Part shown: piece after piece, positions 1 through 55,011 of the stretch | How positions within the stretch are numbered: the first letter of the stretch is position 1 | Layout: every line of letters starts with the position of its first letter | Source of the DNA: Chloroflexota bacterium | Lineage (GTDB): Bacteria > Chloroflexota > Anaerolineae > Anaerolineales > UBA4823 | Length of the DNA stretch: 55,011 nt | Reading direction: 5' to 3' | Assembly (NCBI GenBank): GCA_029265355.1 | Contig: JAJUJL010000015.1 | Span: 1 to 55,011, forward strand | Translations under genes and position numbers: made by a program | The notes under the pieces: generated by a model | Databases searched by the model: none | The model's input: the letters and a program-made list of their open reading frames with translations, nothing else | What the model was told of the DNA's origin: nothing

Positions 1-100
1 CATGGACTCAAGCAGCCGCCTCTGAGGAAGCGGCTCGGTAAAGTATTCTTGCAGTCTTGCTTCCGCAAGCTCCCTGTACCTGTCGTAAAGCGCCCGCATG
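1..100 (-). CDS. N-terminus of a divergent gene, possibly a polyprenyl diphosphate synthase (partial)
   Basis: An open minus-strand frame starts with ATG at 98-100 and runs off the left edge, giving about 33 residues rich in Arg, Leu and Glu and ending in LLESM. Short helical N-termini of this kind (…EEYLPP…LLEAMRYSL) are common in farnesyl/geranylgeranyl diphosphate synthases, so that is the best guess, but none of the aspartate-rich motifs is inside the window. A G-rich stretch lies just upstream of the start. It diverges from the ABC ATPase gene across a 51-bp gap. The assignment is weak; the existence of a gene is more likely than its identity. Confidence 0.4.
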
Positions 101-151
101 CTACCCCCACACCCGCCCGAAGTGCATAATGATTTTTTGGAGGATGATGAG

Positions 152-1039
152 ATGGACCAGGCAATTGTCGTACAGAATGTGTATAAAAAATTCGGTAAAC
201 CAGTCGAGCCTGTGTGGAAGCGCCTGCTCCCCAACCGAGTGCAAAGCAGAAATGGAAAAAATGCTGTCAATGGCAGCCATGCAGCGCAAACCAACGGCAA
301 ATCGGCGAAGCCAGAGGTGGTGGCGGTGGATTATGTGTCTTTCAGCGTACCGGCTGGAGAGATCTTCGGCGTGCTGGGTCCGAATGGATCAGGCAAATCC
401 ACCCTCATTCGCCTGATCGCCACGCTGCTGCTGCCAGATTCGGGCAGCATACGGGTGTTCGATCACGACGTGGTGAAGCAGCCCGTGCATGTGCAGCGCC
501 TGATCAACCGGGTTTCGGTGGAAGCCAGTTTCTTCAAGAAGCTGTCGCCGATGGAGAACCTGTTGTACGGTGCTCGCCTGTACGGGATGGAAGGCGGCGA
601 GACGCGCAAGCGCGTGGTGGAAATCCTGACTCGGCTGGGACTGGAAAAGCGTTCGATCTACTCGCCGATGGAAGAGATGTCGCGCGGTATGCAGCAGAAA
701 GTGGCCATCGCCCGCGCGTTGCTGAGCCGGCCGCGCTTGCTGCTGCTGGATGAGCCAACCACAGGGCTGGACCCGCGCTCCAAGCGCGAAGTGCAGGCAG
801 TGATCCGCGAGCTGAACCACGACAGCGGCACGACCATCCTGCTAACCACCCACGACATGCTGGAAGCAGACCAGCTCTGCGACCGCATCGCCATCATCGA
901 CAGCGGCAAGATCGTCGCCCTCGACACACCGGCAAAGCTGAAGGCGATGATCCCCAGCAATGGGCATGAACCCACCCTGGAAGATGTTTTCCTGGAGCTG
1001 ACCGGTAAGAAACTGGTCAAAGAAGACGAGGCAGAGTAA
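152..1039 (+). CDS. ABC-2 type exporter, ATP-binding protein
   Basis: ATPase subunit (295 aa) of a DrrA/CcmA-like exporter that would energise the permease encoded at 2254. Visible motifs are Walker A GPNGSGKST (residues 76-84), the ABC signature in the variant form MSRGMQQK, Walker B LLLLDEP with D200/E201, and the switch sequence TTHD. Between the first two strands there is an unusual insert of about 40 residues, low in complexity and rich in Asn, Ala and Lys. The ATG at 152 is chosen because GGAGG at 139-143 sits 8 nt before it; the frame is open further upstream to 98. Two acetyltransferase genes separate it from its permease. Transported substrate unknown. Confidence 0.9.
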   Translation: MDQAIVVQNVYKKFGKPVEPVWKRLLPNRVQSRNGKNAVNGSHAAQTNGKSAKPEVVAVDYVSFSVPAGEIFGVLGPNGSGKSTLIRLIATLLLPDSGSIRVFDHDVVKQPVHVQRLINRVSVEASFFKKLSPMENLLYGARLYGMEGGETRKRVVEILTRLGLEKRSIYSPMEEMSRGMQQKVAIARALLSRPRLLLLDEPTTGLDPRSKREVQAVIRELNHDSGTTILLTTHDMLEADQLCDRIAIIDSGKIVALDTPAKLKAMIPSNGHEPTLEDVFLELTGKKLVKEDEAE

Positions 1040-1043
1040 CACT

Positions 1044-1607
1044 ATGGACGTTAACGCAAGAATGTTCGAAGGCAGCCAGATCCGCCTGGCTCCGATCGAC
1101 TACGAGAAAGATGCCGAGATCGAATCGCGCTGGACACACGACCTGGATTTCTTGCGCCGCATGGGCGCTCGACCGGGGCGACCGCTTTCGGTGGCGCAGG
1201 TGAAGAAGGCTTACGAGCAGCTCGAGAAGGATATGGAGAAGAAAAGCGTGTACCACTTCACCATCCGGCTTCGGGAAGATGACCGCCTGATAGGTTTCGT
1301 CCAGATCCACTGGATCGAGTGGTCGCATAGCACTGGTCATGTCAAGATCGGCATCGGAGACCCGCAAGATCGCGGTCATGGCTATGGCACCCAGGCGATG
1401 CAGTTGCTGCTCAACCTGGCTTTCAACGAGCTCAACTTTCACCATTTGAGCGCCTCGGTTGTGGAGGATAACCCGCAAGGGCTGCGCTTCCTGCTCAAGC
1501 TCGGCTTTGTCGAAGAGGTGCGCCGCCGCCAGGCGCTGCTGCGCCAGGGACGGCGGTTGGACATCATTCACCTGGGGCTGCTGCAATCGGAATGGAGCCA
1601 ATCATGA
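1044..1607 (+). CDS. GNAT N-acetyltransferase (RimJ/RimL type)
   Basis: Acetyltransferase of 187 aa of the Acetyltransf_3 (RimJ/RimL/SpeG-like) kind. The acetyl-CoA pyrophosphate loop is visible as RGHGYGT followed by a long helix (AMQLLLNLAF), and the C-terminal half has the usual ENPQGLRFLLKLGF signature. It starts 4 nt after the ABC ATPase stop and ends in a 4-base ATGA overlap with the next, similar acetyltransferase, so the genes should be co-transcribed and translationally coupled. The acceptor (amine, antibiotic or protein N-terminus) cannot be read from sequence; sitting between exporter subunits suggests a role connected with the exported compound, which is an inference. Confidence 0.85.
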   Translation: MDVNARMFEGSQIRLAPIDYEKDAEIESRWTHDLDFLRRMGARPGRPLSVAQVKKAYEQLEKDMEKKSVYHFTIRLREDDRLIGFVQIHWIEWSHSTGHVKIGIGDPQDRGHGYGTQAMQLLLNLAFNELNFHHLSASVVEDNPQGLRFLLKLGFVEEVRRRQALLRQGRRLDIIHLGLLQSEWSQS

Positions 1608-2182
1608 ACGGACAACACCTTCAAGGCAAATTGGTGCGCTTGTGCAGCCCTGCTGACGCCGAGAGCATGGGAAAAGCCTGGTCGCGCTGGAGCCAGGATA
1701 TGGACTACTACCGTTCGCTGGACAGCGACCCGCCGCGCTTCTTCTCTGCAAAGTTCATCAAGGATGAAGAAGAGAAGAATCAGGAGAAGGTCGATACCGG
1801 CAGTTTCTTTTTCACGGTGCGTACGGTGCAGGAAGACCGCCTGATCGGCTTCACTGCACTGTGGGAGATTTCCTGGCCGCACGGCGAAGCTTTCGTCTCG
1901 ATTGGCATCGGCGAACCCGAGTACCGGGGACGCGGCTATGGCACCGAAGCCATGCAGCTCACCCTCGAGTATGCTTTCGAGGAGCTGAACCTGTGGCGAG
2001 TGAGCCTGTTCGTCTTCGAATCCAACCTGCGCGGGATCCGCTCTTACGAGAAGTGCGGCTTCGTGCGGGAAGGCGTCATCCGCCAGGCGATGCGCCGGGA
2101 TGGGCGGCGTTGGGACTGGTACCTCATGGGCGTGCTGCGCCCGGAGTGGCAGGCGCTTCAGGCGGCTCAGCCGGAGACATAG
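1604..2182 (+). CDS. GNAT N-acetyltransferase (RimJ/RimL type), paralogue of the preceding gene
   Basis: A 192-aa protein clearly related to the upstream acetyltransferase: same length, same acetyl-CoA loop (RGRGYGTEAMQL) and a similar end (ESNLRGIRSYEKCGF). The pair probably arose by tandem duplication. The ATG at 1604 forms an ATGA overlap with the previous stop and has GGAG about 7 nt upstream; an in-frame ATG at 1592 would give a 4-residue extension and is less likely. The next gene is the ABC-2 permease 71 bp downstream. Substrate unknown. Confidence 0.85.
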   Translation: MNGQHLQGKLVRLCSPADAESMGKAWSRWSQDMDYYRSLDSDPPRFFSAKFIKDEEEKNQEKVDTGSFFFTVRTVQEDRLIGFTALWEISWPHGEAFVSIGIGEPEYRGRGYGTEAMQLTLEYAFEELNLWRVSLFVFESNLRGIRSYEKCGFVREGVIRQAMRRDGRRWDWYLMGVLRPEWQALQAAQPET

Positions 2183-2253
2183 CGATCGTAGACCCGTTCT
2201 CCGCAGCCGTTCCGGGACCGCCCGGTTCTGAGTGACAAAAAGGAGTTGTTACT

Positions 2254-3081
2254 ATGACGACATTGACACATGAATTTCGAGCGACGTACGCTTTTATCGA
2301 ACGCAACGCCAACCTGGTGAAGCGTTACTGGTCGTGGGAGCTGGTCTGGATGACCTATTCCATCGCCAACAGCCTGTCGGTGAGCTACATCGGCATGGGT
2401 ATGGAGCAGATGAGCGGCAGCGCCAACGTGGATGGTCGCTTTTTGGTGCTTTACCTGGTGATCGGCACGCTGGTCTGGCGCTACCTGTCTTCGATCTTTT
2501 ACTGGATCACGGATGTGATCAGCATCGAGCGCTGGGAGGGCACCATCGAGTACACCTTGATGGCTCCTATCCACCGCATCACCCACATGGCGGGGCAGAC
2601 GCTGTTCGCCGTGGTGTACAGCATGTTCTTCACCGGCGTCATCCTGCTGGTGACCGTGGCGATGTTCGATATCGATATGAGCAAAGCCAACCTGCTGGGA
2701 GGCACTCTGATGCTGATTGCAGGCAGCCTGTCGTTCATCGGCGTGGGTGTGATGGGCTCGGTGCTGCCGCTGCTCTTTCCGGAGCGCGGCTCGCAGATGA
2801 CCCACGTGATCATTGCCCTGCTGCTGCTCGTGTCTGGGGTCTACTACCCTGTGAATGTGCTGCCCGAGGCGCTGCAGGTCATGGCAGTCTTCAGCCCAGC
2901 CACCTACGTGCTGGACGGCGTGCGGCGGTCGTTGCTGGAAGGCTTGCCGACGTTGCAGTTGTGGCCGTATATCTGGCCAACGTTGATTATGGGCCTGGTG
3001 GCGATTCCCTTGGGATTATGGGTGTTCGGCCAGGCAGAGAGATATGCAAAAAGAACCGGAAAACTGCATCGCAATGGATGA
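2254..3081 (+). CDS. ABC-2 type exporter, permease protein
   Basis: Integral membrane subunit (275 aa) of an ABC-2 family exporter, with about six hydrophobic segments and the typical C-terminal region in which a short polar stretch (YYPVNVLPEALQ) precedes the last helices. The start at 2254 follows a good AAGGAG ribosome site. It should pair with the ATPase at 152; the two are the only exporter components here and lie on the same strand. The polar loop after the third segment (TDVISIERWEGTIEY) matches the coupling region seen in this family. Substrate is unknown; drug, lipid or peptide export are all possible. Confidence 0.88.
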   Translation: MTTLTHEFRATYAFIERNANLVKRYWSWELVWMTYSIANSLSVSYIGMGMEQMSGSANVDGRFLVLYLVIGTLVWRYLSSIFYWITDVISIERWEGTIEYTLMAPIHRITHMAGQTLFAVVYSMFFTGVILLVTVAMFDIDMSKANLLGGTLMLIAGSLSFIGVGVMGSVLPLLFPERGSQMTHVIIALLLLVSGVYYPVNVLPEALQVMAVFSPATYVLDGVRRSLLEGLPTLQLWPYIWPTLIMGLVAIPLGLWVFGQAERYAKRTGKLHRNG

Positions 3082-3162
3082 GGGTTGAAAGGCGGCGAGA
3101 TATTTCGCCAGAGCTCATCCCTGATCGAGGCGGTTTCCGGAGTGTAGTTGGAGAGTGACATC

Positions 3163-3372
3163 ATGATTACCATCGATTTGATCGATGAGCATTTTGACCA
3201 ACCCGAGAAGCCAGTCCGCGTTCAGGCCCCCGATGCCAGGAACGGGAGAGCGCGCCAGCAGGCGCACCATGAGGAGATATTCTCCGCGCAGGAAGCGTAT
3301 GATGCTGAGCATTCTCGTCTCGGATTGTTCGCAGGGATATGGTTCGGTATCCAGAAGCTGTTCAACCGATGA
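3163..3372 (+). CDS. Small protein of unknown function
   Basis: A 69-residue reading frame beginning MITIDLIDEH and ending with a hydrophobic helix GLFAGIWFGIQKLFNR. GGAG at 3150-3153, 9 nt before the ATG, supports translation. The middle is charged and rich in Ala, Glu and Gln, so the likely picture is a soluble or peripheral protein with an amphipathic C-terminal helix. No family recognised. It lies 81 bp after the exporter permease and before the tandem GNAT gene. It could be a chance frame, but the start context and base composition resemble the neighbours. Confidence 0.45.
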   Translation: MITIDLIDEHFDQPEKPVRVQAPDARNGRARQQAHHEEIFSAQEAYDAEHSRLGLFAGIWFGIQKLFNR

Positions 3373-3455
3373 ACGGCGAGAAAAATCAATGGTTGGCTGC
3401 TGATCAAAACTCTGAACGCGACCGGCAGCCAACCACAACAGAAATGAGGTTTGAA

Positions 3456-4487
3456 ATGTCTGCAACGAATGGAAAATTACCCGTTGGGTTTGAGATGCGC
3501 CCGGCTTGTTTGGAAGATATCCCAGCGGTGACCGAGATGATGAATGAATCGTCGCGCCAGCTATATGGCGTGGACCAGTTCGAGGCCGAGGAGTTCGTCA
3601 CCGATCTCCAGGCGCCAGGATTTAATATGGAGACGGATACGCTGCTGGTCACCAATGGCGATGGCAGGCCAGTGGGCTACTATGAGGTCTGGGATTTGCT
3701 AACCCCCTCTGTTCGGGTCAACCTGTTCGGAGCTACTCATCCAGAATATGAGGGATTGGGTATCGGCAGCGCATTATTGGCCTGGGCAGAACAGCGCGCC
3801 TATCGCGCCGTTCTGCGCGCGCCGCAGGAGGCGCGCGTCGTCATCCAGGGGGTGTGCGCGCACCACAACCAGCGCGCCAGGCAGTTGTTCCTGGATCACG
3901 GCTTCCAGGAAATTCGACATTTCTACCGCATGGTGATCGACCTCGACCAGGCGCCTGCGCCGCTCGAATGGCCAGCTGGCATCCATGTAGTGAACTACGC
4001 CGAGCAGATCGTTGATCTGGCAGATATCGTTCACGCCGTGCGCGACTCTTTCAAAGACCATTTCAACTATGTCGAGTCCTCTTTCGAAGAGGAGTTGTCG
4101 CGTTGGCAGCACCATGTCTTGGAAAACCCCGAATTCGACCCGAGCCTGTGGTTTGTGGCGCTGGATGAAGACCAGGTGGCTGGCATATCGCTATGTTGGC
4201 CAAAAGCGGATGCGAACCAGGACATGGGTTGGGTCAGCACGCTGGGGGTGCGCAGGGCCTGGCGCAAGCGCGGGCTTGGGTTGGCGTTGCTTTTGCACAG
4301 TTTCTCCGCCTTCAGCCAGCGCGGCAAGCGCCAAGTCGGGCTGGGTGTGGACGCTTCCAGCCTGACCGGCGCTACGCGCCTGTATGAGAAAGCTGGCATG
4401 CGCCCAGATCCAAAATACCAGCTTGATATGTATGAGAAAGAACTGCGCCCTGGCGTAGAACTGAGCCGGCGCAGTTTGGAACCATAA
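3456..4487 (+). CDS. Tandem-domain GNAT acetyltransferase
   Basis: A 343-aa protein made of two GNAT domains, an arrangement known from mycothiol synthase-like acetyltransferases. The N-terminal domain carries the acetyl-CoA loop in YEGLGIGSALLAWAE; the C-terminal domain carries WRKRGLGLALLLHSF and ends with LYEKAGMRP. Both loops look intact, although in this architecture usually only one domain is active. The ATG at 3456 is preferred (GAGG 6 nt upstream); a second ATG at 3444 and an open frame back to 3339 exist. It is the third acetyltransferase gene of the region. The substrate is unknown. Confidence 0.85.
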   Translation: MSATNGKLPVGFEMRPACLEDIPAVTEMMNESSRQLYGVDQFEAEEFVTDLQAPGFNMETDTLLVTNGDGRPVGYYEVWDLLTPSVRVNLFGATHPEYEGLGIGSALLAWAEQRAYRAVLRAPQEARVVIQGVCAHHNQRARQLFLDHGFQEIRHFYRMVIDLDQAPAPLEWPAGIHVVNYAEQIVDLADIVHAVRDSFKDHFNYVESSFEEELSRWQHHVLENPEFDPSLWFVALDEDQVAGISLCWPKADANQDMGWVSTLGVRRAWRKRGLGLALLLHSFSAFSQRGKRQVGLGVDASSLTGATRLYEKAGMRPDPKYQLDMYEKELRPGVELSRRSLEP

Positions 4488-4545
4488 GCGCCTGTGTCGG
4501 GTAGAATTGGTGGTGTATCAAGCCGCTGATCACTCGAGGAGGTTT

Positions 4546-5157
4546 ATGACAATCGAAGCTGTTATCTTTGACCTGGGAGGGGTGCTGGTGCGCACCGAAG
4601 ACCGCCAGCCGCGAGCTGCGCTGGCAGCTCGGTTGGGGATGAGCTACCAGGAGCTGGATGACCTGGTCTTTCTCAGCCCAACAGGGTATGAAGCGACGCT
4701 GGGTAAACTATCCACCCTGGATCACTGGCGGAGCGTGCTTGCCAGCCTGGGCCTGGAAGAGAGTAAGCTGCAGGAAGTTCAGGCTGGCTTCTGGGGAGGA
4801 GATCGTCTGGATCGTGAATTGATCGACCTGCTGCGCAGCCTGCGCGGCAGGTATCGCACCGCGCTGTTGAGCAACGCCTGGGATGACTTGCGGCAGGTGC
4901 TGACCGAACGCTGGGGCATCAGCGATGCCTTCGATGAACTCATCATCTCGGCCGAGGTAGGCCTGGCAAAACCCGACCCGCGCATTTACCACTTGACCGC
5001 GCAGCGGTTAGGAGTGGAGCCGCAGCAGGCGGTCTTCGTGGATGACATGCCGCGCAATGTGCAGGCCGCTCGCGAACAGGGCATGCATGCTATCCAGTTC
5101 GTCGATTCCGCGCAAACCCGGCGCGATCTCGCGACGCTGTTGAACGGCGGGGAGTGA
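4546..5157 (+). CDS. HAD-superfamily hydrolase (YihX/epoxide-hydrolase-N-like)
   Basis: A 203-aa HAD phosphatase. Motif I is FDLGGVLV: the nucleophile Asp is present but the second Asp of the usual DxD is replaced by Gly, as in the YihX-like branch. Motif II is LLSNAW, motif III the Lys in AKPDPRIY, and motif IV VFVDDMPRNV. A helical cap lies between motifs I and II. A strong GAGGAGG at 4536-4542 fixes the start at 4546. The stop is 3 bp before the amidase gene, so the two are probably an operon. Phosphatase activity on a small metabolite is likely, but the loss of the acid/base Asp makes the exact reaction uncertain. Confidence 0.85.
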   Translation: MTIEAVIFDLGGVLVRTEDRQPRAALAARLGMSYQELDDLVFLSPTGYEATLGKLSTLDHWRSVLASLGLEESKLQEVQAGFWGGDRLDRELIDLLRSLRGRYRTALLSNAWDDLRQVLTERWGISDAFDELIISAEVGLAKPDPRIYHLTAQRLGVEPQQAVFVDDMPRNVQAAREQGMHAIQFVDSAQTRRDLATLLNGGE

Positions 5158-5160
5158 GAG

Positions 5161-6561
5161 ATGAACGGAGAGTTGCCTTTTCTGACTCTCTGGGAGACTG
5201 CAAATCTGCTTCGCCAGAAGCAAATCTCTGCCCGAGAGCTGGTTGAAGCCTACCTGCAGCGCATCGAGACCTACAATCCAGGTCTAAACGCCTTCTTGAC
5301 GATCACCGCAGACCGGGCTCTGCACCTGGCGCGCCAGGCCGACCAGGAAATTGCCGCTGGCAAGCAGCGCGGCCATCTTCATGGTATGCCGCTGGCGCTC
5401 AAGGATTTGTTCGACACCGCCGGGGTCAGGACCACTGCAGGGGCAAAGTTCTACCGCGAACGCGTCCCAGCCGAGAACGCCTTCGTTGTACAAAAGCTGG
5501 AAAACGCCGGCGTGGTGCTGCTGGGCAAACTGAACATGCACGAAATTGCCCTGGGGGTGACCAATGTGAATCCGCATTACGGCGCCTGCCGCAATCCCTG
5601 GAATACCAGGCTGGTGACTGGAGGGTCGTCGGGAGGCTCTGGAGCGGCGCTGGCGGCGGGGCTGTGCCTGGGTTCCTTGGGCAGTGATACGGGTGGTTCG
5701 ATCCGCATCCCTGCCTCGCTGTGCGGCGTCGTCGGTTTCAAACCCACGCGGGGGCGACTCAGCCTGCGCGGTGTGCTGCCCCTTTCCTGGAATGTGGATC
5801 ACGTGGGACCCATGGCGCGCAGTGTGCGGGATATCGTCCTGCTGATGCAAGCCATAGATGGTTATGACTCACAAGACCCGTATTCGCTGCCGCACGAGGC
5901 GGAAGACTGGCTTGCCAACCTGGAAGCTGGTGTGCGCGGCTGGCGCGTTGCCGTGGCAGATGACGAATTCTACACCTCAGCCACTCATCCCGAAGTGCTG
6001 GCGGGGGTGAATGCCGCGGCTGTGGTCTTCGAGCAGCTCGGCGCGCTCGTGACGCGTGTGCCTTTCCCCGGCGCCCGCCAGGCAGCCGCTGCCAACTTGT
6101 TGGTGGTGACCAGCGACGCGGCAGCTTACCATCAGGAGCGGTTGCAGACCTCGCCTGAGGATTTTGGCGAAGACGTTCTGCGGCGACTGCAAGCCGGCGC
6201 AGCCTACACTTCCAGTGAGTACATTCGGGCGCGCCACGCCCAGGCAACCTTGCGGCGGCAGTTCGAGTTGTTTTTTGAAAGCTATGATGCCTTGCTCACG
6301 CCAGCCACGCCGGTGCCAGCGCCGCCCATTGAGGGTCCCGATGCAGTGGAGCAGGCGCGCTTGCTGACGCGCTTCACTGCGCCGTTCAACTTGACGGGTT
6401 TGCCCTCCATTTCCATGCCGTGCGGTTTCACTTCTGGAAATCTGCCGTTTGGGTTGCAGATTACAGCCGCTCCCTGGGCAGATCGAAAAGTGTTGCAGGC
6501 GGCGCAGGCCTACGAACAAGCCACAGCCTGGCACACGCGCCATCCGGAAGGATACAAATAA
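5161..6561 (+). CDS. Amidase (GatA/amidase signature family)
   Basis: Amidohydrolase of 466 aa with the complete Ser-cisSer-Lys triad: K81 in LALKDLF, S156 in GGSSGGSGAA and nucleophile S180 in SDTGGSIR. The spacing 75 and 24 equals that of GatA. It could be GatA of the Glu/Asp-tRNA amidotransferase, but no gatB or gatC is near and the C-terminus is short, so a free-standing amidase is as likely. It directly follows the HAD gene and precedes a structured intergenic stretch. The best call is family-level amidase acting on a C-N bond of unknown substrate. Confidence 0.85.
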   Translation: MNGELPFLTLWETANLLRQKQISARELVEAYLQRIETYNPGLNAFLTITADRALHLARQADQEIAAGKQRGHLHGMPLALKDLFDTAGVRTTAGAKFYRERVPAENAFVVQKLENAGVVLLGKLNMHEIALGVTNVNPHYGACRNPWNTRLVTGGSSGGSGAALAAGLCLGSLGSDTGGSIRIPASLCGVVGFKPTRGRLSLRGVLPLSWNVDHVGPMARSVRDIVLLMQAIDGYDSQDPYSLPHEAEDWLANLEAGVRGWRVAVADDEFYTSATHPEVLAGVNAAAVVFEQLGALVTRVPFPGARQAAAANLLVVTSDAAAYHQERLQTSPEDFGEDVLRRLQAGAAYTSSEYIRARHAQATLRRQFELFFESYDALLTPATPVPAPPIEGPDAVEQARLLTRFTAPFNLTGLPSISMPCGFTSGNLPFGLQITAAPWADRKVLQAAQAYEQATAWHTRHPEGYK

Positions 6562-6705
6562 ACTCCTCGCACTTCGTGGGTCATGCAAAATGACCTGATA
6601 GGAGTTTGCCACGACCAGGGCTGAGGAGAGCATCTCAGCATCAGGCGGGTAAGAACCACCCGACGCTGGTCTCGCAATGATAGCTAAGGTCAAAAAGGAG
6701 ATGTT
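6562..6705 (+). ncRNA. Structured leader between amidase and pepF (candidate regulatory RNA)
   Basis: This 144-bp gap holds three consecutive stems. Stem 1: ACTCCT (6562-6567) with AGGAGT (6600-6605), enclosing GGTCAT (6579-6584) with ATGACC (6590-6595). Stem 2: CTGAG (6621-6625) with CTCAG (6634-6638). Stem 3: CGGGT (6646-6650) with ACCCG (6658-6662), outside which CAGC and GCTG can also pair. No U-run follows, so it does not look like a simple terminator. A good AAGGAG site then precedes pepF. I checked it mentally against TPP, SAM, T-box, cobalamin and glycine motifs and recognised none. Function unknown. Confidence 0.35.
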
Positions 6706-8502
6706 ATGACCGTTTCGACTTCTCAGGCGTTGCCGCACTGGGATTTATCCAATATCTACTCTGGGCTGGAGGCGCAGAGCTTCCTGGAGGATGTGCAAAG
6801 GCTTGCTACATTGTTACAAGAAATCCAGGGCGCCTTTCCCGAACAGGACAGCCTGGTCGCCGACCTGGCGGGTTGGGTGGGAGAAATGATCGACCGCCTC
6901 AATTCTGCGCTCACGCTTTCGGCAACCTTGAGCGCCTATATTCGTTCATTTGTCACCACCGATTCGTATCATGCCCTGGCGAAGCGTCGCCTGTCGGAGC
7001 TTGAGAAGATCAATACACACCTGGTGAACTCGCAAACCCGCTTCCAGGCGCTGCTGGGACGCCAAAGCGATCGATTGGAGGAGATCATCGCGGGCAATAA
7101 AACTGCTGCAGCGCACGCCTTTGCGCTGCGCGAGATGACCCGGCAGAGCCGCTACCTGATGTCTCCGGCTGAGGAAAGCCTGGCAGTCGAGCTGAACCTG
7201 AGCGGCGCCCAGGCGTGGAGCAAATTGCAGGGCACGGTCACCTCGCAGTTGACCGTCGATTTTGAGTTGGACGGGCGCGTACAATCGTTGCCCATCATGA
7301 GCTTGATTAACCTACGCTCCCACCCCGACGCGGATACTCGCCGCAGGGCGTATTTTGCAGAGATCGAGGCATGGAAGCAGGTGCAGGAGCCCCTGGCAGC
7401 CGCCATGAATGGCGTCAAGGGCGCGGTGGGTACGCTGAACCGGCGCAGAGGGCGTGAGGACGATTTGCACTCAGCCCTGGACCAGGCGCGCATCGACCGT
7501 GAGACCCTGGAAGCAATGTTGAGCGCCATGCAGGCTTCACTGCCGATGTTTCACCGCTATTTGCGCATCAAAGCCGGGCGATTGGGCCATGAGCGCTTGC
7601 CTTGGTGGGACCTGTTTGCCCCAACCGGTAAACCCGGCGCCAGCTATGACTTTGCCGCGGCGCGTGCCTTTATTCTCGAGCATTTCGGGCGTTTTTCACC
7701 TGGTTTGCAAGCGCTGGCGCGGCGCGCCTTCGACCAGGGTTGGATCGACGCCGAACCGCGCGACGGCAAGCGCGGCGGAGCCTTTTGCATGAGCTTACCC
7801 GCTTTTCAGGAGTCGCGCATCCTGTGCAACTTCGATTACTCGCTGGACGGTGTCTTTACCATTGCACATGAGCTCGGGCATGCTTTCCACAATGAAGCCC
7901 TGTTCCAGGCTGGAAAAACTGCCCTGCAGCGCACTTTACCGATGACGCTGGCTGAGACTGCCTCGATCCTGTGCGAAACGATCGTGGTTAATGCTGCCCT
8001 GGCTCAGGTGAGCGACCCACAGGAAGAGTTGGCGATCCTCGAGACTTCTCTGATCGGAGACGCGCAAGTCATCGTAGATATCTATTCGCGCTACCTGTTC
8101 GAGAAGCAGGTCTTCGAGCGGCGCGCCCATTCTGAGATATCTGCATCAGAGCTGTGCAACATGATGGCAGATGCTCAGAAATCAGCTTATGGCGAAGGCC
8201 TGGATGAACGCTACCTGCATCCCTATATGTGGACCTGGAAACCTCATTACTATCGTCCCGAGCTTTCTTTCTATAACTTCCCCTATGCGTTTGGCCTGCT
8301 CTTTGGATTGGGTTTGTTTGCCATCTACCAACAACGCGGGCCGGCATTTGTGCCTGAGTATGTCAACCTGTTGGCGCGCACCGGTGAAAATCAAGCTGCC
8401 GACCTGGCAGCAGAATTTGGCATTGATATCCGCAGCCCACGATTTTGGGAAGACAGCCTGGGCATGATTGCCAGGCGCATCGAACGCTACGCACAATTAT
8501 GA
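6706..8502 (+). CDS. pepF: Oligoendopeptidase F family metallopeptidase (M3B)
   Basis: Cytoplasmic zinc oligopeptidase of 598 aa, the usual PepF length. The zinc site is H388-E389-x-x-H392 (HELGHAFH) with the downstream glutamate in MTLAETASILCE. The N-terminal half is helical as expected for the lid region, and the C-terminal part has the conserved FYNFPYAFG. It is probably involved in degrading intracellular or imported peptides; substrate size is not readable from sequence. AAGGAG lies 7 nt before the ATG. Its stop overlaps the start of the following Eis-like gene (ATGA at 8499-8502), implying coupled translation. Confidence 0.93.
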   Translation: MTVSTSQALPHWDLSNIYSGLEAQSFLEDVQRLATLLQEIQGAFPEQDSLVADLAGWVGEMIDRLNSALTLSATLSAYIRSFVTTDSYHALAKRRLSELEKINTHLVNSQTRFQALLGRQSDRLEEIIAGNKTAAAHAFALREMTRQSRYLMSPAEESLAVELNLSGAQAWSKLQGTVTSQLTVDFELDGRVQSLPIMSLINLRSHPDADTRRRAYFAEIEAWKQVQEPLAAAMNGVKGAVGTLNRRRGREDDLHSALDQARIDRETLEAMLSAMQASLPMFHRYLRIKAGRLGHERLPWWDLFAPTGKPGASYDFAAARAFILEHFGRFSPGLQALARRAFDQGWIDAEPRDGKRGGAFCMSLPAFQESRILCNFDYSLDGVFTIAHELGHAFHNEALFQAGKTALQRTLPMTLAETASILCETIVVNAALAQVSDPQEELAILETSLIGDAQVIVDIYSRYLFEKQVFERRAHSEISASELCNMMADAQKSAYGEGLDERYLHPYMWTWKPHYYRPELSFYNFPYAFGLLFGLGLFAIYQQRGPAFVPEYVNLLARTGENQAADLAAEFGIDIRSPRFWEDSLGMIARRIERYAQL

Positions 8503-9872
8503 GAACAGCCACCATGTCAAAACGACCGAAGCAGACCAAACAGGTATTGAGAAAACTGGACGATGGATTGCTCATGCGCCGGGCAACTGCCCAGGATGGG
8601 CAGGCCCTTGCAGATTTCAACGGCTCGATTTTTCCCAACCGGGATGAAGGCGAAGATCCTGAGCTGATCCGCGCCTGGACTTTAGATTTGCTGACCCGCC
8701 CGCACCCCACCTTTCTGCCCGAAGACTACATTTTGGTGGAGGATACCCGCTCGGGAAAAGTTGTCTCTGCGCTGAATCTGATCTCGCAGACCTGGTCGTA
8801 CGAGGGGATTCCTTTCAAAGTGGGGAGGCCTGAATTGGTGGGCACCCACCCGGAATACCGTGAGCGGGGCTTGATACGCGCCCAGTTCGAGGAAATCCAT
8901 CGCCTCAGCGCCGAAAAAGGGCAGGTGGTGCAAGCGATCACCGGCATTCCCTATTACTACCGCTTATTTGGCTATGAGATGGCGCTCTCCCTGGGCGGTG
9001 GGCGGCTGGGTTACCTGCCCCATGTGCCCAGGCTGCCAGATGGAGAGGTTGAGCCTTTCCGGGTGCGACCGGCTGGTGAAGCAGACCTGGCGTTTATCAG
9101 CGAGCTGTACGAGATTGCCAACCAGCGCTACCCGCTGAGCTGCCTGCGCGATCTGGAAGACTGGCGTTATGAGCTGGCGGGAAAGTTGCCGAAGAATGTG
9201 AATCGCTCCGAGCTGCGCGTGATCGAGGAGCGGGACGGCAGGCTGGTCGGCTACCTGGCGCACAGCCATTTCAACTGGGCGCAAGGAGTGACCCTGGTTG
9301 CCACAGCATACGAGATCATCCCACACTACCCCTGGGCCGCGGTGACGCCTAGCGTGATTCGCTATTTGAAGTTCGCCGGGGAAGCGCAAGCGCAGGCTGG
9401 AGGGCAAGAGCCGTTTGGCGCGTGGGGCTTTTGGCTGGGCGAGGAGCATCCGGTTTACCAGGTGATCAAAGAACGGCTGCCGCGCGTGCGCAAACCTTAC
9501 GCCTGGTACATGCGCGTCGCCGATCTTCCCGGTTTTTTGCGCCTGGTAGCTCCGGCTTTGGAAAAACGCTTGGAGGCATCGACTTATGCCGGGCACAGCG
9601 GAGAGCTAAAACTGACTTTTTATCGAGAAGGCCTGCGCATGGTTTTCGAGCAGGGTAAGCTGGTCTTGGTGGAGGCCTGGAAGCCGGAACCGGGCAATGG
9701 GTCTGGAGATGCTGCCTTCCCCAACCTGACCTTTTTGCAGCTTTTGTTTGGCTTTCGTTCCATTGAAGAGCTGGATTATGCTTTTCCAGATTGCATCATC
9801 GGAGAAGCTGCCTGGGGTCTCTTGGAGGTGCTGTTTCCGCGTAAGCCCTCAAATGTCTGGGGGATCACTTGA
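8499..9872 (+). CDS. Eis-like GNAT acetyltransferase with C-terminal SCP2-like region
   Basis: A 457-aa protein with the layout of Eis-type acetyltransferases: an N-terminal GNAT domain with the acetyl-CoA loop RERGLIRAQFEEI and the motif YYYRLFGYEMALS, a second degenerate GNAT domain, and a C-terminal part resembling a sterol-carrier fold. Family members acetylate aminoglycosides or lysines; nothing in the sequence fixes the acceptor here. The ATG at 8499 overlaps the pepF stop by 4 bases; a second ATG at 8514 is possible. A strong terminator follows at 9892. It is the fourth GNAT gene in 9 kb. Confidence 0.8.
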   Translation: MRTATMSKRPKQTKQVLRKLDDGLLMRRATAQDGQALADFNGSIFPNRDEGEDPELIRAWTLDLLTRPHPTFLPEDYILVEDTRSGKVVSALNLISQTWSYEGIPFKVGRPELVGTHPEYRERGLIRAQFEEIHRLSAEKGQVVQAITGIPYYYRLFGYEMALSLGGGRLGYLPHVPRLPDGEVEPFRVRPAGEADLAFISELYEIANQRYPLSCLRDLEDWRYELAGKLPKNVNRSELRVIEERDGRLVGYLAHSHFNWAQGVTLVATAYEIIPHYPWAAVTPSVIRYLKFAGEAQAQAGGQEPFGAWGFWLGEEHPVYQVIKERLPRVRKPYAWYMRVADLPGFLRLVAPALEKRLEASTYAGHSGELKLTFYREGLRMVFEQGKLVLVEAWKPEPGNGSGDAAFPNLTFLQLLFGFRSIEELDYAFPDCIIGEAAWGLLEVLFPRKPSNVWGIT

Positions 9873-9891
9873 TTTGAGCCATCAGCAGGGT

Positions 9892-9930
9892 GGGAGCGGT
9901 GATCGCTTCACCGCTCCCGCTTTATTATTA
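9892..9930 (+). terminator. Rho-independent terminator
   Basis: Perfect 11-bp stem (arms 9892-9902 and 9908-9918) with a TCGCT loop, followed by GCTTTATTATTA. It ends the plus-strand operon of pepF and the Eis-like gene. The T-rich tract lies on the plus side only, so it should work mainly in that direction, although ilvE converges on it. Confidence 0.85.
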
Positions 9931-9957
9931 AGCGTGCCTGCGAACGTTGCGGCAACT

Positions 9958-10881
9958 TTACGGGTAAACGGGCGTATTCCAGCAGTGGTATTTTGGATTG
10001 TTGCCGCGAACGATATCATCAAAGATGATGCGCAGTTGAGCGGTGATGGGTCCCATCACGCCAGCTCCAACCGGGCGATGATCGATTTTGGTGACGGCGG
10101 TGACCTGGGCAGCCGTGCCGGTCATGAAGAACTCGTCGCAAATATAGACCTCGGTGCGATCGATGGGTCGTTCCACGACAGGCACACCCAGCTCCTGGCG
10201 CAATAGCTCGATCACCGTGCGGCGGGTGATGCCCTCCAATATGTTGTCGGTCACCGGCGGGGTGATTGCCACGCCGTCTCGCAGCATGAAGATGTTCATG
10301 GCGCTGCCCTCTGAAATGTGACCATCCTGGTTCAACACCAGAGCCTCGTCGAAGCCGGATTGCAGCGCGTCGCTCTTGATCAAGGCAGAGTTGACATAGG
10401 CGCCGGCGATCTTTCCACGCGCCGGAATGGCGTTATCGTCCACGCGGCGCCAGGAGGAAATGGTCACGTGGGCGTTGGTATCGTTGGCCACGTAGCGAGC
10501 AAAGGGCAGCGCTACAATCGAGATAGCATCCCGCAGGCCGTGCAGCTTGACGCCGATGATCTCGTCTTCTTTGTAAGCCAACGGGCGAATGTAGACATCC
10601 TGGCGATGCCCGTCGGCGCGCAACAGGTCGATGGTCACCTGCACCAGGCTTTCGGGGGTATGTTCGAATTCCATCAGCAGCAGGCGCGCAGAATTCAGGA
10701 ACCGGCGATAATGGTCCTCGGCTCGAAAGAGAAAGAGCTGCTCCTGCTCATCATTCCAATAGGCGCGCAAACCACCGAAGGCCGCGGTGCCGTAATTCAA
10801 ACCATGAGTCAGCACCCCAACCCTGGCTTCGCTGTAGGGAACGATTTTTCCTTGGAAGTAAGCGTGTATTGGCAGGCTCAT
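9958..10881 (-). CDS. ilvE: Branched-chain amino acid aminotransferase
   Basis: PLP enzyme (307 aa, fold type IV) that transfers the amino group between glutamate and the keto acids of Val, Ile and Leu. Typical marks are HGLNYGTAAFGGLRAY near the N-terminus, the PLP lysine in GKIAGAYVNS, EALVLN, and the C-terminal phosphate-binding region EVFxTGTAA-like (EFFMTGTAAQVT). The start at 10881 (MSLPIHAYF) has AAAGGAA upstream in the mRNA; the frame is open 16 codons further. It is a single gene convergent to the GNAT operon and divergent from the 11109 gene. D-amino acid aminotransferases and ADC lyases share the fold, but the motifs fit IlvE best. Confidence 0.9.
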   Translation of the reverse strand: MSLPIHAYFQGKIVPYSEARVGVLTHGLNYGTAAFGGLRAYWNDEQEQLFLFRAEDHYRRFLNSARLLLMEFEHTPESLVQVTIDLLRADGHRQDVYIRPLAYKEDEIIGVKLHGLRDAISIVALPFARYVANDTNAHVTISSWRRVDDNAIPARGKIAGAYVNSALIKSDALQSGFDEALVLNQDGHISEGSAMNIFMLRDGVAITPPVTDNILEGITRRTVIELLRQELGVPVVERPIDRTEVYICDEFFMTGTAAQVTAVTKIDHRPVGAGVMGPITAQLRIIFDDIVRGNNPKYHCWNTPVYP

Positions 10882-10927
10882 AGACTGGTTCCTTTCGGTG
10901 GCGCTAAGACTGGCTGAGATCATCCCC

Positions 10928-10933
10928 ATTATA
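10928..10933 (-). promoter_or_regulatory. -10 element for ilvE
   Basis: On the minus strand the hexamer TATAAT lies about 47 nt before the ilvE start, leaving room for a short leader with the AAAGGAA ribosome site. No convincing -35 box is visible 16-18 nt upstream. Confidence 0.4.
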
Positions 10934-11017
10934 ATCCTATCCTGAAAAGCGCCAGGCGAATTACGTATTGCGCTTTCGATAGCCTAACCTGGTTGGGTAT
11001 GTCAGAGGCCACGGGAT

Positions 11018-11033
11018 AGCACTTTTTTGTGCT
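11018..11033. promoter_or_regulatory. Short inverted repeat in the ilvE/11109 intergenic region
   Basis: AGCAC-N6-GTGCT with a loop made only of T. It lies about 75 bp before the 11109 start, and a TATACT-like hexamer follows at 11040. It may be a regulator site or a weak hairpin; no further support. Confidence 0.25.
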
Positions 11034-11108
11034 TAAGAGTATACTAAAAACCGGTTGCCCTTTGCCTGGTCTACAGACAGGTGCTCCAATCTCAGTTGGG
11101 AGGCTGGT

Positions 11109-12014
11109 ATGAAGCGAGCGGTAAGTATCAGCATCGGTTCCTCGAAACGCGATAAAGCCGTGGAGGTCGAGCTGCTCGGGGAAATGGTGCGTATTGAGCG
11201 CATTGGCACGGACGGGGATATGGAAAAGGCTGCCCAGTTGTACCGGGACCTGGATGGTAAAGTGGATGCCTTCGGTGTGGGCGGCGCAGACCTGGGTGTG
11301 ATGGTCGAAGACCAATGGTATCCTCTTTATTCTGTGCAATCCATGGTGCGCTATGTCAAACAAACGCCCATCGTCGATGGGGCGGGCTTGAAAAATACGC
11401 TCGAAAATCGCATGGCCCAGGTGATTGATCAGGAGGCGGGTGATTATGTGCGCAGCATGGGCCGGCGGGCTTTTGTCACCCTGGGGGTGGATCGCTGGGG
11501 AATGACGCGTTCGTTCCTGGATGCCGGGTATGAGTGCGTATTTGGTGATTTGATGTTTGGACTGGGCATACCCATTGCCTTGCACAGCGCCAGCAGCCTG
11601 AAAAGGATGGCTGCCCTGCTGATGCCGGTGGCGGGCCGACTGCCCTTCGAATGGGTCTATCCGACGGGCGAAAAGCAAGAAAAACGAAAGCCGAAGTGGG
11701 AAAAATATTATGCTTGGGGCACGGTGATCGCTGGCGATTGCCACTATATCAAACGACACATGCCAGAGCGCCTGGATGGAAAGATTATTGCCACCAATAC
11801 GACGACCACCGCAGACCAGGAAATGTTCCGCAAGGCTGGCGTAAAATACCTGGTCACATCGACGCCCGTATTGGAGGGTCGCTCTTTCGGCACCAACATG
11901 ATGGAAGCCGCATTGATTGCTGCCTCTGGCAAGAAACGCGTTTTGACCAGGGCAGAGCTGAACGATTTGCTCGATCAGCTTGGTTTTAGACCTCAAATAC
12001 AGGAGTTGAATTAA
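11109..12014 (+). CDS. Conserved protein of unknown function (relatives sometimes labelled quinate 5-dehydrogenase)
   Basis: A 301-aa soluble protein beginning MKRAVSISIGSSKRD, with IERIGTDGD, a KVDAFGVGGADL stretch, PIVDGAGLKNTLE and a C-terminal ATNTTTTADQEMF. I recall similar proteins in Chloroflexota and Deinococcota that carry the database label quinate 5-dehydrogenase, but I see no classic dinucleotide-binding GxGxxG and do not endorse that function. GGGAGG lies 5 nt before the ATG. Four bp after its stop a nucleotidyltransferase gene starts, and a PAP2 phosphatase follows, suggesting a shared pathway, possibly in lipid or envelope metabolism. Function is open. Confidence 0.7.
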   Translation: MKRAVSISIGSSKRDKAVEVELLGEMVRIERIGTDGDMEKAAQLYRDLDGKVDAFGVGGADLGVMVEDQWYPLYSVQSMVRYVKQTPIVDGAGLKNTLENRMAQVIDQEAGDYVRSMGRRAFVTLGVDRWGMTRSFLDAGYECVFGDLMFGLGIPIALHSASSLKRMAALLMPVAGRLPFEWVYPTGEKQEKRKPKWEKYYAWGTVIAGDCHYIKRHMPERLDGKIIATNTTTTADQEMFRKAGVKYLVTSTPVLEGRSFGTNMMEAALIAASGKKRVLTRAELNDLLDQLGFRPQIQELN

Positions 12015-12018
12015 TCAG

Positions 12019-12819
12019 ATGGACGCGATCGTTACTGCTGGTGGTGTGCCGCAGCCCGGTGATCCTCTCTATGCTTACAGTCAAGGAAAATCTAAGGCGC
12101 TGATCGATATTGCAGGGAAGCCCATGGCGCAATGGGTGTTAGACGCCTTGACCGAGTCGTCCCGGGTTGAAAATATCGTGTTGATTGGCGTGGACCAGGG
12201 AAGCGGCCTGACATCCCCGAAGATCCGCGCCTATTTGCCAGGCCAGGGACATATGGTCAACAACATCCTGGCGGGCCTGAATAAGCTGATGGAGATGAAC
12301 CCAGGCATCGGGCATGCGCTGATCGTATCGTCCGACATCCCGGCGATCACGGCGGAGATGGTGGATTGGGTGGTTGACGAGGCCATGCGCACGAACGATG
12401 ACATTTACTACAATGTCATTCCACGCCATGTGATGGAGAAACGCTTCCCCAATTCCCGTCGTTCCTATACCCATCTGAAAGATGTCGAGGTGTGCGGCGG
12501 AGATATGAACGTAGCGCGGGCGTCCCTGGCTCAGTCGGACGCGGAAATCTGGGATAAGCTCATCGAGTCGCGCAAGAACGTTTTCAAACAGGCTTCATTG
12601 ATTGGTTTCGATACACTGTTGTTGTTGCTGCTGCGCCAGATCACGCTCGACCAGGCAGTTAAAAAAGTTGCGCGTAAACTGAAATTGACAGGAAGGGCGA
12701 TTGTTTGCCCATACGCTGAAGTAGGCATGGATATCGACAAACCACACCAACTTGAGATGATGAGGGCAGACCTGGCGCGTCGCCAGGCAGAATTGGCGAA
12801 TGCTACAGCGGCCCAGTAG
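12019..12819 (+). CDS. MobA-like NTP transferase family protein
   Basis: A 266-aa nucleotidyltransferase of the GT-A/MobA type. The N-terminal DAIVTAGG and, after an insert, SKALIDIAGKPMAQWVLDAL form the NTP-binding loop; HALIVSSDIPAIT contains the metal-binding Asp. Such enzymes join NTPs to sugar phosphates, polyols, molybdopterin or similar acceptors. The loop differs from the usual GxGTR by an insertion (VPQPGDPLYAYSQG). The gene lies between an unrecognised protein and a PAP2 phosphatase with nearly no spacing, so the acceptor may be a lipid precursor; that is inference. Acceptor unknown. Confidence 0.75.
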   Translation: MDAIVTAGGVPQPGDPLYAYSQGKSKALIDIAGKPMAQWVLDALTESSRVENIVLIGVDQGSGLTSPKIRAYLPGQGHMVNNILAGLNKLMEMNPGIGHALIVSSDIPAITAEMVDWVVDEAMRTNDDIYYNVIPRHVMEKRFPNSRRSYTHLKDVEVCGGDMNVARASLAQSDAEIWDKLIESRKNVFKQASLIGFDTLLLLLLRQITLDQAVKKVARKLKLTGRAIVCPYAEVGMDIDKPHQLEMMRADLARRQAELANATAAQ

Positions 12820-13333
12820 GATGATGCAAGAATTTCTTCGCACAGATGAGAACCTGACCCTGAGAGTGCGCGTGGCTGAGAAGCCCGGCGTGCTGCGCAC
12901 CCTGGCGGCTATCCTGGCGCACTCCGGGGATTCCTGGTTCTGGTTGGCTGGCTTATTGGTGTGTTGGGTGCTGGGCAATGAATTCTGGCGGCAGCGGATA
13001 ATCTTGATGGCTTCCAGTATCCTGGCGACCGCCGTGTTGGTGCTTGCGATCAAGAGACTGGTACATCGCCGCCGCCCGGCCGGTGAATGGGGGATGATCT
13101 ACCGCAACACAGATCCCCACTCCTTTCCCTCGGGGCACGCCGCCCGGGCAGCCTTGCTGGCAACGCTGGCGGTGGGCACGGGTCCTGCGTGGTGGGCATT
13201 GCTCCTGCTGATTTGGGCGCCTATGGTTGCGTTAGCGCGCGTTGCAATGGGCGTGCACTATCTAAGCGATGTGGCGGCTGGCATTGTTTTGGGCGTTCTT
13301 GCCGCAATGCTGATTTTATTGGTCGCCTGGTAA
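12800..13333 (+). CDS. PAP2 family phosphatase (membrane)
   Basis: A 177-aa integral membrane phosphatase with the three conserved motifs KRLVHRRRP (KxxxxxxRP), PSGHAAR and RVAMGVHYLSD (RxxxxxHxxxD), and about five hydrophobic segments. The family removes phosphate from lipid phosphates or undecaprenyl diphosphate. The frame starts at 12800, overlapping the previous gene by 20 bp; ATGs at 12821 and 12824 are alternatives because no start has a clear ribosome site. Its stop lies 8 bp from the end of the convergent isomerase gene, with no terminator visible between them. Confidence 0.85.
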   Translation: MLQRPSRMMQEFLRTDENLTLRVRVAEKPGVLRTLAAILAHSGDSWFWLAGLLVCWVLGNEFWRQRIILMASSILATAVLVLAIKRLVHRRRPAGEWGMIYRNTDPHSFPSGHAARAALLATLAVGTGPAWWALLLLIWAPMVALARVAMGVHYLSDVAAGIVLGVLAAMLILLVAW

Positions 13334-13341
13334 CGGAAAGC

Positions 13342-14406
13342 TCACCCGCCGGCGGTCTTCATCTCCTGTTTGAGACTTTCGATCATTTCCACCGGAGTCG
13401 GATCCACCTGATAAGCCATCGCCAGGTAATAGGCGATGTAATCACCGAGCTGCAGAGCCGTCCACAGGTGCGCCAGGCGGCTGGCACCGCGTGCGTTAAC
13501 AAAATCGGTAGCGATTCCCTGGAGCATGAAAATTTTCCGTGTGAGTTCGCTGCGCAGGCGGTTTCGTGGATGGTCAGAGGGCGATTGCAGGAACAGCACG
13601 ACCAGCTCATTGAGGCGAGGCTCAGGGTTCACGATCCCGGCCAGGGTGTTGTGGTCAGCCTCTGGCAAGAATTCGAATTGCGCCCAGGCTTTGGCAACCT
13701 CGCTCAATTGGCCTTTCCAGCGCCGGGCGACCGGCGCTAGCAGATCTGAGCCCATGACCGTGACATATCGCCCGATCAACTGTCCTGCCAGGCGCTTGGC
13801 AAGATTGCGGGTATCGGGAACCTGGGCGTCCAATTCAGCCCGTTGGGAGCGCATCGCTTGCAGGCAGTCCTCCAGCTCTGCCCCGGGTTCTGTCGCCAGG
13901 CCGAGGCGGGTGAAGGCGGCCAGCAGCAATCCAAACGAATAACCAACCGCGGCGCGCGGCTGACCGGCATGTTCAAAGCGCCAGTGCAGGAAACCCAGGC
14001 TATTGGCCCATTCGGCGAGCTTTCCACCGGTGCTAATGGCGAGCACCTGGCAGCCGCGCTGCGCTGCTGCATGGGCTGCCGAAAGCGTCTCTTCGGTATT
14101 GCCAGAATGCGAAGAAGCGATGACCAGCGTGTTTTTCCCCGTCGCCCAGGCAGGGAGATCGTAGTCACGGTGTACGAAAATGGGTACACGGCACTGCGGC
14201 GCTAAATAAGCTGCTACCAGGTCTGCCCCGATCGCAGATCCACCCATGCCAGCGATTATTACCCGGTCGACAGCCTCGGCGCTGGGATTCGGCTGCGCCA
14301 ATCCCAACTCCCAAGCCGATTCGAGCTGCTCGGGTAAACCGCGGATCTCGTCGAGCATGTTGGCTGGATCCAGCTTCTGAAAAGCGATCGGGTCATTTAA
14401 GTTCAT
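13342..14406 (-). CDS. Bifunctional phosphoglucose/phosphomannose isomerase
   Basis: SIS-domain isomerase (354 aa), matching the short bifunctional PGI/PMI family of archaea and some bacteria, which interconverts glucose-6-P or mannose-6-P with fructose-6-P. The N-terminal SIS domain shows IIAGMGGSAIGADL and IASSHSGNTEETL; the C-terminal domain has FEHAGQPRAAVGYSF and the catalytic-region EFLPEADHNTL. The start overlaps the rsmI stop by four bases (ATGA), so it is the last gene of a five-gene minus-strand run. It would supply sugar phosphates for glycolysis and for glycosylation precursors. Confidence 0.88.
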   Translation of the reverse strand: MNLNDPIAFQKLDPANMLDEIRGLPEQLESAWELGLAQPNPSAEAVDRVIIAGMGGSAIGADLVAAYLAPQCRVPIFVHRDYDLPAWATGKNTLVIASSHSGNTEETLSAAHAAAQRGCQVLAISTGGKLAEWANSLGFLHWRFEHAGQPRAAVGYSFGLLLAAFTRLGLATEPGAELEDCLQAMRSQRAELDAQVPDTRNLAKRLAGQLIGRYVTVMGSDLLAPVARRWKGQLSEVAKAWAQFEFLPEADHNTLAGIVNPEPRLNELVVLFLQSPSDHPRNRLRSELTRKIFMLQGIATDFVNARGASRLAHLWTALQLGDYIAYYLAMAYQVDPTPVEMIESLKQEMKTAGG

Positions 14407-15263
14407 GGCTTATTCCTTTCCGGGGGTGTTGGGCGGATAGTTCCTCTGGCGTTCATCAGCCGCCGGTACATTTCGCGGCGCGGCCAACCAGTGATTGCCG
14501 CTAACCTGGCGGCGGCCTGGCTGGGTGATTCTCCCTTTTCCAGGCTGGTTTTGAGCAGGTCTTCTACCTCGTTTTCACGCCAACGGTTGCTGGCGCTGGA
14601 GACACCTGCCACAACCAGCGTGATCTCGCCGCGCGGCTCCTGGCTTGCAAAATGCTCACGCGCCTGCTGCAGTGTGCCGCGAAAGATTTCTTCGTGCAGT
14701 TTGGTAAGTTCGCGCGCCACGCATACCTGGCGGTTCCCGAGGACCTCCAACAAGTCCTTCAGCGCAGCCCTCAGGCGGTGGGGAGCTTCCAGGAAGAGCA
14801 GCGTAAACGCATGATGGGCGATGCCCTGCAGGAATTGGCGGCGCTCTCCCTGGCGGCGGGGCAGGTAGCCGAGATACAAAAAACGATCTGTTGGCAATCC
14901 AGAGACAACCAGAGCGGCAATGGGAGCGCAGGCGCCTGGCACAGGGCTGACCTGGTGCCCGGCTTGCAGCACGGCTTGCACCAGTTCGTAGCCAGGGTCA
15001 TTCAAGCCGGGGGTGCCAGCATCGGAAACCACCGCCACATCGCCTTGCTCCAGCGCCGCCAGTATCTCATCGATCTTGCTCAGTTTGTTATGCTCGTAGT
15101 AGCTGGTAAGCTGAGTTTGAATGCCATAATGGGAGAGTAATTTCTTGGTGTGGCGGGTATCTTCAGCAGCGATCAGGCGAGCCTCGCGCAACAGGCGGAT
15201 GGCGCGGGCGCTGATATCCTCCAGGTTGCCAATCGGGGTTGCGATCAGGTAGAGCGTGGACAT
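14403..15263 (-). CDS. rsmI: 16S rRNA (cytidine(1402)-2'-O)-methyltransferase
   Basis: RsmI (286 aa) methylates the ribose of C1402 in 16S rRNA using SAM. The N-terminus TLYLIATPIGNLEDISARAIRLL and the block VSDAGTPGLNDPGYELV are diagnostic for this tetrapyrrole-methylase-fold family, as is LPTDRFLYLGYLPR. Length is normal. It overlaps the isomerase start by 4 bases and lies 17 bp after the lipoprotein gene. Confidence 0.95.
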   Translation of the reverse strand: MSTLYLIATPIGNLEDISARAIRLLREARLIAAEDTRHTKKLLSHYGIQTQLTSYYEHNKLSKIDEILAALEQGDVAVVSDAGTPGLNDPGYELVQAVLQAGHQVSPVPGACAPIAALVVSGLPTDRFLYLGYLPRRQGERRQFLQGIAHHAFTLLFLEAPHRLRAALKDLLEVLGNRQVCVARELTKLHEEIFRGTLQQAREHFASQEPRGEITLVVAGVSSASNRWRENEVEDLLKTSLEKGESPSQAAARLAAITGWPRREMYRRLMNARGTIRPTPPERNKP

Positions 15264-15280
15264 GCGACGACAGGTTTGTC

Positions 15281-16387
15281 TCAGGGCAAAGCCCAGGTGA
15301 GTATTTCCAGGTTGAGCGGACCGCCAGTCGTGTCAAAGCTCACCAGGCGAGCCCATCCCCAACGGCCTTGATCGGTGCGGTAGCACAGGTAATCGCCGCT
15401 GCTCAGGCTTTCCAGCAGCAAGGGGGTTTGCGTGAGATCGTCAGCGGCGCATGATTGTGAATCCGGGCGCGAGCTGCCGAACACTGAAAAGGCGGCATTT
15501 CCGAGCACCGATAGCTCAGGCTGGTTGTTTGAGTTGCGCGCGTACAGCAGGTCTTGCCCAGATCCTGTGTCCAATTGCAGCGTGTCCAGGTCGAGTTGAT
15601 TGCCCAAGTTCAACTGCGCTGGTCCGCTGACCTGAACGACTGGTTGAGGCGGGGTGAGTGTCATGGTGGGCGTGACCGAAGGCGGCGGGTTCGTTGTGGT
15701 TGGGCTGGGTGTGACTGAAGCAGTGGTCAGCACCTGGATGCGCACCCAAAATGGGGCGCTGCCGTTTGGGCCGATGCCAAACAACACATTGGCCTGGTTA
15801 CGCAGCTTCCAGTTACCCTGGTAAGTGCCGGGAATTAAGGGCGCCACCATATCCACCTGGATGTCTACGCTTTGACCAGGAGCTACCTGGCCTCTCAGTG
15901 GCACGACTGCCTGCGCCCCCATTTGTTCGCCAGAAAAGAACACTGCTGCGTAGGATGAATCCCAGGTGCAGGTGCCCACATTTACCAGACGCCAAATTTT
16001 GATGAAAGCCTGCCCGCCCTGAATGGTGGTGTCATCAGGGATGGTGACATCGATGGGTGTGCCCGCAGCAGCCTGGTCGCATAATTTTTGTGGCGTGGGA
16101 GTGTTCTGTGGCGGGCTCTGGGTGGCAGATGGCGCAGGTTGGGTGGTGGGAGCGGTCATGAGCGGGGTGGGCGTCGTCTGCAGGGTTGGGGTGAATTGGG
16201 GCGATGGGGAGGGCAAGGTCGTACTGGCGCTCTCGGTCAGGCGCGCTTCAACCGTCTGGTAAACCTGGGTGATATTTGGTGTGACCGTGGCTTCGGTCTG
16301 CTGGTTAGGGCGGTTGCACGCTGATAGCAGGACAAAGAGCATCAGCAGCAGGGTAATCGAAGTAATGCGGGAAATCGCTCGTTTCAT
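15281..16387 (-). CDS. Lipoprotein with NBR1-type Ig-like domain
   Basis: A 368-aa exported lipoprotein. The signal peptide ends in the lipobox LLSAC with Cys24 as lipidation site. Next is a Thr/Pro/Ser-rich linker (about residues 25-100), then a domain of about 100 residues with WRLVNVGTCTWDSSY, VPLRGQVAPGQSV and GTYQGNWKLRN, which fits the Ig-like domain first named in human NBR1 and found in many Chloroflexota exoproteins. A second Pro/Thr linker leads to a C-terminal domain of about 120 residues with two Cys that I do not recognise. It likely sits outside the membrane; partner unknown. Confidence 0.8.
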   Translation of the reverse strand: MKRAISRITSITLLLMLFVLLSACNRPNQQTEATVTPNITQVYQTVEARLTESASTTLPSPSPQFTPTLQTTPTPLMTAPTTQPAPSATQSPPQNTPTPQKLCDQAAAGTPIDVTIPDDTTIQGGQAFIKIWRLVNVGTCTWDSSYAAVFFSGEQMGAQAVVPLRGQVAPGQSVDIQVDMVAPLIPGTYQGNWKLRNQANVLFGIGPNGSAPFWVRIQVLTTASVTPSPTTTNPPPSVTPTMTLTPPQPVVQVSGPAQLNLGNQLDLDTLQLDTGSGQDLLYARNSNNQPELSVLGNAAFSVFGSSRPDSQSCAADDLTQTPLLLESLSSGDYLCYRTDQGRWGWARLVSFDTTGGPLNLEILTWALP

Positions 16388-16452
16388 CGTAGTGGGAGGG
16401 TTGTTCGCGCATCCTGATGAGGCATTGATCCAGATTGCCAGATGGAAATAGA

Positions 16453-17637
16453 TCAGGGGAGCGTGCCTTCAATTCTTTGGGGGGGTTGACCAAGTTTAGA
16501 ACGACCGTCTGTCAGGTAGCTCATCAGGATTTGGGCAATCTGACGAGCAGCCCTGGGATTTGCCAGGCGGCGCGCATTTTCTGCCGCTTGTTGGCGCAGG
16601 TGGGGCTTATCAAGCCATTTTCTCAAAGCGGCGACGATTGACTCGGCGCGAGGCGCCCACACACCGGCCTGTTCTGAGACAATGAAGCTGACATTGCCAT
16701 CCTCTTGACCGGGGAGCCGGCTGTAGAGCACCATAGGCAGGCCGGCGTTCAACGCTTCGCTGATTGTGCCAGGTCCCGCTTTGGTTACCAGGATATCTGC
16801 AGCTTGCATGAAAGCTGGCATTTCACGCGTGAAACCGTAGATCAAAGTGGGAATGTCCCAGCGGACTGACTCCAGCCTTTTCTTCAGGCTAACATTCCGC
16901 CCACAGATCACCACCAGGGCTGCCGGGAGCTGGGCGCTGTTGATCGCCTGGGCGGTTTTCTCCAACGGCCCCATGCCCTCGCCCCCACCAACTAACAGGA
17001 CAATGGGCAGATCCTGGGGCCAATTCAATTGGGCGCGCAGTGACTGCTTGCTGCCCACAGGTTGGCAAAAACGGTCGGCGACGGGAAGTCCCACCACGCT
17101 CACTTGTTCCGCTTTCAGCCCGAACTTGATGGCGCGTTGCCCAGCCTCCTGGGTTGGCACAATGCACAGGTCGGTCTTGCGGTGATACCACAAAGCGTGG
17201 GTTGTCACCAGATCGGTGACGACGGTAACATACGGAGGGCGACGATCACCCAGGGCGCGCAAAACGGGCACATTTGCCAGGGGGTGAACGGAGACGTACA
17301 GGTCAGCGGGATGGTGGTGCACCAGGTTGAGCATAGAGCGGCGCACGTAGGGATAGGCGGTACCCATGAGCAGGCGCGCTCGCCGATCGCCATTGCTTAA
17401 GTAATATCCCAATCCCCAGACCTGTTGGACGCGCACCATCTTGGGATACAAATCTGGCATGTAATTCAAGGGGCGCGGCGCGTAATCCTTAAAGATATCC
17501 ACCATCTCGGTGACCACCTGGTCTTTGTACTCCAGATGGATTGCCTCAATGATCGCTTCTGCGGCAGAGCGGTGTCCCCCACCGGTGTCGGAGAAGAGGA
17601 AGACGATCCGCGGCTGAGTGCTTGAGATCTTATTCAT
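16453..17637 (-). CDS. MGDG-synthase-like glycosyltransferase (GT28-type)
   Basis: A 394-aa glycosyltransferase of the monogalactosyldiacylglycerol synthase / UgtP type. The N-terminal MGDG-synthase domain shows FLFSDTGGGHRSAAEAI and SVHPLANVPVLRAL; the C-terminal nucleotide-sugar domain shows LLVGGGEGMGPLEK, YGFTREMPAFMQAADILVTKAGPGTISEAL and LPGQEDGN. It should add sugar from UDP-sugar to a diacylglycerol-like lipid at the membrane face. The start MNKISS at 17637 overlaps the DUF951 gene by 8 bp. Donor and lipid cannot be told from sequence; MurG-like activity is less likely. Confidence 0.85.
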   Translation of the reverse strand: MNKISSTQPRIVFLFSDTGGGHRSAAEAIIEAIHLEYKDQVVTEMVDIFKDYAPRPLNYMPDLYPKMVRVQQVWGLGYYLSNGDRRARLLMGTAYPYVRRSMLNLVHHHPADLYVSVHPLANVPVLRALGDRRPPYVTVVTDLVTTHALWYHRKTDLCIVPTQEAGQRAIKFGLKAEQVSVVGLPVADRFCQPVGSKQSLRAQLNWPQDLPIVLLVGGGEGMGPLEKTAQAINSAQLPAALVVICGRNVSLKKRLESVRWDIPTLIYGFTREMPAFMQAADILVTKAGPGTISEALNAGLPMVLYSRLPGQEDGNVSFIVSEQAGVWAPRAESIVAALRKWLDKPHLRQQAAENARRLANPRAARQIAQILMSYLTDGRSKLGQPPQRIEGTLP

Positions 17638-17827
17638 CGGTTTTTTTTGCCACAACTGCTTTTATTCGCCTGGAGAGTTCACGCCGGGGCAGAAGAACTC
17701 GCCGCCGGCATGTCTGACATTCCAGGCCGATATCCGCACCCAGACGGACCACTTTCCAATCATAGCCGCCACAGGGATGCGGCTTGCGCAGTCGCAATAT
17801 GTCTCCTAGGACCAGGTCTGGCAGCAT
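17630..17827 (-). CDS. DUF951 family small protein
   Basis: A 65-aa protein with the DUF951 pattern: DLVLGDILRLRKPHPCGGYDWKV… then LECQTCRRRVLLPR. The Cys residues of HPCG and CQTC probably bind a metal, and the fold is expected to be a small barrel. The start is placed at 17827 because TATAAT (minus strand, 17840-17835) lies exactly 7 nt before this ATG, so the mRNA would begin at or next to the start codon; an ATG 9 nt upstream would fall before the predicted transcription start. It leads the minus-strand operon with the glycosyltransferase. Function of DUF951 is unknown. Confidence 0.85.
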   Translation of the reverse strand: MLPDLVLGDILRLRKPHPCGGYDWKVVRLGADIGLECQTCRRRVLLPRRELSRRIKAVVAKKTDE

Positions 17828-17834
17828 CGAAATC

Positions 17835-17843
17835 ATTATATCA
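17835..17843 (-). promoter_or_regulatory. Extended -10 promoter of a leaderless transcript (DUF951)
   Basis: On the minus strand TGATATAAT forms an extended -10 box. The hexamer ends 7 nt before ATG at 17827, so transcription should start at or within one base of the start codon. No clear -35 box is seen, as expected for extended -10 promoters. Confidence 0.6.
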
Positions 17844-17950
17844 TGCCCGTATTCACGTCACCTTGGCTTTATCCCTCGGCGCGTGCACTCAACCTGACTA
17901 CTATTGGATGAACCTTTACTTACTTGGAAGAAGACGCTCATCTGGCCAGA

Positions 17951-18026
17951 TGGTATAATGTTTTTAATGTTCTTCGATGCTGGTAGGACTTACACAGTTA
18001 GCGCAGAGTTGGGCGTGGTTTGGTGA
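17951..18026 (+). promoter_or_regulatory. Extended -10 promoter and 19-codon leader ORF upstream of the M50 protease
   Basis: TGGTATAAT at 17951-17959 is an extended -10 box. Seven nt later an ATG (17967) opens a 19-codon frame ending in TGA at 18026, 61 nt before the M50 start. The frame begins MFFDAG and could be a leader peptide translated from a leaderless mRNA, or chance. Confidence 0.4.
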
Positions 18027-18087
18027 GCTCTGCACGTCTCGCTCCCAAACCCACCTGGAGTGCGCAAAAGACAGGATCATTCTAAAA

Positions 18088-18732
18088 ATGTTGGATCTAT
18101 CGCCCTCGATGATCATCTCGCACTTAATCGTGCTGTTGATCGCTTTCCCGGTTCACGAGTTTGCGCACGCCATTACAGCCAATTACTTCGGTGATGATAC
18201 ACCCCGTTTAGAAGGACGGCTGACATTAAACCCTGTCGCCCACCTGGATGTATTGGGATCCCTCTTGCTGATTGTGGCTGGTTTTGGCTGGGCGCGCCCG
18301 GTGAATGTCAACCCCTACGCCCTCTACCGTCGGTCTCCATCAGCGATGATGTGGGTTTCCCTGGCCGGCCCCCTGTCGAATCTGTTGATGGCATTGTTGG
18401 CAGCAATCCCCTTTCGGCTGGGATTGGTATCTTCTGGACAGGCTTACATGGATATGGTTTCCAGCGCCGATCACATTCTGCCGACTTTGCCTCAGGTGTT
18501 ATTGGTCTTTGTGTATATTAACCTGCTGCTGATGCTTTTCAACTTGATCCCTTTAGCGCCTTTGGATGGCGAAAAAATCGCGGATTACTTCTTTCCTCCA
18601 GCACTACAACGCGCGCTGAATACAATCCGCCCTTATGGACCCGTCATACTCATGGCAGTTGTGTTCCTGGGAGTGCTCTCTTGGATCATCACACCACCGC
18701 TAACCCTGCTCCTCAGGGTTTTGGTTGGATAG
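18088..18732 (+). CDS. Site-2 protease family metalloprotease (M50)
   Basis: A 214-aa integral membrane zinc protease of the short S2P-like class found in many bacteria. The active-site helix has HEFAH (residues 23-27) and the third ligand is D160 in APLDGEK. GFGWARPVNVNP and SLAGPLSNLLMAL are conserved family blocks. There is no PDZ domain, so substrate selection must differ from RseP. The ATG at 18088 precedes the first membrane helix; the frame is open to 17977, but that extension is polar and Cys-rich. The next gene, an HD protein, begins inside its end. Confidence 0.85.
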   Translation: MLDLSPSMIISHLIVLLIAFPVHEFAHAITANYFGDDTPRLEGRLTLNPVAHLDVLGSLLLIVAGFGWARPVNVNPYALYRRSPSAMMWVSLAGPLSNLLMALLAAIPFRLGLVSSGQAYMDMVSSADHILPTLPQVLLVFVYINLLLMLFNLIPLAPLDGEKIADYFFPPALQRALNTIRPYGPVILMAVVFLGVLSWIITPPLTLLLRVLVG

Positions 18733-19289
18733 ACCCGGCACGAGTCTGGTATCGCGCCAGGCAATTTTGGAGGGCATTGCTTGCCAGGCCTGATACGGCA
18801 GATCTGGCGTTGGCGCAGTCGGTGCTAGGCCCAGAGGCCATGCAGCTATTCCAAAAGATGCAGCCCAGTGAACAGCTCCACAGCATCCAGGTTTACCGGC
18901 GGGTGGCGACTATGCTGCAAGCTGAACCAATGGAGGCAGGCGAGCATCTACTGGTTGCCGCTTTACTGCACGATGTGGGTAAAAGCTGCCAGCCGCTTTC
19001 TGTGTGGGAACGGGTGGTCATCGTCATCGGAAAAGCCCTCTTTCCAAAAAGGGTGCAGGCATGGGGGGAATTCGATGACCCGCCGAGCAGCCAGGTTCCA
19101 TTTTGGCGGCGGGCGTTCATCGTGGCAGCACAGCACGCGCGCTGGGGTGCAGAGATGGCTGCCCGCGCGGGTGTATCTTCTCAGGCAGTGAGACTCATAG
19201 CCCGGCACCAGGATGCTCTTCCGAAGGAACTGGCGACGCTGGATGATCGGTTGGTGAATGTCCTTCAAATGGTAGACGATCAATTGTAA
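18681..19289 (+). CDS. HD-domain protein
   Basis: A 202-aa putative metal-dependent phosphohydrolase. The HD signature is split as LHSIQVYRRV (His) and ALLHDVGKS (His-Asp), with a further His in AAQHARWG. A TTG start at 18681 is proposed because GGGAG at 18669-18673 sits 7 nt upstream, and no other start precedes the conserved RARQFWRALLARP block. It overlaps the M50 gene by 52 bp. The substrate (nucleotide, phosphate ester or other) is unknown. It is followed 10 bp later by tyrA. Confidence 0.72.
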   Translation: MDHHTTANPAPQGFGWIDPARVWYRARQFWRALLARPDTADLALAQSVLGPEAMQLFQKMQPSEQLHSIQVYRRVATMLQAEPMEAGEHLLVAALLHDVGKSCQPLSVWERVVIVIGKALFPKRVQAWGEFDDPPSSQVPFWRRAFIVAAQHARWGAEMAARAGVSSQAVRLIARHQDALPKELATLDDRLVNVLQMVDDQL

Positions 19290-19299
19290 AAGGGTGTGT

Positions 19300-20292
19300 A
19301 TGGCGATTCAAGTTACGATTGTTGGATTGGGGCAAATCGGCGGCTCGATCGGGCTGGCCTTGGGCCAACACGAGAAGACATTTCTGCGCCTGGGGCATGA
19401 TCTTGACGCTTCTATTACCCAGAAGGCGAAGAAGATCGGTGCCATTGATCGCACGATGTTCAATCTTCCCTCAGCGATACGTGAAGCCGATGTGGTGATA
19501 CTGTCGCTGCCTATGGATCAAATCCGCGCGACGCTGCAGGTGATTGCCCAGGATTTGAAAGATCAGGCGGTGGTCCTGGACACCGGGCCAGTGAAAGAAG
19601 CTGTGGCGGCTTGGGCAGGTGAGTTGCTGCCCACTGGACGCTATTACGTTGGGCTAACGCCGGTGATCAATCCGGTTTACCTGCATGCTCTGGATCGCGG
19701 CCTGGATGCAGCCCGGCCAGACCTGTTCAACCACGGGCTGCTGGCAATTGCTTCACCGGCAGGCACTGCCTCTGAAGCGATCAAGCTGGCAGCGGACCTG
19801 GCGCGCCTGTTGGGTGCCGCGCCGTTGTTTGTCGATCCGCTCGAGATTGATAGCCTGATGGCTGCCACGCATATCCTGCCGCAACTGGTGGCGGCGGCTC
19901 TTCTGAATGCCACGGTTGACCAACCGGGCTGGCATGAGGCGCGCAAAATCGCGGGACGCGCCTATGCTGAGGTGACTGGAATCACTGCCCAAATGGATGA
20001 TGCGGATCCATTGCTTACCTCGGCAATCCTGAGCCGGGATAATGTGATTCGCTCCATGGATGGGTTGATCGCTTCCCTGCAAGCCATGCGCAATGACCTG
20101 GCCCAGGGAGACGCGCAGGCCTTGCAAGGTCGCCTGAGGCGGGCTTTTCATGGGCGGAATGAGTGGTGGAAGCAGCGCCAGTCAGCAAATTGGGAGGAGG
20201 CGCAATCAACATCAGAAGTAAAAACATCCGCTTCTTCAGAGATCTTTGGGCGATTGCTCGGCATCCGTCGCCGGACAAAGCCAAAAGCGTAA
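19300..20292 (+). CDS. tyrA: Prephenate dehydrogenase
   Basis: NAD(P)-dependent TyrA (330 aa) that turns prephenate into 4-hydroxyphenylpyruvate in tyrosine synthesis. The Rossmann loop VGLGQIGGSIG spans residues 8-18, and LDTGPVKEAV and HILPQLVAAAL fit the catalytic and helical C-terminal regions. There is no ACT or chorismate mutase domain; the last 40 residues are polar and weakly conserved. ATG at 19300 follows AAAAGGG. Arogenate dehydrogenase cannot be ruled out. Confidence 0.82.
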   Translation: MAIQVTIVGLGQIGGSIGLALGQHEKTFLRLGHDLDASITQKAKKIGAIDRTMFNLPSAIREADVVILSLPMDQIRATLQVIAQDLKDQAVVLDTGPVKEAVAAWAGELLPTGRYYVGLTPVINPVYLHALDRGLDAARPDLFNHGLLAIASPAGTASEAIKLAADLARLLGAAPLFVDPLEIDSLMAATHILPQLVAAALLNATVDQPGWHEARKIAGRAYAEVTGITAQMDDADPLLTSAILSRDNVIRSMDGLIASLQAMRNDLAQGDAQALQGRLRRAFHGRNEWWKQRQSANWEEAQSTSEVKTSASSEIFGRLLGIRRRTKPKA

Positions 20293-20358
20293 GCACAAGT
20301 CGATCACAATTCCAATCTTTGGGTTATTAAAACCGTTTCCCACACAGAGGTAAAAAAA

Positions 20359-21564
20359 ATGTCTGTCTCCGATGCGCATGTATCAGAAAAATTGCAATGG
20401 ATTCAGGATGAGCTGCAGTCGCTGAAAGAGAGCGGTTTATATACGCGAATACGCACGCTGAGCTCATCCCAAGGAGCCTGGCTGGTTGTCGATGGCAAAA
20501 AGGCTCTCAATTTCTGTTCAAATAATTATCTTGGCCTGGCAAATCATCCCCGCCTGGTACGTGCAGCCTCAGAAGCTATCCAGAAATATGGTGTTGGCCC
20601 GGCGGCAGTGCGCACCATTGCAGGTACGATGGAATTGCATGTGGAGCTGGAAAAACGCCTGGCAGCTTTCAAAAAAGTGGCAGCGGCGATTTCGTTTCAA
20701 TCCGGGTTCAATGCCAACCTGGGCACCATCCCTGCCCTGGTGGGGAAGGAAGACGCCATTTTCTCCGATGAGCTGAACCACGCCAGCATCATCGACGGCT
20801 GTCGCCTTTCGGGAGCGCGTATCATTCGCTACGCGCACTGCGATCCGAGCGACCTGGAGCGCGCCTTGAAAGAGCACCGCTCAGGTTTCACCAGGGCCCT
20901 GGTGGTCACCGATGGCGTCTTCAGCATGGATGGCGATGTCGCTCCCCTGGACGCAATCTATGAGGTGACCCGCCATTACGATGCCATTTTGATGGTGGAT
21001 GATGCTCACGGGGAAGGGGTGTTGGGCCATGGTGGACGGGGTATCGTTGATCACTTCCACCTGCACGGCAAAGTGGATATCGAAATTGGCACAATGTCGA
21101 AAGCTTTTGGGGTGGTTGGAGGCCTGGTAGCCGGCAATCCGGTGGTTATTGAGTGGCTGCGCCAGCGCGGCCGCCCATTCTTGTTCTCATCAGCAATGAC
21201 TGTGCCAGATACTGCAGCTTGCCTGGCAGCCCTGGATGTTCTGGAGGAGTCGACTGAACTGGTCGATAAGCTGTGGGCAAATACGCGTTATTTCAAGGAT
21301 GAAATGCGCCGCCTGGGCTTCGATATTGGGAAGAGCATCACGCCGATCACACCGGTTATGCTGGGTGAAGCGCCCCTGGCGCAGCAGTTCAGTCGCGAAC
21401 TGTTTGAAAACGGTGTCTTTGCCACGGCAATTGGCTTCCCAACTGTGCCGCGCGGCAAAGCGCGCATTCGGGTGATGATTTCAGCCGCGCACGAGCGGGA
21501 TGACCTGGATTATGGGTTGGAGGCATTTGCCCGCGTTGGGCGCTCGACCGGCGTGATTGCATGA
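20359..21564 (+). CDS. kbl: Glycine C-acetyltransferase (2-amino-3-ketobutyrate CoA ligase) / BioF-type synthase
   Basis: PLP enzyme of the alpha-oxoamine synthase family (401 aa). The PLP lysine is K248 in [12 protein letters not shown]; other blocks are [43 protein letters not shown] and [12 protein letters not shown]. Length and the N-terminal region fit Kbl, which cleaves 2-amino-3-ketobutyrate with CoA to glycine and acetyl-CoA. No threonine dehydrogenase gene is adjacent, so a role as 8-amino-7-oxononanoate synthase (biotin) is an alternative; many Kbl-like proteins can do either. AGAGG lies before the ATG. Confidence 0.8.
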
Positions 21565-21621
21565 GAAAAACAGCAGCCGCGCTGCCTGACCATTGTAGCT
21601 GGCGAGGCTGTGCGGCTGCTG
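21563..21621 (-). terminator. Rho-independent terminator for the small minus-strand gene
   Basis: Inverted arms of 10 bp (21571-21580 and 21612-21621) with internal pairing in the loop. Read on the minus strand the hairpin is followed by TTTTTCTC, so it ends transcription of the 21646-21879 gene. It overlaps the end of kbl. Confidence 0.65.
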
Positions 21622-21645
21622 ATCATAGGATAATGAGCAGCAGGT

Positions 21646-21879
21646 TTATAGATCGCTTTCCGCGAAGGGATCAAAGTTGGGGTTGGTTCCGGCCCACACA
21701 CAGCTCGCTCGCCCATCCAGGTTGCATGTCAAAGCTTGCGAGCAACGGTGAGCCACCACGCGCGGCGCTTGTTCGGGGAGGAAGTCTGCCGGGAAGATGA
21801 GCTGAGCTTCCATGGATACTTCGGTCCCGGCGTGTTCGCAATAGCGTACCTTAATAACCTGCCAAGTTTTGTGTGCCAT
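21646..21879 (-). CDS. Small Cys-rich conserved protein, function unknown
   Basis: A 77-aa protein beginning MAHKTWQVIKVRYCEHAG and carrying HRCSQ, LTCNLDG and ASCVWAGTNP. Four Cys and several His suggest a metal-binding fold. GGAGG sits a few bases before the start on the minus strand and a T-tailed hairpin follows the stop, so it looks like a real single-gene unit. I believe similar short proteins occur in other Anaerolineae, but I cannot name a family. It is convergent with kbl and divergent from the peptide transporter region. Confidence 0.6.
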   Translation of the reverse strand: MAHKTWQVIKVRYCEHAGTEVSMEAQLIFPADFLPEQAPRVVAHRCSQALTCNLDGRASCVWAGTNPNFDPFAESDL

Positions 21880-21978
21880 CGTAGGCCTCCAGACTTTCCA
21901 GAAAATAGCCCCCTTGTTGGGGCAAACCGGTAACCATTGATTGATTAAAGTATACCTCTTTACATCTGACGAGAAAAG

Positions 21979-22005
21979 TGACAGGTGTCATACGAAATTA
22001 TGACA
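21979..22005. promoter_or_regulatory. Cluster of TGACA half-sites
   Basis: TGACA-GG-TGTCA (21979-21990) is a perfect inverted repeat, and its right arm also pairs with a further ATGACA (22000-22005) across 8 nt. Three half-sites within 27 bp of an intergenic region suggest binding by a dimeric regulator acting on either the small minus-strand gene or the transporter. Confidence 0.4.
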
Positions 22006-22083
22006 AATTCCCTCTCCGTTGCCCGACTCGTTCTACTCACCTTCGCGCTGCAGCTTGTGGTGGAGCCGTCCTATCGCTGCGAA

Positions 22084-22099
22084 AATCGAATATTCGATT
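22084..22099. promoter_or_regulatory. 16-bp perfect palindrome, candidate operator
   Basis: AATCGAATATTCGATT reads the same on both strands and its last two bases are the first two of the TTGACA -35 box (22098-22103) of the transporter promoter. A bound protein here would block or contact RNA polymerase. Confidence 0.55.
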
Positions 22100-22125
22100 G
22101 ACATTATTTGACGGAGAGTTATAAT
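22098..22125 (+). promoter_or_regulatory. Sigma-70-type promoter of the transporter operon
   Basis: TTGACA (22098-22103), 16-nt spacer, TATAAT (22120-22125). Predicted start near 22132 gives a leader of about 125 nt. A second TATAAT at 22151-22156 lacks a good -35 box. The 377-bp gap 21880-22256 otherwise holds only the half-site cluster and the palindrome. Confidence 0.75.
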
Positions 22126-22256
22126 CTTTAAGTCACACTGATAAATCGCGTATAATTGGTCAGACAAAGGAGGTGAGATCGCACCGATCACACAAGTCGA
22201 ACCCAAGCATCTGTTCATCGATCATATCCAAACATGTTTAGGATGGAGAAAGAAGA

Positions 22257-23942
22257 ATGAGCCGTAAACCAATTCTTGTCTTCGTTGTGCTGGCTGTGCT
22301 GTTCAGCATGGTGCTGTCGGCTTGCCAGCCGCAGGCTGCGCCCACAGCGGAGGCGACCGAAGAAGTTGTGGCTTTTGAGCCACTGAAGATGGAAGCGCCG
22401 AACTGTGACTATGGCGGCCTTTTCAAATCTATGGAAGCTGTGGATGAATTCACCGTCAAGTTCACCATGTGCGCTCCTGACCCGGCGTTCCTGTCCAAGA
22501 TCGCCTTCTCGTCGTTCTCGATTCAACCGAAAGAATACCTGGAGCAGACGGGCGGCGGCGGCGAAGGCAGCGCCCTGCTGGAGAAGCCGGTTGGCACCGG
22601 ACCGTACAAGGTCAGCGAGTGGAAGCGCGGCGAGGAGCTGATTTTCACTGCTTTTGAAGATTATTGGGGTGCGGATAAGGCCAAGACGCCAACCCTGGTC
22701 TTCCGCTGGAGCTCTGAGGCTGCCCAGCGCCTGCTCGAACTGCAGGCCGGCACTGTCGATGGTATCGACAACCCTGGGCCGGATGATTTTGCCAAGATCG
22801 AATCCGATCCAAACCTGGTGCTCATCCCCCGCCCGGCATTGAACATTTTCTACATCGGCATGAACAATACCTACCCGCCGTTCGATAACGAGCAGGTACG
22901 CCAGGCGATTGCGATGGGCATTGATCGCCAGCGCATCGTCGACAACTTCTATCCCGCTGGTTCGGAAGTCGCCTCGCACTTCACCCCCTGCTCGATCCCC
23001 AACGGCTGCGTCGGCGAATCCTGGTATGAGTTCGACCCGGTTAAAGCCAAAGAAATGCTGGCAGCGGCGGGCTACCCGGATGGCTTCGCCACCAAGCTGT
23101 ACTACCGCGATGTGGTGCGCGGCTACCTGCCGCAGCCCGGAGTGGTTGCCCAGGATATCCAGGCGCAGTTGAAAGAGAACTTGAACATCGATGTCACCAT
23201 CGAGGTTCAAGAATCAGGCACATTCCTGGATAATGCTGATTCGGGCTTGCTGGATGGCTTACACCTGTTGGGATGGGGCGCTGACTACCCAGATCAGACC
23301 AACTTCCTGGATTATCACTTCGGCGCTGGCTCTTCCAAGCAGTTTGGCGAGAAGTTCACTGACCTGACGGATACCTTGAAGCAGGCCGCGGCCCTGGCTG
23401 GTGATGAAGCTCGCAAGCCGCTGTATGAAACCGCCAACAACCTGATCAAGCAGCACGTGCCCATGATCCCTGTGGCGCACGGTGGTTCAGCCACGGCTTA
23501 CAAGGCGACTGTGGATGGTGCTCATTCCAGCCCACTCGGCAATGAGAACTTCTCGGTTATGGCTGTACCGGGACAGGAGACATTTGTCTGGATGCAGAAT
23601 GCAGAACCAATCTCACTCTACTGCCCCGATGAGACGGATGGCGAGTCGCTGCGCGGTTGTGAGCAGGTTGTCGAGTCGCTGTATCGCTACGAAATCGGCG
23701 GCACGGCTGTCCAGCCCAGCCTGGCGGAAGTTTGCTCGCCCAACGCTGATCTGACCGAATGGACCTGCACACTCCGTAAAGGTGTCAAGTTCCATGATGG
23801 CTCCACCCTGGATGCCAATGATGTCGTGATGTCGCTGCTGGTGCAATGGGATGCTTCCCATCCACTGCACAAGGGCAACACGGGCGCCTTCACTTACTTT
23901 AGCTCGCTGTGGGGTGGCTTGCTAAACGCTCCGGCTGAGTAA
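22257..23942 (+). CDS. Peptide-type ABC transporter substrate-binding lipoprotein, circularly permuted
   Basis: Extracellular solute-binding protein of SBP family 5 (Opp/Dpp type), 561 aa, with signal peptide and lipobox VLSAC (Cys23). The order of segments is permuted. Straight after the lipid anchor come blocks normally found in the middle: SMEAVDEFTVKFTM, PVGTGPYKVSEW (VGTGPY at 112-117), QAIAMGIDRQRIV, the late block GWGADYPDQTNFL, and the usual C-terminal SPLGNENF. Only then, from about residue 441, follow the blocks that usually start the mature protein: MQNAEPISL (446-454), PSLAEVCSP, LRKGVKFHDGSTLDANDVV. The new ends fall in one loop. Promoter and operator lie upstream; two permease genes follow. 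Ligand probably peptide-like, not determined. Confidence 0.85.
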   Translation: MSRKPILVFVVLAVLFSMVLSACQPQAAPTAEATEEVVAFEPLKMEAPNCDYGGLFKSMEAVDEFTVKFTMCAPDPAFLSKIAFSSFSIQPKEYLEQTGGGGEGSALLEKPVGTGPYKVSEWKRGEELIFTAFEDYWGADKAKTPTLVFRWSSEAAQRLLELQAGTVDGIDNPGPDDFAKIESDPNLVLIPRPALNIFYIGMNNTYPPFDNEQVRQAIAMGIDRQRIVDNFYPAGSEVASHFTPCSIPNGCVGESWYEFDPVKAKEMLAAAGYPDGFATKLYYRDVVRGYLPQPGVVAQDIQAQLKENLNIDVTIEVQESGTFLDNADSGLLDGLHLLGWGADYPDQTNFLDYHFGAGSSKQFGEKFTDLTDTLKQAAALAGDEARKPLYETANNLIKQHVPMIPVAHGGSATAYKATVDGAHSSPLGNENFSVMAVPGQETFVWMQNAEPISLYCPDETDGESLRGCEQVVESLYRYEIGGTAVQPSLAEVCSPNADLTEWTCTLRKGVKFHDGSTLDANDVVMSLLVQWDASHPLHKGNTGAFTYFSSLWGGLLNAPAE

Positions 23943-23974
23943 TCAGACCGGCTGTAAGAGTATCAGGACCGGCT

Positions 23975-24031
23975 CCGGTGGGGGCGCCGGCTGGCCACAA
24001 AACTGGCCAGGGTACTCCCACCGGATTTATT
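23975..24031 (+). terminator. Intercistronic hairpin after the substrate-binding protein
   Basis: Outer arms CCGGTGGG (23975-23982) and CCCACCGG (24017-24024), inner arms CTGGCCA (23991-23997) and TGGCCAG (24004-24010), then ATTTATTTC. It probably lets part of the transcripts stop, giving more binding protein than permease, or protects the upstream mRNA end. Confidence 0.6.
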
Positions 24032-24044
24032 TCACTCGAGTGAA
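24031..24044. promoter_or_regulatory. 14-bp palindrome at the permease start
   Basis: TTCACTCGAGTGAA ends 2 nt before the ATG at 24047. It contains the only GAG that could serve as ribosome site, so folding or protein binding here could control translation of the permease. Confidence 0.4.
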
Positions 24045-24046
24045 TC

Positions 24047-25126
24047 ATGGTCACCTACATCATCCGACGTGTAATCTCCAGCCTCCCGGTTCTCCTGGGG
24101 ATCCTGTTTGTCACTTTTGCTCTGGGGCGGCTGATCCCCGGAGACCCGTGCCGCGCGATTTTGGGAGAAAAGGCCACCGATGTCGTCTGCGACGAGTTCA
24201 TTCGTCGACACGGCCTCGACAAGCCGATTCCGACCCAGTTTGTTATTTACATTGGAGAGATCTTGCGCGGCGACCTGGGAACTTCGCTGCGCTATGGGAA
24301 ACCCGTGACCGAGTTGATTGTCGAGCGCCTGCCCACCACGCTGGAATTGAGCCTGGCGGCAATGACCTTCGCGGTGCTGGTCGGCATTCCACTGGGCATT
24401 ATCTCTGCGGTGAGACACAATTCGTCGATTGATATTGGCACCATGGTATTGGCGAACGTGGGCGTTTCCATGCCGGTCTTTTGGTTGGGCTTAATGCTGG
24501 CCTACATCTTCGCCTTGCTGTTGAAGGGCACACCCCTTCAATTACCCCCCTCTGGCCGACTATCACCGGGCACAATCGTGCCTCCCTTCTACGAGGTTTG
24601 GGGAATGGAAATTGCCGCTCAAGGGGTTTTTTCCAGCCTTGTGGTCTTCCTGAGCCGTTTGAACATCCTGAACGCGCTGCTCACTGCGCGTTGGGATGTC
24701 ATGGCAGATGCTATCCGCCACCTGTTGCTGCCTGCTGCGGCTGTAGGCACCATTCCCCTGGCGATCATCGCCCGAATGACGCGTTCCAGCATGCTGGACG
24801 TGCTGGGCCAGGAATATATCCGCACCGCGCGCGCCAAGGGCGCTCGCTTCCGCGCCGTGGTGCTGAAACACGCTCTGCGCAATGCGTTGCTGCCCTTGGT
24901 GACGATCATTGGCCTTTCGCTGGGCAGCTTTCTGGGTGGCGCAGTGCTCACCGAAACCATATTTGGCCTCTCAGGCGTTGGGCGAATTTTATATGATGCG
25001 ATAACAGCGCGCGATTACGGTGTTGTACAATCCTTCACTGTGGTCATCGCTATTTTCTTCGTGATCTTAAATCTCATTGTGGATGTTTCGTACGTCTACC
25101 TGGATCCACGCGTTCGGCTGGACTAG
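24047..25126 (+). CDS. Peptide-type ABC transporter permease (DppB/OppB type)
   Basis: Inner-membrane channel subunit, 359 aa. N-terminal TYIIRRVISSLPVLLGILFVTF and the conserved LIPGDPC lead to a periplasmic loop and the permease domain; the ATPase-contact motif is EYIRTARAKGARFRAVVLKHALRNALLP. A loop of about 60 residues rich in Pro sits between segments 3 and 4 (LQLPPSGRLSPG…). It lacks a clear ribosome site and begins 2 nt after a palindrome. It is followed 5 bp later by the partner permease. No ATPase gene is nearby, so the complex must borrow ATPases encoded elsewhere. Confidence 0.92.
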   Translation: MVTYIIRRVISSLPVLLGILFVTFALGRLIPGDPCRAILGEKATDVVCDEFIRRHGLDKPIPTQFVIYIGEILRGDLGTSLRYGKPVTELIVERLPTTLELSLAAMTFAVLVGIPLGIISAVRHNSSIDIGTMVLANVGVSMPVFWLGLMLAYIFALLLKGTPLQLPPSGRLSPGTIVPPFYEVWGMEIAAQGVFSSLVVFLSRLNILNALLTARWDVMADAIRHLLLPAAAVGTIPLAIIARMTRSSMLDVLGQEYIRTARAKGARFRAVVLKHALRNALLPLVTIIGLSLGSFLGGAVLTETIFGLSGVGRILYDAITARDYGVVQSFTVVIAIFFVILNLIVDVSYVYLDPRVRLD

Positions 25127-25131
25127 CAATT

Positions 25132-26100
25132 ATGACGACTCACGACATGCCTCAAGTAAGCACCGGAAAAGTTGTCAGCCTGGATGCAGAAACCTTATCT
25201 GCTAAGAGTGTTTCTCTTTGGAAAACGACCTGGCGGCGGTTCTTCAAGCGAAAATCGGCTCTTGTCGGTCTGGTGATGTTGTCCATTTTGATTTTTTGCG
25301 CCATCTTTGCGGAAGTGATTGCGCCTTACGACCCATTGCAAGTGCTGATTGGCGTTGAGCCGGTGAAAATGCGCCAGGCGCCGTGCATTCATTTGCTGGG
25401 CTGCCCGCAAGATCAACCCCAACATCTGATGGGGATCGATGGGAATGTGCGCGACCAATTCAGCCGCATCATCTATGGCTCCCGGCTGAGCTTATTGGTG
25501 GGGTTTACCACAGTGAGCTTCGCGGTGGTCATCGGCACCGTTTTGGGCGCTGTGGCTGGTTACCTCGGGGGAACGGTTGATAACGTCATCATGCGCCTGA
25601 TGGATGTGCTGCTGGCTTTCCCATCTTTGCTGCTGGCGATTGCCATCGTTACAATCCTGGGACCTGGCCTGATCAATGCTCTGTTGGCAATTGGAATTGT
25701 CTCCATCCCCGCCTACGCTCGTGTGGTGCGCTCAACCGTGTTGACGGTGCGTGAGATGGAGTTTATCGAGGCGTCTCGCTCGTTGGGGGGTGGTCCGTTC
25801 TATATTCTCTTCAGCCGCTTGCTGCCCAATTCATTGACCCCTCTCGTGGTGCAGGCGACCCTGGGCATCGCCACTGCCATTCTGGACGCCGCTGCCCTTT
25901 CCTTCCTGGGTTTAGGAGCGATCCCGCCCACACCAGAATGGGGCACGATGTTGGGAGCAGAACGAAACCAGGTTTTCACCGCACCGCACCTGGTCTTCTA
26001 TCCTGGGCTGGCGATCATGTTTACCGTGCTGGCTTTCAACTTGATCGGCGATGGTTTGCGGGATGCATTGGACCCACGCCTGGCGCAGAGCAGCAAGTGA
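25132..26100 (+). CDS. Peptide-type ABC transporter permease (DppC/OppC type)
   Basis: Second channel subunit, 322 aa. It has the N-terminal cytoplasmic tail, WRRFFKRKSALVGLVMLSILIFCAIFA as first helix, the periplasmic segment with HLMGIDGNVRDQFSRIIYGSRLSL, and the EAA-like contact FIEASRSLGGGPFYILFSRLLPNSLTPL. The C-terminal block SFLGLGAIPPTPEWGTML is typical of DppC. An insert in the loop holds CIHLLGCPQDQ with two Cys that may form a disulphide. It ends the transporter operon at a strong terminator (26118). Confidence 0.92.
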   Translation: MTTHDMPQVSTGKVVSLDAETLSAKSVSLWKTTWRRFFKRKSALVGLVMLSILIFCAIFAEVIAPYDPLQVLIGVEPVKMRQAPCIHLLGCPQDQPQHLMGIDGNVRDQFSRIIYGSRLSLLVGFTTVSFAVVIGTVLGAVAGYLGGTVDNVIMRLMDVLLAFPSLLLAIAIVTILGPGLINALLAIGIVSIPAYARVVRSTVLTVREMEFIEASRSLGGGPFYILFSRLLPNSLTPLVVQATLGIATAILDAAALSFLGLGAIPPTPEWGTMLGAERNQVFTAPHLVFYPGLAIMFTVLAFNLIGDGLRDALDPRLAQSSK

Positions 26101-26117
26101 TCACCCATGAATTCGGA

Positions 26118-26160
26118 ATCCGCCTGGCATGCGTGACTCGCCAGGCGGATTTGTGTGTCT
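26118..26160 (+). terminator. Rho-independent terminator of the transporter operon
   Basis: Perfect 11-bp stem, arms 26118-26128 and 26140-26150, with an 11-nt loop, followed by TTGTGTGTCTT. Confidence 0.8.
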
Positions 26161-26266
26161 TCGTAAAGCGTTTTACCCGGACTGTAGGATTTTAACTGAG
26201 AACGACACCTTACGAATTTGTGAGCGCTGGCGATTTACTTGGATCACCCAGCAGCGCTGCGCGCCT

Positions 26267-26295
26267 TTGACATTCTGGCATGCCCCGGCTAAAAT
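26267..26295 (+). promoter_or_regulatory. Sigma-70-type promoter of the coaE-cdaA-cdaR-der operon
   Basis: TTGACA (26267-26272), 17-nt spacer, TAAAAT (26290-26295). Predicted start near 26302, about 74 nt before the coaE ATG. Confidence 0.75.
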
Positions 26296-26375
26296 GGGAG
26301 AGAGATATCACCTGTCCGAACGAAGCGTGGTAGAGGCCGTGTTTGGATAGGCGCTGATGGAATAGGAATGTGTGG

Positions 26376-27509
26376 ATGAGCGCCTGGCCAGGGAAATATG
26401 TCATTGGGCTGACAGGAAATATTGCCACGGGAAAGAGTGTGGTTCGCTTGATGCTTGAGCATCTTGGGGCTTATGGCATCGATGCGGACGCGCTGGCGCA
26501 TCGCGCCATTGCCCAGGGCGCTCCAGGTTATCAACCCGTGGTGGAGAGCTTTGGTCGCTGGGTGGTTGGCGCGGACGGGGAGATCGACCGCGCCAGGTTG
26601 GGTAGGCTGGTTTTTTCAGATAGCGAGGCGCTCTCCAGGCTGGAGGCGATTATCCACCCGCTGGTGGCTCAGGCGGTGGATGTCTTGGTGAAGCGCGCAA
26701 AGCACAAGGTGATCGTCATCGAGGCGATCAAGTTGCTTGAGTCGAGCCTTCGCTCGCGTTGCGATGTGCTATGGGTGACATACGCTCCGCCTCAGATACA
26801 ACTTGCTCGTTTGATGCAACGGCGCAAGATGGATGAAATGGCTGCCCGCCAGCGCATCCAGGCGCAACCCCCTCAAGAACAGAAAATCAGCGCCGCGGAC
26901 GTTGTCATCCGCAACCAGGGTTCTTACGAAGAAGCCTGGCAGCAGGTGTACGCTGCCTGGCAGCGCACGGTTGCGCCCATTCAAGAGGCGTCTCCGCCAC
27001 AGGCTGCGAGGACGCCCAAAAAGCTGATCGTGCAGCGCGCCAGTCCTCGCCAGGCGGAGGAGATTGCTGCATTCATCACCCGCCTCAGCGCAGGGCGCAG
27101 GAAAATGTCTCGCGCTGATGTCATGGAGGCATTTGGCGAGAAAGCGTTTCTGCTGTTGAGATCGGGTGATCAGATTGTGGGAGTGGTGGGATGGCAGGTT
27201 GAAAACCTGGTTGCCCGGGTGAATGATTTCTACCTGGAGCCGTCCCAACCATTCACACCAGCGGTGGAGGCTTTTACGACTGAAGTGGAAAGAGCTTCTC
27301 GCGAGCTGCAATGCGAAATCGCCCTGTTTTTCTTGAGCGATGTTCAACTTTCCAGGCACAATGTTTGGAAAGCGCTTGGCTACCAGCCTTCTACCATCAT
27401 GGAGTTGGGTGCGCGCGCCTGGCAGGAAGCTGCTGCCGAGGTGATGCCTGGCAATGCTGTCATGTTATATAAGTTGCTGCGCGAGGATCGCGTTCTAAGG
27501 CCGGTTTAG
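26376..27509 (+). CDS. coaE: Dephospho-CoA kinase fused to a GNAT-like domain
   Basis: A 377-aa protein. Residues 1-200 are dephospho-CoA kinase, the last step of CoA synthesis: P-loop GLTGNIATGKS, IDADALAHRAI, and the LIHP-type block AIIHPLVAQAV. A linker rich in Pro, Ala and Lys leads to a C-terminal domain (about 215-370) with GNAT-like features: QRASPRQAEEIAAF, an acetyl-CoA-fold core around DQIVGVVGWQVENLVARVNDFYL and NVWKALGYQPS. The classic RxxGxG/A loop is not evident, so catalysis by the second domain is doubtful. ATG at 26376 has AGGA 8 nt upstream. It leads an operon with cdaA. Confidence 0.82.
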   Translation: MSAWPGKYVIGLTGNIATGKSVVRLMLEHLGAYGIDADALAHRAIAQGAPGYQPVVESFGRWVVGADGEIDRARLGRLVFSDSEALSRLEAIIHPLVAQAVDVLVKRAKHKVIVIEAIKLLESSLRSRCDVLWVTYAPPQIQLARLMQRRKMDEMAARQRIQAQPPQEQKISAADVVIRNQGSYEEAWQQVYAAWQRTVAPIQEASPPQAARTPKKLIVQRASPRQAEEIAAFITRLSAGRRKMSRADVMEAFGEKAFLLLRSGDQIVGVVGWQVENLVARVNDFYLEPSQPFTPAVEAFTTEVERASRELQCEIALFFLSDVQLSRHNVWKALGYQPSTIMELGARAWQEAAAEVMPGNAVMLYKLLREDRVLRPV

Positions 27510-27511
27510 CA

Positions 27512-28399
27512 GTGCCAGACTTAATTCTCAACCTGCTCAATAATCTGCAGTTCATCTTTGAACGTCTGAACTGGTTGAACCTGGTTGACTTGATCCTGGT
27601 GACGCTGGTGTTTTTTGTCATCTTGCAACTCCTGCGGGATACGCAGGCGATGGTTCTGCTGCGGGGAGTGCTGCTTTTAATTGTTTTGATCAGCCTGCTG
27701 ACGAGCCTGGATGTGCTGCCCGCATTTTCCTGGTTGGTGCAAAATACTTTGCCGGCGTTATTGCTCTCCATTCCAGTCGTTTTTGCCCCTGAGATTCGGC
27801 GCACCGTGGAGCGCTTAGGCAGGGCGGGAAGCATTCTCGCCAGCGATGCGCAAGGCGCTGATGCGGGCGATGTGATCTCTTTAGTGGTCGGCGCTGCAGT
27901 GAGGCTTTCGGACCGCAGGCATGGCGCATTGATTGTGCTGCAGCGTTTCGATAGCCTGAGTGATTATGTCAAAACTGGTGTGCTCTTGGAAGCCCAGGTA
28001 ACTGCTGAACTGCTGCTACAGGTGTTCTACCCCAATACACCGCTGCATGATGGCGCGGTGATTATTTCAGGGGATCGGTTGGTGGCGGCTGCTTGCGTGA
28101 TGCCGCTTTCTGCCAGCGGCGTGCTTACCCGCTCGCCCGAGCGCCAGATGGGTCTGCGACACCGCGCCGCGCTGGGGATATCCGAGGTTACCGATGCGGT
28201 GGCAGTTGTAGTATCCGAGGAAACCGGATCGATCTCTGTTGTGCATGGCGGCCGGATGATTCGTCGCCTGGACAGCGAACGCCTGGAAAACATCTTAAGA
28301 ACCTTTTTCCGGCCGCGTGAGGCCAGGCGCGGCATTTTAGGCCTGTTCATGCGCCCAACCAAAAGCGAACGCCCCGGAAATTTTCGGGAGGAGAACTGA
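27512..28399 (+). CDS. cdaA: Diadenylate cyclase CdaA
   Basis: Membrane-bound c-di-AMP synthase, 295 aa, making the second messenger from two ATP. Three N-terminal membrane helices (about residues 20-95) precede the DisA_N domain with the active-site motifs LHDGAVII (D180-G181-A182) and GLRHRAALG (R216-H217-R218). It starts with GTG 2 bp after coaE and is followed 1 bp later by cdaR, its usual regulator partner. c-di-AMP normally governs osmotic balance, potassium uptake and wall homeostasis. Confidence 0.94.
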   Translation: MPDLILNLLNNLQFIFERLNWLNLVDLILVTLVFFVILQLLRDTQAMVLLRGVLLLIVLISLLTSLDVLPAFSWLVQNTLPALLLSIPVVFAPEIRRTVERLGRAGSILASDAQGADAGDVISLVVGAAVRLSDRRHGALIVLQRFDSLSDYVKTGVLLEAQVTAELLLQVFYPNTPLHDGAVIISGDRLVAAACVMPLSASGVLTRSPERQMGLRHRAALGISEVTDAVAVVVSEETGSISVVHGGRMIRRLDSERLENILRTFFRPREARRGILGLFMRPTKSERPGNFREEN

Positions 28400-28400
28400 C

Positions 28401-29696
28401 ATGCCATCCGCTCCTCTGCGTTGGCTGGCGCGCAACTTGAGCACACTGCTGATGGCATTCATACTGGCAGTGGTGGTGTGGGTTTCAGCGATCTTGGCGT
28501 TTGATCCCAACGAAGAACGTCAATACCCGCGCGCAGTGACCTTGGAGTTAAGTGGATTGGATCCTGGGCTGCTTCAAGTGGGCCGCGTCCCTGCTCAGGT
28601 GAGGGTGTCGATCAATGCGCCTCGCTCTGTTTGGGATCAGCTCACTTTCAACACCGACCGCGTGCGCGCCTGGATCGATCTCTCTGGCCTCGGTGCAGGA
28701 CAGCACGAGGTGCCGGTGCGTGTGCAGGTCAATGCCTCGCCGGCGCGGGTAACCAGCGTTGATCCAGAGAAGGTCACCGTAGAATTGGAAGCATTGGTTT
28801 CCCGAGAATATCAAATTGAGCTCGTTATTACCGGCGAACCTGCCCTGGGTTACCGCAGGGGCGCCCCCCAGCTCGATCCAAGAACGGTGACGGTTACCGG
28901 AGCCGAGTCGGAAGTGGCGAAGGTGGTGCGTGTGACAGCTGATGTGGATATCACCAATGCCAATTCGGTCATCCGCCGCAACCTGGTATTGGAACCAAAA
29001 GATGCCCTGGGACAAACGGTGAGCAATGTGACCGTATCCCCTGCGCTGGCAGACTTTACCCTGAGCGTCGATCTGCTCGGCGGGTACCGGAATGTGGTGG
29101 TGAAGGTGATCACCACGGGCGATGTTGCGGAGGGGTACTGGCTGACCAATATCAATGTCACCCCCCCCAATGTCACGGTATTTTCAACCAACCCCAGGCT
29201 GGTGAATGATTTGCCAGGATTTGTTGAGACGAACCCTATCAACCTGAGTGGGTTGAGCGATGATACCGATATCCGCGCCACCCTGGACCTGCCAGAGGGG
29301 GTGACCCTGGCGGGGGATGAGAGTGTGTTGGTGCGGCTCAGCATCGCAGCCCTGGAAGGCAGTTTGCCAATCGCTCTCCCGTTGGAGGTCATCGGCCTGC
29401 CGCCGGAGCTGACCGCAGTGCTCGCTCCTGATACTGTTGATGTGATGCTGGCAGGTCCGCTGCCGATATTGAATAATTTAAATCCGGCGGGCATTCGTTT
29501 GGTGGTGAACCTCAGCGGCCTGGGGCTGGGAACTCACCAGGTGCCGCCTGTCATCGACTTGCTGCCCAGCCAGGTGCGTGTGGCGTATATTCAACCAGAG
29601 ACAGTCGAAGTTGAGATCATCGAAGCGCCCACCCCAACACCGGAGGGTTTTGTTGCCTCGCCCACACCGGGGGCTACCGTCACCCCTCAACCTTGA
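28401..29696 (+). CDS. cdaR: CdaR/YbbR-domain regulator of CdaA
   Basis: A 431-aa protein with one N-terminal membrane helix (LSTLLMAFILAVVVWVSAILAF) and an extracellular region of about four YbbR repeats; recurrent sequences such as LSGLDPGLLQVGRVPAQVRVSI, VTVTGAESEVAKV and VTVFSTNPRLVND mark the repeats. The tail is Pro/Thr-rich. It binds and regulates CdaA in other bacteria. It begins 1 bp after cdaA and ends where der starts (GAGGAG of the der ribosome site overlaps its stop). Confidence 0.9.
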   Translation: MPSAPLRWLARNLSTLLMAFILAVVVWVSAILAFDPNEERQYPRAVTLELSGLDPGLLQVGRVPAQVRVSINAPRSVWDQLTFNTDRVRAWIDLSGLGAGQHEVPVRVQVNASPARVTSVDPEKVTVELEALVSREYQIELVITGEPALGYRRGAPQLDPRTVTVTGAESEVAKVVRVTADVDITNANSVIRRNLVLEPKDALGQTVSNVTVSPALADFTLSVDLLGGYRNVVVKVITTGDVAEGYWLTNINVTPPNVTVFSTNPRLVNDLPGFVETNPINLSGLSDDTDIRATLDLPEGVTLAGDESVLVRLSIAALEGSLPIALPLEVIGLPPELTAVLAPDTVDVMLAGPLPILNNLNPAGIRLVVNLSGLGLGTHQVPPVIDLLPSQVRVAYIQPETVEVEIIEAPTPTPEGFVASPTPGATVTPQP

Positions 29697-29704
29697 GGAG
29701 TATT

Positions 29705-31075
29705 ATGCCTAAGCCTGTTGTTGCTTTAGTAGGTCGTCCAAACGTGGGGAAAAGCACCCTGTTCAACCGCCTGGCTGAAGAACGCCTGGCAGTGGTGGAT
29801 GATACGCCCGGCACAACCCGAGATCGCCTGGTCGCAGAGGCAGAATGGGCCGGAGTGGTTTTCGATATTGTGGACACCGGAGGTATTGATCCCACCGAGA
29901 CTGGACCAGGGCGCAGCCTGGAGCCGTTATCGATAGGTTCGGCTGATTTTGTGCAGCAAATCCGGGAGCAGGCTGAGATCGCTATTCGCCAGGCAGATGC
30001 CGTGCTTTTTGTGCTGGATGCTGAGAGCGGCGTGACGCCTGCGGACCGAGAAGTTGCCAATATCCTGCGTCGCAACCAGGTGATGCGTGAGGGCCAACCC
30101 TGGCCTCCGGTTTTGCTGGTGGTGAATAAAGCTGACAGCGCCGCGCGGCGTGAATTGGTTTACCAATTCTACGAGCTTGGGATGGGTGAACCCTTCCCAA
30201 TCTCTGCTTTGCATGGCACCGGCACCGGCGATTTGCTGGATGCGTTGGTGGCGTCCTTCAGAAAGCGGGGCGAGGAAGTGGAGGATGACTCGGTCAAGAT
30301 TGCTATTGTGGGCAAGCCAAATGTTGGGAAATCCAGCCTGCTGAATCGACTGGTAGGAGAGGAACGCGCCATTGTAAGCCCGATCGCCGGCACGACCAGA
30401 GACGCGATAGATACTCGATTGGAAGTGAATGGCATTCCAGTGACCTTGATTGACACTGCCGGCATCCGGCGCAGGGGCAAAATTGATCCCGGCGTTGAGA
30501 AATACTCGGTTTTGCGCTCAATGAGCGCCATCGAGCGTGCTGACGTATGCTTGCTGATGATCGATGCGGTGAGTGGGATCACAGCCCAGGATGCCCACAT
30601 TGCCGGGTATATCTTGGATGCCTGGAAGAGCGTGGTGGTGCTGGTCAATAAATGGGATGCGGTGCCGAAAGATTCAAGCACTCTGGATGCATTTACTCGA
30701 CGCGTGCGCCAGGAGCTGAATTTTCTACCGTATGTGCCGATTTTGTTTATCTCAGCATTGACCGGTAAGCGTGTTGAGCAGGTGCTGCCGATGGCTTTGC
30801 GAGTACAAGAAGAGCGCCTGGTGCATCTGGCAACTTCCCGGCTGAACCAGATGCTGCAAAAAGCTCAAAGCATGCACCCTGCACCCTCGCATGCTGGTCG
30901 CCAATTGAAAATTTATTATGGTACGCAAGTGCGCAACGATCCGCCTACGTTTTTGCTGTATGTCAATGACCCTAAACTTGGTCATTTCACCTACATGCGC
31001 TACCTGGAAAATCGTCTGCGAGAGGAGCATCCTTATTTGGGTACCCCGATTCGCCTGGTGATGAAACCGCGTTAA
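29705..31075 (+). CDS. der: Ribosome-assembly GTPase Der (EngA)
   Basis: Double GTPase of 456 aa acting in 50S subunit assembly. Both G domains are complete: GRPNVGKST, DTPGTTRDR, DTGG and NKAD in the first, GKPNVGKSS, GTTRDAIDT, DTAG and NKWD in the second, followed by the KH-like C-terminal domain with LKIYYGTQVRNDPPTF. Start at 29705 follows GAGGAG (29695-29700). It completes the coaE operon; lepB downstream has its own promoter. Confidence 0.96.
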   Translation: MPKPVVALVGRPNVGKSTLFNRLAEERLAVVDDTPGTTRDRLVAEAEWAGVVFDIVDTGGIDPTETGPGRSLEPLSIGSADFVQQIREQAEIAIRQADAVLFVLDAESGVTPADREVANILRRNQVMREGQPWPPVLLVVNKADSAARRELVYQFYELGMGEPFPISALHGTGTGDLLDALVASFRKRGEEVEDDSVKIAIVGKPNVGKSSLLNRLVGEERAIVSPIAGTTRDAIDTRLEVNGIPVTLIDTAGIRRRGKIDPGVEKYSVLRSMSAIERADVCLLMIDAVSGITAQDAHIAGYILDAWKSVVVLVNKWDAVPKDSSTLDAFTRRVRQELNFLPYVPILFISALTGKRVEQVLPMALRVQEERLVHLATSRLNQMLQKAQSMHPAPSHAGRQLKIYYGTQVRNDPPTFLLYVNDPKLGHFTYMRYLENRLREEHPYLGTPIRLVMKPR

Positions 31076-31119
31076 TTGCGCCTGCTCCTGACAATTTGGT
31101 GAGCGACACTTGCCAGCCC

Positions 31120-31148
31120 TTGCCCCTTCCCCATGGCGGTTTTATAAT
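31120..31148 (+). promoter_or_regulatory. Promoter of lepB (leaderless)
   Basis: TTGCCC (31120-31125), 17-nt spacer, TATAAT (31143-31148). Seven nt separate the -10 box from the ATG at 31156, so the transcript should begin at or one base before the start codon. No ribosome site can be present. Confidence 0.7.
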
Positions 31149-31155
31149 GATTTTC

Positions 31156-31782
31156 ATGATTGGTGAAGATGTGGAAAATGCGCCGCTGCCTGCTGATCAT
31201 GAGGCTGCGCTGAGCAAGGTTGAAGCGATTGAGCCTGACGGAAAGAACGGGCGCGCGAGTCGCCTGGCAAGTTTTCTGCGTGATACAGCAGAGACACTGC
31301 TTCTGGCGGTGCTGATGTTTGTGGTGATCAACGGGATAACAGCTCGAATCCGGGTGGAAGGGATCAGTATGGAGCCCACTCTCGAATCCGGCAGTTATGT
31401 ACTGGTGAACCGCCTGGCTTATCGCCTGGGAACGCCCAGCCGCGGTGATGTGATTGTTTTCCGCTTCCCACGTGATCCAGACCAGGAATACATCAAGCGC
31501 ATCATTGGACTGCCTGGCGATTTGGTAGAGGTGTCTGGAGGAGAGGTGCGCGTCAATGGCGAGCGTTTGGAAGAGCCCTACATTGGGCAGCCTGCGGATT
31601 ATGAAAGCGCTCTGCGTGTGCCCAGGCAGCAATTGTTTGTCTTGGGGGATAATCGCAACAATTCATCCGATTCGCATCAATGGGGACCGGTGCCGCTGGA
31701 AAATGTGGTTGGCAAGGCGGTCCTGGTCTATTGGCCGCCGGAAGAGTGGCAGATCATCAGCCACTCGGAATGGGGCCGGTAA
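31156..31782 (+). CDS. lepB: Signal peptidase I
   Basis: Membrane serine protease (208 aa) that removes signal peptides from secreted proteins. One N-terminal membrane helix (about 45-62) is followed by catalytic S71 in GISMEPTL and general base K114 in EYIKRIIGLPGD; FVLGDNRNNSSDSHQWGPV is the conserved box E. Start at 31156 is chosen from the promoter geometry: an in-frame ATG at 31147 overlaps the TATAAT box itself. The N-terminal 40 residues are acidic and poorly conserved. It stands as its own unit after der. Confidence 0.93.
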   Translation: MIGEDVENAPLPADHEAALSKVEAIEPDGKNGRASRLASFLRDTAETLLLAVLMFVVINGITARIRVEGISMEPTLESGSYVLVNRLAYRLGTPSRGDVIVFRFPRDPDQEYIKRIIGLPGDLVEVSGGEVRVNGERLEEPYIGQPADYESALRVPRQQLFVLGDNRNNSSDSHQWGPVPLENVVGKAVLVYWPPEEWQIISHSEWGR

Positions 31783-31846
31783 TGTTAGAATCGGCTTTTA
31801 TGAGCAGGGCATAAATATTTCAATGATTGCCAGCGAGGGGTGAGGC

Positions 31847-32140
31847 ATGCCTCCCAAGAAACGAACTGCAAACCGGGATCCAGAGCAACAACCGGTGCTC
31901 TGCTCAGAGTGCCAGACCGGGATAATGAACTTTCATTACCTGACCTATTTTACCTGGTTGAATGAAGAGCTCATCAGCGTGCCGAATTTTCCGGCATGGG
32001 TGTGCGACGTGTGCGGCAGGCGTGAATATGACTCGCGAGCTGTCCAATGGTTGAACGCTCTGTTGAGCCCGGAAGCCGGACGCAAGCATTCCTCGCGGCG
32101 GGGCGGCGCTCTGCCGCGCAACGACCGGCTGCAGCCGTAA
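31847..32140 (+). CDS. YgiT-type zinc-ribbon protein
   Basis: A 97-aa protein with two Cys pairs, CSECQTG and CDVCGRREY, spaced as in the YgiT/MqsA-N zinc-binding domain, with the intervening strand region FTWLNEELISVPNFPAWVC. YgiT proteins are often antitoxins, but there is no HTH region and no toxin next to it, so this may be a stand-alone zinc ribbon. The C-terminal 25 residues are basic and probably disordered. GAGGGGTGAGG lies upstream. It converges on the Nudix gene with a 7-bp gap. Confidence 0.65.
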   Translation: MPPKKRTANRDPEQQPVLCSECQTGIMNFHYLTYFTWLNEELISVPNFPAWVCDVCGRREYDSRAVQWLNALLSPEAGRKHSSRRGGALPRNDRLQP

Positions 32141-32147
32141 TTCCCAG

Positions 32148-32675
32148 CTAAAAAAATTGTGGGCGAGCCAGCAACAGCGCGCCGAGCGTTTTGGCGTCCT
32201 GGATGCGCCCTGTTTCCGCCATGACGTAGGCGTCCCGAAGCGGAATGCGTTCGATATTCAAGAATTCATCGATATCGCCGGGGAGCGGGGCGGGGACGAG
32301 CTGCTGGGCGAGAAAGACGTGCATACACTCGGTGGAATAGCCAGGCGCCAGGTAGAAACTGCCCAATTTGCGCAGGACGCCAGCGTCCATGCCGATTTCT
32401 TCTCTGAGCTCGCGACGGGCGCTCGCCTCGCTGGGCTCTCCTGCCTCCATGACACCGGCTGGGAGCTCCAGCAAGATTTGCCCGGCAGGCTGGCGAAACT
32501 GGCGAATGAACCAGATGTTGTCGTCAGCATCAATGGGCAAAAGGGTCACAGCATCTGCATGATCGATGATATCTAGCGTGATTTGCCGGGCGTCTGGCAG
32601 CTCAACCAAATCCTGACGCACTTTGAAGGCACGACCTCGGAAGACGGTTTCAGAGCGGATGGTTTTGAAATTCAT
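32148..32675 (-). CDS. Nudix hydrolase (ADP-ribose pyrophosphatase type)
   Basis: A 175-aa Nudix enzyme. The Nudix box reads GVMEAGEPSEASARRELREEIGM, shown here as G-x5-E-x7-REL-x-EEIG from about residue 80, and the downstream FYLAPGYSTECMHVFLA fits ADP-ribose pyrophosphatases (the Pro-Gly pair after the box). It should hydrolyse ADP-ribose or similar nucleoside diphosphate sugars. The start MNFKTIRSE at 32675 is used because the open frame before it overlaps non-coding sequence and lacks family features. Confidence 0.88.
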   Translation of the reverse strand: MNFKTIRSETVFRGRAFKVRQDLVELPDARQITLDIIDHADAVTLLPIDADDNIWFIRQFRQPAGQILLELPAGVMEAGEPSEASARRELREEIGMDAGVLRKLGSFYLAPGYSTECMHVFLAQQLVPAPLPGDIDEFLNIERIPLRDAYVMAETGRIQDAKTLGALLLARPQFF

Positions 32676-32763
32676 GGCGCACCAGAGCTTTAGAATAGAG
32701 CAGGTCGTGGCAGGAACAGCGCGCCAGCCACGACCCGACCTAACGGCATGCAAATCGATTGAT

Positions 32764-33459
32764 CTATGGGATGTACAGACTCTGTCCCGCGGTGAGCTCG
32801 TAAGGGGACTGGAGATTATTGGCAATGATAATGGCGTTGGGGTCGGCATCGCCAAATTCGCAGGCGATCGAGTAGATCGTGTCTCCGGCAGAGACGGTGT
32901 AATTGGCGGGATGGGGTTTCAAGGAGCGCGCCGCTGGAAAACCACCGCCTCCCTGTGGGATGCGCAGCACCATGCCCGGGTAATAGGTATCTCCGCCGCT
33001 CAGGCCAGAGAGCTGCAGCAGATCAGCCGGGTTGACATTGAAACGGCGTGCGATGCAGTAAGGATGTTCGCCTTTTTGAAGTGTGTAACTGGTCGGTATG
33101 CCGGGTGTGGCAGTAGGCACCGTCACCGGAGGCTGTGTTGGCTGGGCGGCGGCAGGTGTAGCGCTGGGTTGTGCAGCGGCAGGCGCTTCGGTAGTGGGCT
33201 GCGCTTCTCCGCTTGCTGTAGTGGGTGCGGGGGTGGCTTGGGCAGGCTGTTGGGTGGCCTGTAGAGCCATCAGGGTTTGCGTGGCGGCTCTTTCCAACTG
33301 GCTCATCACGTCGCTGGTTGCACCCTCTTCAGGAGACTTTGCACCGGATGTCGATTCACCGGTTGAGGCGGGTGGCGTGGAGGCTCTCTGTACACAACTC
33401 GTTGCCAGCAGTGTCAGGGTCAGCGCCAGGATAACAAGGATAACGCGCGCTTGTTTCAT
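32764..33459 (-). CDS. Lipoprotein with two LysM domains
   Basis: A 231-aa exported lipoprotein with lipobox LLATSC (Cys22), a long linker rich in Ala, Pro, Thr and Gln (about 25-140), and two C-terminal LysM domains: SYTLQKGEHPYCIARRF…GMVLRIP and NYTVSAGDTIYSIACEF…GQSLYIP. LysM binds N-acetylglucosamine polymers such as peptidoglycan. The Cys in each repeat may pair. GAGGAG 7 nt before the ATG at 33459 decides the start; an ATG at 33465 is too close to it. A good promoter lies about 80 nt upstream. Confidence 0.85.
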   Translation of the reverse strand: MKQARVILVILALTLTLLATSCVQRASTPPASTGESTSGAKSPEEGATSDVMSQLERAATQTLMALQATQQPAQATPAPTTASGEAQPTTEAPAAAQPSATPAAAQPTQPPVTVPTATPGIPTSYTLQKGEHPYCIARRFNVNPADLLQLSGLSGGDTYYPGMVLRIPQGGGGFPAARSLKPHPANYTVSAGDTIYSIACEFGDADPNAIIIANNLQSPYELTAGQSLYIP

Positions 33460-33547
33460 GATCATTCTCCTCGACTTGGATCTTCCAGGAACATCCGGCG
33501 CAGTTGAGCGAATGAGCCGGCTGATTCTTCTGTAGTATTTTGCAATG

Positions 33548-33576
33548 ATACTAGCACAAACTCAATAAAGCGTCAA
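33548..33576 (-). promoter_or_regulatory. Promoter of the LysM lipoprotein gene
   Basis: On the minus strand TTGACG (33576-33571), 17-nt spacer, TAGTAT (33553-33548). Predicted start near 33541, giving a leader of about 80 nt. Confidence 0.65.
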
Positions 33577-33660
33577 GTATTTTGGATTCTTGCAGATTTA
33601 CGTGCTTTTATCAAAAAGCCTGGTTGGGTTGTTGCAAGTATTGTGCCATGCACGGGGTTT

Positions 33661-34542
33661 TCAAAACTGGCTTTGAGAGAAATCCAGCAGCAGTTGTGCC
33701 AGTTGCTGTGGATGCTGGAGGGGAATGTCGTGGACGCTGTTTTCCATCCAATGGACCTTTAGATTTTTCTGATTGGATTGGATGTGTTTGATTCCGGATT
33801 CCTTGAGCGATAAAAATTCTTCTTCTTGGGGAGAACGCGGCGGCGCGGCGCGGGCTGGAACCAGGAGGATTGGGCATCGGACGCGCCTGTAGCGTTCAAA
33901 GGTCTTAAATTCCCACATTGCTCGCACGATCTGCATGTGATGCTCATAGGTCAGCCGCGGGGAAATGGTTTCCTCGCGAGAGACTTCAAAATTAGCCAGT
34001 ATGATTTGCTGGGCTGCGTCGTCCAGTTGCCAGTTGGCATTGGACGTTCTGAGGCGAGCGAGAAAGTCTTCCACCGGCATACCTGCCAGACGCGGCGGCG
34101 ACAGGCGCGCTTGAATCGACTCCCAGGTAGCATTGGGCAGCATATCCAATTGGGAAAAGCCGCCGTCGACCAATACCAGGCCAGCGGGTGCAAGCGGCCC
34201 ATGCGTGAACTGCGCCGCAAAATCCAGCGCCAGCATAGCCCCCCAGGAATGTCCCACCAAGAGCGGGCGCTCGATATCCCAACCCTTGAAGAGCGCTGCC
34301 AGGTCGCGGGTGAAGGTGGCAAAGCCATAGTCGCTTTCTGGTTTATCGGTCAGGCCGTGTCCACGCAGGTCCGGCGCCAGAACCGCGCACCCAGCTTCAG
34401 CCAGGTAAGGCGCAACCAGCTCCCAAATGCGGGCGTTGGAAGCCAGTCCGTGCAGCAGCACCAGCGTGCGGCTGCTGTTTCCCAGGTTCCAATGAAGGTA
34501 GTGATAGCGGAGATCGTTGATCAGCAGGTAGCTGGATGGCAT
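33661..34542 (-). CDS. Alpha/beta hydrolase
   Basis: A 293-aa hydrolase. Oxyanion region VLLHGLASNARIW, DLRGHGLTDKP, nucleophile elbow VGHSWGAMLALDF, and a late His in ENSVHDIPLQHPQQ complete the fold. Substrate unknown; the family includes esterases, lipases and haloalkane dehalogenases. Start at 34542 follows from TATAAT exactly 6 nt upstream on the minus strand, so the mRNA is expected to begin with the start codon; an ATG-like triplet at 34557 would be upstream of that point. Confidence 0.85.
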   Translation of the reverse strand: MPSSYLLINDLRYHYLHWNLGNSSRTLVLLHGLASNARIWELVAPYLAEAGCAVLAPDLRGHGLTDKPESDYGFATFTRDLAALFKGWDIERPLLVGHSWGAMLALDFAAQFTHGPLAPAGLVLVDGGFSQLDMLPNATWESIQARLSPPRLAGMPVEDFLARLRTSNANWQLDDAAQQIILANFEVSREETISPRLTYEHHMQIVRAMWEFKTFERYRRVRCPILLVPARAAPPRSPQEEEFLSLKESGIKHIQSNQKNLKVHWMENSVHDIPLQHPQQLAQLLLDFSQSQF

Positions 34543-34548
34543 TGAGCT

Positions 34549-34554
34549 ATTATA
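34549..34554 (-). promoter_or_regulatory. -10 box of a leaderless transcript (alpha/beta hydrolase)
   Basis: TATAAT on the minus strand ends 6 nt before the ATG, placing +1 on its A. A CTGCCA-like -35 box (4 of 6 matches) is 16 nt upstream. Confidence 0.55.
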
Positions 34555-34625
34555 CATGGGATTTTGCCCCTGGCAGGTGTGCGGTCGTCAACCAGGGGGG
34601 ATGGAAGGAGGTATGCAAGGCGGCT

Positions 34626-35348
34626 TCAACGTTTCAGGCGTGCTTGAACCTTCTCGCTGGTCAGTTCGCGCAAGGCGTCGCTGGCAATCCATTTTGCGGC
34701 TCGCGCTGCGCTGGCATCGTGGTGCACTTGCGATGGTATCTGCCGGGCAGCCTGTATGGCTTTCTCATTCAGGTCGCGGCTGCGTTTGCCGATCTGGCGT
34801 AGCGCCCAATTGACGGCTTTCTTGACGTAATTGCGGGGATCGCCGGCTTCCCGGACGATGATCTGCAGAAAGGTCTCGAACGGCTCTTCTGGCAGTTGTT
34901 TATTGTGCACAGCCAGGGCCGCCATGAGAACAAACCCCGCGCGCTTGACGAATTCCTCCGCTCTGGAGCTCCATGCCGCTGCCTTTTCGATTGCCAACGG
35001 AGAAGCATCGAAAAGATTGCTGCAGACCTGGTCACAGACATCCCACGAGTCGAAATCCGCTGCCCAATTTTCCATCATTTCGCCGGTGACCTGTTTGGGA
35101 TCAGCCAGGTAAGCGGCCAGGATGCGCGCTTCGTGAATACCGGTATCCCACAGCGCCAGGGCGAGATCATGGTCGCGCCTCAGCTCTCTGGCGATGTCGC
35201 GCAATATGTAGATAGAGATGCCCAGTGTATTTTCAGGATTGATGCCAAAGCGTGCCATGCCAGCGACGTTTTTGGGATTGGCGAGGCTGCGCAGGCGCTC
35301 AATGATGTCCTGCACGTCAGTTGTGCGATGCAAGTCAGAGTCGTTCAT
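34626..35348 (-). CDS. DNA alkylation repair protein (AlkD-like)
   Basis: A 240-aa all-helical protein with HEAT-like repeats of the AlkC/AlkD family, which removes alkylated purines from DNA without flipping the base. The regions YILRDIARELRRDHDLALALWDTGIHEARILAAYL and FDSWDVCDQVC carry the conserved Trp and Asp, and DPRNYVKKAVNWALRQIGKRS is the DNA-contact block. Start at 35348 (MNDSDLH) is preferred to the ATG at 35363. Single-gene unit, 84 bp before the leaderless hydrolase. Confidence 0.83.
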   Translation of the reverse strand: MNDSDLHRTTDVQDIIERLRSLANPKNVAGMARFGINPENTLGISIYILRDIARELRRDHDLALALWDTGIHEARILAAYLADPKQVTGEMMENWAADFDSWDVCDQVCSNLFDASPLAIEKAAAWSSRAEEFVKRAGFVLMAALAVHNKQLPEEPFETFLQIIVREAGDPRNYVKKAVNWALRQIGKRSRDLNEKAIQAARQIPSQVHHDASAARAAKWIASDALRELTSEKVQARLKR

Positions 35349-35646
35349 GGAACAATCAACCACGCGATGGTGTGAAATGCCAGGTAAATGGGGGCGAATT
35401 GGGAGCGTTGAACCTGGCGCAGCGCTGGCGGCAGCAGCTCACACCGCCACCCCTCGAGGATATTGGGCGACCACAAGGATACCTTCCACACCTGCTGACA
35501 GGGCCATTTTCATTATGTCACGGTCTCCGCAAGCCAGGCACACCAGCCCTCGCACGAAGGCGCGGGATAAGGAGCGTGGCCAGCCTTGATCCGAATTTTA
35601 TCATCTCAATGGGCTGCTTTGCGGCGCACCGGGTTAACTCCAGGCA

Positions 35647-35655
35647 TGCTATAAT
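35647..35655 (+). promoter_or_regulatory. Extended -10 promoter upstream of the acyl-CoA dehydrogenase
   Basis: TGCTATAAT has the TGn extension and consensus hexamer. Predicted start near 35662 gives a 139-nt leader that contains the palindromic repeat at 35716. The rest of the 452-bp gap 35349-35800 shows no convincing gene; a short minus-strand frame near 35441-35590 is discussed under rejected items. Confidence 0.5.
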
Positions 35656-35715
35656 CATTTCACCCCGACCAATAATCTCAAAAGCTGGTCTCACTTTGTG
35701 GGGCACGCACAAGTA

Positions 35716-35777
35716 TGTCATGCTGGGCGAAGCGCAGCATCTGAATTTTTCGGTCGCTGAGTTCCCTCAGAATGACA
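35716..35777. repeat. Palindromic intergenic repeat remnant
   Basis: A 62-bp unit with imperfect inverted ends: TGTCATGCTG at the left and CAGAATGACA at the right, and an internal GGCGAAGCGCAGCATC. It resembles the dispersed TGTCATTCTGAGCGAAGCGAAG-class palindromes common between genes in many bacteria. Only one copy is in the window. Confidence 0.5.
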
Positions 35778-35800
35778 CAATAACAAACAAGGAGGACTGC

Positions 35801-36970
35801 ATGACCGGCAACGGGTTGTTTCCCCTGACAAGCGAGCATGAGATGATCCGCCAGGCAGCGCGTGATTTTGCTCAAAAAGAGATCGCCCCAATCGCAGCAG
35901 AATTCGACGAGACGGGCGATTTTCCTTCTGCCACGATCCGGAAGATGGGGGAGATGGGTTTCATGGGCATCGAAGTGCCAGAAGAATATGGCGGCGCCGG
36001 TATGGATGCGATGGCCTACGTTTTGGCTTTGGAAGAAATCTGCAAGGTGGATGCGGCGCATGGCACGATTATGTCGGTCAACAATTCGCTCTTCTGCCAC
36101 GGGATTCTGAAATTTGGCAGTGAGATGCAGAAACAGAAATACATGGGCGCAGTCGCCTCGGGCAGCGTGATTGGCGCATACTCCTTGACTGAGCCGATGT
36201 CGGGCTCGGACGCGGGCACCATGCGCAGCCGGGCAGTGCGCGATGGCGATGACTATGTGCTCAACGGGCGCAAATCCTGGGTTACCAGCGGCCCGGTGGC
36301 GAAATACATCGTGGTCTTTATGATGACCCAACCGGAAAAGAAACACCGCGGCGTTACAGCGTTCATCGTCGATACCAGCAGACCCGGATTCGGGGTGGGT
36401 AAAAAAGAACCCAAGCTAGGGATCCGCGCCTCAGCCACCAGCGAGATTGTCTTCGAGGATTATCGTCTCCCGGTGGAAGACCGGCTGGGAGAAGAGGGCG
36501 AAGGGTTCAAGATTGCGATGGTCGTCCTGGACGCCGGGCGTATTGGTATTGCAGCCCAGGCTTTGGGCATCGCCGAGGCGGCTTATGAAGCCAGCCTGGC
36601 TTATGCCCGCGAGCGTGAAGCTTTTGGTCAAAAGATCGGAGAATTCCAGGGCATTTCTTTTAAGCTGGCGGATATGAAAACGCGCATCGAAGCCAGCCGC
36701 CTGCTGGTGTACAATGCTGCGCTGGCTAAGGAGCGCTCCAAACAAACCGGCGAGCGCTACACCCTGGAAGCCTCGATGGCCAAGCTATTCGCTTCAGAGA
36801 CGGCTATGTTTGTCACCCATGCTGCGGTGCAAATTCACGGGGGGATGGGATATAGCAAAGAGCTGCCAGTGGAGCGCTATTTTCGGGATGCCAAAATCAC
36901 CGAGATCTATGAGGGTACCAGCGAAATCCAAAGGCTGGTGATCTCGCGAGCAGAACTGGGCTTGCGATGA
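35801..36970 (+). CDS. Acyl-CoA dehydrogenase (short/medium-chain type)
   Basis: FAD enzyme of 389 aa that oxidises acyl-CoA to enoyl-CoA in beta-oxidation. YSLTEPMSGSDAG is the FAD/substrate signature, and the catalytic base is the Glu in IYEGTSEIQRLVISR near the C-terminus. The helical C-terminal domain has QIHGGMGYSKELPVERYFRDAKI. GGAGG at 35791-35795 fixes the start. Close to butyryl-CoA dehydrogenase in length and motifs; chain length preference not determined. No electron-transfer flavoprotein genes are adjacent. Confidence 0.93.
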   Translation: MTGNGLFPLTSEHEMIRQAARDFAQKEIAPIAAEFDETGDFPSATIRKMGEMGFMGIEVPEEYGGAGMDAMAYVLALEEICKVDAAHGTIMSVNNSLFCHGILKFGSEMQKQKYMGAVASGSVIGAYSLTEPMSGSDAGTMRSRAVRDGDDYVLNGRKSWVTSGPVAKYIVVFMMTQPEKKHRGVTAFIVDTSRPGFGVGKKEPKLGIRASATSEIVFEDYRLPVEDRLGEEGEGFKIAMVVLDAGRIGIAAQALGIAEAAYEASLAYAREREAFGQKIGEFQGISFKLADMKTRIEASRLLVYNAALAKERSKQTGERYTLEASMAKLFASETAMFVTHAAVQIHGGMGYSKELPVERYFRDAKITEIYEGTSEIQRLVISRAELGLR

Positions 36971-36974
36971 GTTG

Positions 36975-37025
36975 GATGCTCAACCAGGTGGAATAAGGCA
37001 TTGCCTGGTTGAGCATCGAATGCTC
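36975..37025 (+). promoter_or_regulatory. Alternative hairpins between acyl-CoA dehydrogenase and glycosyltransferase
   Basis: A perfect 14-bp stem (36975-36988 with 37004-37017) competes with a smaller stem GAGCAT (37011-37016) / ATGCTC (37020-37025): the same GAGCAT can pair with either ATGCTC copy. The second stem ends 1 nt before the ATG at 37027. No U-run, so not a standard terminator. Confidence 0.4.
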
Positions 37026-37026
37026 T

Positions 37027-39693
37027 ATGGCGCGTCAGGAATATCTTGCCTTTGTTATTCTGTTGGCTGTTGCCTTGGATGCGGCCTTGATCTATTGGCT
37101 CAGGCGAGTTGCCAGGCGGCGCCAACAAGGATTATCGAAAGGCGCGCCTGTCGTCACTCTGTGGGGTGAGTATTCACCGGTTTTGACCTGGGTGAGATAT
37201 ACCCTTCCCACTTGGATCAAAACAAACATTGCCCGGCCTGTCAATTTGAAATCTGCAGTGTCGCTTTCCGAAGTGACTGTTTCTGGGTCCTCGAACCGCA
37301 CGATCCACTTGGAGCTTGAATTCAATCTGGATGTAGCAGAGCAGGTCTCGTTTACGATCGGGAACAGCCCTGCGATTGGAATGACTCCCCCGCTGGCAGA
37401 CGCGCTGGTTTCTGAACCCAAAGTCGATGAAGAAAGCTCAAAGTGGCGCAAAGCGATCTTGAGGTTACGCAGTCGTGCCCTTCCGTTAGCCCGCCTGGTC
37501 GGATGGTTACTCCTGCTCTGCTCTGCCGTGCTTCCCCCCTATTGGGTGGTGCGTGACCGCTGGTTCGATCTATCTCCACGCATGCCTTCCTGGTTGGAAG
37601 GCTTTTGGGAACAGAATCTTCGCGCCCACAATATTACTCTGCCAGCATATTTTGGGGCGGTGCTGATGTGCTGGCTTGCGTTGCTGGGGCTGATGAGAGC
37701 TTTGGGCAAAGCGGTTGATGACCCGGCGATGCTGTTAACTGATCAACCAACTGGCCAAAGCCTGCCTACCGCACGGCAGCGGCAAATAAGCGCCTGGGGG
37801 ATGCTGGCTGCGCTGGCTTGCGCGCTGTGCGCCTTAGCTCTGGAACAGACCACGGGGCGGCGCTGGGGGATACTCTACCTGGCAGGGGTCTTGCTGTGGC
37901 TTCTTTTTAGTTTTCTGCGAGAGTATTCGATAAAAGAAACCTGGAACAGCGCATATCGGCATTGGAAGCCCGCCTTCTTTATGGCAGGGGTGCACATTTT
38001 ATTGCTGGTATTCTTATACCACTATTACGGGCGCTACTCTTGGTCCTGGTTCTGGGGCTGCATGCTGGCGCTAGCGCTCTTGAGTTTGCTGCGCAGCAAG
38101 ATCCGCCTGCCTGGGATTTTTTTGGTGATCAACCTGGCTTTGATCTTCTATACGTTACGCATCGACGGGTGGGAATTTTCTGTCATTGGGGATGAGTACA
38201 GCTTCTTTGACTATGCACAGGAGCTGGCGCGCAACCATTCCTGGATTTCGATGCTCAACAATCTCTTCGATGGCACTGCCGTCTATGGCTCGCATCCCTT
38301 CCTCTCCTCAGTGATCCAGATGTTCTTTGCCAGGTTGTTCATTGGCAGCAGTAATTTTGGCTGGCGCATCAGCAACCTGTACCTTTCAGCGCTCTCGCTT
38401 GGTTTGCTGTACCTGTTTCTGAAACAGTTCCTGAATGCCCGCATCTCGATGATGGCCGTACTCCTGATGGCGCCGGCGCACTATGTGATGACCTTTGGAA
38501 AGATCGGCTACAACAACCTGCAGGCGCTGTTCGCGGCCTGTTTGGCGCTGGCTGCTGGCGCCTGGGCCGTGCGCAGGCGCGGCTGGTTCGCCCTCACGCT
38601 GTTGGGGCTGGCGGCGGGATTGTGTTTTTACGTCTATCCGGCGGCGCTGTATCTGCTGCCGGTGATTGCGATTTTGCTATGGGTCTATGATCCGCCGGTG
38701 GACTCGTCGGCGAGGCGGCGCTGGCTGGCATTTGGATTATCCCTGGGTATGCTGGTTTTACCTCTGCTGTTCCAGGCGGATTACTGGCGCGAGAAAATAC
38801 CTGGGACGGTGTTGTACCAGGATCAGATTATTAGCACCCCTGGCAGCCTGGTGTACCATTTTGCCAGCAACCTGCTGTACGCTTTTCTGTCGTTTCTGTA
38901 TGTTCCGCAGGAAAGTCATTTCGTGGTTGTGTCCTATCTGGATGCGCTCAGCGGGATCCTTTTTGTGGTGGGGTTGTGCGCCCTGCTGCTATCGGGTTGG
39001 AAGAACCGTTTCTGGTCCTTCATCCTGGCGAGCTTTGTGAGCTTGCTGGTGTTCGTCGGCGCATCGCACGGGGGCAGGTTTCCGCCCACCACGCGCATGT
39101 TCTTGCTGTTGCCCATTTGGGCGTTAATTGGCGCGCTGGGGCTGGAATGGCTCGCTGCCCAACTTCGCAACCTGCCCCGCCCAATGCGGTTCTTATCGGT
39201 ATGGTTGCCGGCGTTTATCTTGCTATGCGTATGTGCTCTCAACCTGTACCAGGCTTATGTCCTTTCACCCCAGCGCTCGACGGGTTACCAATCGCCAGCC
39301 ATGCTGTTTGTGCGCATACTTGAGCATATTCGTTGGCGGTCAGGCCAAGGCCCGCTGAATTTAACACTGGCTTTCCTGACCACACCGCCGTGGGGCACCG
39401 AAGGTTATTCCTTAATGCTGCGCACCTATGATATTCCCACCGATATGCTGCGGTTGGCAAAAATCGAGGCAACACCGACTGGCTTGCCCCCATCCTCCGT
39501 GGAATTGCTGAGTTCGCCGCGCACCCTAACGATCATTTATCCCGAAATCGAAGCCAGCCTGAAGTCTGCTCTGGAAGAGCAGGTGCGCGCAATCGACAAA
39601 CTGCCTTGCCCGATGCGCGCGCTCAACGGCGTAATCCGCTTTGAATTGTGGGTATCCCCATCTATGGAGTGGATCTGTGCTGCTGGACAATGA
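37027..39693 (+). CDS. Large GT-C membrane glycosyltransferase (PMT/ArnT-like), first of pair
   Basis: An 888-aa membrane protein with about a dozen hydrophobic segments. A soluble region of about 100 residues separates the first helix from the rest. The GT-C acidic motif is D389-E390 in VIGDEYSFFDYAQ, which is in the first outer loop of the glycosyltransferase part; NNLFDGTAVYGSHPFLSSV follows, as in GT39/GT83 enzymes. Such enzymes move a sugar from a polyprenyl-phosphate to a protein, lipid or glycan outside the membrane. Start ATG 37027 has no ribosome site and sits against a hairpin. It overlaps the second GT gene. Confidence 0.75.
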   Translation: MARQEYLAFVILLAVALDAALIYWLRRVARRRQQGLSKGAPVVTLWGEYSPVLTWVRYTLPTWIKTNIARPVNLKSAVSLSEVTVSGSSNRTIHLELEFNLDVAEQVSFTIGNSPAIGMTPPLADALVSEPKVDEESSKWRKAILRLRSRALPLARLVGWLLLLCSAVLPPYWVVRDRWFDLSPRMPSWLEGFWEQNLRAHNITLPAYFGAVLMCWLALLGLMRALGKAVDDPAMLLTDQPTGQSLPTARQRQISAWGMLAALACALCALALEQTTGRRWGILYLAGVLLWLLFSFLREYSIKETWNSAYRHWKPAFFMAGVHILLLVFLYHYYGRYSWSWFWGCMLALALLSLLRSKIRLPGIFLVINLALIFYTLRIDGWEFSVIGDEYSFFDYAQELARNHSWISMLNNLFDGTAVYGSHPFLSSVIQMFFARLFIGSSNFGWRISNLYLSALSLGLLYLFLKQFLNARISMMAVLLMAPAHYVMTFGKIGYNNLQALFAACLALAAGAWAVRRRGWFALTLLGLAAGLCFYVYPAALYLLPVIAILLWVYDPPVDSSARRRWLAFGLSLGMLVLPLLFQADYWREKIPGTVLYQDQIISTPGSLVYHFASNLLYAFLSFLYVPQESHFVVVSYLDALSGILFVVGLCALLLSGWKNRFWSFILASFVSLLVFVGASHGGRFPPTTRMFLLLPIWALIGALGLEWLAAQLRNLPRPMRFLSVWLPAFILLCVCALNLYQAYVLSPQRSTGYQSPAMLFVRILEHIRWRSGQGPLNLTLAFLTTPPWGTEGYSLMLRTYDIPTDMLRLAKIEATPTGLPPSSVELLSSPRTLTIIYPEIEASLKSALEEQVRAIDKLPCPMRALNGVIRFELWVSPSMEWICAAGQ

Positions 39694-42055
39694 GCATTCA
39701 GGTATACAGGCCGGTGAAGACCAGGATGATAAAATCACCCTGCACCTGGTTGCACCAGCGGGGATGCGCCTGCGGGTGACCGTTGAGCGCCTGCCTGACG
39801 CCGGGCAGGAACCACCCGACCAGGCAACAGAAGTGGTGCAAGGCAGCGACGTCTCGGTGATTGTCAGTGGATTGCCCAGAGAGAGAGTACAGGTGAGGTC
39901 AGCAGCCGTTGCCCATCAGCAACAGATTGCCCCAGCGGCGGCAGGCGCCTGGGACGGTTGGCTGATGGCCTGGCGTCGGGTATTATACGGCGATTGGGCT
40001 TCTAGCAGGGCCGCAGCAGGCCTCTTTGTTCTGGCGCTGGTGATTTACCTGGCGGTGCGACTGATTGGGTTGGATCGTTATCCGATCTATTTTTTCTCGG
40101 ACGAAGCGGTGCAAACCATGTTGGCGTCTGACTTGCTGCGGGATGGGCTGCGCGGCGCCGATCAGGTCTTTCTCCCCACCTATTTTAAGAACGGCAACTA
40201 CTACAATCTGAGCATCAGCGTCTACTTGCAGGTGCTGCCATATTTGATGTTTGGGAAATCGATCTTTACCACCCGGGCGACGTCTGTGTTGTTGACTTTA
40301 TTGGCGGCTGTTTCGGTCGGATGGATGCTGCGCGACCTTTTCCAGGCGCGCTACTGGTGGCTGGGTGCGCTGTTGCTGTCAGCGACCCCTGCCTGGTTTT
40401 TACACTCACGCACGGCTTTCGAAACAGCATTGTTCGTTTCCTTCTATGCGGCGTTCCTATATGCTTATGGCCTCTATCGTTTGCGCAACCCGCGCATGAT
40501 CTATGCCGCCTGTGCGCTGGCAGCGCTGGCGTTTTACAGCTACAGCCCGGGACAGTTGGTGGTGGGATTATCCGCAATCCTGCTGCTGCTTTCGGATGCG
40601 CGCTACCACTGGCAACAGCGCGCGGTGCTGCTGCGCGCGGGGATGCTGGTGGCGCTATTGGCTCTGCCATACCTTCGCTTTCAAATCTCCCATCCGGGGA
40701 CTTCGCTGGAGCACCTGCGGCTGCTCGACGCATACATTGTCCAGCCGCTGCCTTTTTCGGAGAAGCTGGGGCGCGCCTGGCAGTTGTATTGGTTGGGTCT
40801 CAGCCCGGGCTACTGGTTCACACCTCACGAGCATGATCTGCCCCGGCATGTGATGGATCGCTATGGGCATATCTCTTGGGCTGCTCTGCCGTTCATTTTT
40901 ATAGGCCTGGTGCTTGTGCTGAGGCGCCTGCGCAGCTCAGCACATCGCATGATCTTGATTGCACTGCTTGCCGCGCCGGCTGGCGGCGTATTGGTAGGTA
41001 TTGGCATCACCCGGCTCTTATCGATGGTGGTGCCGGCAGCCGTGCTGGCGGCCTTGGGGATCGAGCAGGCGCTGCGTTGGCTTGAAAGTTCGAATGAGCT
41101 GCTGAAAGCGCTGAGGTTTCGACGCTGGCAGCCATTCGTCTTCCAATTGCCGCCAGGACTACTGGCTGGCGGGACGTTATTGGCGTTGAGTCTGATCAAT
41201 TTCAACCTGTTGCGACAGGCTTTGACCAACGGCCCACTCTGGCACCAGGATTATGGTTTAGGGGGCATGCAGTTCGGCGCCTCGCAAGTTTATGGAGAGG
41301 TGCGCCGCATCTTGAAGACCCAACCCAATACCCACATCATCCTTTCGCCCGTCTGGACGAACGGCGCCGATATTGTGGCCCGCTTTTTCCTGGATGATCC
41401 ATTGCCGGTCGAATTGGGCAGTGTGCGCGGTCATATCGAGCGCATTCGTCCCCTGGACGAGCACATGCTGTTCATTGTTACGCCAGAAGAATTCCAATTG
41501 GTGAAGGATAGCAGGAAGTTCAAGCAGGTGCAGGTGGAGCAAATACTGCCCTACCCCAATGGCAAACCAGGGTTTTATTTCCTGCGCTTGAGCTATGTGG
41601 ATAACATCCAGGCTATCTTCGAGGCAGAGCAGGCGCAGCGTCGGCAGCTTCAGCGGGGCGAGGTGGAATTGGACGGCCAGAAGGTGGAAGTGCGCTATTC
41701 GCTGTTGGATATCGGCACACCCGACCAGGCTTTCGATGGCGACCCCTTCAGCCTGACACGCACCCTGGAGTCCAATCCGGCGGTTTTCGAGCTGACCTTC
41801 TCTTCAGCCCGCGCATTGAAAGGGATATCCGTTATCATTGGCAGCATCGAGGCGCAGATCACCGCGCTTGTGTACGAAACACCACAGGCTGAGCCTCGCC
41901 GCTTTGCAATCCGAGCGCGCGGCACGGTTTCTGATCCCGAAATTCACCTGGATTTTGGGGAGGAGTACCCGGCGAGCAAGCTGCGTGTGGAAGTGTTGGA
42001 TCTGCATCAGGATGAACCAGCCCATGTTCATATCTGGGAAATTCGCCTGAAATGA
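39677..42055 (+). CDS. Large GT-C membrane glycosyltransferase with C-terminal carbohydrate-binding-like domain
   Basis: A 792-aa protein. A soluble N-terminal part of about 100 residues precedes the GT-C membrane domain with D142-E143 in YFFSDEAVQTML. The last 180 residues are soluble and end with a beta-rich stretch (FELTFSSARALKGISVIIGS…HLDFGEEYPASKLRVEVLD…VHIWEIRL) that looks like an F5/8 type C (discoidin-like) module. A GTG start at 39677 is proposed from GGAG at 39666-39669; the frame is open to 39641. It overlaps the first GT by 17 bp, so the two are probably made together. Confidence 0.75.
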   Translation: MLLDNEHSGIQAGEDQDDKITLHLVAPAGMRLRVTVERLPDAGQEPPDQATEVVQGSDVSVIVSGLPRERVQVRSAAVAHQQQIAPAAAGAWDGWLMAWRRVLYGDWASSRAAAGLFVLALVIYLAVRLIGLDRYPIYFFSDEAVQTMLASDLLRDGLRGADQVFLPTYFKNGNYYNLSISVYLQVLPYLMFGKSIFTTRATSVLLTLLAAVSVGWMLRDLFQARYWWLGALLLSATPAWFLHSRTAFETALFVSFYAAFLYAYGLYRLRNPRMIYAACALAALAFYSYSPGQLVVGLSAILLLLSDARYHWQQRAVLLRAGMLVALLALPYLRFQISHPGTSLEHLRLLDAYIVQPLPFSEKLGRAWQLYWLGLSPGYWFTPHEHDLPRHVMDRYGHISWAALPFIFIGLVLVLRRLRSSAHRMILIALLAAPAGGVLVGIGITRLLSMVVPAAVLAALGIEQALRWLESSNELLKALRFRRWQPFVFQLPPGLLAGGTLLALSLINFNLLRQALTNGPLWHQDYGLGGMQFGASQVYGEVRRILKTQPNTHIILSPVWTNGADIVARFFLDDPLPVELGSVRGHIERIRPLDEHMLFIVTPEEFQLVKDSRKFKQVQVEQILPYPNGKPGFYFLRLSYVDNIQAIFEAEQAQRRQLQRGEVELDGQKVEVRYSLLDIGTPDQAFDGDPFSLTRTLESNPAVFELTFSSARALKGISVIIGSIEAQITALVYETPQAEPRRFAIRARGTVSDPEIHLDFGEEYPASKLRVEVLDLHQDEPAHVHIWEIRLK

Positions 42056-42076
42056 AATAAAGCAAGGAGATGGATC

Positions 42077-43111
42077 ATGAAAGCCATGTTATTTCACCGG
42101 CATGGCGGGTTGGAAGTTTTGGAGTACAAGGAGATCGAGGAGCCGCAGCCGGGACCGGGCCAGGTGCTGGTTCGCCTGCGGGCTGCAGCGCTCAACCGCC
42201 TGGACCTGTGGGTGCGCAACGGTTGGCCTGGCATAAAACTGGAGTACCCGCATATACCGGGCGCAGACGGGGCGGGAGAGATCGCTGCCCTGGGCCAGGG
42301 CGTGACCGATTGGGGCGTGGGCAGCAAGGTGGTCATCAATGCCAACCTGGGTTGTGGGAAATGCCCAGCCTGTATTGCTGGCAAGGACAACCTGTGTTCT
42401 GATTGGCACCTGTTGGGAGAGACGCGCCGTGGCACATACGCGGAGTATGTGTGCGTGCCGCAGGAAAATATTTATCCCATGCCGGAGAATTTCGACCCGC
42501 ATGTGGCTGCCGCAGCCGGCCTGGTCTTCCACACCGCATGGCATTCGTTGGTGGTGCGCGGCCAGGTGCGAGCTGGTGAAAGTGTGCTAGTGGTAGGCGC
42601 CTCTGGTGGGGTCAATACCGCTTATATCCAGATTGCTAAACTGGCTGGGGCAATCGTCTATGTCGTCGGCTCGAATGCGGACAAATTAGCGGTTGCGGAG
42701 AAGTTGGGCGCTGACTTTCTCATCGATCGTTCCAAGGAGGAGAACTGGTCACGCACGGTTTACCAACTGACCGCAAAGCGCGGCGTGGATGTGGTGGTTG
42801 ACAACGTGGGGACCACCTTTCCATTCAGCTTCCGCGCAGCAGCGAAAGGAGCGCGCATCCTGACAGTGGGCAACACCGGCGGGGCGAAGTTCGAGATCGA
42901 TAACCGTTTCATTTTTGGTAAGCACTTGAGCATCATCGGATCCTCGATGGGGACACGAACAGATTTTTCAACGGTGATGGAGCTGGTTTTCAAAGGGAGG
43001 CTGCATCCGGTGATCGACAGCACGTACCCGCTCAGCCAGGCGCACCTGGCTCAGGAAAGGCTGGAGCAAAATTTGCAAACCGGCAAACTCACCCTGGAAA
43101 TTTCTCAATAA
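42077..43111 (+). CDS. Zinc-binding medium-chain dehydrogenase/reductase
   Basis: A 344-aa MDR-family oxidoreductase with the NAD(P) fold loop VVGASGGVNTAYIQ. The structural zinc site is intact: Cys 93, 96, 99 and 107 in CGKCPACIAGKDNLC. The catalytic zinc ligands of alcohol dehydrogenase are missing at the expected places (N40 where Cys is usual, A63-D64 where His-Glu is usual, in GADGAGE), so it more likely works as a zinc-free reductase of the quinone oxidoreductase type. AAGGAG precedes the ATG. It is the first gene of the carboxylase-linked run. Substrate unknown. Confidence 0.83.
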   Translation: MKAMLFHRHGGLEVLEYKEIEEPQPGPGQVLVRLRAAALNRLDLWVRNGWPGIKLEYPHIPGADGAGEIAALGQGVTDWGVGSKVVINANLGCGKCPACIAGKDNLCSDWHLLGETRRGTYAEYVCVPQENIYPMPENFDPHVAAAAGLVFHTAWHSLVVRGQVRAGESVLVVGASGGVNTAYIQIAKLAGAIVYVVGSNADKLAVAEKLGADFLIDRSKEENWSRTVYQLTAKRGVDVVVDNVGTTFPFSFRAAAKGARILTVGNTGGAKFEIDNRFIFGKHLSIIGSSMGTRTDFSTVMELVFKGRLHPVIDSTYPLSQAHLAQERLEQNLQTGKLTLEISQ

Positions 43112-43120
43112 GGTTAGGGG

Positions 43121-43582
43121 GTGATCGAGGCCGTGTCTCAGCAAACAAACAACCAACGCCCAGGCAGACCATGCAGCGTAACCTTGCTTACGTTAGTAGT
43201 GTTAAGTATTACGGGACTGTCCATGGCACGGTTCTCTGGCAGTGTGAGGCAGTGGAATTTCCTGGAAGAAACATTGCCGTTTTCGCCGCTTTACCCAGCG
43301 CTGAGTGGATTGTTCTGGACGTTGGTGGGCATTCTCCTGGCATGGGGGTTATGGAGGGGTGCATCCTGGGCACCAAAGCTGGCAAAAGTCATGCTGCCAG
43401 GTTATATATTTTTTGACTGGTTCGACCGCCTGGTGATGTCTTCGCCAACGGCGCGCATCAACTGGCCTTTCATACTGGTTTTGAACCTGGTTATTCTGGG
43501 ATATACTTTTTGGTATCTTTCTCGACCAGCATCGAGAGCATTCTTTGGAGAAGCATATGACAATCAATCCCAAGATCGTTGA
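43121..43582 (+). CDS. Small membrane protein of unknown function
   Basis: A 153-aa protein with four hydrophobic segments ([69 protein letters not shown]) and a polar N-terminus. GTG starts at 43121 and 43133 are both possible. No family recognised. It ends 26 bp inside the next gene, so translation of the carboxyltransferase may be coupled to it. Confidence 0.6.
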
Positions 43583-45107
43583 GCTGCGAGAAAAAAGAGC
43601 ACAAGGCCGCCTGGGCGGCGGCGAGGAAAGGATCGAAGCCCAACACAACCGGGGCCGGCTAACGGCGCGCGAGCGCATCGATCTGTTGCTCGATAAAGGA
43701 TCATTCCGCGAAATCGATGCTTTTGTTGTCCATCGCACCAATGATTTTGGATTGGACAAACAAAAATACCTGGGCGACAGTGTGGTTACGGGGTGGGGGA
43801 CGATCAGCGGGCGGCTGGTGTACGTCTTTTCCCAGGATTTCACGGTTTTTGGCGGCAGCCTGGGAGAGGTGCATGCCGAAAAGATCTGCAAGATCATGGA
43901 CATGGCAATGAAGAATGGCGCTCCTGTGATCGGGCTGAATGATTCGGGCGGTGCGCGTATCCAGGAAGGCGTGGTCTCATTGGGTGGCTACGCGGATATT
44001 TTCTTAAGGAACACGTTGGCCTCTGGCGTCGTACCGCAGATCAGCGCAATCATGGGTCCGTGCGCGGGGGGCGCGGTGTATTCACCTGCCTTGACCGATT
44101 TTATCCTGATGGTGCGCAACTCGTCGTATATGTTCGTCACCGGTCCGGAGGTGGTCAAGACGGTAACCCATGAAGAGGTGTCATTCGAGGAGTTGGGCGG
44201 CGCCAGTGTGCATTCAGAAGTTTCCGGCGTGTGCCACCTGGCAGCCGATTCGGAGGCGGATGCGCTGTACTTGATACGCAAGCTGCTGGCCTACCTGCCG
44301 CAGAACAATATGGAAGATGCGCCATTCGTGCCCAACGGCGATGATCCGCTGCGCATGGAAGAGGCTTTGGACAGCCTGGTGCCAGATGAGCCGGGAAAAC
44401 CGTACGATATCAAGGATGCGATTCGCCTGATTGTGGATGAAGGGCAGTTTTTCGAGATCCAAGAAGCCTATGCGGCCAATATCGTGGTGGGTTTTGCGCG
44501 CCTGGGCGGGCACAGCGTGGGTATCGTCGCCAACCAGCCGGCGGTGCTGGCAGGCGTGTTGGATATCAACTCGTCCGAAAAGGCGGCTCGCTTCGTGCGC
44601 TTCTGCGATGCCTTCAACATTCCCATCGTCACCTTTGTGGATGTGCCAGGTTTCTTGCCGGGAACTGGCCAGGAACACGGCGGCATCATCCGTTCTGGCG
44701 CCAAGCTCTTGTATGCATATTGTGAGGCGACCGTGCCGAAACTCACCGTGGTCACCCGAAAAGCCTATGGCGGGGCTTATGACGTGATGAGCAGCAAGCA
44801 CATCCGCGGCGATGTCAACCTGGCCTGGCCCTCGGCGGAGATCGCCGTGATGGGCCCAGATGGGGCGGTGAATATCATCTTCCGCAAGGAGCTGGCGCAA
44901 GCCGAAGATCCCGTCCAACGCAAAGCTGAGCTGGTGGCTGAATATCGCCAGAAATTCGCTAACCCGTACATTGCCGCTTCGCGCGGTTACATCGATGACA
45001 TCATCGAGCCGCGCGAGACGCGCCCGCGCCTGATCAATGCACTGGAGATGCTCTCCAATAAACGCGATACCAACCCGCCGCGCAAGCACGGGTGCATCCC
45101 TCTGTAG
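43557..45107 (+). CDS. Acyl-CoA carboxylase, carboxyltransferase subunit
   Basis: Carboxyltransferase of 516 aa (PccB/MmdA type), which moves CO2 from biotin to acetyl- or propionyl-CoA. Both crotonase-fold halves are visible: [21 protein letters not shown] and [16 protein letters not shown] in the N-terminal half, and [29 protein letters not shown] and [15 protein letters not shown] in the C-terminal half. The ATG at 43557 has GGAGA 7 nt upstream. It should work with the biotin carboxylase at 45934 and the carrier at 47461. A membrane decarboxylase role is possible, but no decarboxylase beta subunit is near. Confidence 0.92.
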
Positions 45108-45123
45108 GATCGAGCCACTGCCC

Positions 45124-45924
45124 ATGTATGTCGAGGTGAATGCGCGGCGCTTGTACGTGGATCGCCAGGGCTCTCCGGAAGGGCCCCCGGTGTTACTGCT
45201 GCATCATGGGCTTGGCTCTACCCGGGCATGGCGGTCGCAGATGGCGCTGCTGACGCAAGCTGGCTTCGATGTGATCGCCTACGATCGCTGGGGTTACGGT
45301 CGATCTGATCCGCGCCCGAACTTGCCAGTGCCATCCTTCTCCGATGATGTGGACGATTTGCACGCTTTGCTGGATGACCTGCACATCGAGCAGGCTGCCC
45401 TGGTTGGACACAGCGATGGCGGCACGATCGCGCTGTACTTTGGCGCCAGCTATCCCCACAGGCTGCGCGCCCTAGTGACGGTTGCGGCGCATATCTACAT
45501 TGAGGAAAAGATGCTTCCCGGTATCGAGAGCGTGCGCTGGGCGTTTGAGCATGATAACCGCTTACGCAGCGGATTGCAGCGCATGCACGGGGAGAAAACC
45601 GAACACGTTTTTTATAACTGGTATCATGGTTGGGTGCGCCCTGAGAACGTGGGTTGGGATATGCGCCCGCTGTTGGGGTGTATCACCTGCCCGGCGTTGG
45701 TCGTCCAGGGTATGCAGGATGAACACGCCACACCGCAGCACGCTCGCGACCTGGCGCAGGCGCTGCCCAATGCTCAGCTCTGGTTGCTGCCCGGCGCCAA
45801 TCACATGCTGCCCCAAGAAGCCAGCACGGTGTTCAATCCCCGTCTACTGGCGTTTTTACAGGCTGCATTGCATCCCGGGCCAAATGGGCATCGCGGTACC
45901 GCAGCCCAGGTTCGGGATGGATAG
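45124..45924 (+). CDS. Alpha/beta hydrolase within the carboxylase cluster
   Basis: A 266-aa hydrolase. LLLHHGLGSTRAW, nucleophile elbow VGHSDGGTIALYFG, Asp in GMQDEHATP and His in PGANHMLPQ give a complete triad. It lies between the carboxyltransferase and biotin carboxylase genes with 16 and 9 bp gaps, so it is in the same transcript. A thioesterase- or esterase-like role linked to acyl-CoA metabolism is possible but not shown. Confidence 0.85.
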   Translation: MYVEVNARRLYVDRQGSPEGPPVLLLHHGLGSTRAWRSQMALLTQAGFDVIAYDRWGYGRSDPRPNLPVPSFSDDVDDLHALLDDLHIEQAALVGHSDGGTIALYFGASYPHRLRALVTVAAHIYIEEKMLPGIESVRWAFEHDNRLRSGLQRMHGEKTEHVFYNWYHGWVRPENVGWDMRPLLGCITCPALVVQGMQDEHATPQHARDLAQALPNAQLWLLPGANHMLPQEASTVFNPRLLAFLQAALHPGPNGHRGTAAQVRDG

Positions 45925-45933
45925 GAGCAAGGT

Positions 45934-47448
45934 ATGTTTAACAAGGTACTGATTGCGAACCGTGGTGAGATTGCCGTGCGCATCTTGAGAGCTTGCCGAG
46001 AACTGGGCATGCAGACCGTGGCGGTTTACTCCGAGGCTGATCGGCACGCCCTGCATGTGCGCTATGCGGATGAGGCCTATCTCTTGGGAGGGGCGCAATC
46101 GCGCGATTCTTACCTGCGAGGCGACAAGATCATCGAGATCGCTCGCAAGTGCGGCGCTGGCGCCATCCACCCTGGGTATGGCTTCCTGGCAGAGCGGGCT
46201 GACTTTGCCCAGGCCTGCCAGGATGCCGGACTGGCGTTCATCGGTCCGCGCCCATCAGCGATCGCAGCAATGGGCGATAAGGCTGTGGCGCGCGCCACCG
46301 TCACGCGCGCCGGTGTACCGGTCGTGCCTGGCACGGAGGGGGAAGGTTCGCTGCGGGATGATGAGTTGCTGCAACTGGCCCCCCAGATCGGTTTCCCGCT
46401 ACTGATCAAGGCAACTGCTGGCGGCGGCGGCAAAGGCATGCGCGAGGTGCGTTTCCTGGAGGAGATGCCCGGCTTGCTGAACGCCGCTCGCCGGGAAGCC
46501 GAAGCCTCCTTTGGTGATGGCAATGTTTATCTCGAAAAGCTAGTGGAAGGGGCGCGCCACATCGAAATCCAAATCCTGGCAGATGAGCATGGCAACGTGG
46601 TGCACCTGGGAGAACGCGAGTGCTCTTTGCAGCGCCGCCACCAGAAATTGTTGGAAGAGTCGCCTTCGCCCTTCGTGGGAGAAAACGAGGAATTGCGCCA
46701 ACGGATGGGCGAGGTGGCTGTGCGAGCGGCCCAGGCGGTGCACTATGTCAATGCTGGAACGATTGAATTCCTGGTGGATAAAGACAAGAACTTTTATTTC
46801 CTGGAGATGAACACCCGCTTGCAAGTGGAGCACCCGGTGACTGAGCTGGTGACAGGCCTGGATATTGTCAAAGAACAGATTCGCATCGCCCGTGGACGGC
46901 ACCTGCGTTACCAGCAAAGCGACGTGCGCATGAACGGCTGGGCGATTGAGTGCCGCATCAATGCTGAAGACCCATACAACAATTTCCTGCCTTCCACCGG
47001 GCGTATCAGCCACAGCATCCTGCCAACCGGGCCTGGGGTGCGTGTCGATACCGGCGTCTTCCCCGGTTTCGAGATCTCGCCTTACTACGACTCGTTGATT
47101 TCCAAGCTAATTGTGTGGGGCGAGACGCGCGCGGAAGCCATCCTGCGCATGCGCCGCGCCCTGGAGGAATATAAGATCGTGGGTGTGCGCACCAATATCC
47201 CCTTCCACCAGAATTTGATGGACTCGCACCGCTTCATGGGCGGGCAGTTCGATACCCGTTTCGTGGAGGAGCGCTTCTCAATGGATGCGCCAGAGGAGGG
47301 GCGCGGTTCGAGGCCGGAGATTGCGGCCATCTTTGCCACCCTGGTGGCGCACCGCGAGACGCAGTTGGCGGCGCATGTCATCCGGCGCGGCGAACGCGAT
47401 ACCAGCAACTGGAAATGGCTCAGCCGCTGGGAACGCTTGCAGCGCTAG
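45934..47448 (+). CDS. accC: Biotin carboxylase subunit of acyl-CoA carboxylase
   Basis: ATP-grasp biotin carboxylase of 504 aa: MFNKVLIANRGEIAVRILRACRELGM, the ATP loop TAGGGGKGMR, HIEIQILADEHGNVVHLGERECSLQRRHQK, and the catalytic block EFLVDKDKNFYFLEMNTRLQVEHPVTEL. It carboxylates biotin on the separate carrier protein encoded 12 bp downstream. The last 50 residues go beyond the usual AccC end and are not recognised. AAGG precedes the ATG. Confidence 0.95.
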   Translation: MFNKVLIANRGEIAVRILRACRELGMQTVAVYSEADRHALHVRYADEAYLLGGAQSRDSYLRGDKIIEIARKCGAGAIHPGYGFLAERADFAQACQDAGLAFIGPRPSAIAAMGDKAVARATVTRAGVPVVPGTEGEGSLRDDELLQLAPQIGFPLLIKATAGGGGKGMREVRFLEEMPGLLNAARREAEASFGDGNVYLEKLVEGARHIEIQILADEHGNVVHLGERECSLQRRHQKLLEESPSPFVGENEELRQRMGEVAVRAAQAVHYVNAGTIEFLVDKDKNFYFLEMNTRLQVEHPVTELVTGLDIVKEQIRIARGRHLRYQQSDVRMNGWAIECRINAEDPYNNFLPSTGRISHSILPTGPGVRVDTGVFPGFEISPYYDSLISKLIVWGETRAEAILRMRRALEEYKIVGVRTNIPFHQNLMDSHRFMGGQFDTRFVEERFSMDAPEEGRGSRPEIAAIFATLVAHRETQLAAHVIRRGERDTSNWKWLSRWERLQR

Positions 47449-47460
47449 AGGAGGCCAGAT

Positions 47461-47958
47461 ATGAAATACGTGACGACGATCGGCGAACGAGAATTTCTGG
47501 TGGAGATTGTCGACGATAACACGGTGATCGTCGACGGCGTGACTTTCCTGGTGGATTTCGACTCTGCCGGCAGCCAGCCGGTGTACTCGATGCTGGTGGA
47601 TGGGCGCTCTTACGAGGCCTATGTCTACCCCGCTGAAGACAGCTTGCAGGTGTTGCTGCATGGCACGCTGTACACGGCGAATGTGGAAGACGAGCGTGAG
47701 AAACGCTTGCGCGCCTCAGCTGGCAGCCGCGTCGCTGAGCGCGGGGAGTACTATCTCAAGGCGCCCATGCCCGGTTTGGTAGTTACCGTTCCGGTCAAGG
47801 AAGGGCAGGCGGTGGAGCGCGGCGATGTGCTCCTGATCCTGGAATCGATGAAGATGCAGAACGAGTTGAAATCGCCGCGCGCCGGTAAGGTGGGTCGCGT
47901 GCGGGTGAAACCCGGAGACAGCGTCGAGCAGCGTCAGACGCTATTGAGCGTGGTGTGA
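47461..47958 (+). CDS. Biotin carrier protein of acyl-CoA carboxylase
   Basis: A 165-aa protein whose C-terminal biotinyl domain has the biotinylation lysine K131 in ESMKMQNEL (Ser in place of the more common Ala) preceded by KAPMPGLVVTVPVKEG. The N-terminal half (about 1-85) is beta-rich and may contact the carboxylase. GAGG lies before the ATG. The stop overlaps the start of the CYTH gene (TGATG). Confidence 0.9.
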   Translation: MKYVTTIGEREFLVEIVDDNTVIVDGVTFLVDFDSAGSQPVYSMLVDGRSYEAYVYPAEDSLQVLLHGTLYTANVEDEREKRLRASAGSRVAERGEYYLKAPMPGLVVTVPVKEGQAVERGDVLLILESMKMQNELKSPRAGKVGRVRVKPGDSVEQRQTLLSVV

Positions 47959-48578
47959 TGATGGCAACTGGCGACCGTGAGTTGGAAGTGAAATTTTTCC
48001 TGGCTGACCTGCCTGGTTTGGAAGCCCGCCTGCAAGCCGCCGGGGCCAGCCTGGGCCAGCCATCGGTGCACGAGATCAATCTGCGTTTCGATACTCCGGA
48101 CGGCGCGCTGGGGCGCGCTTACCAGGTGCTGCGCCTGCGCCAGGATCGGGACGCCCGCCTGACTTATAAAGGCCCTGGGCAGATGCAAGGTGGGGCGCGC
48201 TTGCGCCAGGAGATCGAGTTCACGGTGAGCGATTTTGCCGCAGCTCGCCGTTTTCTGGAAGCATTGGGCTACCAGGTGGTGCTGATGTACGAGAAGCGCC
48301 GCACCACTTACCACCTGGGGAATGTAGAAGTGACCCTGGATGTGATGCCCTTTGGCGATTTTGCCGAAATCGAAGGGCCTTCTCCGCAGGATATTCGCGA
48401 AGCTGCCTATAACCTGGGCCTGGATTGGGAGCAGCGCATCGTGGGCAGCTACACCGATTTGTTCGAGCAAGCCCGCCGCTCGTTAGGTTTTACATTCAGA
48501 GACCTGAGCTTTGAGAATTTTGCCAGCCTGCAGGTGGATCCCAAAATATGGGGTGTGCTGCCTGCAGATGCTGTCTGA
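47958..48578 (+). CDS. CYTH-domain phosphohydrolase (CyaB/ThTPase-like)
   Basis: A 206-aa protein with the CYTH tunnel motif: ELEVKFFLADL near the N-terminus (ExExK), LRLRQDRDARLTYKGP, RLRQEIEFTV and VEVTLDVMPFGDFAEIEG. The family binds triphosphates with a metal, as in thiamine triphosphatase and class IV adenylate cyclase. ATG at 47958 overlaps the previous stop by one base; ATG 47961 is also possible. Link with the carboxylase genes is by position only. Confidence 0.82.
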   Translation: MMATGDRELEVKFFLADLPGLEARLQAAGASLGQPSVHEINLRFDTPDGALGRAYQVLRLRQDRDARLTYKGPGQMQGGARLRQEIEFTVSDFAAARRFLEALGYQVVLMYEKRRTTYHLGNVEVTLDVMPFGDFAEIEGPSPQDIREAAYNLGLDWEQRIVGSYTDLFEQARRSLGFTFRDLSFENFASLQVDPKIWGVLPADAV

Positions 48579-48610
48579 GACAGGCAGACAAAAAATCCAG
48601 CGAGGTAGAA

Positions 48611-49174
48611 ATGGGAAAGAAACCGATTAACGCCATGCTGCGCAAAGAACACGCCCAGGATGAAACCTGGAACCGAGACTTCCTGCTCAAGGCGGAAATC
48701 GGTTATGTCGCCACCCAGTGGGAAATGCAGCCCTTCATGACCCCGGTGCTGTTTGTGTACGATGTCAGTGCCAATGAGATTTATTTCCACACCAATGTGG
48801 TTGGGCGCTTGCGCCAGAATATCGAGCGCTTCCCCAAGGCCTGCTTCAGCGCCAGCCGCTGGGGACGTTTGCTCCCTTCCAATGCGGCGCTGGAATTCGC
48901 ACTACAATACGAAAGTGTGGTGGCTTTTGGCGAAGTGTCTGTTATCAAGCAGGATGATTTGCAACGCAAAGCGCTTTACGCCTTGATCGAAAAATATTTC
49001 CCGGATCTCGTAGCCGGAGAGCACTACCGCCCGATCACCGAAAGCGAGCTGAAGCGCACCGCGGTATATGCCTTCAAGATCGAGAGCTGGAGTGGGAAAC
49101 GCAACTGGCCGGAGCAAGCCGAGCAGATTGGCGATTGGCCGCCGATTCCCCTGGAATTGTTGAAGAAAACCTAA
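48611..49174 (+). CDS. Pyridoxamine 5'-phosphate oxidase-like flavin-binding protein
   Basis: A 187-aa protein with the split-barrel fold of PNPOx-like proteins. Recognisable parts are AEIGYVATQWEMQPFMTPVLFVYD, IYFHTNVVGRLRQNI and CFSASRWGRLLPSN, similar to the Pyridox_oxase_2 group. It probably binds FMN or F420; the reaction is unknown. Start at 48611 follows GAGG (48602-48605). It is convergent with murI, overlapping by 4 bp. Confidence 0.8.
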   Translation: MGKKPINAMLRKEHAQDETWNRDFLLKAEIGYVATQWEMQPFMTPVLFVYDVSANEIYFHTNVVGRLRQNIERFPKACFSASRWGRLLPSNAALEFALQYESVVAFGEVSVIKQDDLQRKALYALIEKYFPDLVAGEHYRPITESELKRTAVYAFKIESWSGKRNWPEQAEQIGDWPPIPLELLKKT

Positions 49175-50016
49175 CTTTCCGTTAGCGCCAGGCTGTCTTG
49201 CTGCCAGTGCAGCGCCTGCACCGGAACAGATGCGCCCACCAGGCGCGGCAGCAGCCTTTCTAACGACGGGGCATCGCCTGTGGTGAATACCCGCAAAGGG
49301 GCGGCCTTTGCCCCGCTCAGATAATGACCACGTTCCTGCAGCACACGCCGGGTCTGGCGCGCGACTGCCGGAGCGGGGTCGATCACCCGCACTTGGGGGC
49401 CAGCAATCTCCTGGATCAAGGGAATGACGAAGGGGTAGTGGGTGCAACCCAGTACTACCGTATCCACGCCCTGCTCGAGCATGGGCTGCAGCGTTGATAC
49501 TAAGATGCGGCGCGTCTCGACACCATCCAAATCGCCGGCCTCGATCTGCGCAACAAGGCCTGGGCAGGTGTCTTGCAGCAGGCGCACACCCTGGGCAAAG
49601 CGTTCTACCACAGATGCGTACAAAGCTCCCTGGAAGGTAGCCGGGGTCGCCAGCACGCCGACCACGCCGCTGTGCGTGGTTTCGGCAGCGGGTTTGACCG
49701 CCGGTTCCATGCCGACGAAAGGTGTGTTAGGAAAGGCGGTGCGCAGTTCGCGCAACGCCGCGGCTGAGGCGGTATTGCAAGCCACCACAATGATTTCTGC
49801 GCCTTGCGCCAGCAAGAAACGGGTGATCTGCTCTGAAAAACGACGCACTTCGTGCAGCGAGCGCAACCCGTACGGCACGTGGGCCTGGTCGGCGAGGTAA
49901 ATCATGGGGTGCGCGGGGAGCTGCTCGCGCAAAGCGCGCAATACCGATAACCCCCCAACGCCGGAATCGAAGACGCCGATCAAACCTTGCGCTGCGCTGT
50001 GGGTGGAAGAAGGCAT
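49171..50016 (-). CDS. murI: Glutamate racemase
   Basis: Makes D-glutamate for peptidoglycan. It has 281 aa and both catalytic cysteines: C80 in VVACNTASAAAL and C191 in LGCTHYPF, plus GVFDSGVGGLSV (D17) at the N-terminus. Presence with PAP2, LysM and signal peptidase genes fits a cell with a murein wall. It starts 19 bp after the amidotransferase-like gene on the same strand. Confidence 0.95.
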   Translation of the reverse strand: MPSSTHSAAQGLIGVFDSGVGGLSVLRALREQLPAHPMIYLADQAHVPYGLRSLHEVRRFSEQITRFLLAQGAEIIVVACNTASAAALRELRTAFPNTPFVGMEPAVKPAAETTHSGVVGVLATPATFQGALYASVVERFAQGVRLLQDTCPGLVAQIEAGDLDGVETRRILVSTLQPMLEQGVDTVVLGCTHYPFVIPLIQEIAGPQVRVIDPAPAVARQTRRVLQERGHYLSGAKAAPLRVFTTGDAPSLERLLPRLVGASVPVQALHWQQDSLALTES

Positions 50017-50035
50017 GTTTTAGGCGTCTGTGAAG

Positions 50036-50791
50036 TTAACTCTGACTGGCGGAGCGATCTTTGAGCGACTGCGGTTGATGATCGCAAGCCTGGACAAAAG
50101 CGCGAAAGAGCGAGCGCATGGCCAGGTGACCTTGCAGCCACTCCGGATGCCATTGCACAGCCAGGCCGAAAGGGTGGTTGGGGAGCTCGAAGCCTTCCAA
50201 AATGCCATCTGGTGCAAAAGCGGTGGGCTTTAAGCCATTCGCCAGGCGGCGCACTGCCTGGTGGTGCAGGCTGTTGACTGGCGTTTCGGCCAAACCCAGG
50301 ATGGCGGAAAGCCGGCTATGCGGATCCAGCTCTACCCGGTGTGCCAGGAAATCGCGGCCTTCCTGGTTCGTGTAATTGTGCTTCATGGCCGACGGGTGTT
50401 GATCCTGGATGTCTTCGTACAACGTGCCACCCAGGGCGACGTTGATCACCTGCAAGCCACGGCAGATACCCAAGAAGGGCGTGCCGCGCTGTACGGCTTG
50501 CTGCACCAGGTGGATTTCTACCCGGTCGCGGTCTTCATCGACAAAACTCACCTTGGGATGTCCCTGGGCACGGTAACGCTGCGGGTGTACATCGCCGCCG
50601 CCGGTGAACAGGATGCCATCCAGGCGGGCTGCAATGGCTTCCAGGTGGGCTTCAGGCAATCCCAGCGGGATCAGCAGTGGAACGGCGCCGGCGGCGCTGA
50701 TGGCCTGGATGTAAGCTTCTGCCACGCATTGGGAGGGTAGACCAAAGGAGCTTACCGACCGTGAGGTGGTTAAACCGATGAGTGGGGGCAT
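50036..50791 (-). CDS. Class I glutamine amidotransferase-like peptidase (PuuD type)
   Basis: A 251-aa gamma-glutamyl-gamma-aminobutyrate hydrolase-like protein. The triad is C110 in LGICRGLQVINVALGG, with H215 and E217 in VQWHPEW. DGILFTGGGDVHPQRY is typical of the PuuD/peptidase C26 group. ATG at 50791 has GGAG 9 nt upstream; a GTG at 50806 would include that site. It follows rplS after a terminator and precedes murI, so it may be read as a two-gene unit with it. Natural substrate not determined. Confidence 0.85.
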   Translation of the reverse strand: MPPLIGLTTSRSVSSFGLPSQCVAEAYIQAISAAGAVPLLIPLGLPEAHLEAIAARLDGILFTGGGDVHPQRYRAQGHPKVSFVDEDRDRVEIHLVQQAVQRGTPFLGICRGLQVINVALGGTLYEDIQDQHPSAMKHNYTNQEGRDFLAHRVELDPHSRLSAILGLAETPVNSLHHQAVRRLANGLKPTAFAPDGILEGFELPNHPFGLAVQWHPEWLQGHLAMRSLFRAFVQACDHQPQSLKDRSASQS

Positions 50792-50814
50792 CTCAATTTT
50801 CTCCACAAGTAATT

Positions 50815-50857
50815 TCGAACAACAAAGAGGCGCAGCTAAACGGGCGGCTGCGCCTCT
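50815..50857 (-). terminator. Rho-independent terminator of rplS
   Basis: Perfect 11-bp stem (50826-50836 with 50847-50857); on the minus strand it is followed by TTTGTTGTTCG. Confidence 0.75.
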
Positions 50858-50889
50858 GGATGGACGGGAAAGAGGGCTCCCAGGCAGAA

Positions 50890-51240
50890 CTATGAACTGA
50901 ATTTCTGCTTGAGGCGGGAGCGCTTGCCGGTGCGTTCACGAAGGTAGTACAGTTGGGCGCGGCGTACGTGAGAGTGGCGTTCGACCATCACCTTCTCCAG
51001 TCGCGGCGAGCGCGCCAGAAAGGTACGCTCCACGCCGATGCCGTTGCTGGCGATGCGGCGCACGGTGAAATTGGCGTTGTTGCCACTGTTGCGCACGCGG
51101 ATGACCGTGCCGCGGAATTCCTGGGTGCGTTCGGTGTTGCCTTCCTTGATGCGCAGGAAGACGCGCACCTGGTCGCCGGGGCGTAGCTGGGGTACGTTTT
51201 CGTTTTCTGCAGCCTCAACGGCCTTGAGTAATTCGCTCAT
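50890..51240 (-). CDS. rplS: 50S ribosomal protein L19
   Basis: Ribosomal protein of 116 aa at the subunit interface. [34 protein letters not shown] and [42 protein letters not shown] are characteristic (given here in part: [20 protein letters not shown]). An AGGAAGGA site lies before the ATG on the minus strand. Promoter at 51342-51370, terminator at 50815-50857: a single-gene unit. The usual rimM-trmD partners are absent. Confidence 0.97.
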
Positions 51241-51341
51241 CTTTTACAGTCCTTCCTGAGTTCGATCCACAACATAAATGAATGCGCGGATAAGTGCAAT
51301 GGCCAGACAAGATAAAGCCGCCATTGGCGGCGCGGAAAGGG

Positions 51342-51370
51342 ATTATACCATGCTGCTATCGAACTGGGAA
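51342..51370 (-). promoter_or_regulatory. Promoter of rplS
   Basis: On the minus strand TTCCCA (51370-51365), 17-nt spacer, then TATAAT (51347-51342) preceded by TGG, an extended -10. About 95 nt of leader before rplS. Confidence 0.6.
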
Positions 51371-51400
51371 GTGCAATTCGAAATTCGTATTTTGATTTCC

Positions 51401-51429
51401 TTGACCCACCAGGGGGTGAGTGGTAGAAT
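51401..51429 (+). promoter_or_regulatory. Promoter of tRNA-Glu
   Basis: TTGACC (51401-51406), 17-nt spacer, TAGAAT (51424-51429) preceded by TGG. Predicted start about 11 nt before the tRNA. Confidence 0.75.
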
Positions 51430-51446
51430 TCCGGGGCGTGGTCAAT

Positions 51447-51519
51447 GCCCCCATCGTCTAGGGGACCAGGACGCAGCCCTTTCAAGGCTAAAACCAGGGT
51501 TCGAATCCCTGTGGGGGCA
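51447..51519 (+). tRNA. tRNA-Glu (anticodon TTC)
   Basis: Acceptor stem GCCCCCA (51447-51453) pairs with TGGGGGC (51512-51518), discriminator A. D-arm TCGTCTAGGGGACCAGGA, anticodon loop CTTTCAA with TTC at 51481-51483, T-loop GGTTCGAATCC. The first anticodon-stem pair is a C:A mismatch. CCA is not encoded. Confidence 0.95.
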
Positions 51520-51527
51520 CACGAGCA

Positions 51528-51566
51528 CCCCAAAGGTTGTACACAACCTTTGGGGTTTCTTTATCT
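51528..51566 (+). terminator. Rho-independent terminator after tRNA-Glu
   Basis: Perfect 13-bp inverted repeat (51528-51540 with 51543-51555) followed by TTTCTTT. Confidence 0.85.
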
Positions 51567-51606
51567 CCTGTGGGATGATCAAGGGCTTTCGGGCTGTTAC
51601 TTTTCT

Positions 51607-52239
51607 CTATCCGTAAACCGCCCGGATCTGCTCGATCTGCTCCGGGCTGATGATGGATGGGTGTCCAAGCTGTCGCGCCTGGAAGTAGGTGCGCAAGCCC
51701 ACCTCGGCATTGTAAGCCATCTCAAAGGCGTTCTCCAGGCTCTTGCCGATGGCGACCAGGCCGTGGTTGCGCAGCAAGCACACCCTCAACGCGGGGCGGC
51801 TTTTGAAGAGATCGACCGTGATATCGCCCGCCGCCGCGGTTCCCGGGCAGGCCCAGGGCGCGACCGGGATCGGCGCGCCGCACACATAGAGCTCCAGGTT
51901 GATGATGGGCACCTCGATCTCCAGGGCGGCAAAGGTAATGGCAAACAGGGAATGGGTGTGGCAGATGGCCTGCACCTGTGGCAGGTGGCGCAGGATGGCG
52001 GTGTGCATCGGCGTCTCCGAAGAGGGCTTGCAAGGAGCATCGATTGGATTTCCGTGCAAGTCCACGATGGCGATCTGCTCGGGACTCAATACATCATACT
52101 TGATGCCGCTGGGGGTGATTGCGACATAGCCTTCCTCGGTGCGGGCGCTGATGTTGCCAGCCGAGAGGCGCACCAATCCTGCCTCTTGAGCTTTCATCAC
52201 CGTGTCATAAACTGCTTTGCGAATGGATTCGAATTTCAT
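51607..52239 (-). CDS. fucA: Class II aldolase, L-fuculose-phosphate aldolase type
   Basis: Zinc aldolase of 210 aa. The catalytic Glu is E75 (SSETPMH) and the zinc ligands H94, H96 (CHTHSLFA) and H159 (RNHGLVAIG); the positions are each about two more than in E. coli FucA, so spacing is conserved. It splits a 1-phosphate keto sugar to dihydroxyacetone phosphate and an aldehyde; ribulose or methylthioribulose phosphates are alternatives. It follows the hydroxyacid dehydrogenase gene by 54 bp on the minus strand. Confidence 0.82.
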   Translation of the reverse strand: MKFESIRKAVYDTVMKAQEAGLVRLSAGNISARTEEGYVAITPSGIKYDVLSPEQIAIVDLHGNPIDAPCKPSSETPMHTAILRHLPQVQAICHTHSLFAITFAALEIEVPIINLELYVCGAPIPVAPWACPGTAAAGDITVDLFKSRPALRVCLLRNHGLVAIGKSLENAFEMAYNAEVGLRTYFQARQLGHPSIISPEQIEQIRAVYG

Positions 52240-52293
52240 CGGCCAATCTCCAAAATCATAAGGGGGTGTCGCTCGCTGGGGATCAATATTCCA

Positions 52294-53250
52294 TCAGGTG
52301 AGCGTTGTTTGTGTGAGAACCTTGAGCAGGTTGCTGACCGCGGCCTGCGTGGCGCGCTCGATGCTTTCCTCGGTGAATCCACCGGCGTGCGGCATGAGGA
52401 TGACGCGCTCGTGGCGAAGCAAAGGGGTGAGCTCGGGCGGCTCGTGTGGATAAACATCCGTGGCGTAGCCGCGCAGTTTGTTGGCTTGCAGGGCAACCAG
52501 CAGCGCCTGCTCATCGACCAGCCCGGCGCGAGCGGTATTGATGAGAAATGCGCCATCTTTCATCTGGGCAATGGTTGCAGCATCGACCAAAGGTTTCTCA
52601 CCGGGTGGGGCGTGCAGCGAGATGACATCTGCCTGGGTCAAAATCTCGTTCAGGGGTGCGTAAGAAAAATCTCCCTGGGGGACAAACGCCATATCGGGGT
52701 ATGGGTCGTATGCTCGCACCCGCATGTCCAGACCCAGCGCCATGCGCGCGACCAGCTTACCGATTTGCCCGCAGCCGATCACCCCAAGCGTGCGCCCGCA
52801 GATTTCGATGCCTTGCTGGCGCGCCCAATTCCCTGATTTCAACTTGCTGTTCGACTGGGGGATATGGCGCAAACCAGCCAGCATGAGCGCAATCGCCAGC
52901 TCAGCCACGCCGCGAGCGTTTGCGCCGCTGGCGCGCTCCACGGCAATGCCCAGCGCCCGGGCTGCCTGCAGATCGATGTTATCCACACCAACCCCATTGC
53001 GGCTGATCACGCGCAGCTTGGGGCAGCGTGCCAGTATCTCCGCGGTGATCGGCTCCACACCTGCCAAATAGCCAACGCAGGCGGGAAGAAAGGCTTTGAT
53101 CTCATCCACCGTGGGCTGCCTGCCAGGTGTGGGGAAGATTACCTGGTAACCGGCCTGTTCCAGGGCTGCCAGGGCAGGGTGCCCAGCGCGCGAAAGTGAG
53201 CGCGGTGTGACCGCAATGAGTCCCTTGGAATTTGTTGATCTGGAATGCAT
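52294..53250 (-). CDS. D-2-hydroxyacid dehydrogenase (phosphoglycerate dehydrogenase-like)
   Basis: NAD-dependent enzyme of 318 aa. NAD loop GVIGCGQIGKLVARMALGL, catalytic Arg in NTARAGLVDE, Glu in DVYPHEPPE and His in MPHAGGFTEE. The ACT domain of full-length SerA is absent, so it may act in serine synthesis as a short SerA or reduce another 2-keto acid. The start MHSRSTN at 53250 has AAAGGA upstream; the open frame before it is not conserved in character. Paired with the fucA-like gene, a role in aldehyde/acid sugar metabolism is possible. Confidence 0.83.
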   Translation of the reverse strand: MHSRSTNSKGLIAVTPRSLSRAGHPALAALEQAGYQVIFPTPGRQPTVDEIKAFLPACVGYLAGVEPITAEILARCPKLRVISRNGVGVDNIDLQAARALGIAVERASGANARGVAELAIALMLAGLRHIPQSNSKLKSGNWARQQGIEICGRTLGVIGCGQIGKLVARMALGLDMRVRAYDPYPDMAFVPQGDFSYAPLNEILTQADVISLHAPPGEKPLVDAATIAQMKDGAFLINTARAGLVDEQALLVALQANKLRGYATDVYPHEPPELTPLLRHERVILMPHAGGFTEESIERATQAAVSNLLKVLTQTTLT

Positions 53251-53537
53251 CAGGCGTCCTTTAATGCCCTTGATCGATTGTGTGGTTGAGCCGAAGCCAA
53301 AGCGGCCGCGCCATGGGGTCTGAGGGCTTCGGCTTTCAGAGTTCAGAGTGGAATGGGTGACACTCCTGCGCTGGCACAAATTATACTGGTATCGCCCGGC
53401 ATTTCGTTCGTGACTCTGCCCAGGATGGTGGACGGCCTATCCTGCGGACGAATGGTTCTCCTCCTGCACGCATTATGATATAGTATGAATACATTGGGCA
53501 ATAGCCTCTCAAGAACAATGGATGCAAAGGTCCAGCT

Positions 53538-54497
53538 ATGACTTCACACACACGCAACCCTGGCATGCCACTCGACCTGGATTGGGTGATGAGCGCGCAT
53601 GTCAATCGCAGCGCAGTCGAGAGACGCACTGCCACTTTGACCAAACGCCGCACGGTCAAGAAAGAATGGCAGGCGGCCTGGCTGCTGCGCGCTATCACTT
53701 GCATCGACCTGACCACGCTCTCTGGCGATGACACCCCCGGCAGGGTGCGGCGCCTGTGCGCCAAAGCCAAACAACCGCTGCGCCCCGATATGCTTGCCCG
53801 GCTTGGCCTGGATGGCGAGAGGGTGACCGTTGGCGCGGTGTGCGTCTACCCCAACCGGGTCAAGGATGCGGTCGAGGCGCTGCGCGGTAGCGGTATCCCG
53901 GTCGCTTCGGTGGCGACCGGTTTTCCCGCCGGGCAGACACCTTTACCCCAGCGCATTGCCGAGATCGAGCAAGCCATCGAAGCTGGTGCGAAAGAGATCG
54001 ATGTCGTTATCGCACGCAATTACGTGCTCACCGGAGACTGGCGCGCTCTGTATGACGAGGTGCGCCAGTTCCGCCAGGCCTGCGGCGAGGCTGCCCACAT
54101 GAAGACCATCCTGGCGACTGGCGACCTGGGCAGTCTGAAGCAGGTCTACCAGGCCAGCCTGGTGGCCATGATGGCCGGTTCGGACTTCATTAAGACTTCT
54201 ACGGGCAAGGAAACGGTGAATGCCACGCTGGATGTCGGCCTGGTGATGCTGCGCGCCATCCGCGAATACCTGGAGCGCACCGGTTACCCGGTGGGTTTCA
54301 AACCAGCGGGCGGCATCAGCAAAGCCAAGGACGCCCTGGCCTGGCAATCCCTGATGAAAGAAGAGCTGGGCGATGAATGGTTGATGCCAGACCTGTTTCG
54401 CATCGGGGCCAGCAGCCTGCTCACCGATCTGGAGCGTCAGCTATACCATTACATCACCGGGCGCTACGCTGCCCGCCACCACATGCCGTTGGGGTGA
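53538..54497 (+). CDS. deoC: Deoxyribose-phosphate aldolase
   Basis: Class I aldolase (319 aa) that cleaves 2-deoxyribose-5-phosphate to glyceraldehyde-3-phosphate and acetaldehyde. The Schiff-base lysine is K219 in GSDFIKTSTGKETVN, and PVGFKPAGGI holds the second lysine. It belongs to the long DeoC form with about 45 extra N-terminal residues. ATG at 53538 has AAAGG upstream; an extended -10-like TGATATAGT lies at 53476-53484. The next gene encodes an aldehyde dehydrogenase, which could consume the acetaldehyde. Upstream 53251-53537 holds only these signals and a minus-strand TATAAT at 53385-53380. Confidence 0.93.
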   Translation: MTSHTRNPGMPLDLDWVMSAHVNRSAVERRTATLTKRRTVKKEWQAAWLLRAITCIDLTTLSGDDTPGRVRRLCAKAKQPLRPDMLARLGLDGERVTVGAVCVYPNRVKDAVEALRGSGIPVASVATGFPAGQTPLPQRIAEIEQAIEAGAKEIDVVIARNYVLTGDWRALYDEVRQFRQACGEAAHMKTILATGDLGSLKQVYQASLVAMMAGSDFIKTSTGKETVNATLDVGLVMLRAIREYLERTGYPVGFKPAGGISKAKDALAWQSLMKEELGDEWLMPDLFRIGASSLLTDLERQLYHYITGRYAARHHMPLG

Positions 54498-54530
54498 GGC
54501 CTCAGCGCCGAGCACGGATTGGAGCCTGAG

Positions 54531-55011
54531 ATGAGCAATCTACTCGAACTGTTCAAAAGCATGGATTACGGCCCGGCCCCCGAATCTGCTTCGGCGGTCA
54601 ATGCCTGGCTGGATGAGCACGGGCGCAAGTTCGGGCTGTTTATCAATAACCAATGGGTGTTTCCCCCACAGGCGAAATACTTCCCTTCCTATGACCCTTC
54701 CAATGGGGCGCTGCTGGGCGAGACGGTGCAGGCCGGCCAACCAGAAGTGGATGCAGCGGTCGCGGCAGCTCGCCAGGCCTTTGCGGGTTGGAGCCAGGCG
54801 CCCGGTGTAGCTCGCGCCCGCTACCTCTACGCCATCGCCCGCAATATCCAGAAACACCACCGGCTGCTGGCAGTGCTCGAGTCGATGGATAACGGCAAGC
54901 CGATCCGGGAATCGCGCGATATCGATGTGCCGCTGCTGGCTCGCCATTTCTATTACTATGCGGGTTGGGCGCAGCTCATGGAGAGCGAACTGCGCGATTA
55001 CCAGCCGGTGG
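54531..55011 (+). CDS. Aldehyde dehydrogenase, N-terminal part (cut by window edge)
   Basis: The open frame from ATG 54531 runs to the window end (160 codons). It shows the ALDH N-terminal region: FINNQWVFPPQAKYFPSYDPSNG, VDAAVAAARQAFAGWSQ, RARYLYAIARNIQKH and VLESMDNGKPIRESRDIDVPL. The catalytic Cys and Glu lie beyond the edge. It begins 33 bp after deoC with TGAG-rich but modest ribosome site. Placement suggests oxidation of the acetaldehyde released by DeoC. Confidence 0.88.
   Translation, partial: MSNLLELFKSMDYGPAPESASAVNAWLDEHGRKFGLFINNQWVFPPQAKYFPSYDPSNGALLGETVQAGQPEVDAAVAAARQAFAGWSQAPGVARARYLYAIARNIQKHHRLLAVLESMDNGKPIRESRDIDVPLLARHFYYYAGWAQLMESELRDYQPV

Follow-up and report, generated by a model that had tools for sequence, protein, structure and literature searches.

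Results

Start-codon boxes and genes in the window

The window, by which we mean the whole stretch of DNA analysed (55,011 nucleotides; contig 27, bases 1-55011), is part of a 5.05-Mb genome in 64 contigs. It carries exactly 4 matches to TATAATN{6,7}ATG, against a shuffle mean of 0.20 and with 4 matches reached in 0/100 shuffles; the TATAAT hexamer alone occurs 12 times, with 5.9 expected. These four are the sites that the original prediction had put forward as leaderless starts, and each was found where it had been placed. Three of them stand before genes whose proposed products agree with Pfam: a DUF951 gene (17630..17827, minus strand), a 65-codon frame with its ATG at 17827 (PF06107, 1e-23 on 60 residues); lepB for signal peptidase I (31156..31782, plus strand; signal peptidase S26, PF10502, 1e-48), with a leaderless-type ATG; and an alpha/beta hydrolase gene (33661..34542, minus strand), with its ATG at 34542 (PF12697, 6.7e-25). 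The corresponding candidate -10 boxes lie at 17835..17840 (minus strand; N7 before the ATG), 31143..31148 (plus strand; N7) and 34549..34554 (minus strand; N6), and an SD-like word is absent before all three starts (rows L146, L176, L206). The fourth box, at 17954..17959 on the plus strand, is N7 from the ATG of a 19-codon frame (17967..18026, plus strand). The base preceding the ATG at the four sites is G, C, A and A, the C of lepB being the sole pyrimidine, and the window's own four are thus not good examples of the pyrimidine preference reported below for the genome.

The DUF951 layout is conserved in the order

The DUF951 box has TGA in front of it and so reads as an extended -10 (TGnTATAAT). 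We compared 47 DUF951 loci of the order including our own, namely sets of 30, 7 and 8 loci plus L256 and L265. A perfect TATAAT stands 6-8 nt before the start in 35/47 of them (22 at N6, 12 at N7 and 1 at N8), which upholds the proposal that this box is placed for transcription from the start codon. Among these 35 loci the start codon is ATG in 30 and GTG in 5, a pyrimidine precedes it in 32, and TGn stands in front of the box in 24; a conserved -35 was not seen in the 47-locus table. The other 12 loci comprise near misses (TATACT in L289, TATAAA in L153) and clear absences (e.g., L154, L160, L265 and L300). In the rest of the class the layout is present in 2/5 loci (L264, L301), and outside the class in 0/27, these being drawn from the best 30 phylum loci (113 genomes had a match). 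In most loci the DUF951 homology starts at the box-adjacent start codon. Taken as a comparative result, this conservation suggests that DUF951 is very probably leaderless.

The fourth box precedes a divergent M50 peptidase gene

Divergent from DUF951 lies an M50 peptidase frame (17977..18732, plus strand; PF02163, 3.8e-12), which tblastn located at 23 of the 30 DUF951 loci. TATAAT occurs upstream of it in 21/23 loci, our own included, mostly as TGGTATAAT, the form in the window, and mostly after TGG. The first in-frame M50 start is 15-34 nt past the box in 18/21 loci, often behind AGGAG or GGAGG; the remaining loci are two that look leaderless (L147 at N6, L160 at N7) and one that is ambiguous (L154). 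From these alignments, the box at 17954 is predicted to serve the divergent M50 gene as its conserved promoter, and this gene would usually be leadered. The 19-codon frame had been offered as a fourth leaderless case, and this we reject: the relatives use the box for M50, their 15-34 nt leaders are too short to hold the frame, and no conserved gene beginning at the ATG at 17967 was found in the relatives' loci examined. The frame is probably incidental. The M50 start in our genome is itself uncertain, because alignments to relatives mostly begin at residues 32-44, and the homology sets in near residue 38, where there is an ATG at 18088.

The lepB promoter is fixed while its distance to the start drifts

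The lepB box is preceded at 17 bp by TTGCCC (31120..31125, plus strand), and the two together make a sigma-70 type promoter, TTGCCC-17-TATAAT. With the copy on contig C20 left out of the comparison, TATAAT is found upstream in 25/30 lepB loci (own included), and TTG stands exactly 17 bp before it in 24/25. The nearest in-frame start in the 25 TATAAT loci ranges from N1 to N57: it falls at N6-9 in 5 (our own L176, L186, L196, L197 and L199), at N10-13 in 3 and at N17-57 in 14, while in two further loci a TTG at N1-2 is followed by another start at N11 or N19, and in one no start is present. The best lepB relatives on named contigs belong to Chloroflexota, Anaerolineae and Anaerolineales genomes (L071-L077), and on this basis we take our genome to be an Anaerolineales-like member of the Chloroflexota; TATAAT is present in 7/8 lepB relatives on named contigs and a start at N6-9 in 0/7. 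Since the distance is fixed to the -35 and drifts to the start, the hexamer would be part of the promoter and not of the start codon. In our genome lepB is probably leaderless, its leader having been lost. The claim made for lepB therefore stands in part: the promoter is conserved and the spacing here is N7, but the N6-9 spacing is shared by only 5/25 loci.

The hydrolase fared less well in the same kind of comparison, its box being present in 0/11 homologs (L207-L217). The perfect box at N6 keeps it plausible as a single-species case of leaderless expression, but the original prediction gains nothing here from conservation.

TATAAT at N6-8 is enriched in the genome

The genome-wide count proposed along with the original prediction came out enriched, and the refuting outcome named there, a lack of enrichment, did not occur: TATAATN6/7ATG occurs 95 times in the whole genome, against 10 for the reversed pattern and 26 for TATAAT-N15/16-ATG. 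The spacing was profiled in a 2.05-Mb sample of the 5.05-Mb genome, made up of the window and 100 further stretches and including 4,647 bases given as N; the sample contains 363 TATAAT. ATGs downstream of these number 16, 27 and 14 at N6, N7 and N8, with a background of 7.0 per spacing at N10-40; for ATGs opening frames of at least 80 codons the counts are 13, 18 and 11, with a background of about 2.3 per spacing over the same range. The long-frame sites at N6-8 thus number 42, against about 7 expected, and about one in six of them (7 of 42) is expected to be due to chance. Neither GTG nor TTG has an N6-8 peak after the 363 TATAAT. A modest excess of ATC at N7 (14 vs 7.3) counts against the leaderless reading. 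A pyrimidine precedes the ATG in 32/42 long-frame sites and in 34/68 control ATGs (one-sided p 0.005), an excess that is expected if initiation sits on a pyrimidine-purine step. No -35 excess was detected in this group: at least 4 matches to TTGACA occur in 8/42 sites and at a shifted position also in 8/42. The TG extension is scarcer here (4/42) than at other TATAAT (54/321), and we did not adopt the idea that leaderless sites are a class of extended -10 promoters, although TGn accompanies the box in 24/35 DUF951 loci.

Leaderless-type genes are a minority

To put these sites on a per-gene scale, we used 1682 genes from a crude caller based on dicodons. Of these called genes, 41 have a perfect box at N6-8, where six control windows average 7.8; allowing up to one change in the inner positions gives 113 genes and a control average of 52.7, a less clean signal than the perfect box. 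The excess over control is about 2.0% (perfect box) and 3.6% (one change) of called genes. Leaderless genes therefore appear to be real yet a minority, some 2-4% of called genes on this measure, and this share is rough because the caller misses DUF951. SD-like 5-mers stand before 699/1682 called genes, compared with 243 at a shifted control position. The idea that leaderless mRNA is routine in this lineage consequently needs trimming: the enrichment is genome-wide and, as described below, order-wide, but the habit is a minority one. Leaderless-type boxes precede 24/328 divergent genes and 14/673 co-directional genes with >50 nt upstream (p 0.00013); they are commoner before divergent genes, which have to be served by a promoter of their own. 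A positional profile on the crude caller's starts in the first 850 kb gave no clear box, since those starts are too noisy. The 16S 3' end (GGATCACCTCCTTT) was searched for in the assembly and not found.

Order and phylum

Summed over 121 genomes of the order, the pattern occurs 7873 times at N6/7, 2893 times at N15/16 and 2015 times as the N6/7 reversed control. The N6/7 count is above N15/16 in 119/121 genomes (binomial p<0.01 in 89/121) and above the reversed control in 116/121, leaving 5/121 in which it is not above. Four of these five (G042, G066, G075 and G083) carry the label f15 g37 and look AT-rich, with many TATAAT and no excess over the reversed control. Among 151 phylum genomes, inspection by eye puts the 13 members of the order first for this excess; in the others the excess is lower, or TATAAT occurs too seldom for a judgement.

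Discussion

Based on our findings, we propose that a minority of genes in this genome are transcribed without a leader from promoters of the housekeeping sigma factor, beside Shine-Dalgarno initiation, and we put the probability of this reading at about 85%. RNA polymerase would bind the perfect -10 box, helped by the -35 in the case of lepB or by the TG extension in the case of DUF951. Because the box lies 6-8 bp upstream, transcription is predicted to begin on the start codon's first base or within one or two bases of it. Such an mRNA would lack a leader for ribosome binding, and the ribosome would have to start on a 5'-terminal AUG. Leaderless mRNAs are known to be less sensitive to kasugamycin. 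The box, its spacing, its enrichment, its conservation and, for lepB, its fixed distance to the -35 and not to the start codon are read directly from the sequences; where the transcript begins and how it is translated are what we infer from them. The promoter may stay fixed while the intervening leader shrinks or grows; the leaderless state could therefore come and go, as in lepB, and be kept, as in DUF951.

Other accounts of the same pattern have to be weighed against this proposal. TATAAT might be an A/U-rich element that lies within a longer leader and aids non-Shine-Dalgarno initiation of the S1 type; the promoter itself would then be located farther upstream. Such A/U-rich stretches ahead of start codons are described as a known bacterial initiation aid (PMC5397173), and the genes in question do lack an SD; however, the lepB hexamer keeps 17 bp from the TTG of the -35 in 24/25 loci and stands at varying distances from the start, as a promoter would, the same TGGTATAAT precedes a Shine-Dalgarno leader at M50, and an exact hexamer with a narrow N6-8 peak suits a -10 box. 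We therefore regard this account as unlikely. The promoter might instead fire at the ATG, with translation beginning at a downstream in-frame codon behind a short leader. M50, where the ATG at N7 is not the start of the gene, would suit such a scheme. It is hard to reconcile with an enrichment specific to ATGs that open long frames (42 vs about 7), and with DUF951 homology that begins at that very start codon in most loci, and we give it little credence as the general rule.

That a common AT-rich hexamer simply meets an ATG by chance probably holds for about one in six sites, and perhaps for the hydrolase and the 17967 frame, both of which are unconserved. As a general account, chance is very improbable and we rule it out, since the number of matches in the window was not reached by its shuffles and the pattern is enriched both in the genome and across the order.

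The leaderless genes proposed here are of a kind already known, also in this phylum. Zheng et al. (2011) report predicted leaderless genes in 4/12 Chloroflexi genomes at a mean of 4.7% (4.0-5.7), and a TAtaaT pattern in medium-GC groups including Chloroflexi (PMC3160421); the same signal in the same place is seen here, their Pribnow-box (TA-like) signal lying some 12 bp ahead of the start. A gene-level account of the order, of DUF951 or of lepB was not found in the part of that paper at hand (PMC3160421), whereas we traced single genes through their relatives. According to a figure cited in the available part of PMC9581028, leaderless transcription is predicted in 21.6% of bacterial species. 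The same part describes Mycobacterium tuberculosis and Deinococcus deserti, in which a minority to a sizeable share of mRNAs starts at the start codon, much as proposed here; the difference is that those species were mapped by RNA-seq, whereas our analysis uses sequence alone and gives a lower share, with TATAAT coupled to ATG and no GTG peak (PMC9581028). In the open-licence literature we found no report of leaderless conservation of DUF951, the online gene lists of Zheng et al. being outside the scope of that search, and no transcript-start map for the order.

Gene-finding programs built around a Shine-Dalgarno site put the starts of leaderless genes in the wrong place, and the order-wide count supplies a testable set of predicted ones. 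The gain and loss of leaders is directly testable in the comparison of DUF951 (kept leaderless) with the divergent M50 gene (a like box, usually leadered) and lepB (a fixed promoter with a drifting leader). As a tentative idea, which we think more doubtful than not, selection may keep DUF951 leaderless across Anaerolineales-like lineages, so that its synthesis tracks conditions favouring initiation at a 5'-terminal AUG, lepB meanwhile losing and gaining leaders under a fixed promoter. If this were true, the order would be a natural series in which the causes of the leaderless state could be studied.

Palindromic and back-to-back boxes

Some boxes can be read in both directions. In the window, a palindromic ATTATAAT at 10928-10935 has a minus-strand ATG at N4 that opens 321 codons, a distance too close for the leaderless layout. 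The arrangement CATN7ATTATAATN7ATG, with N7 on both sides only, occurs at 20 sites in 20/400 genomes, and its reversed control at 7 sites in 6 genomes. Both frames have at least 80 codons in 6/20 of the palindromic sites, two of the six being near-identical. At these six (L276 in our own genome, C58:105366-105393; L269, L273, L274, L279 and L285), divergent frames with ATGs 22 bp apart share one palindromic -10, ATTATAAT. At L276, one frame (389 codons) encodes an LPG-synthase-like membrane protein and the other (460 codons) a protein with PD40 and Ig-like domains. The sites recall the enteric bidirectional promoters with a pseudo-symmetrical -10, in which one symmetric -10 is read both ways; they differ in that each direction would yield a leaderless coding gene, the two just 22 bp apart, which was not found for the enteric promoters in the parts of these papers available to us (PMC12825309, PMC10268837).

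Separate boxes may also stand back to back. Between DUF951 and M50, several relatives (e.g., L149 and L152) have the outward-facing -10 boxes separated by only about a dozen bases, as against 113 bp in the window. The 2.05-Mb sample contains 5 pairs of leaderless-type boxes placed back to back, a small number, and in 3 of them the boxes are 51-54 bp apart (C4:36381/36435, C4:195907/195958 and C63:8660/8713). One of the six frames at these three pairs has just 23 codons. From the distance between the boxes, the -35 regions of the 51-54 bp pairs would abut.
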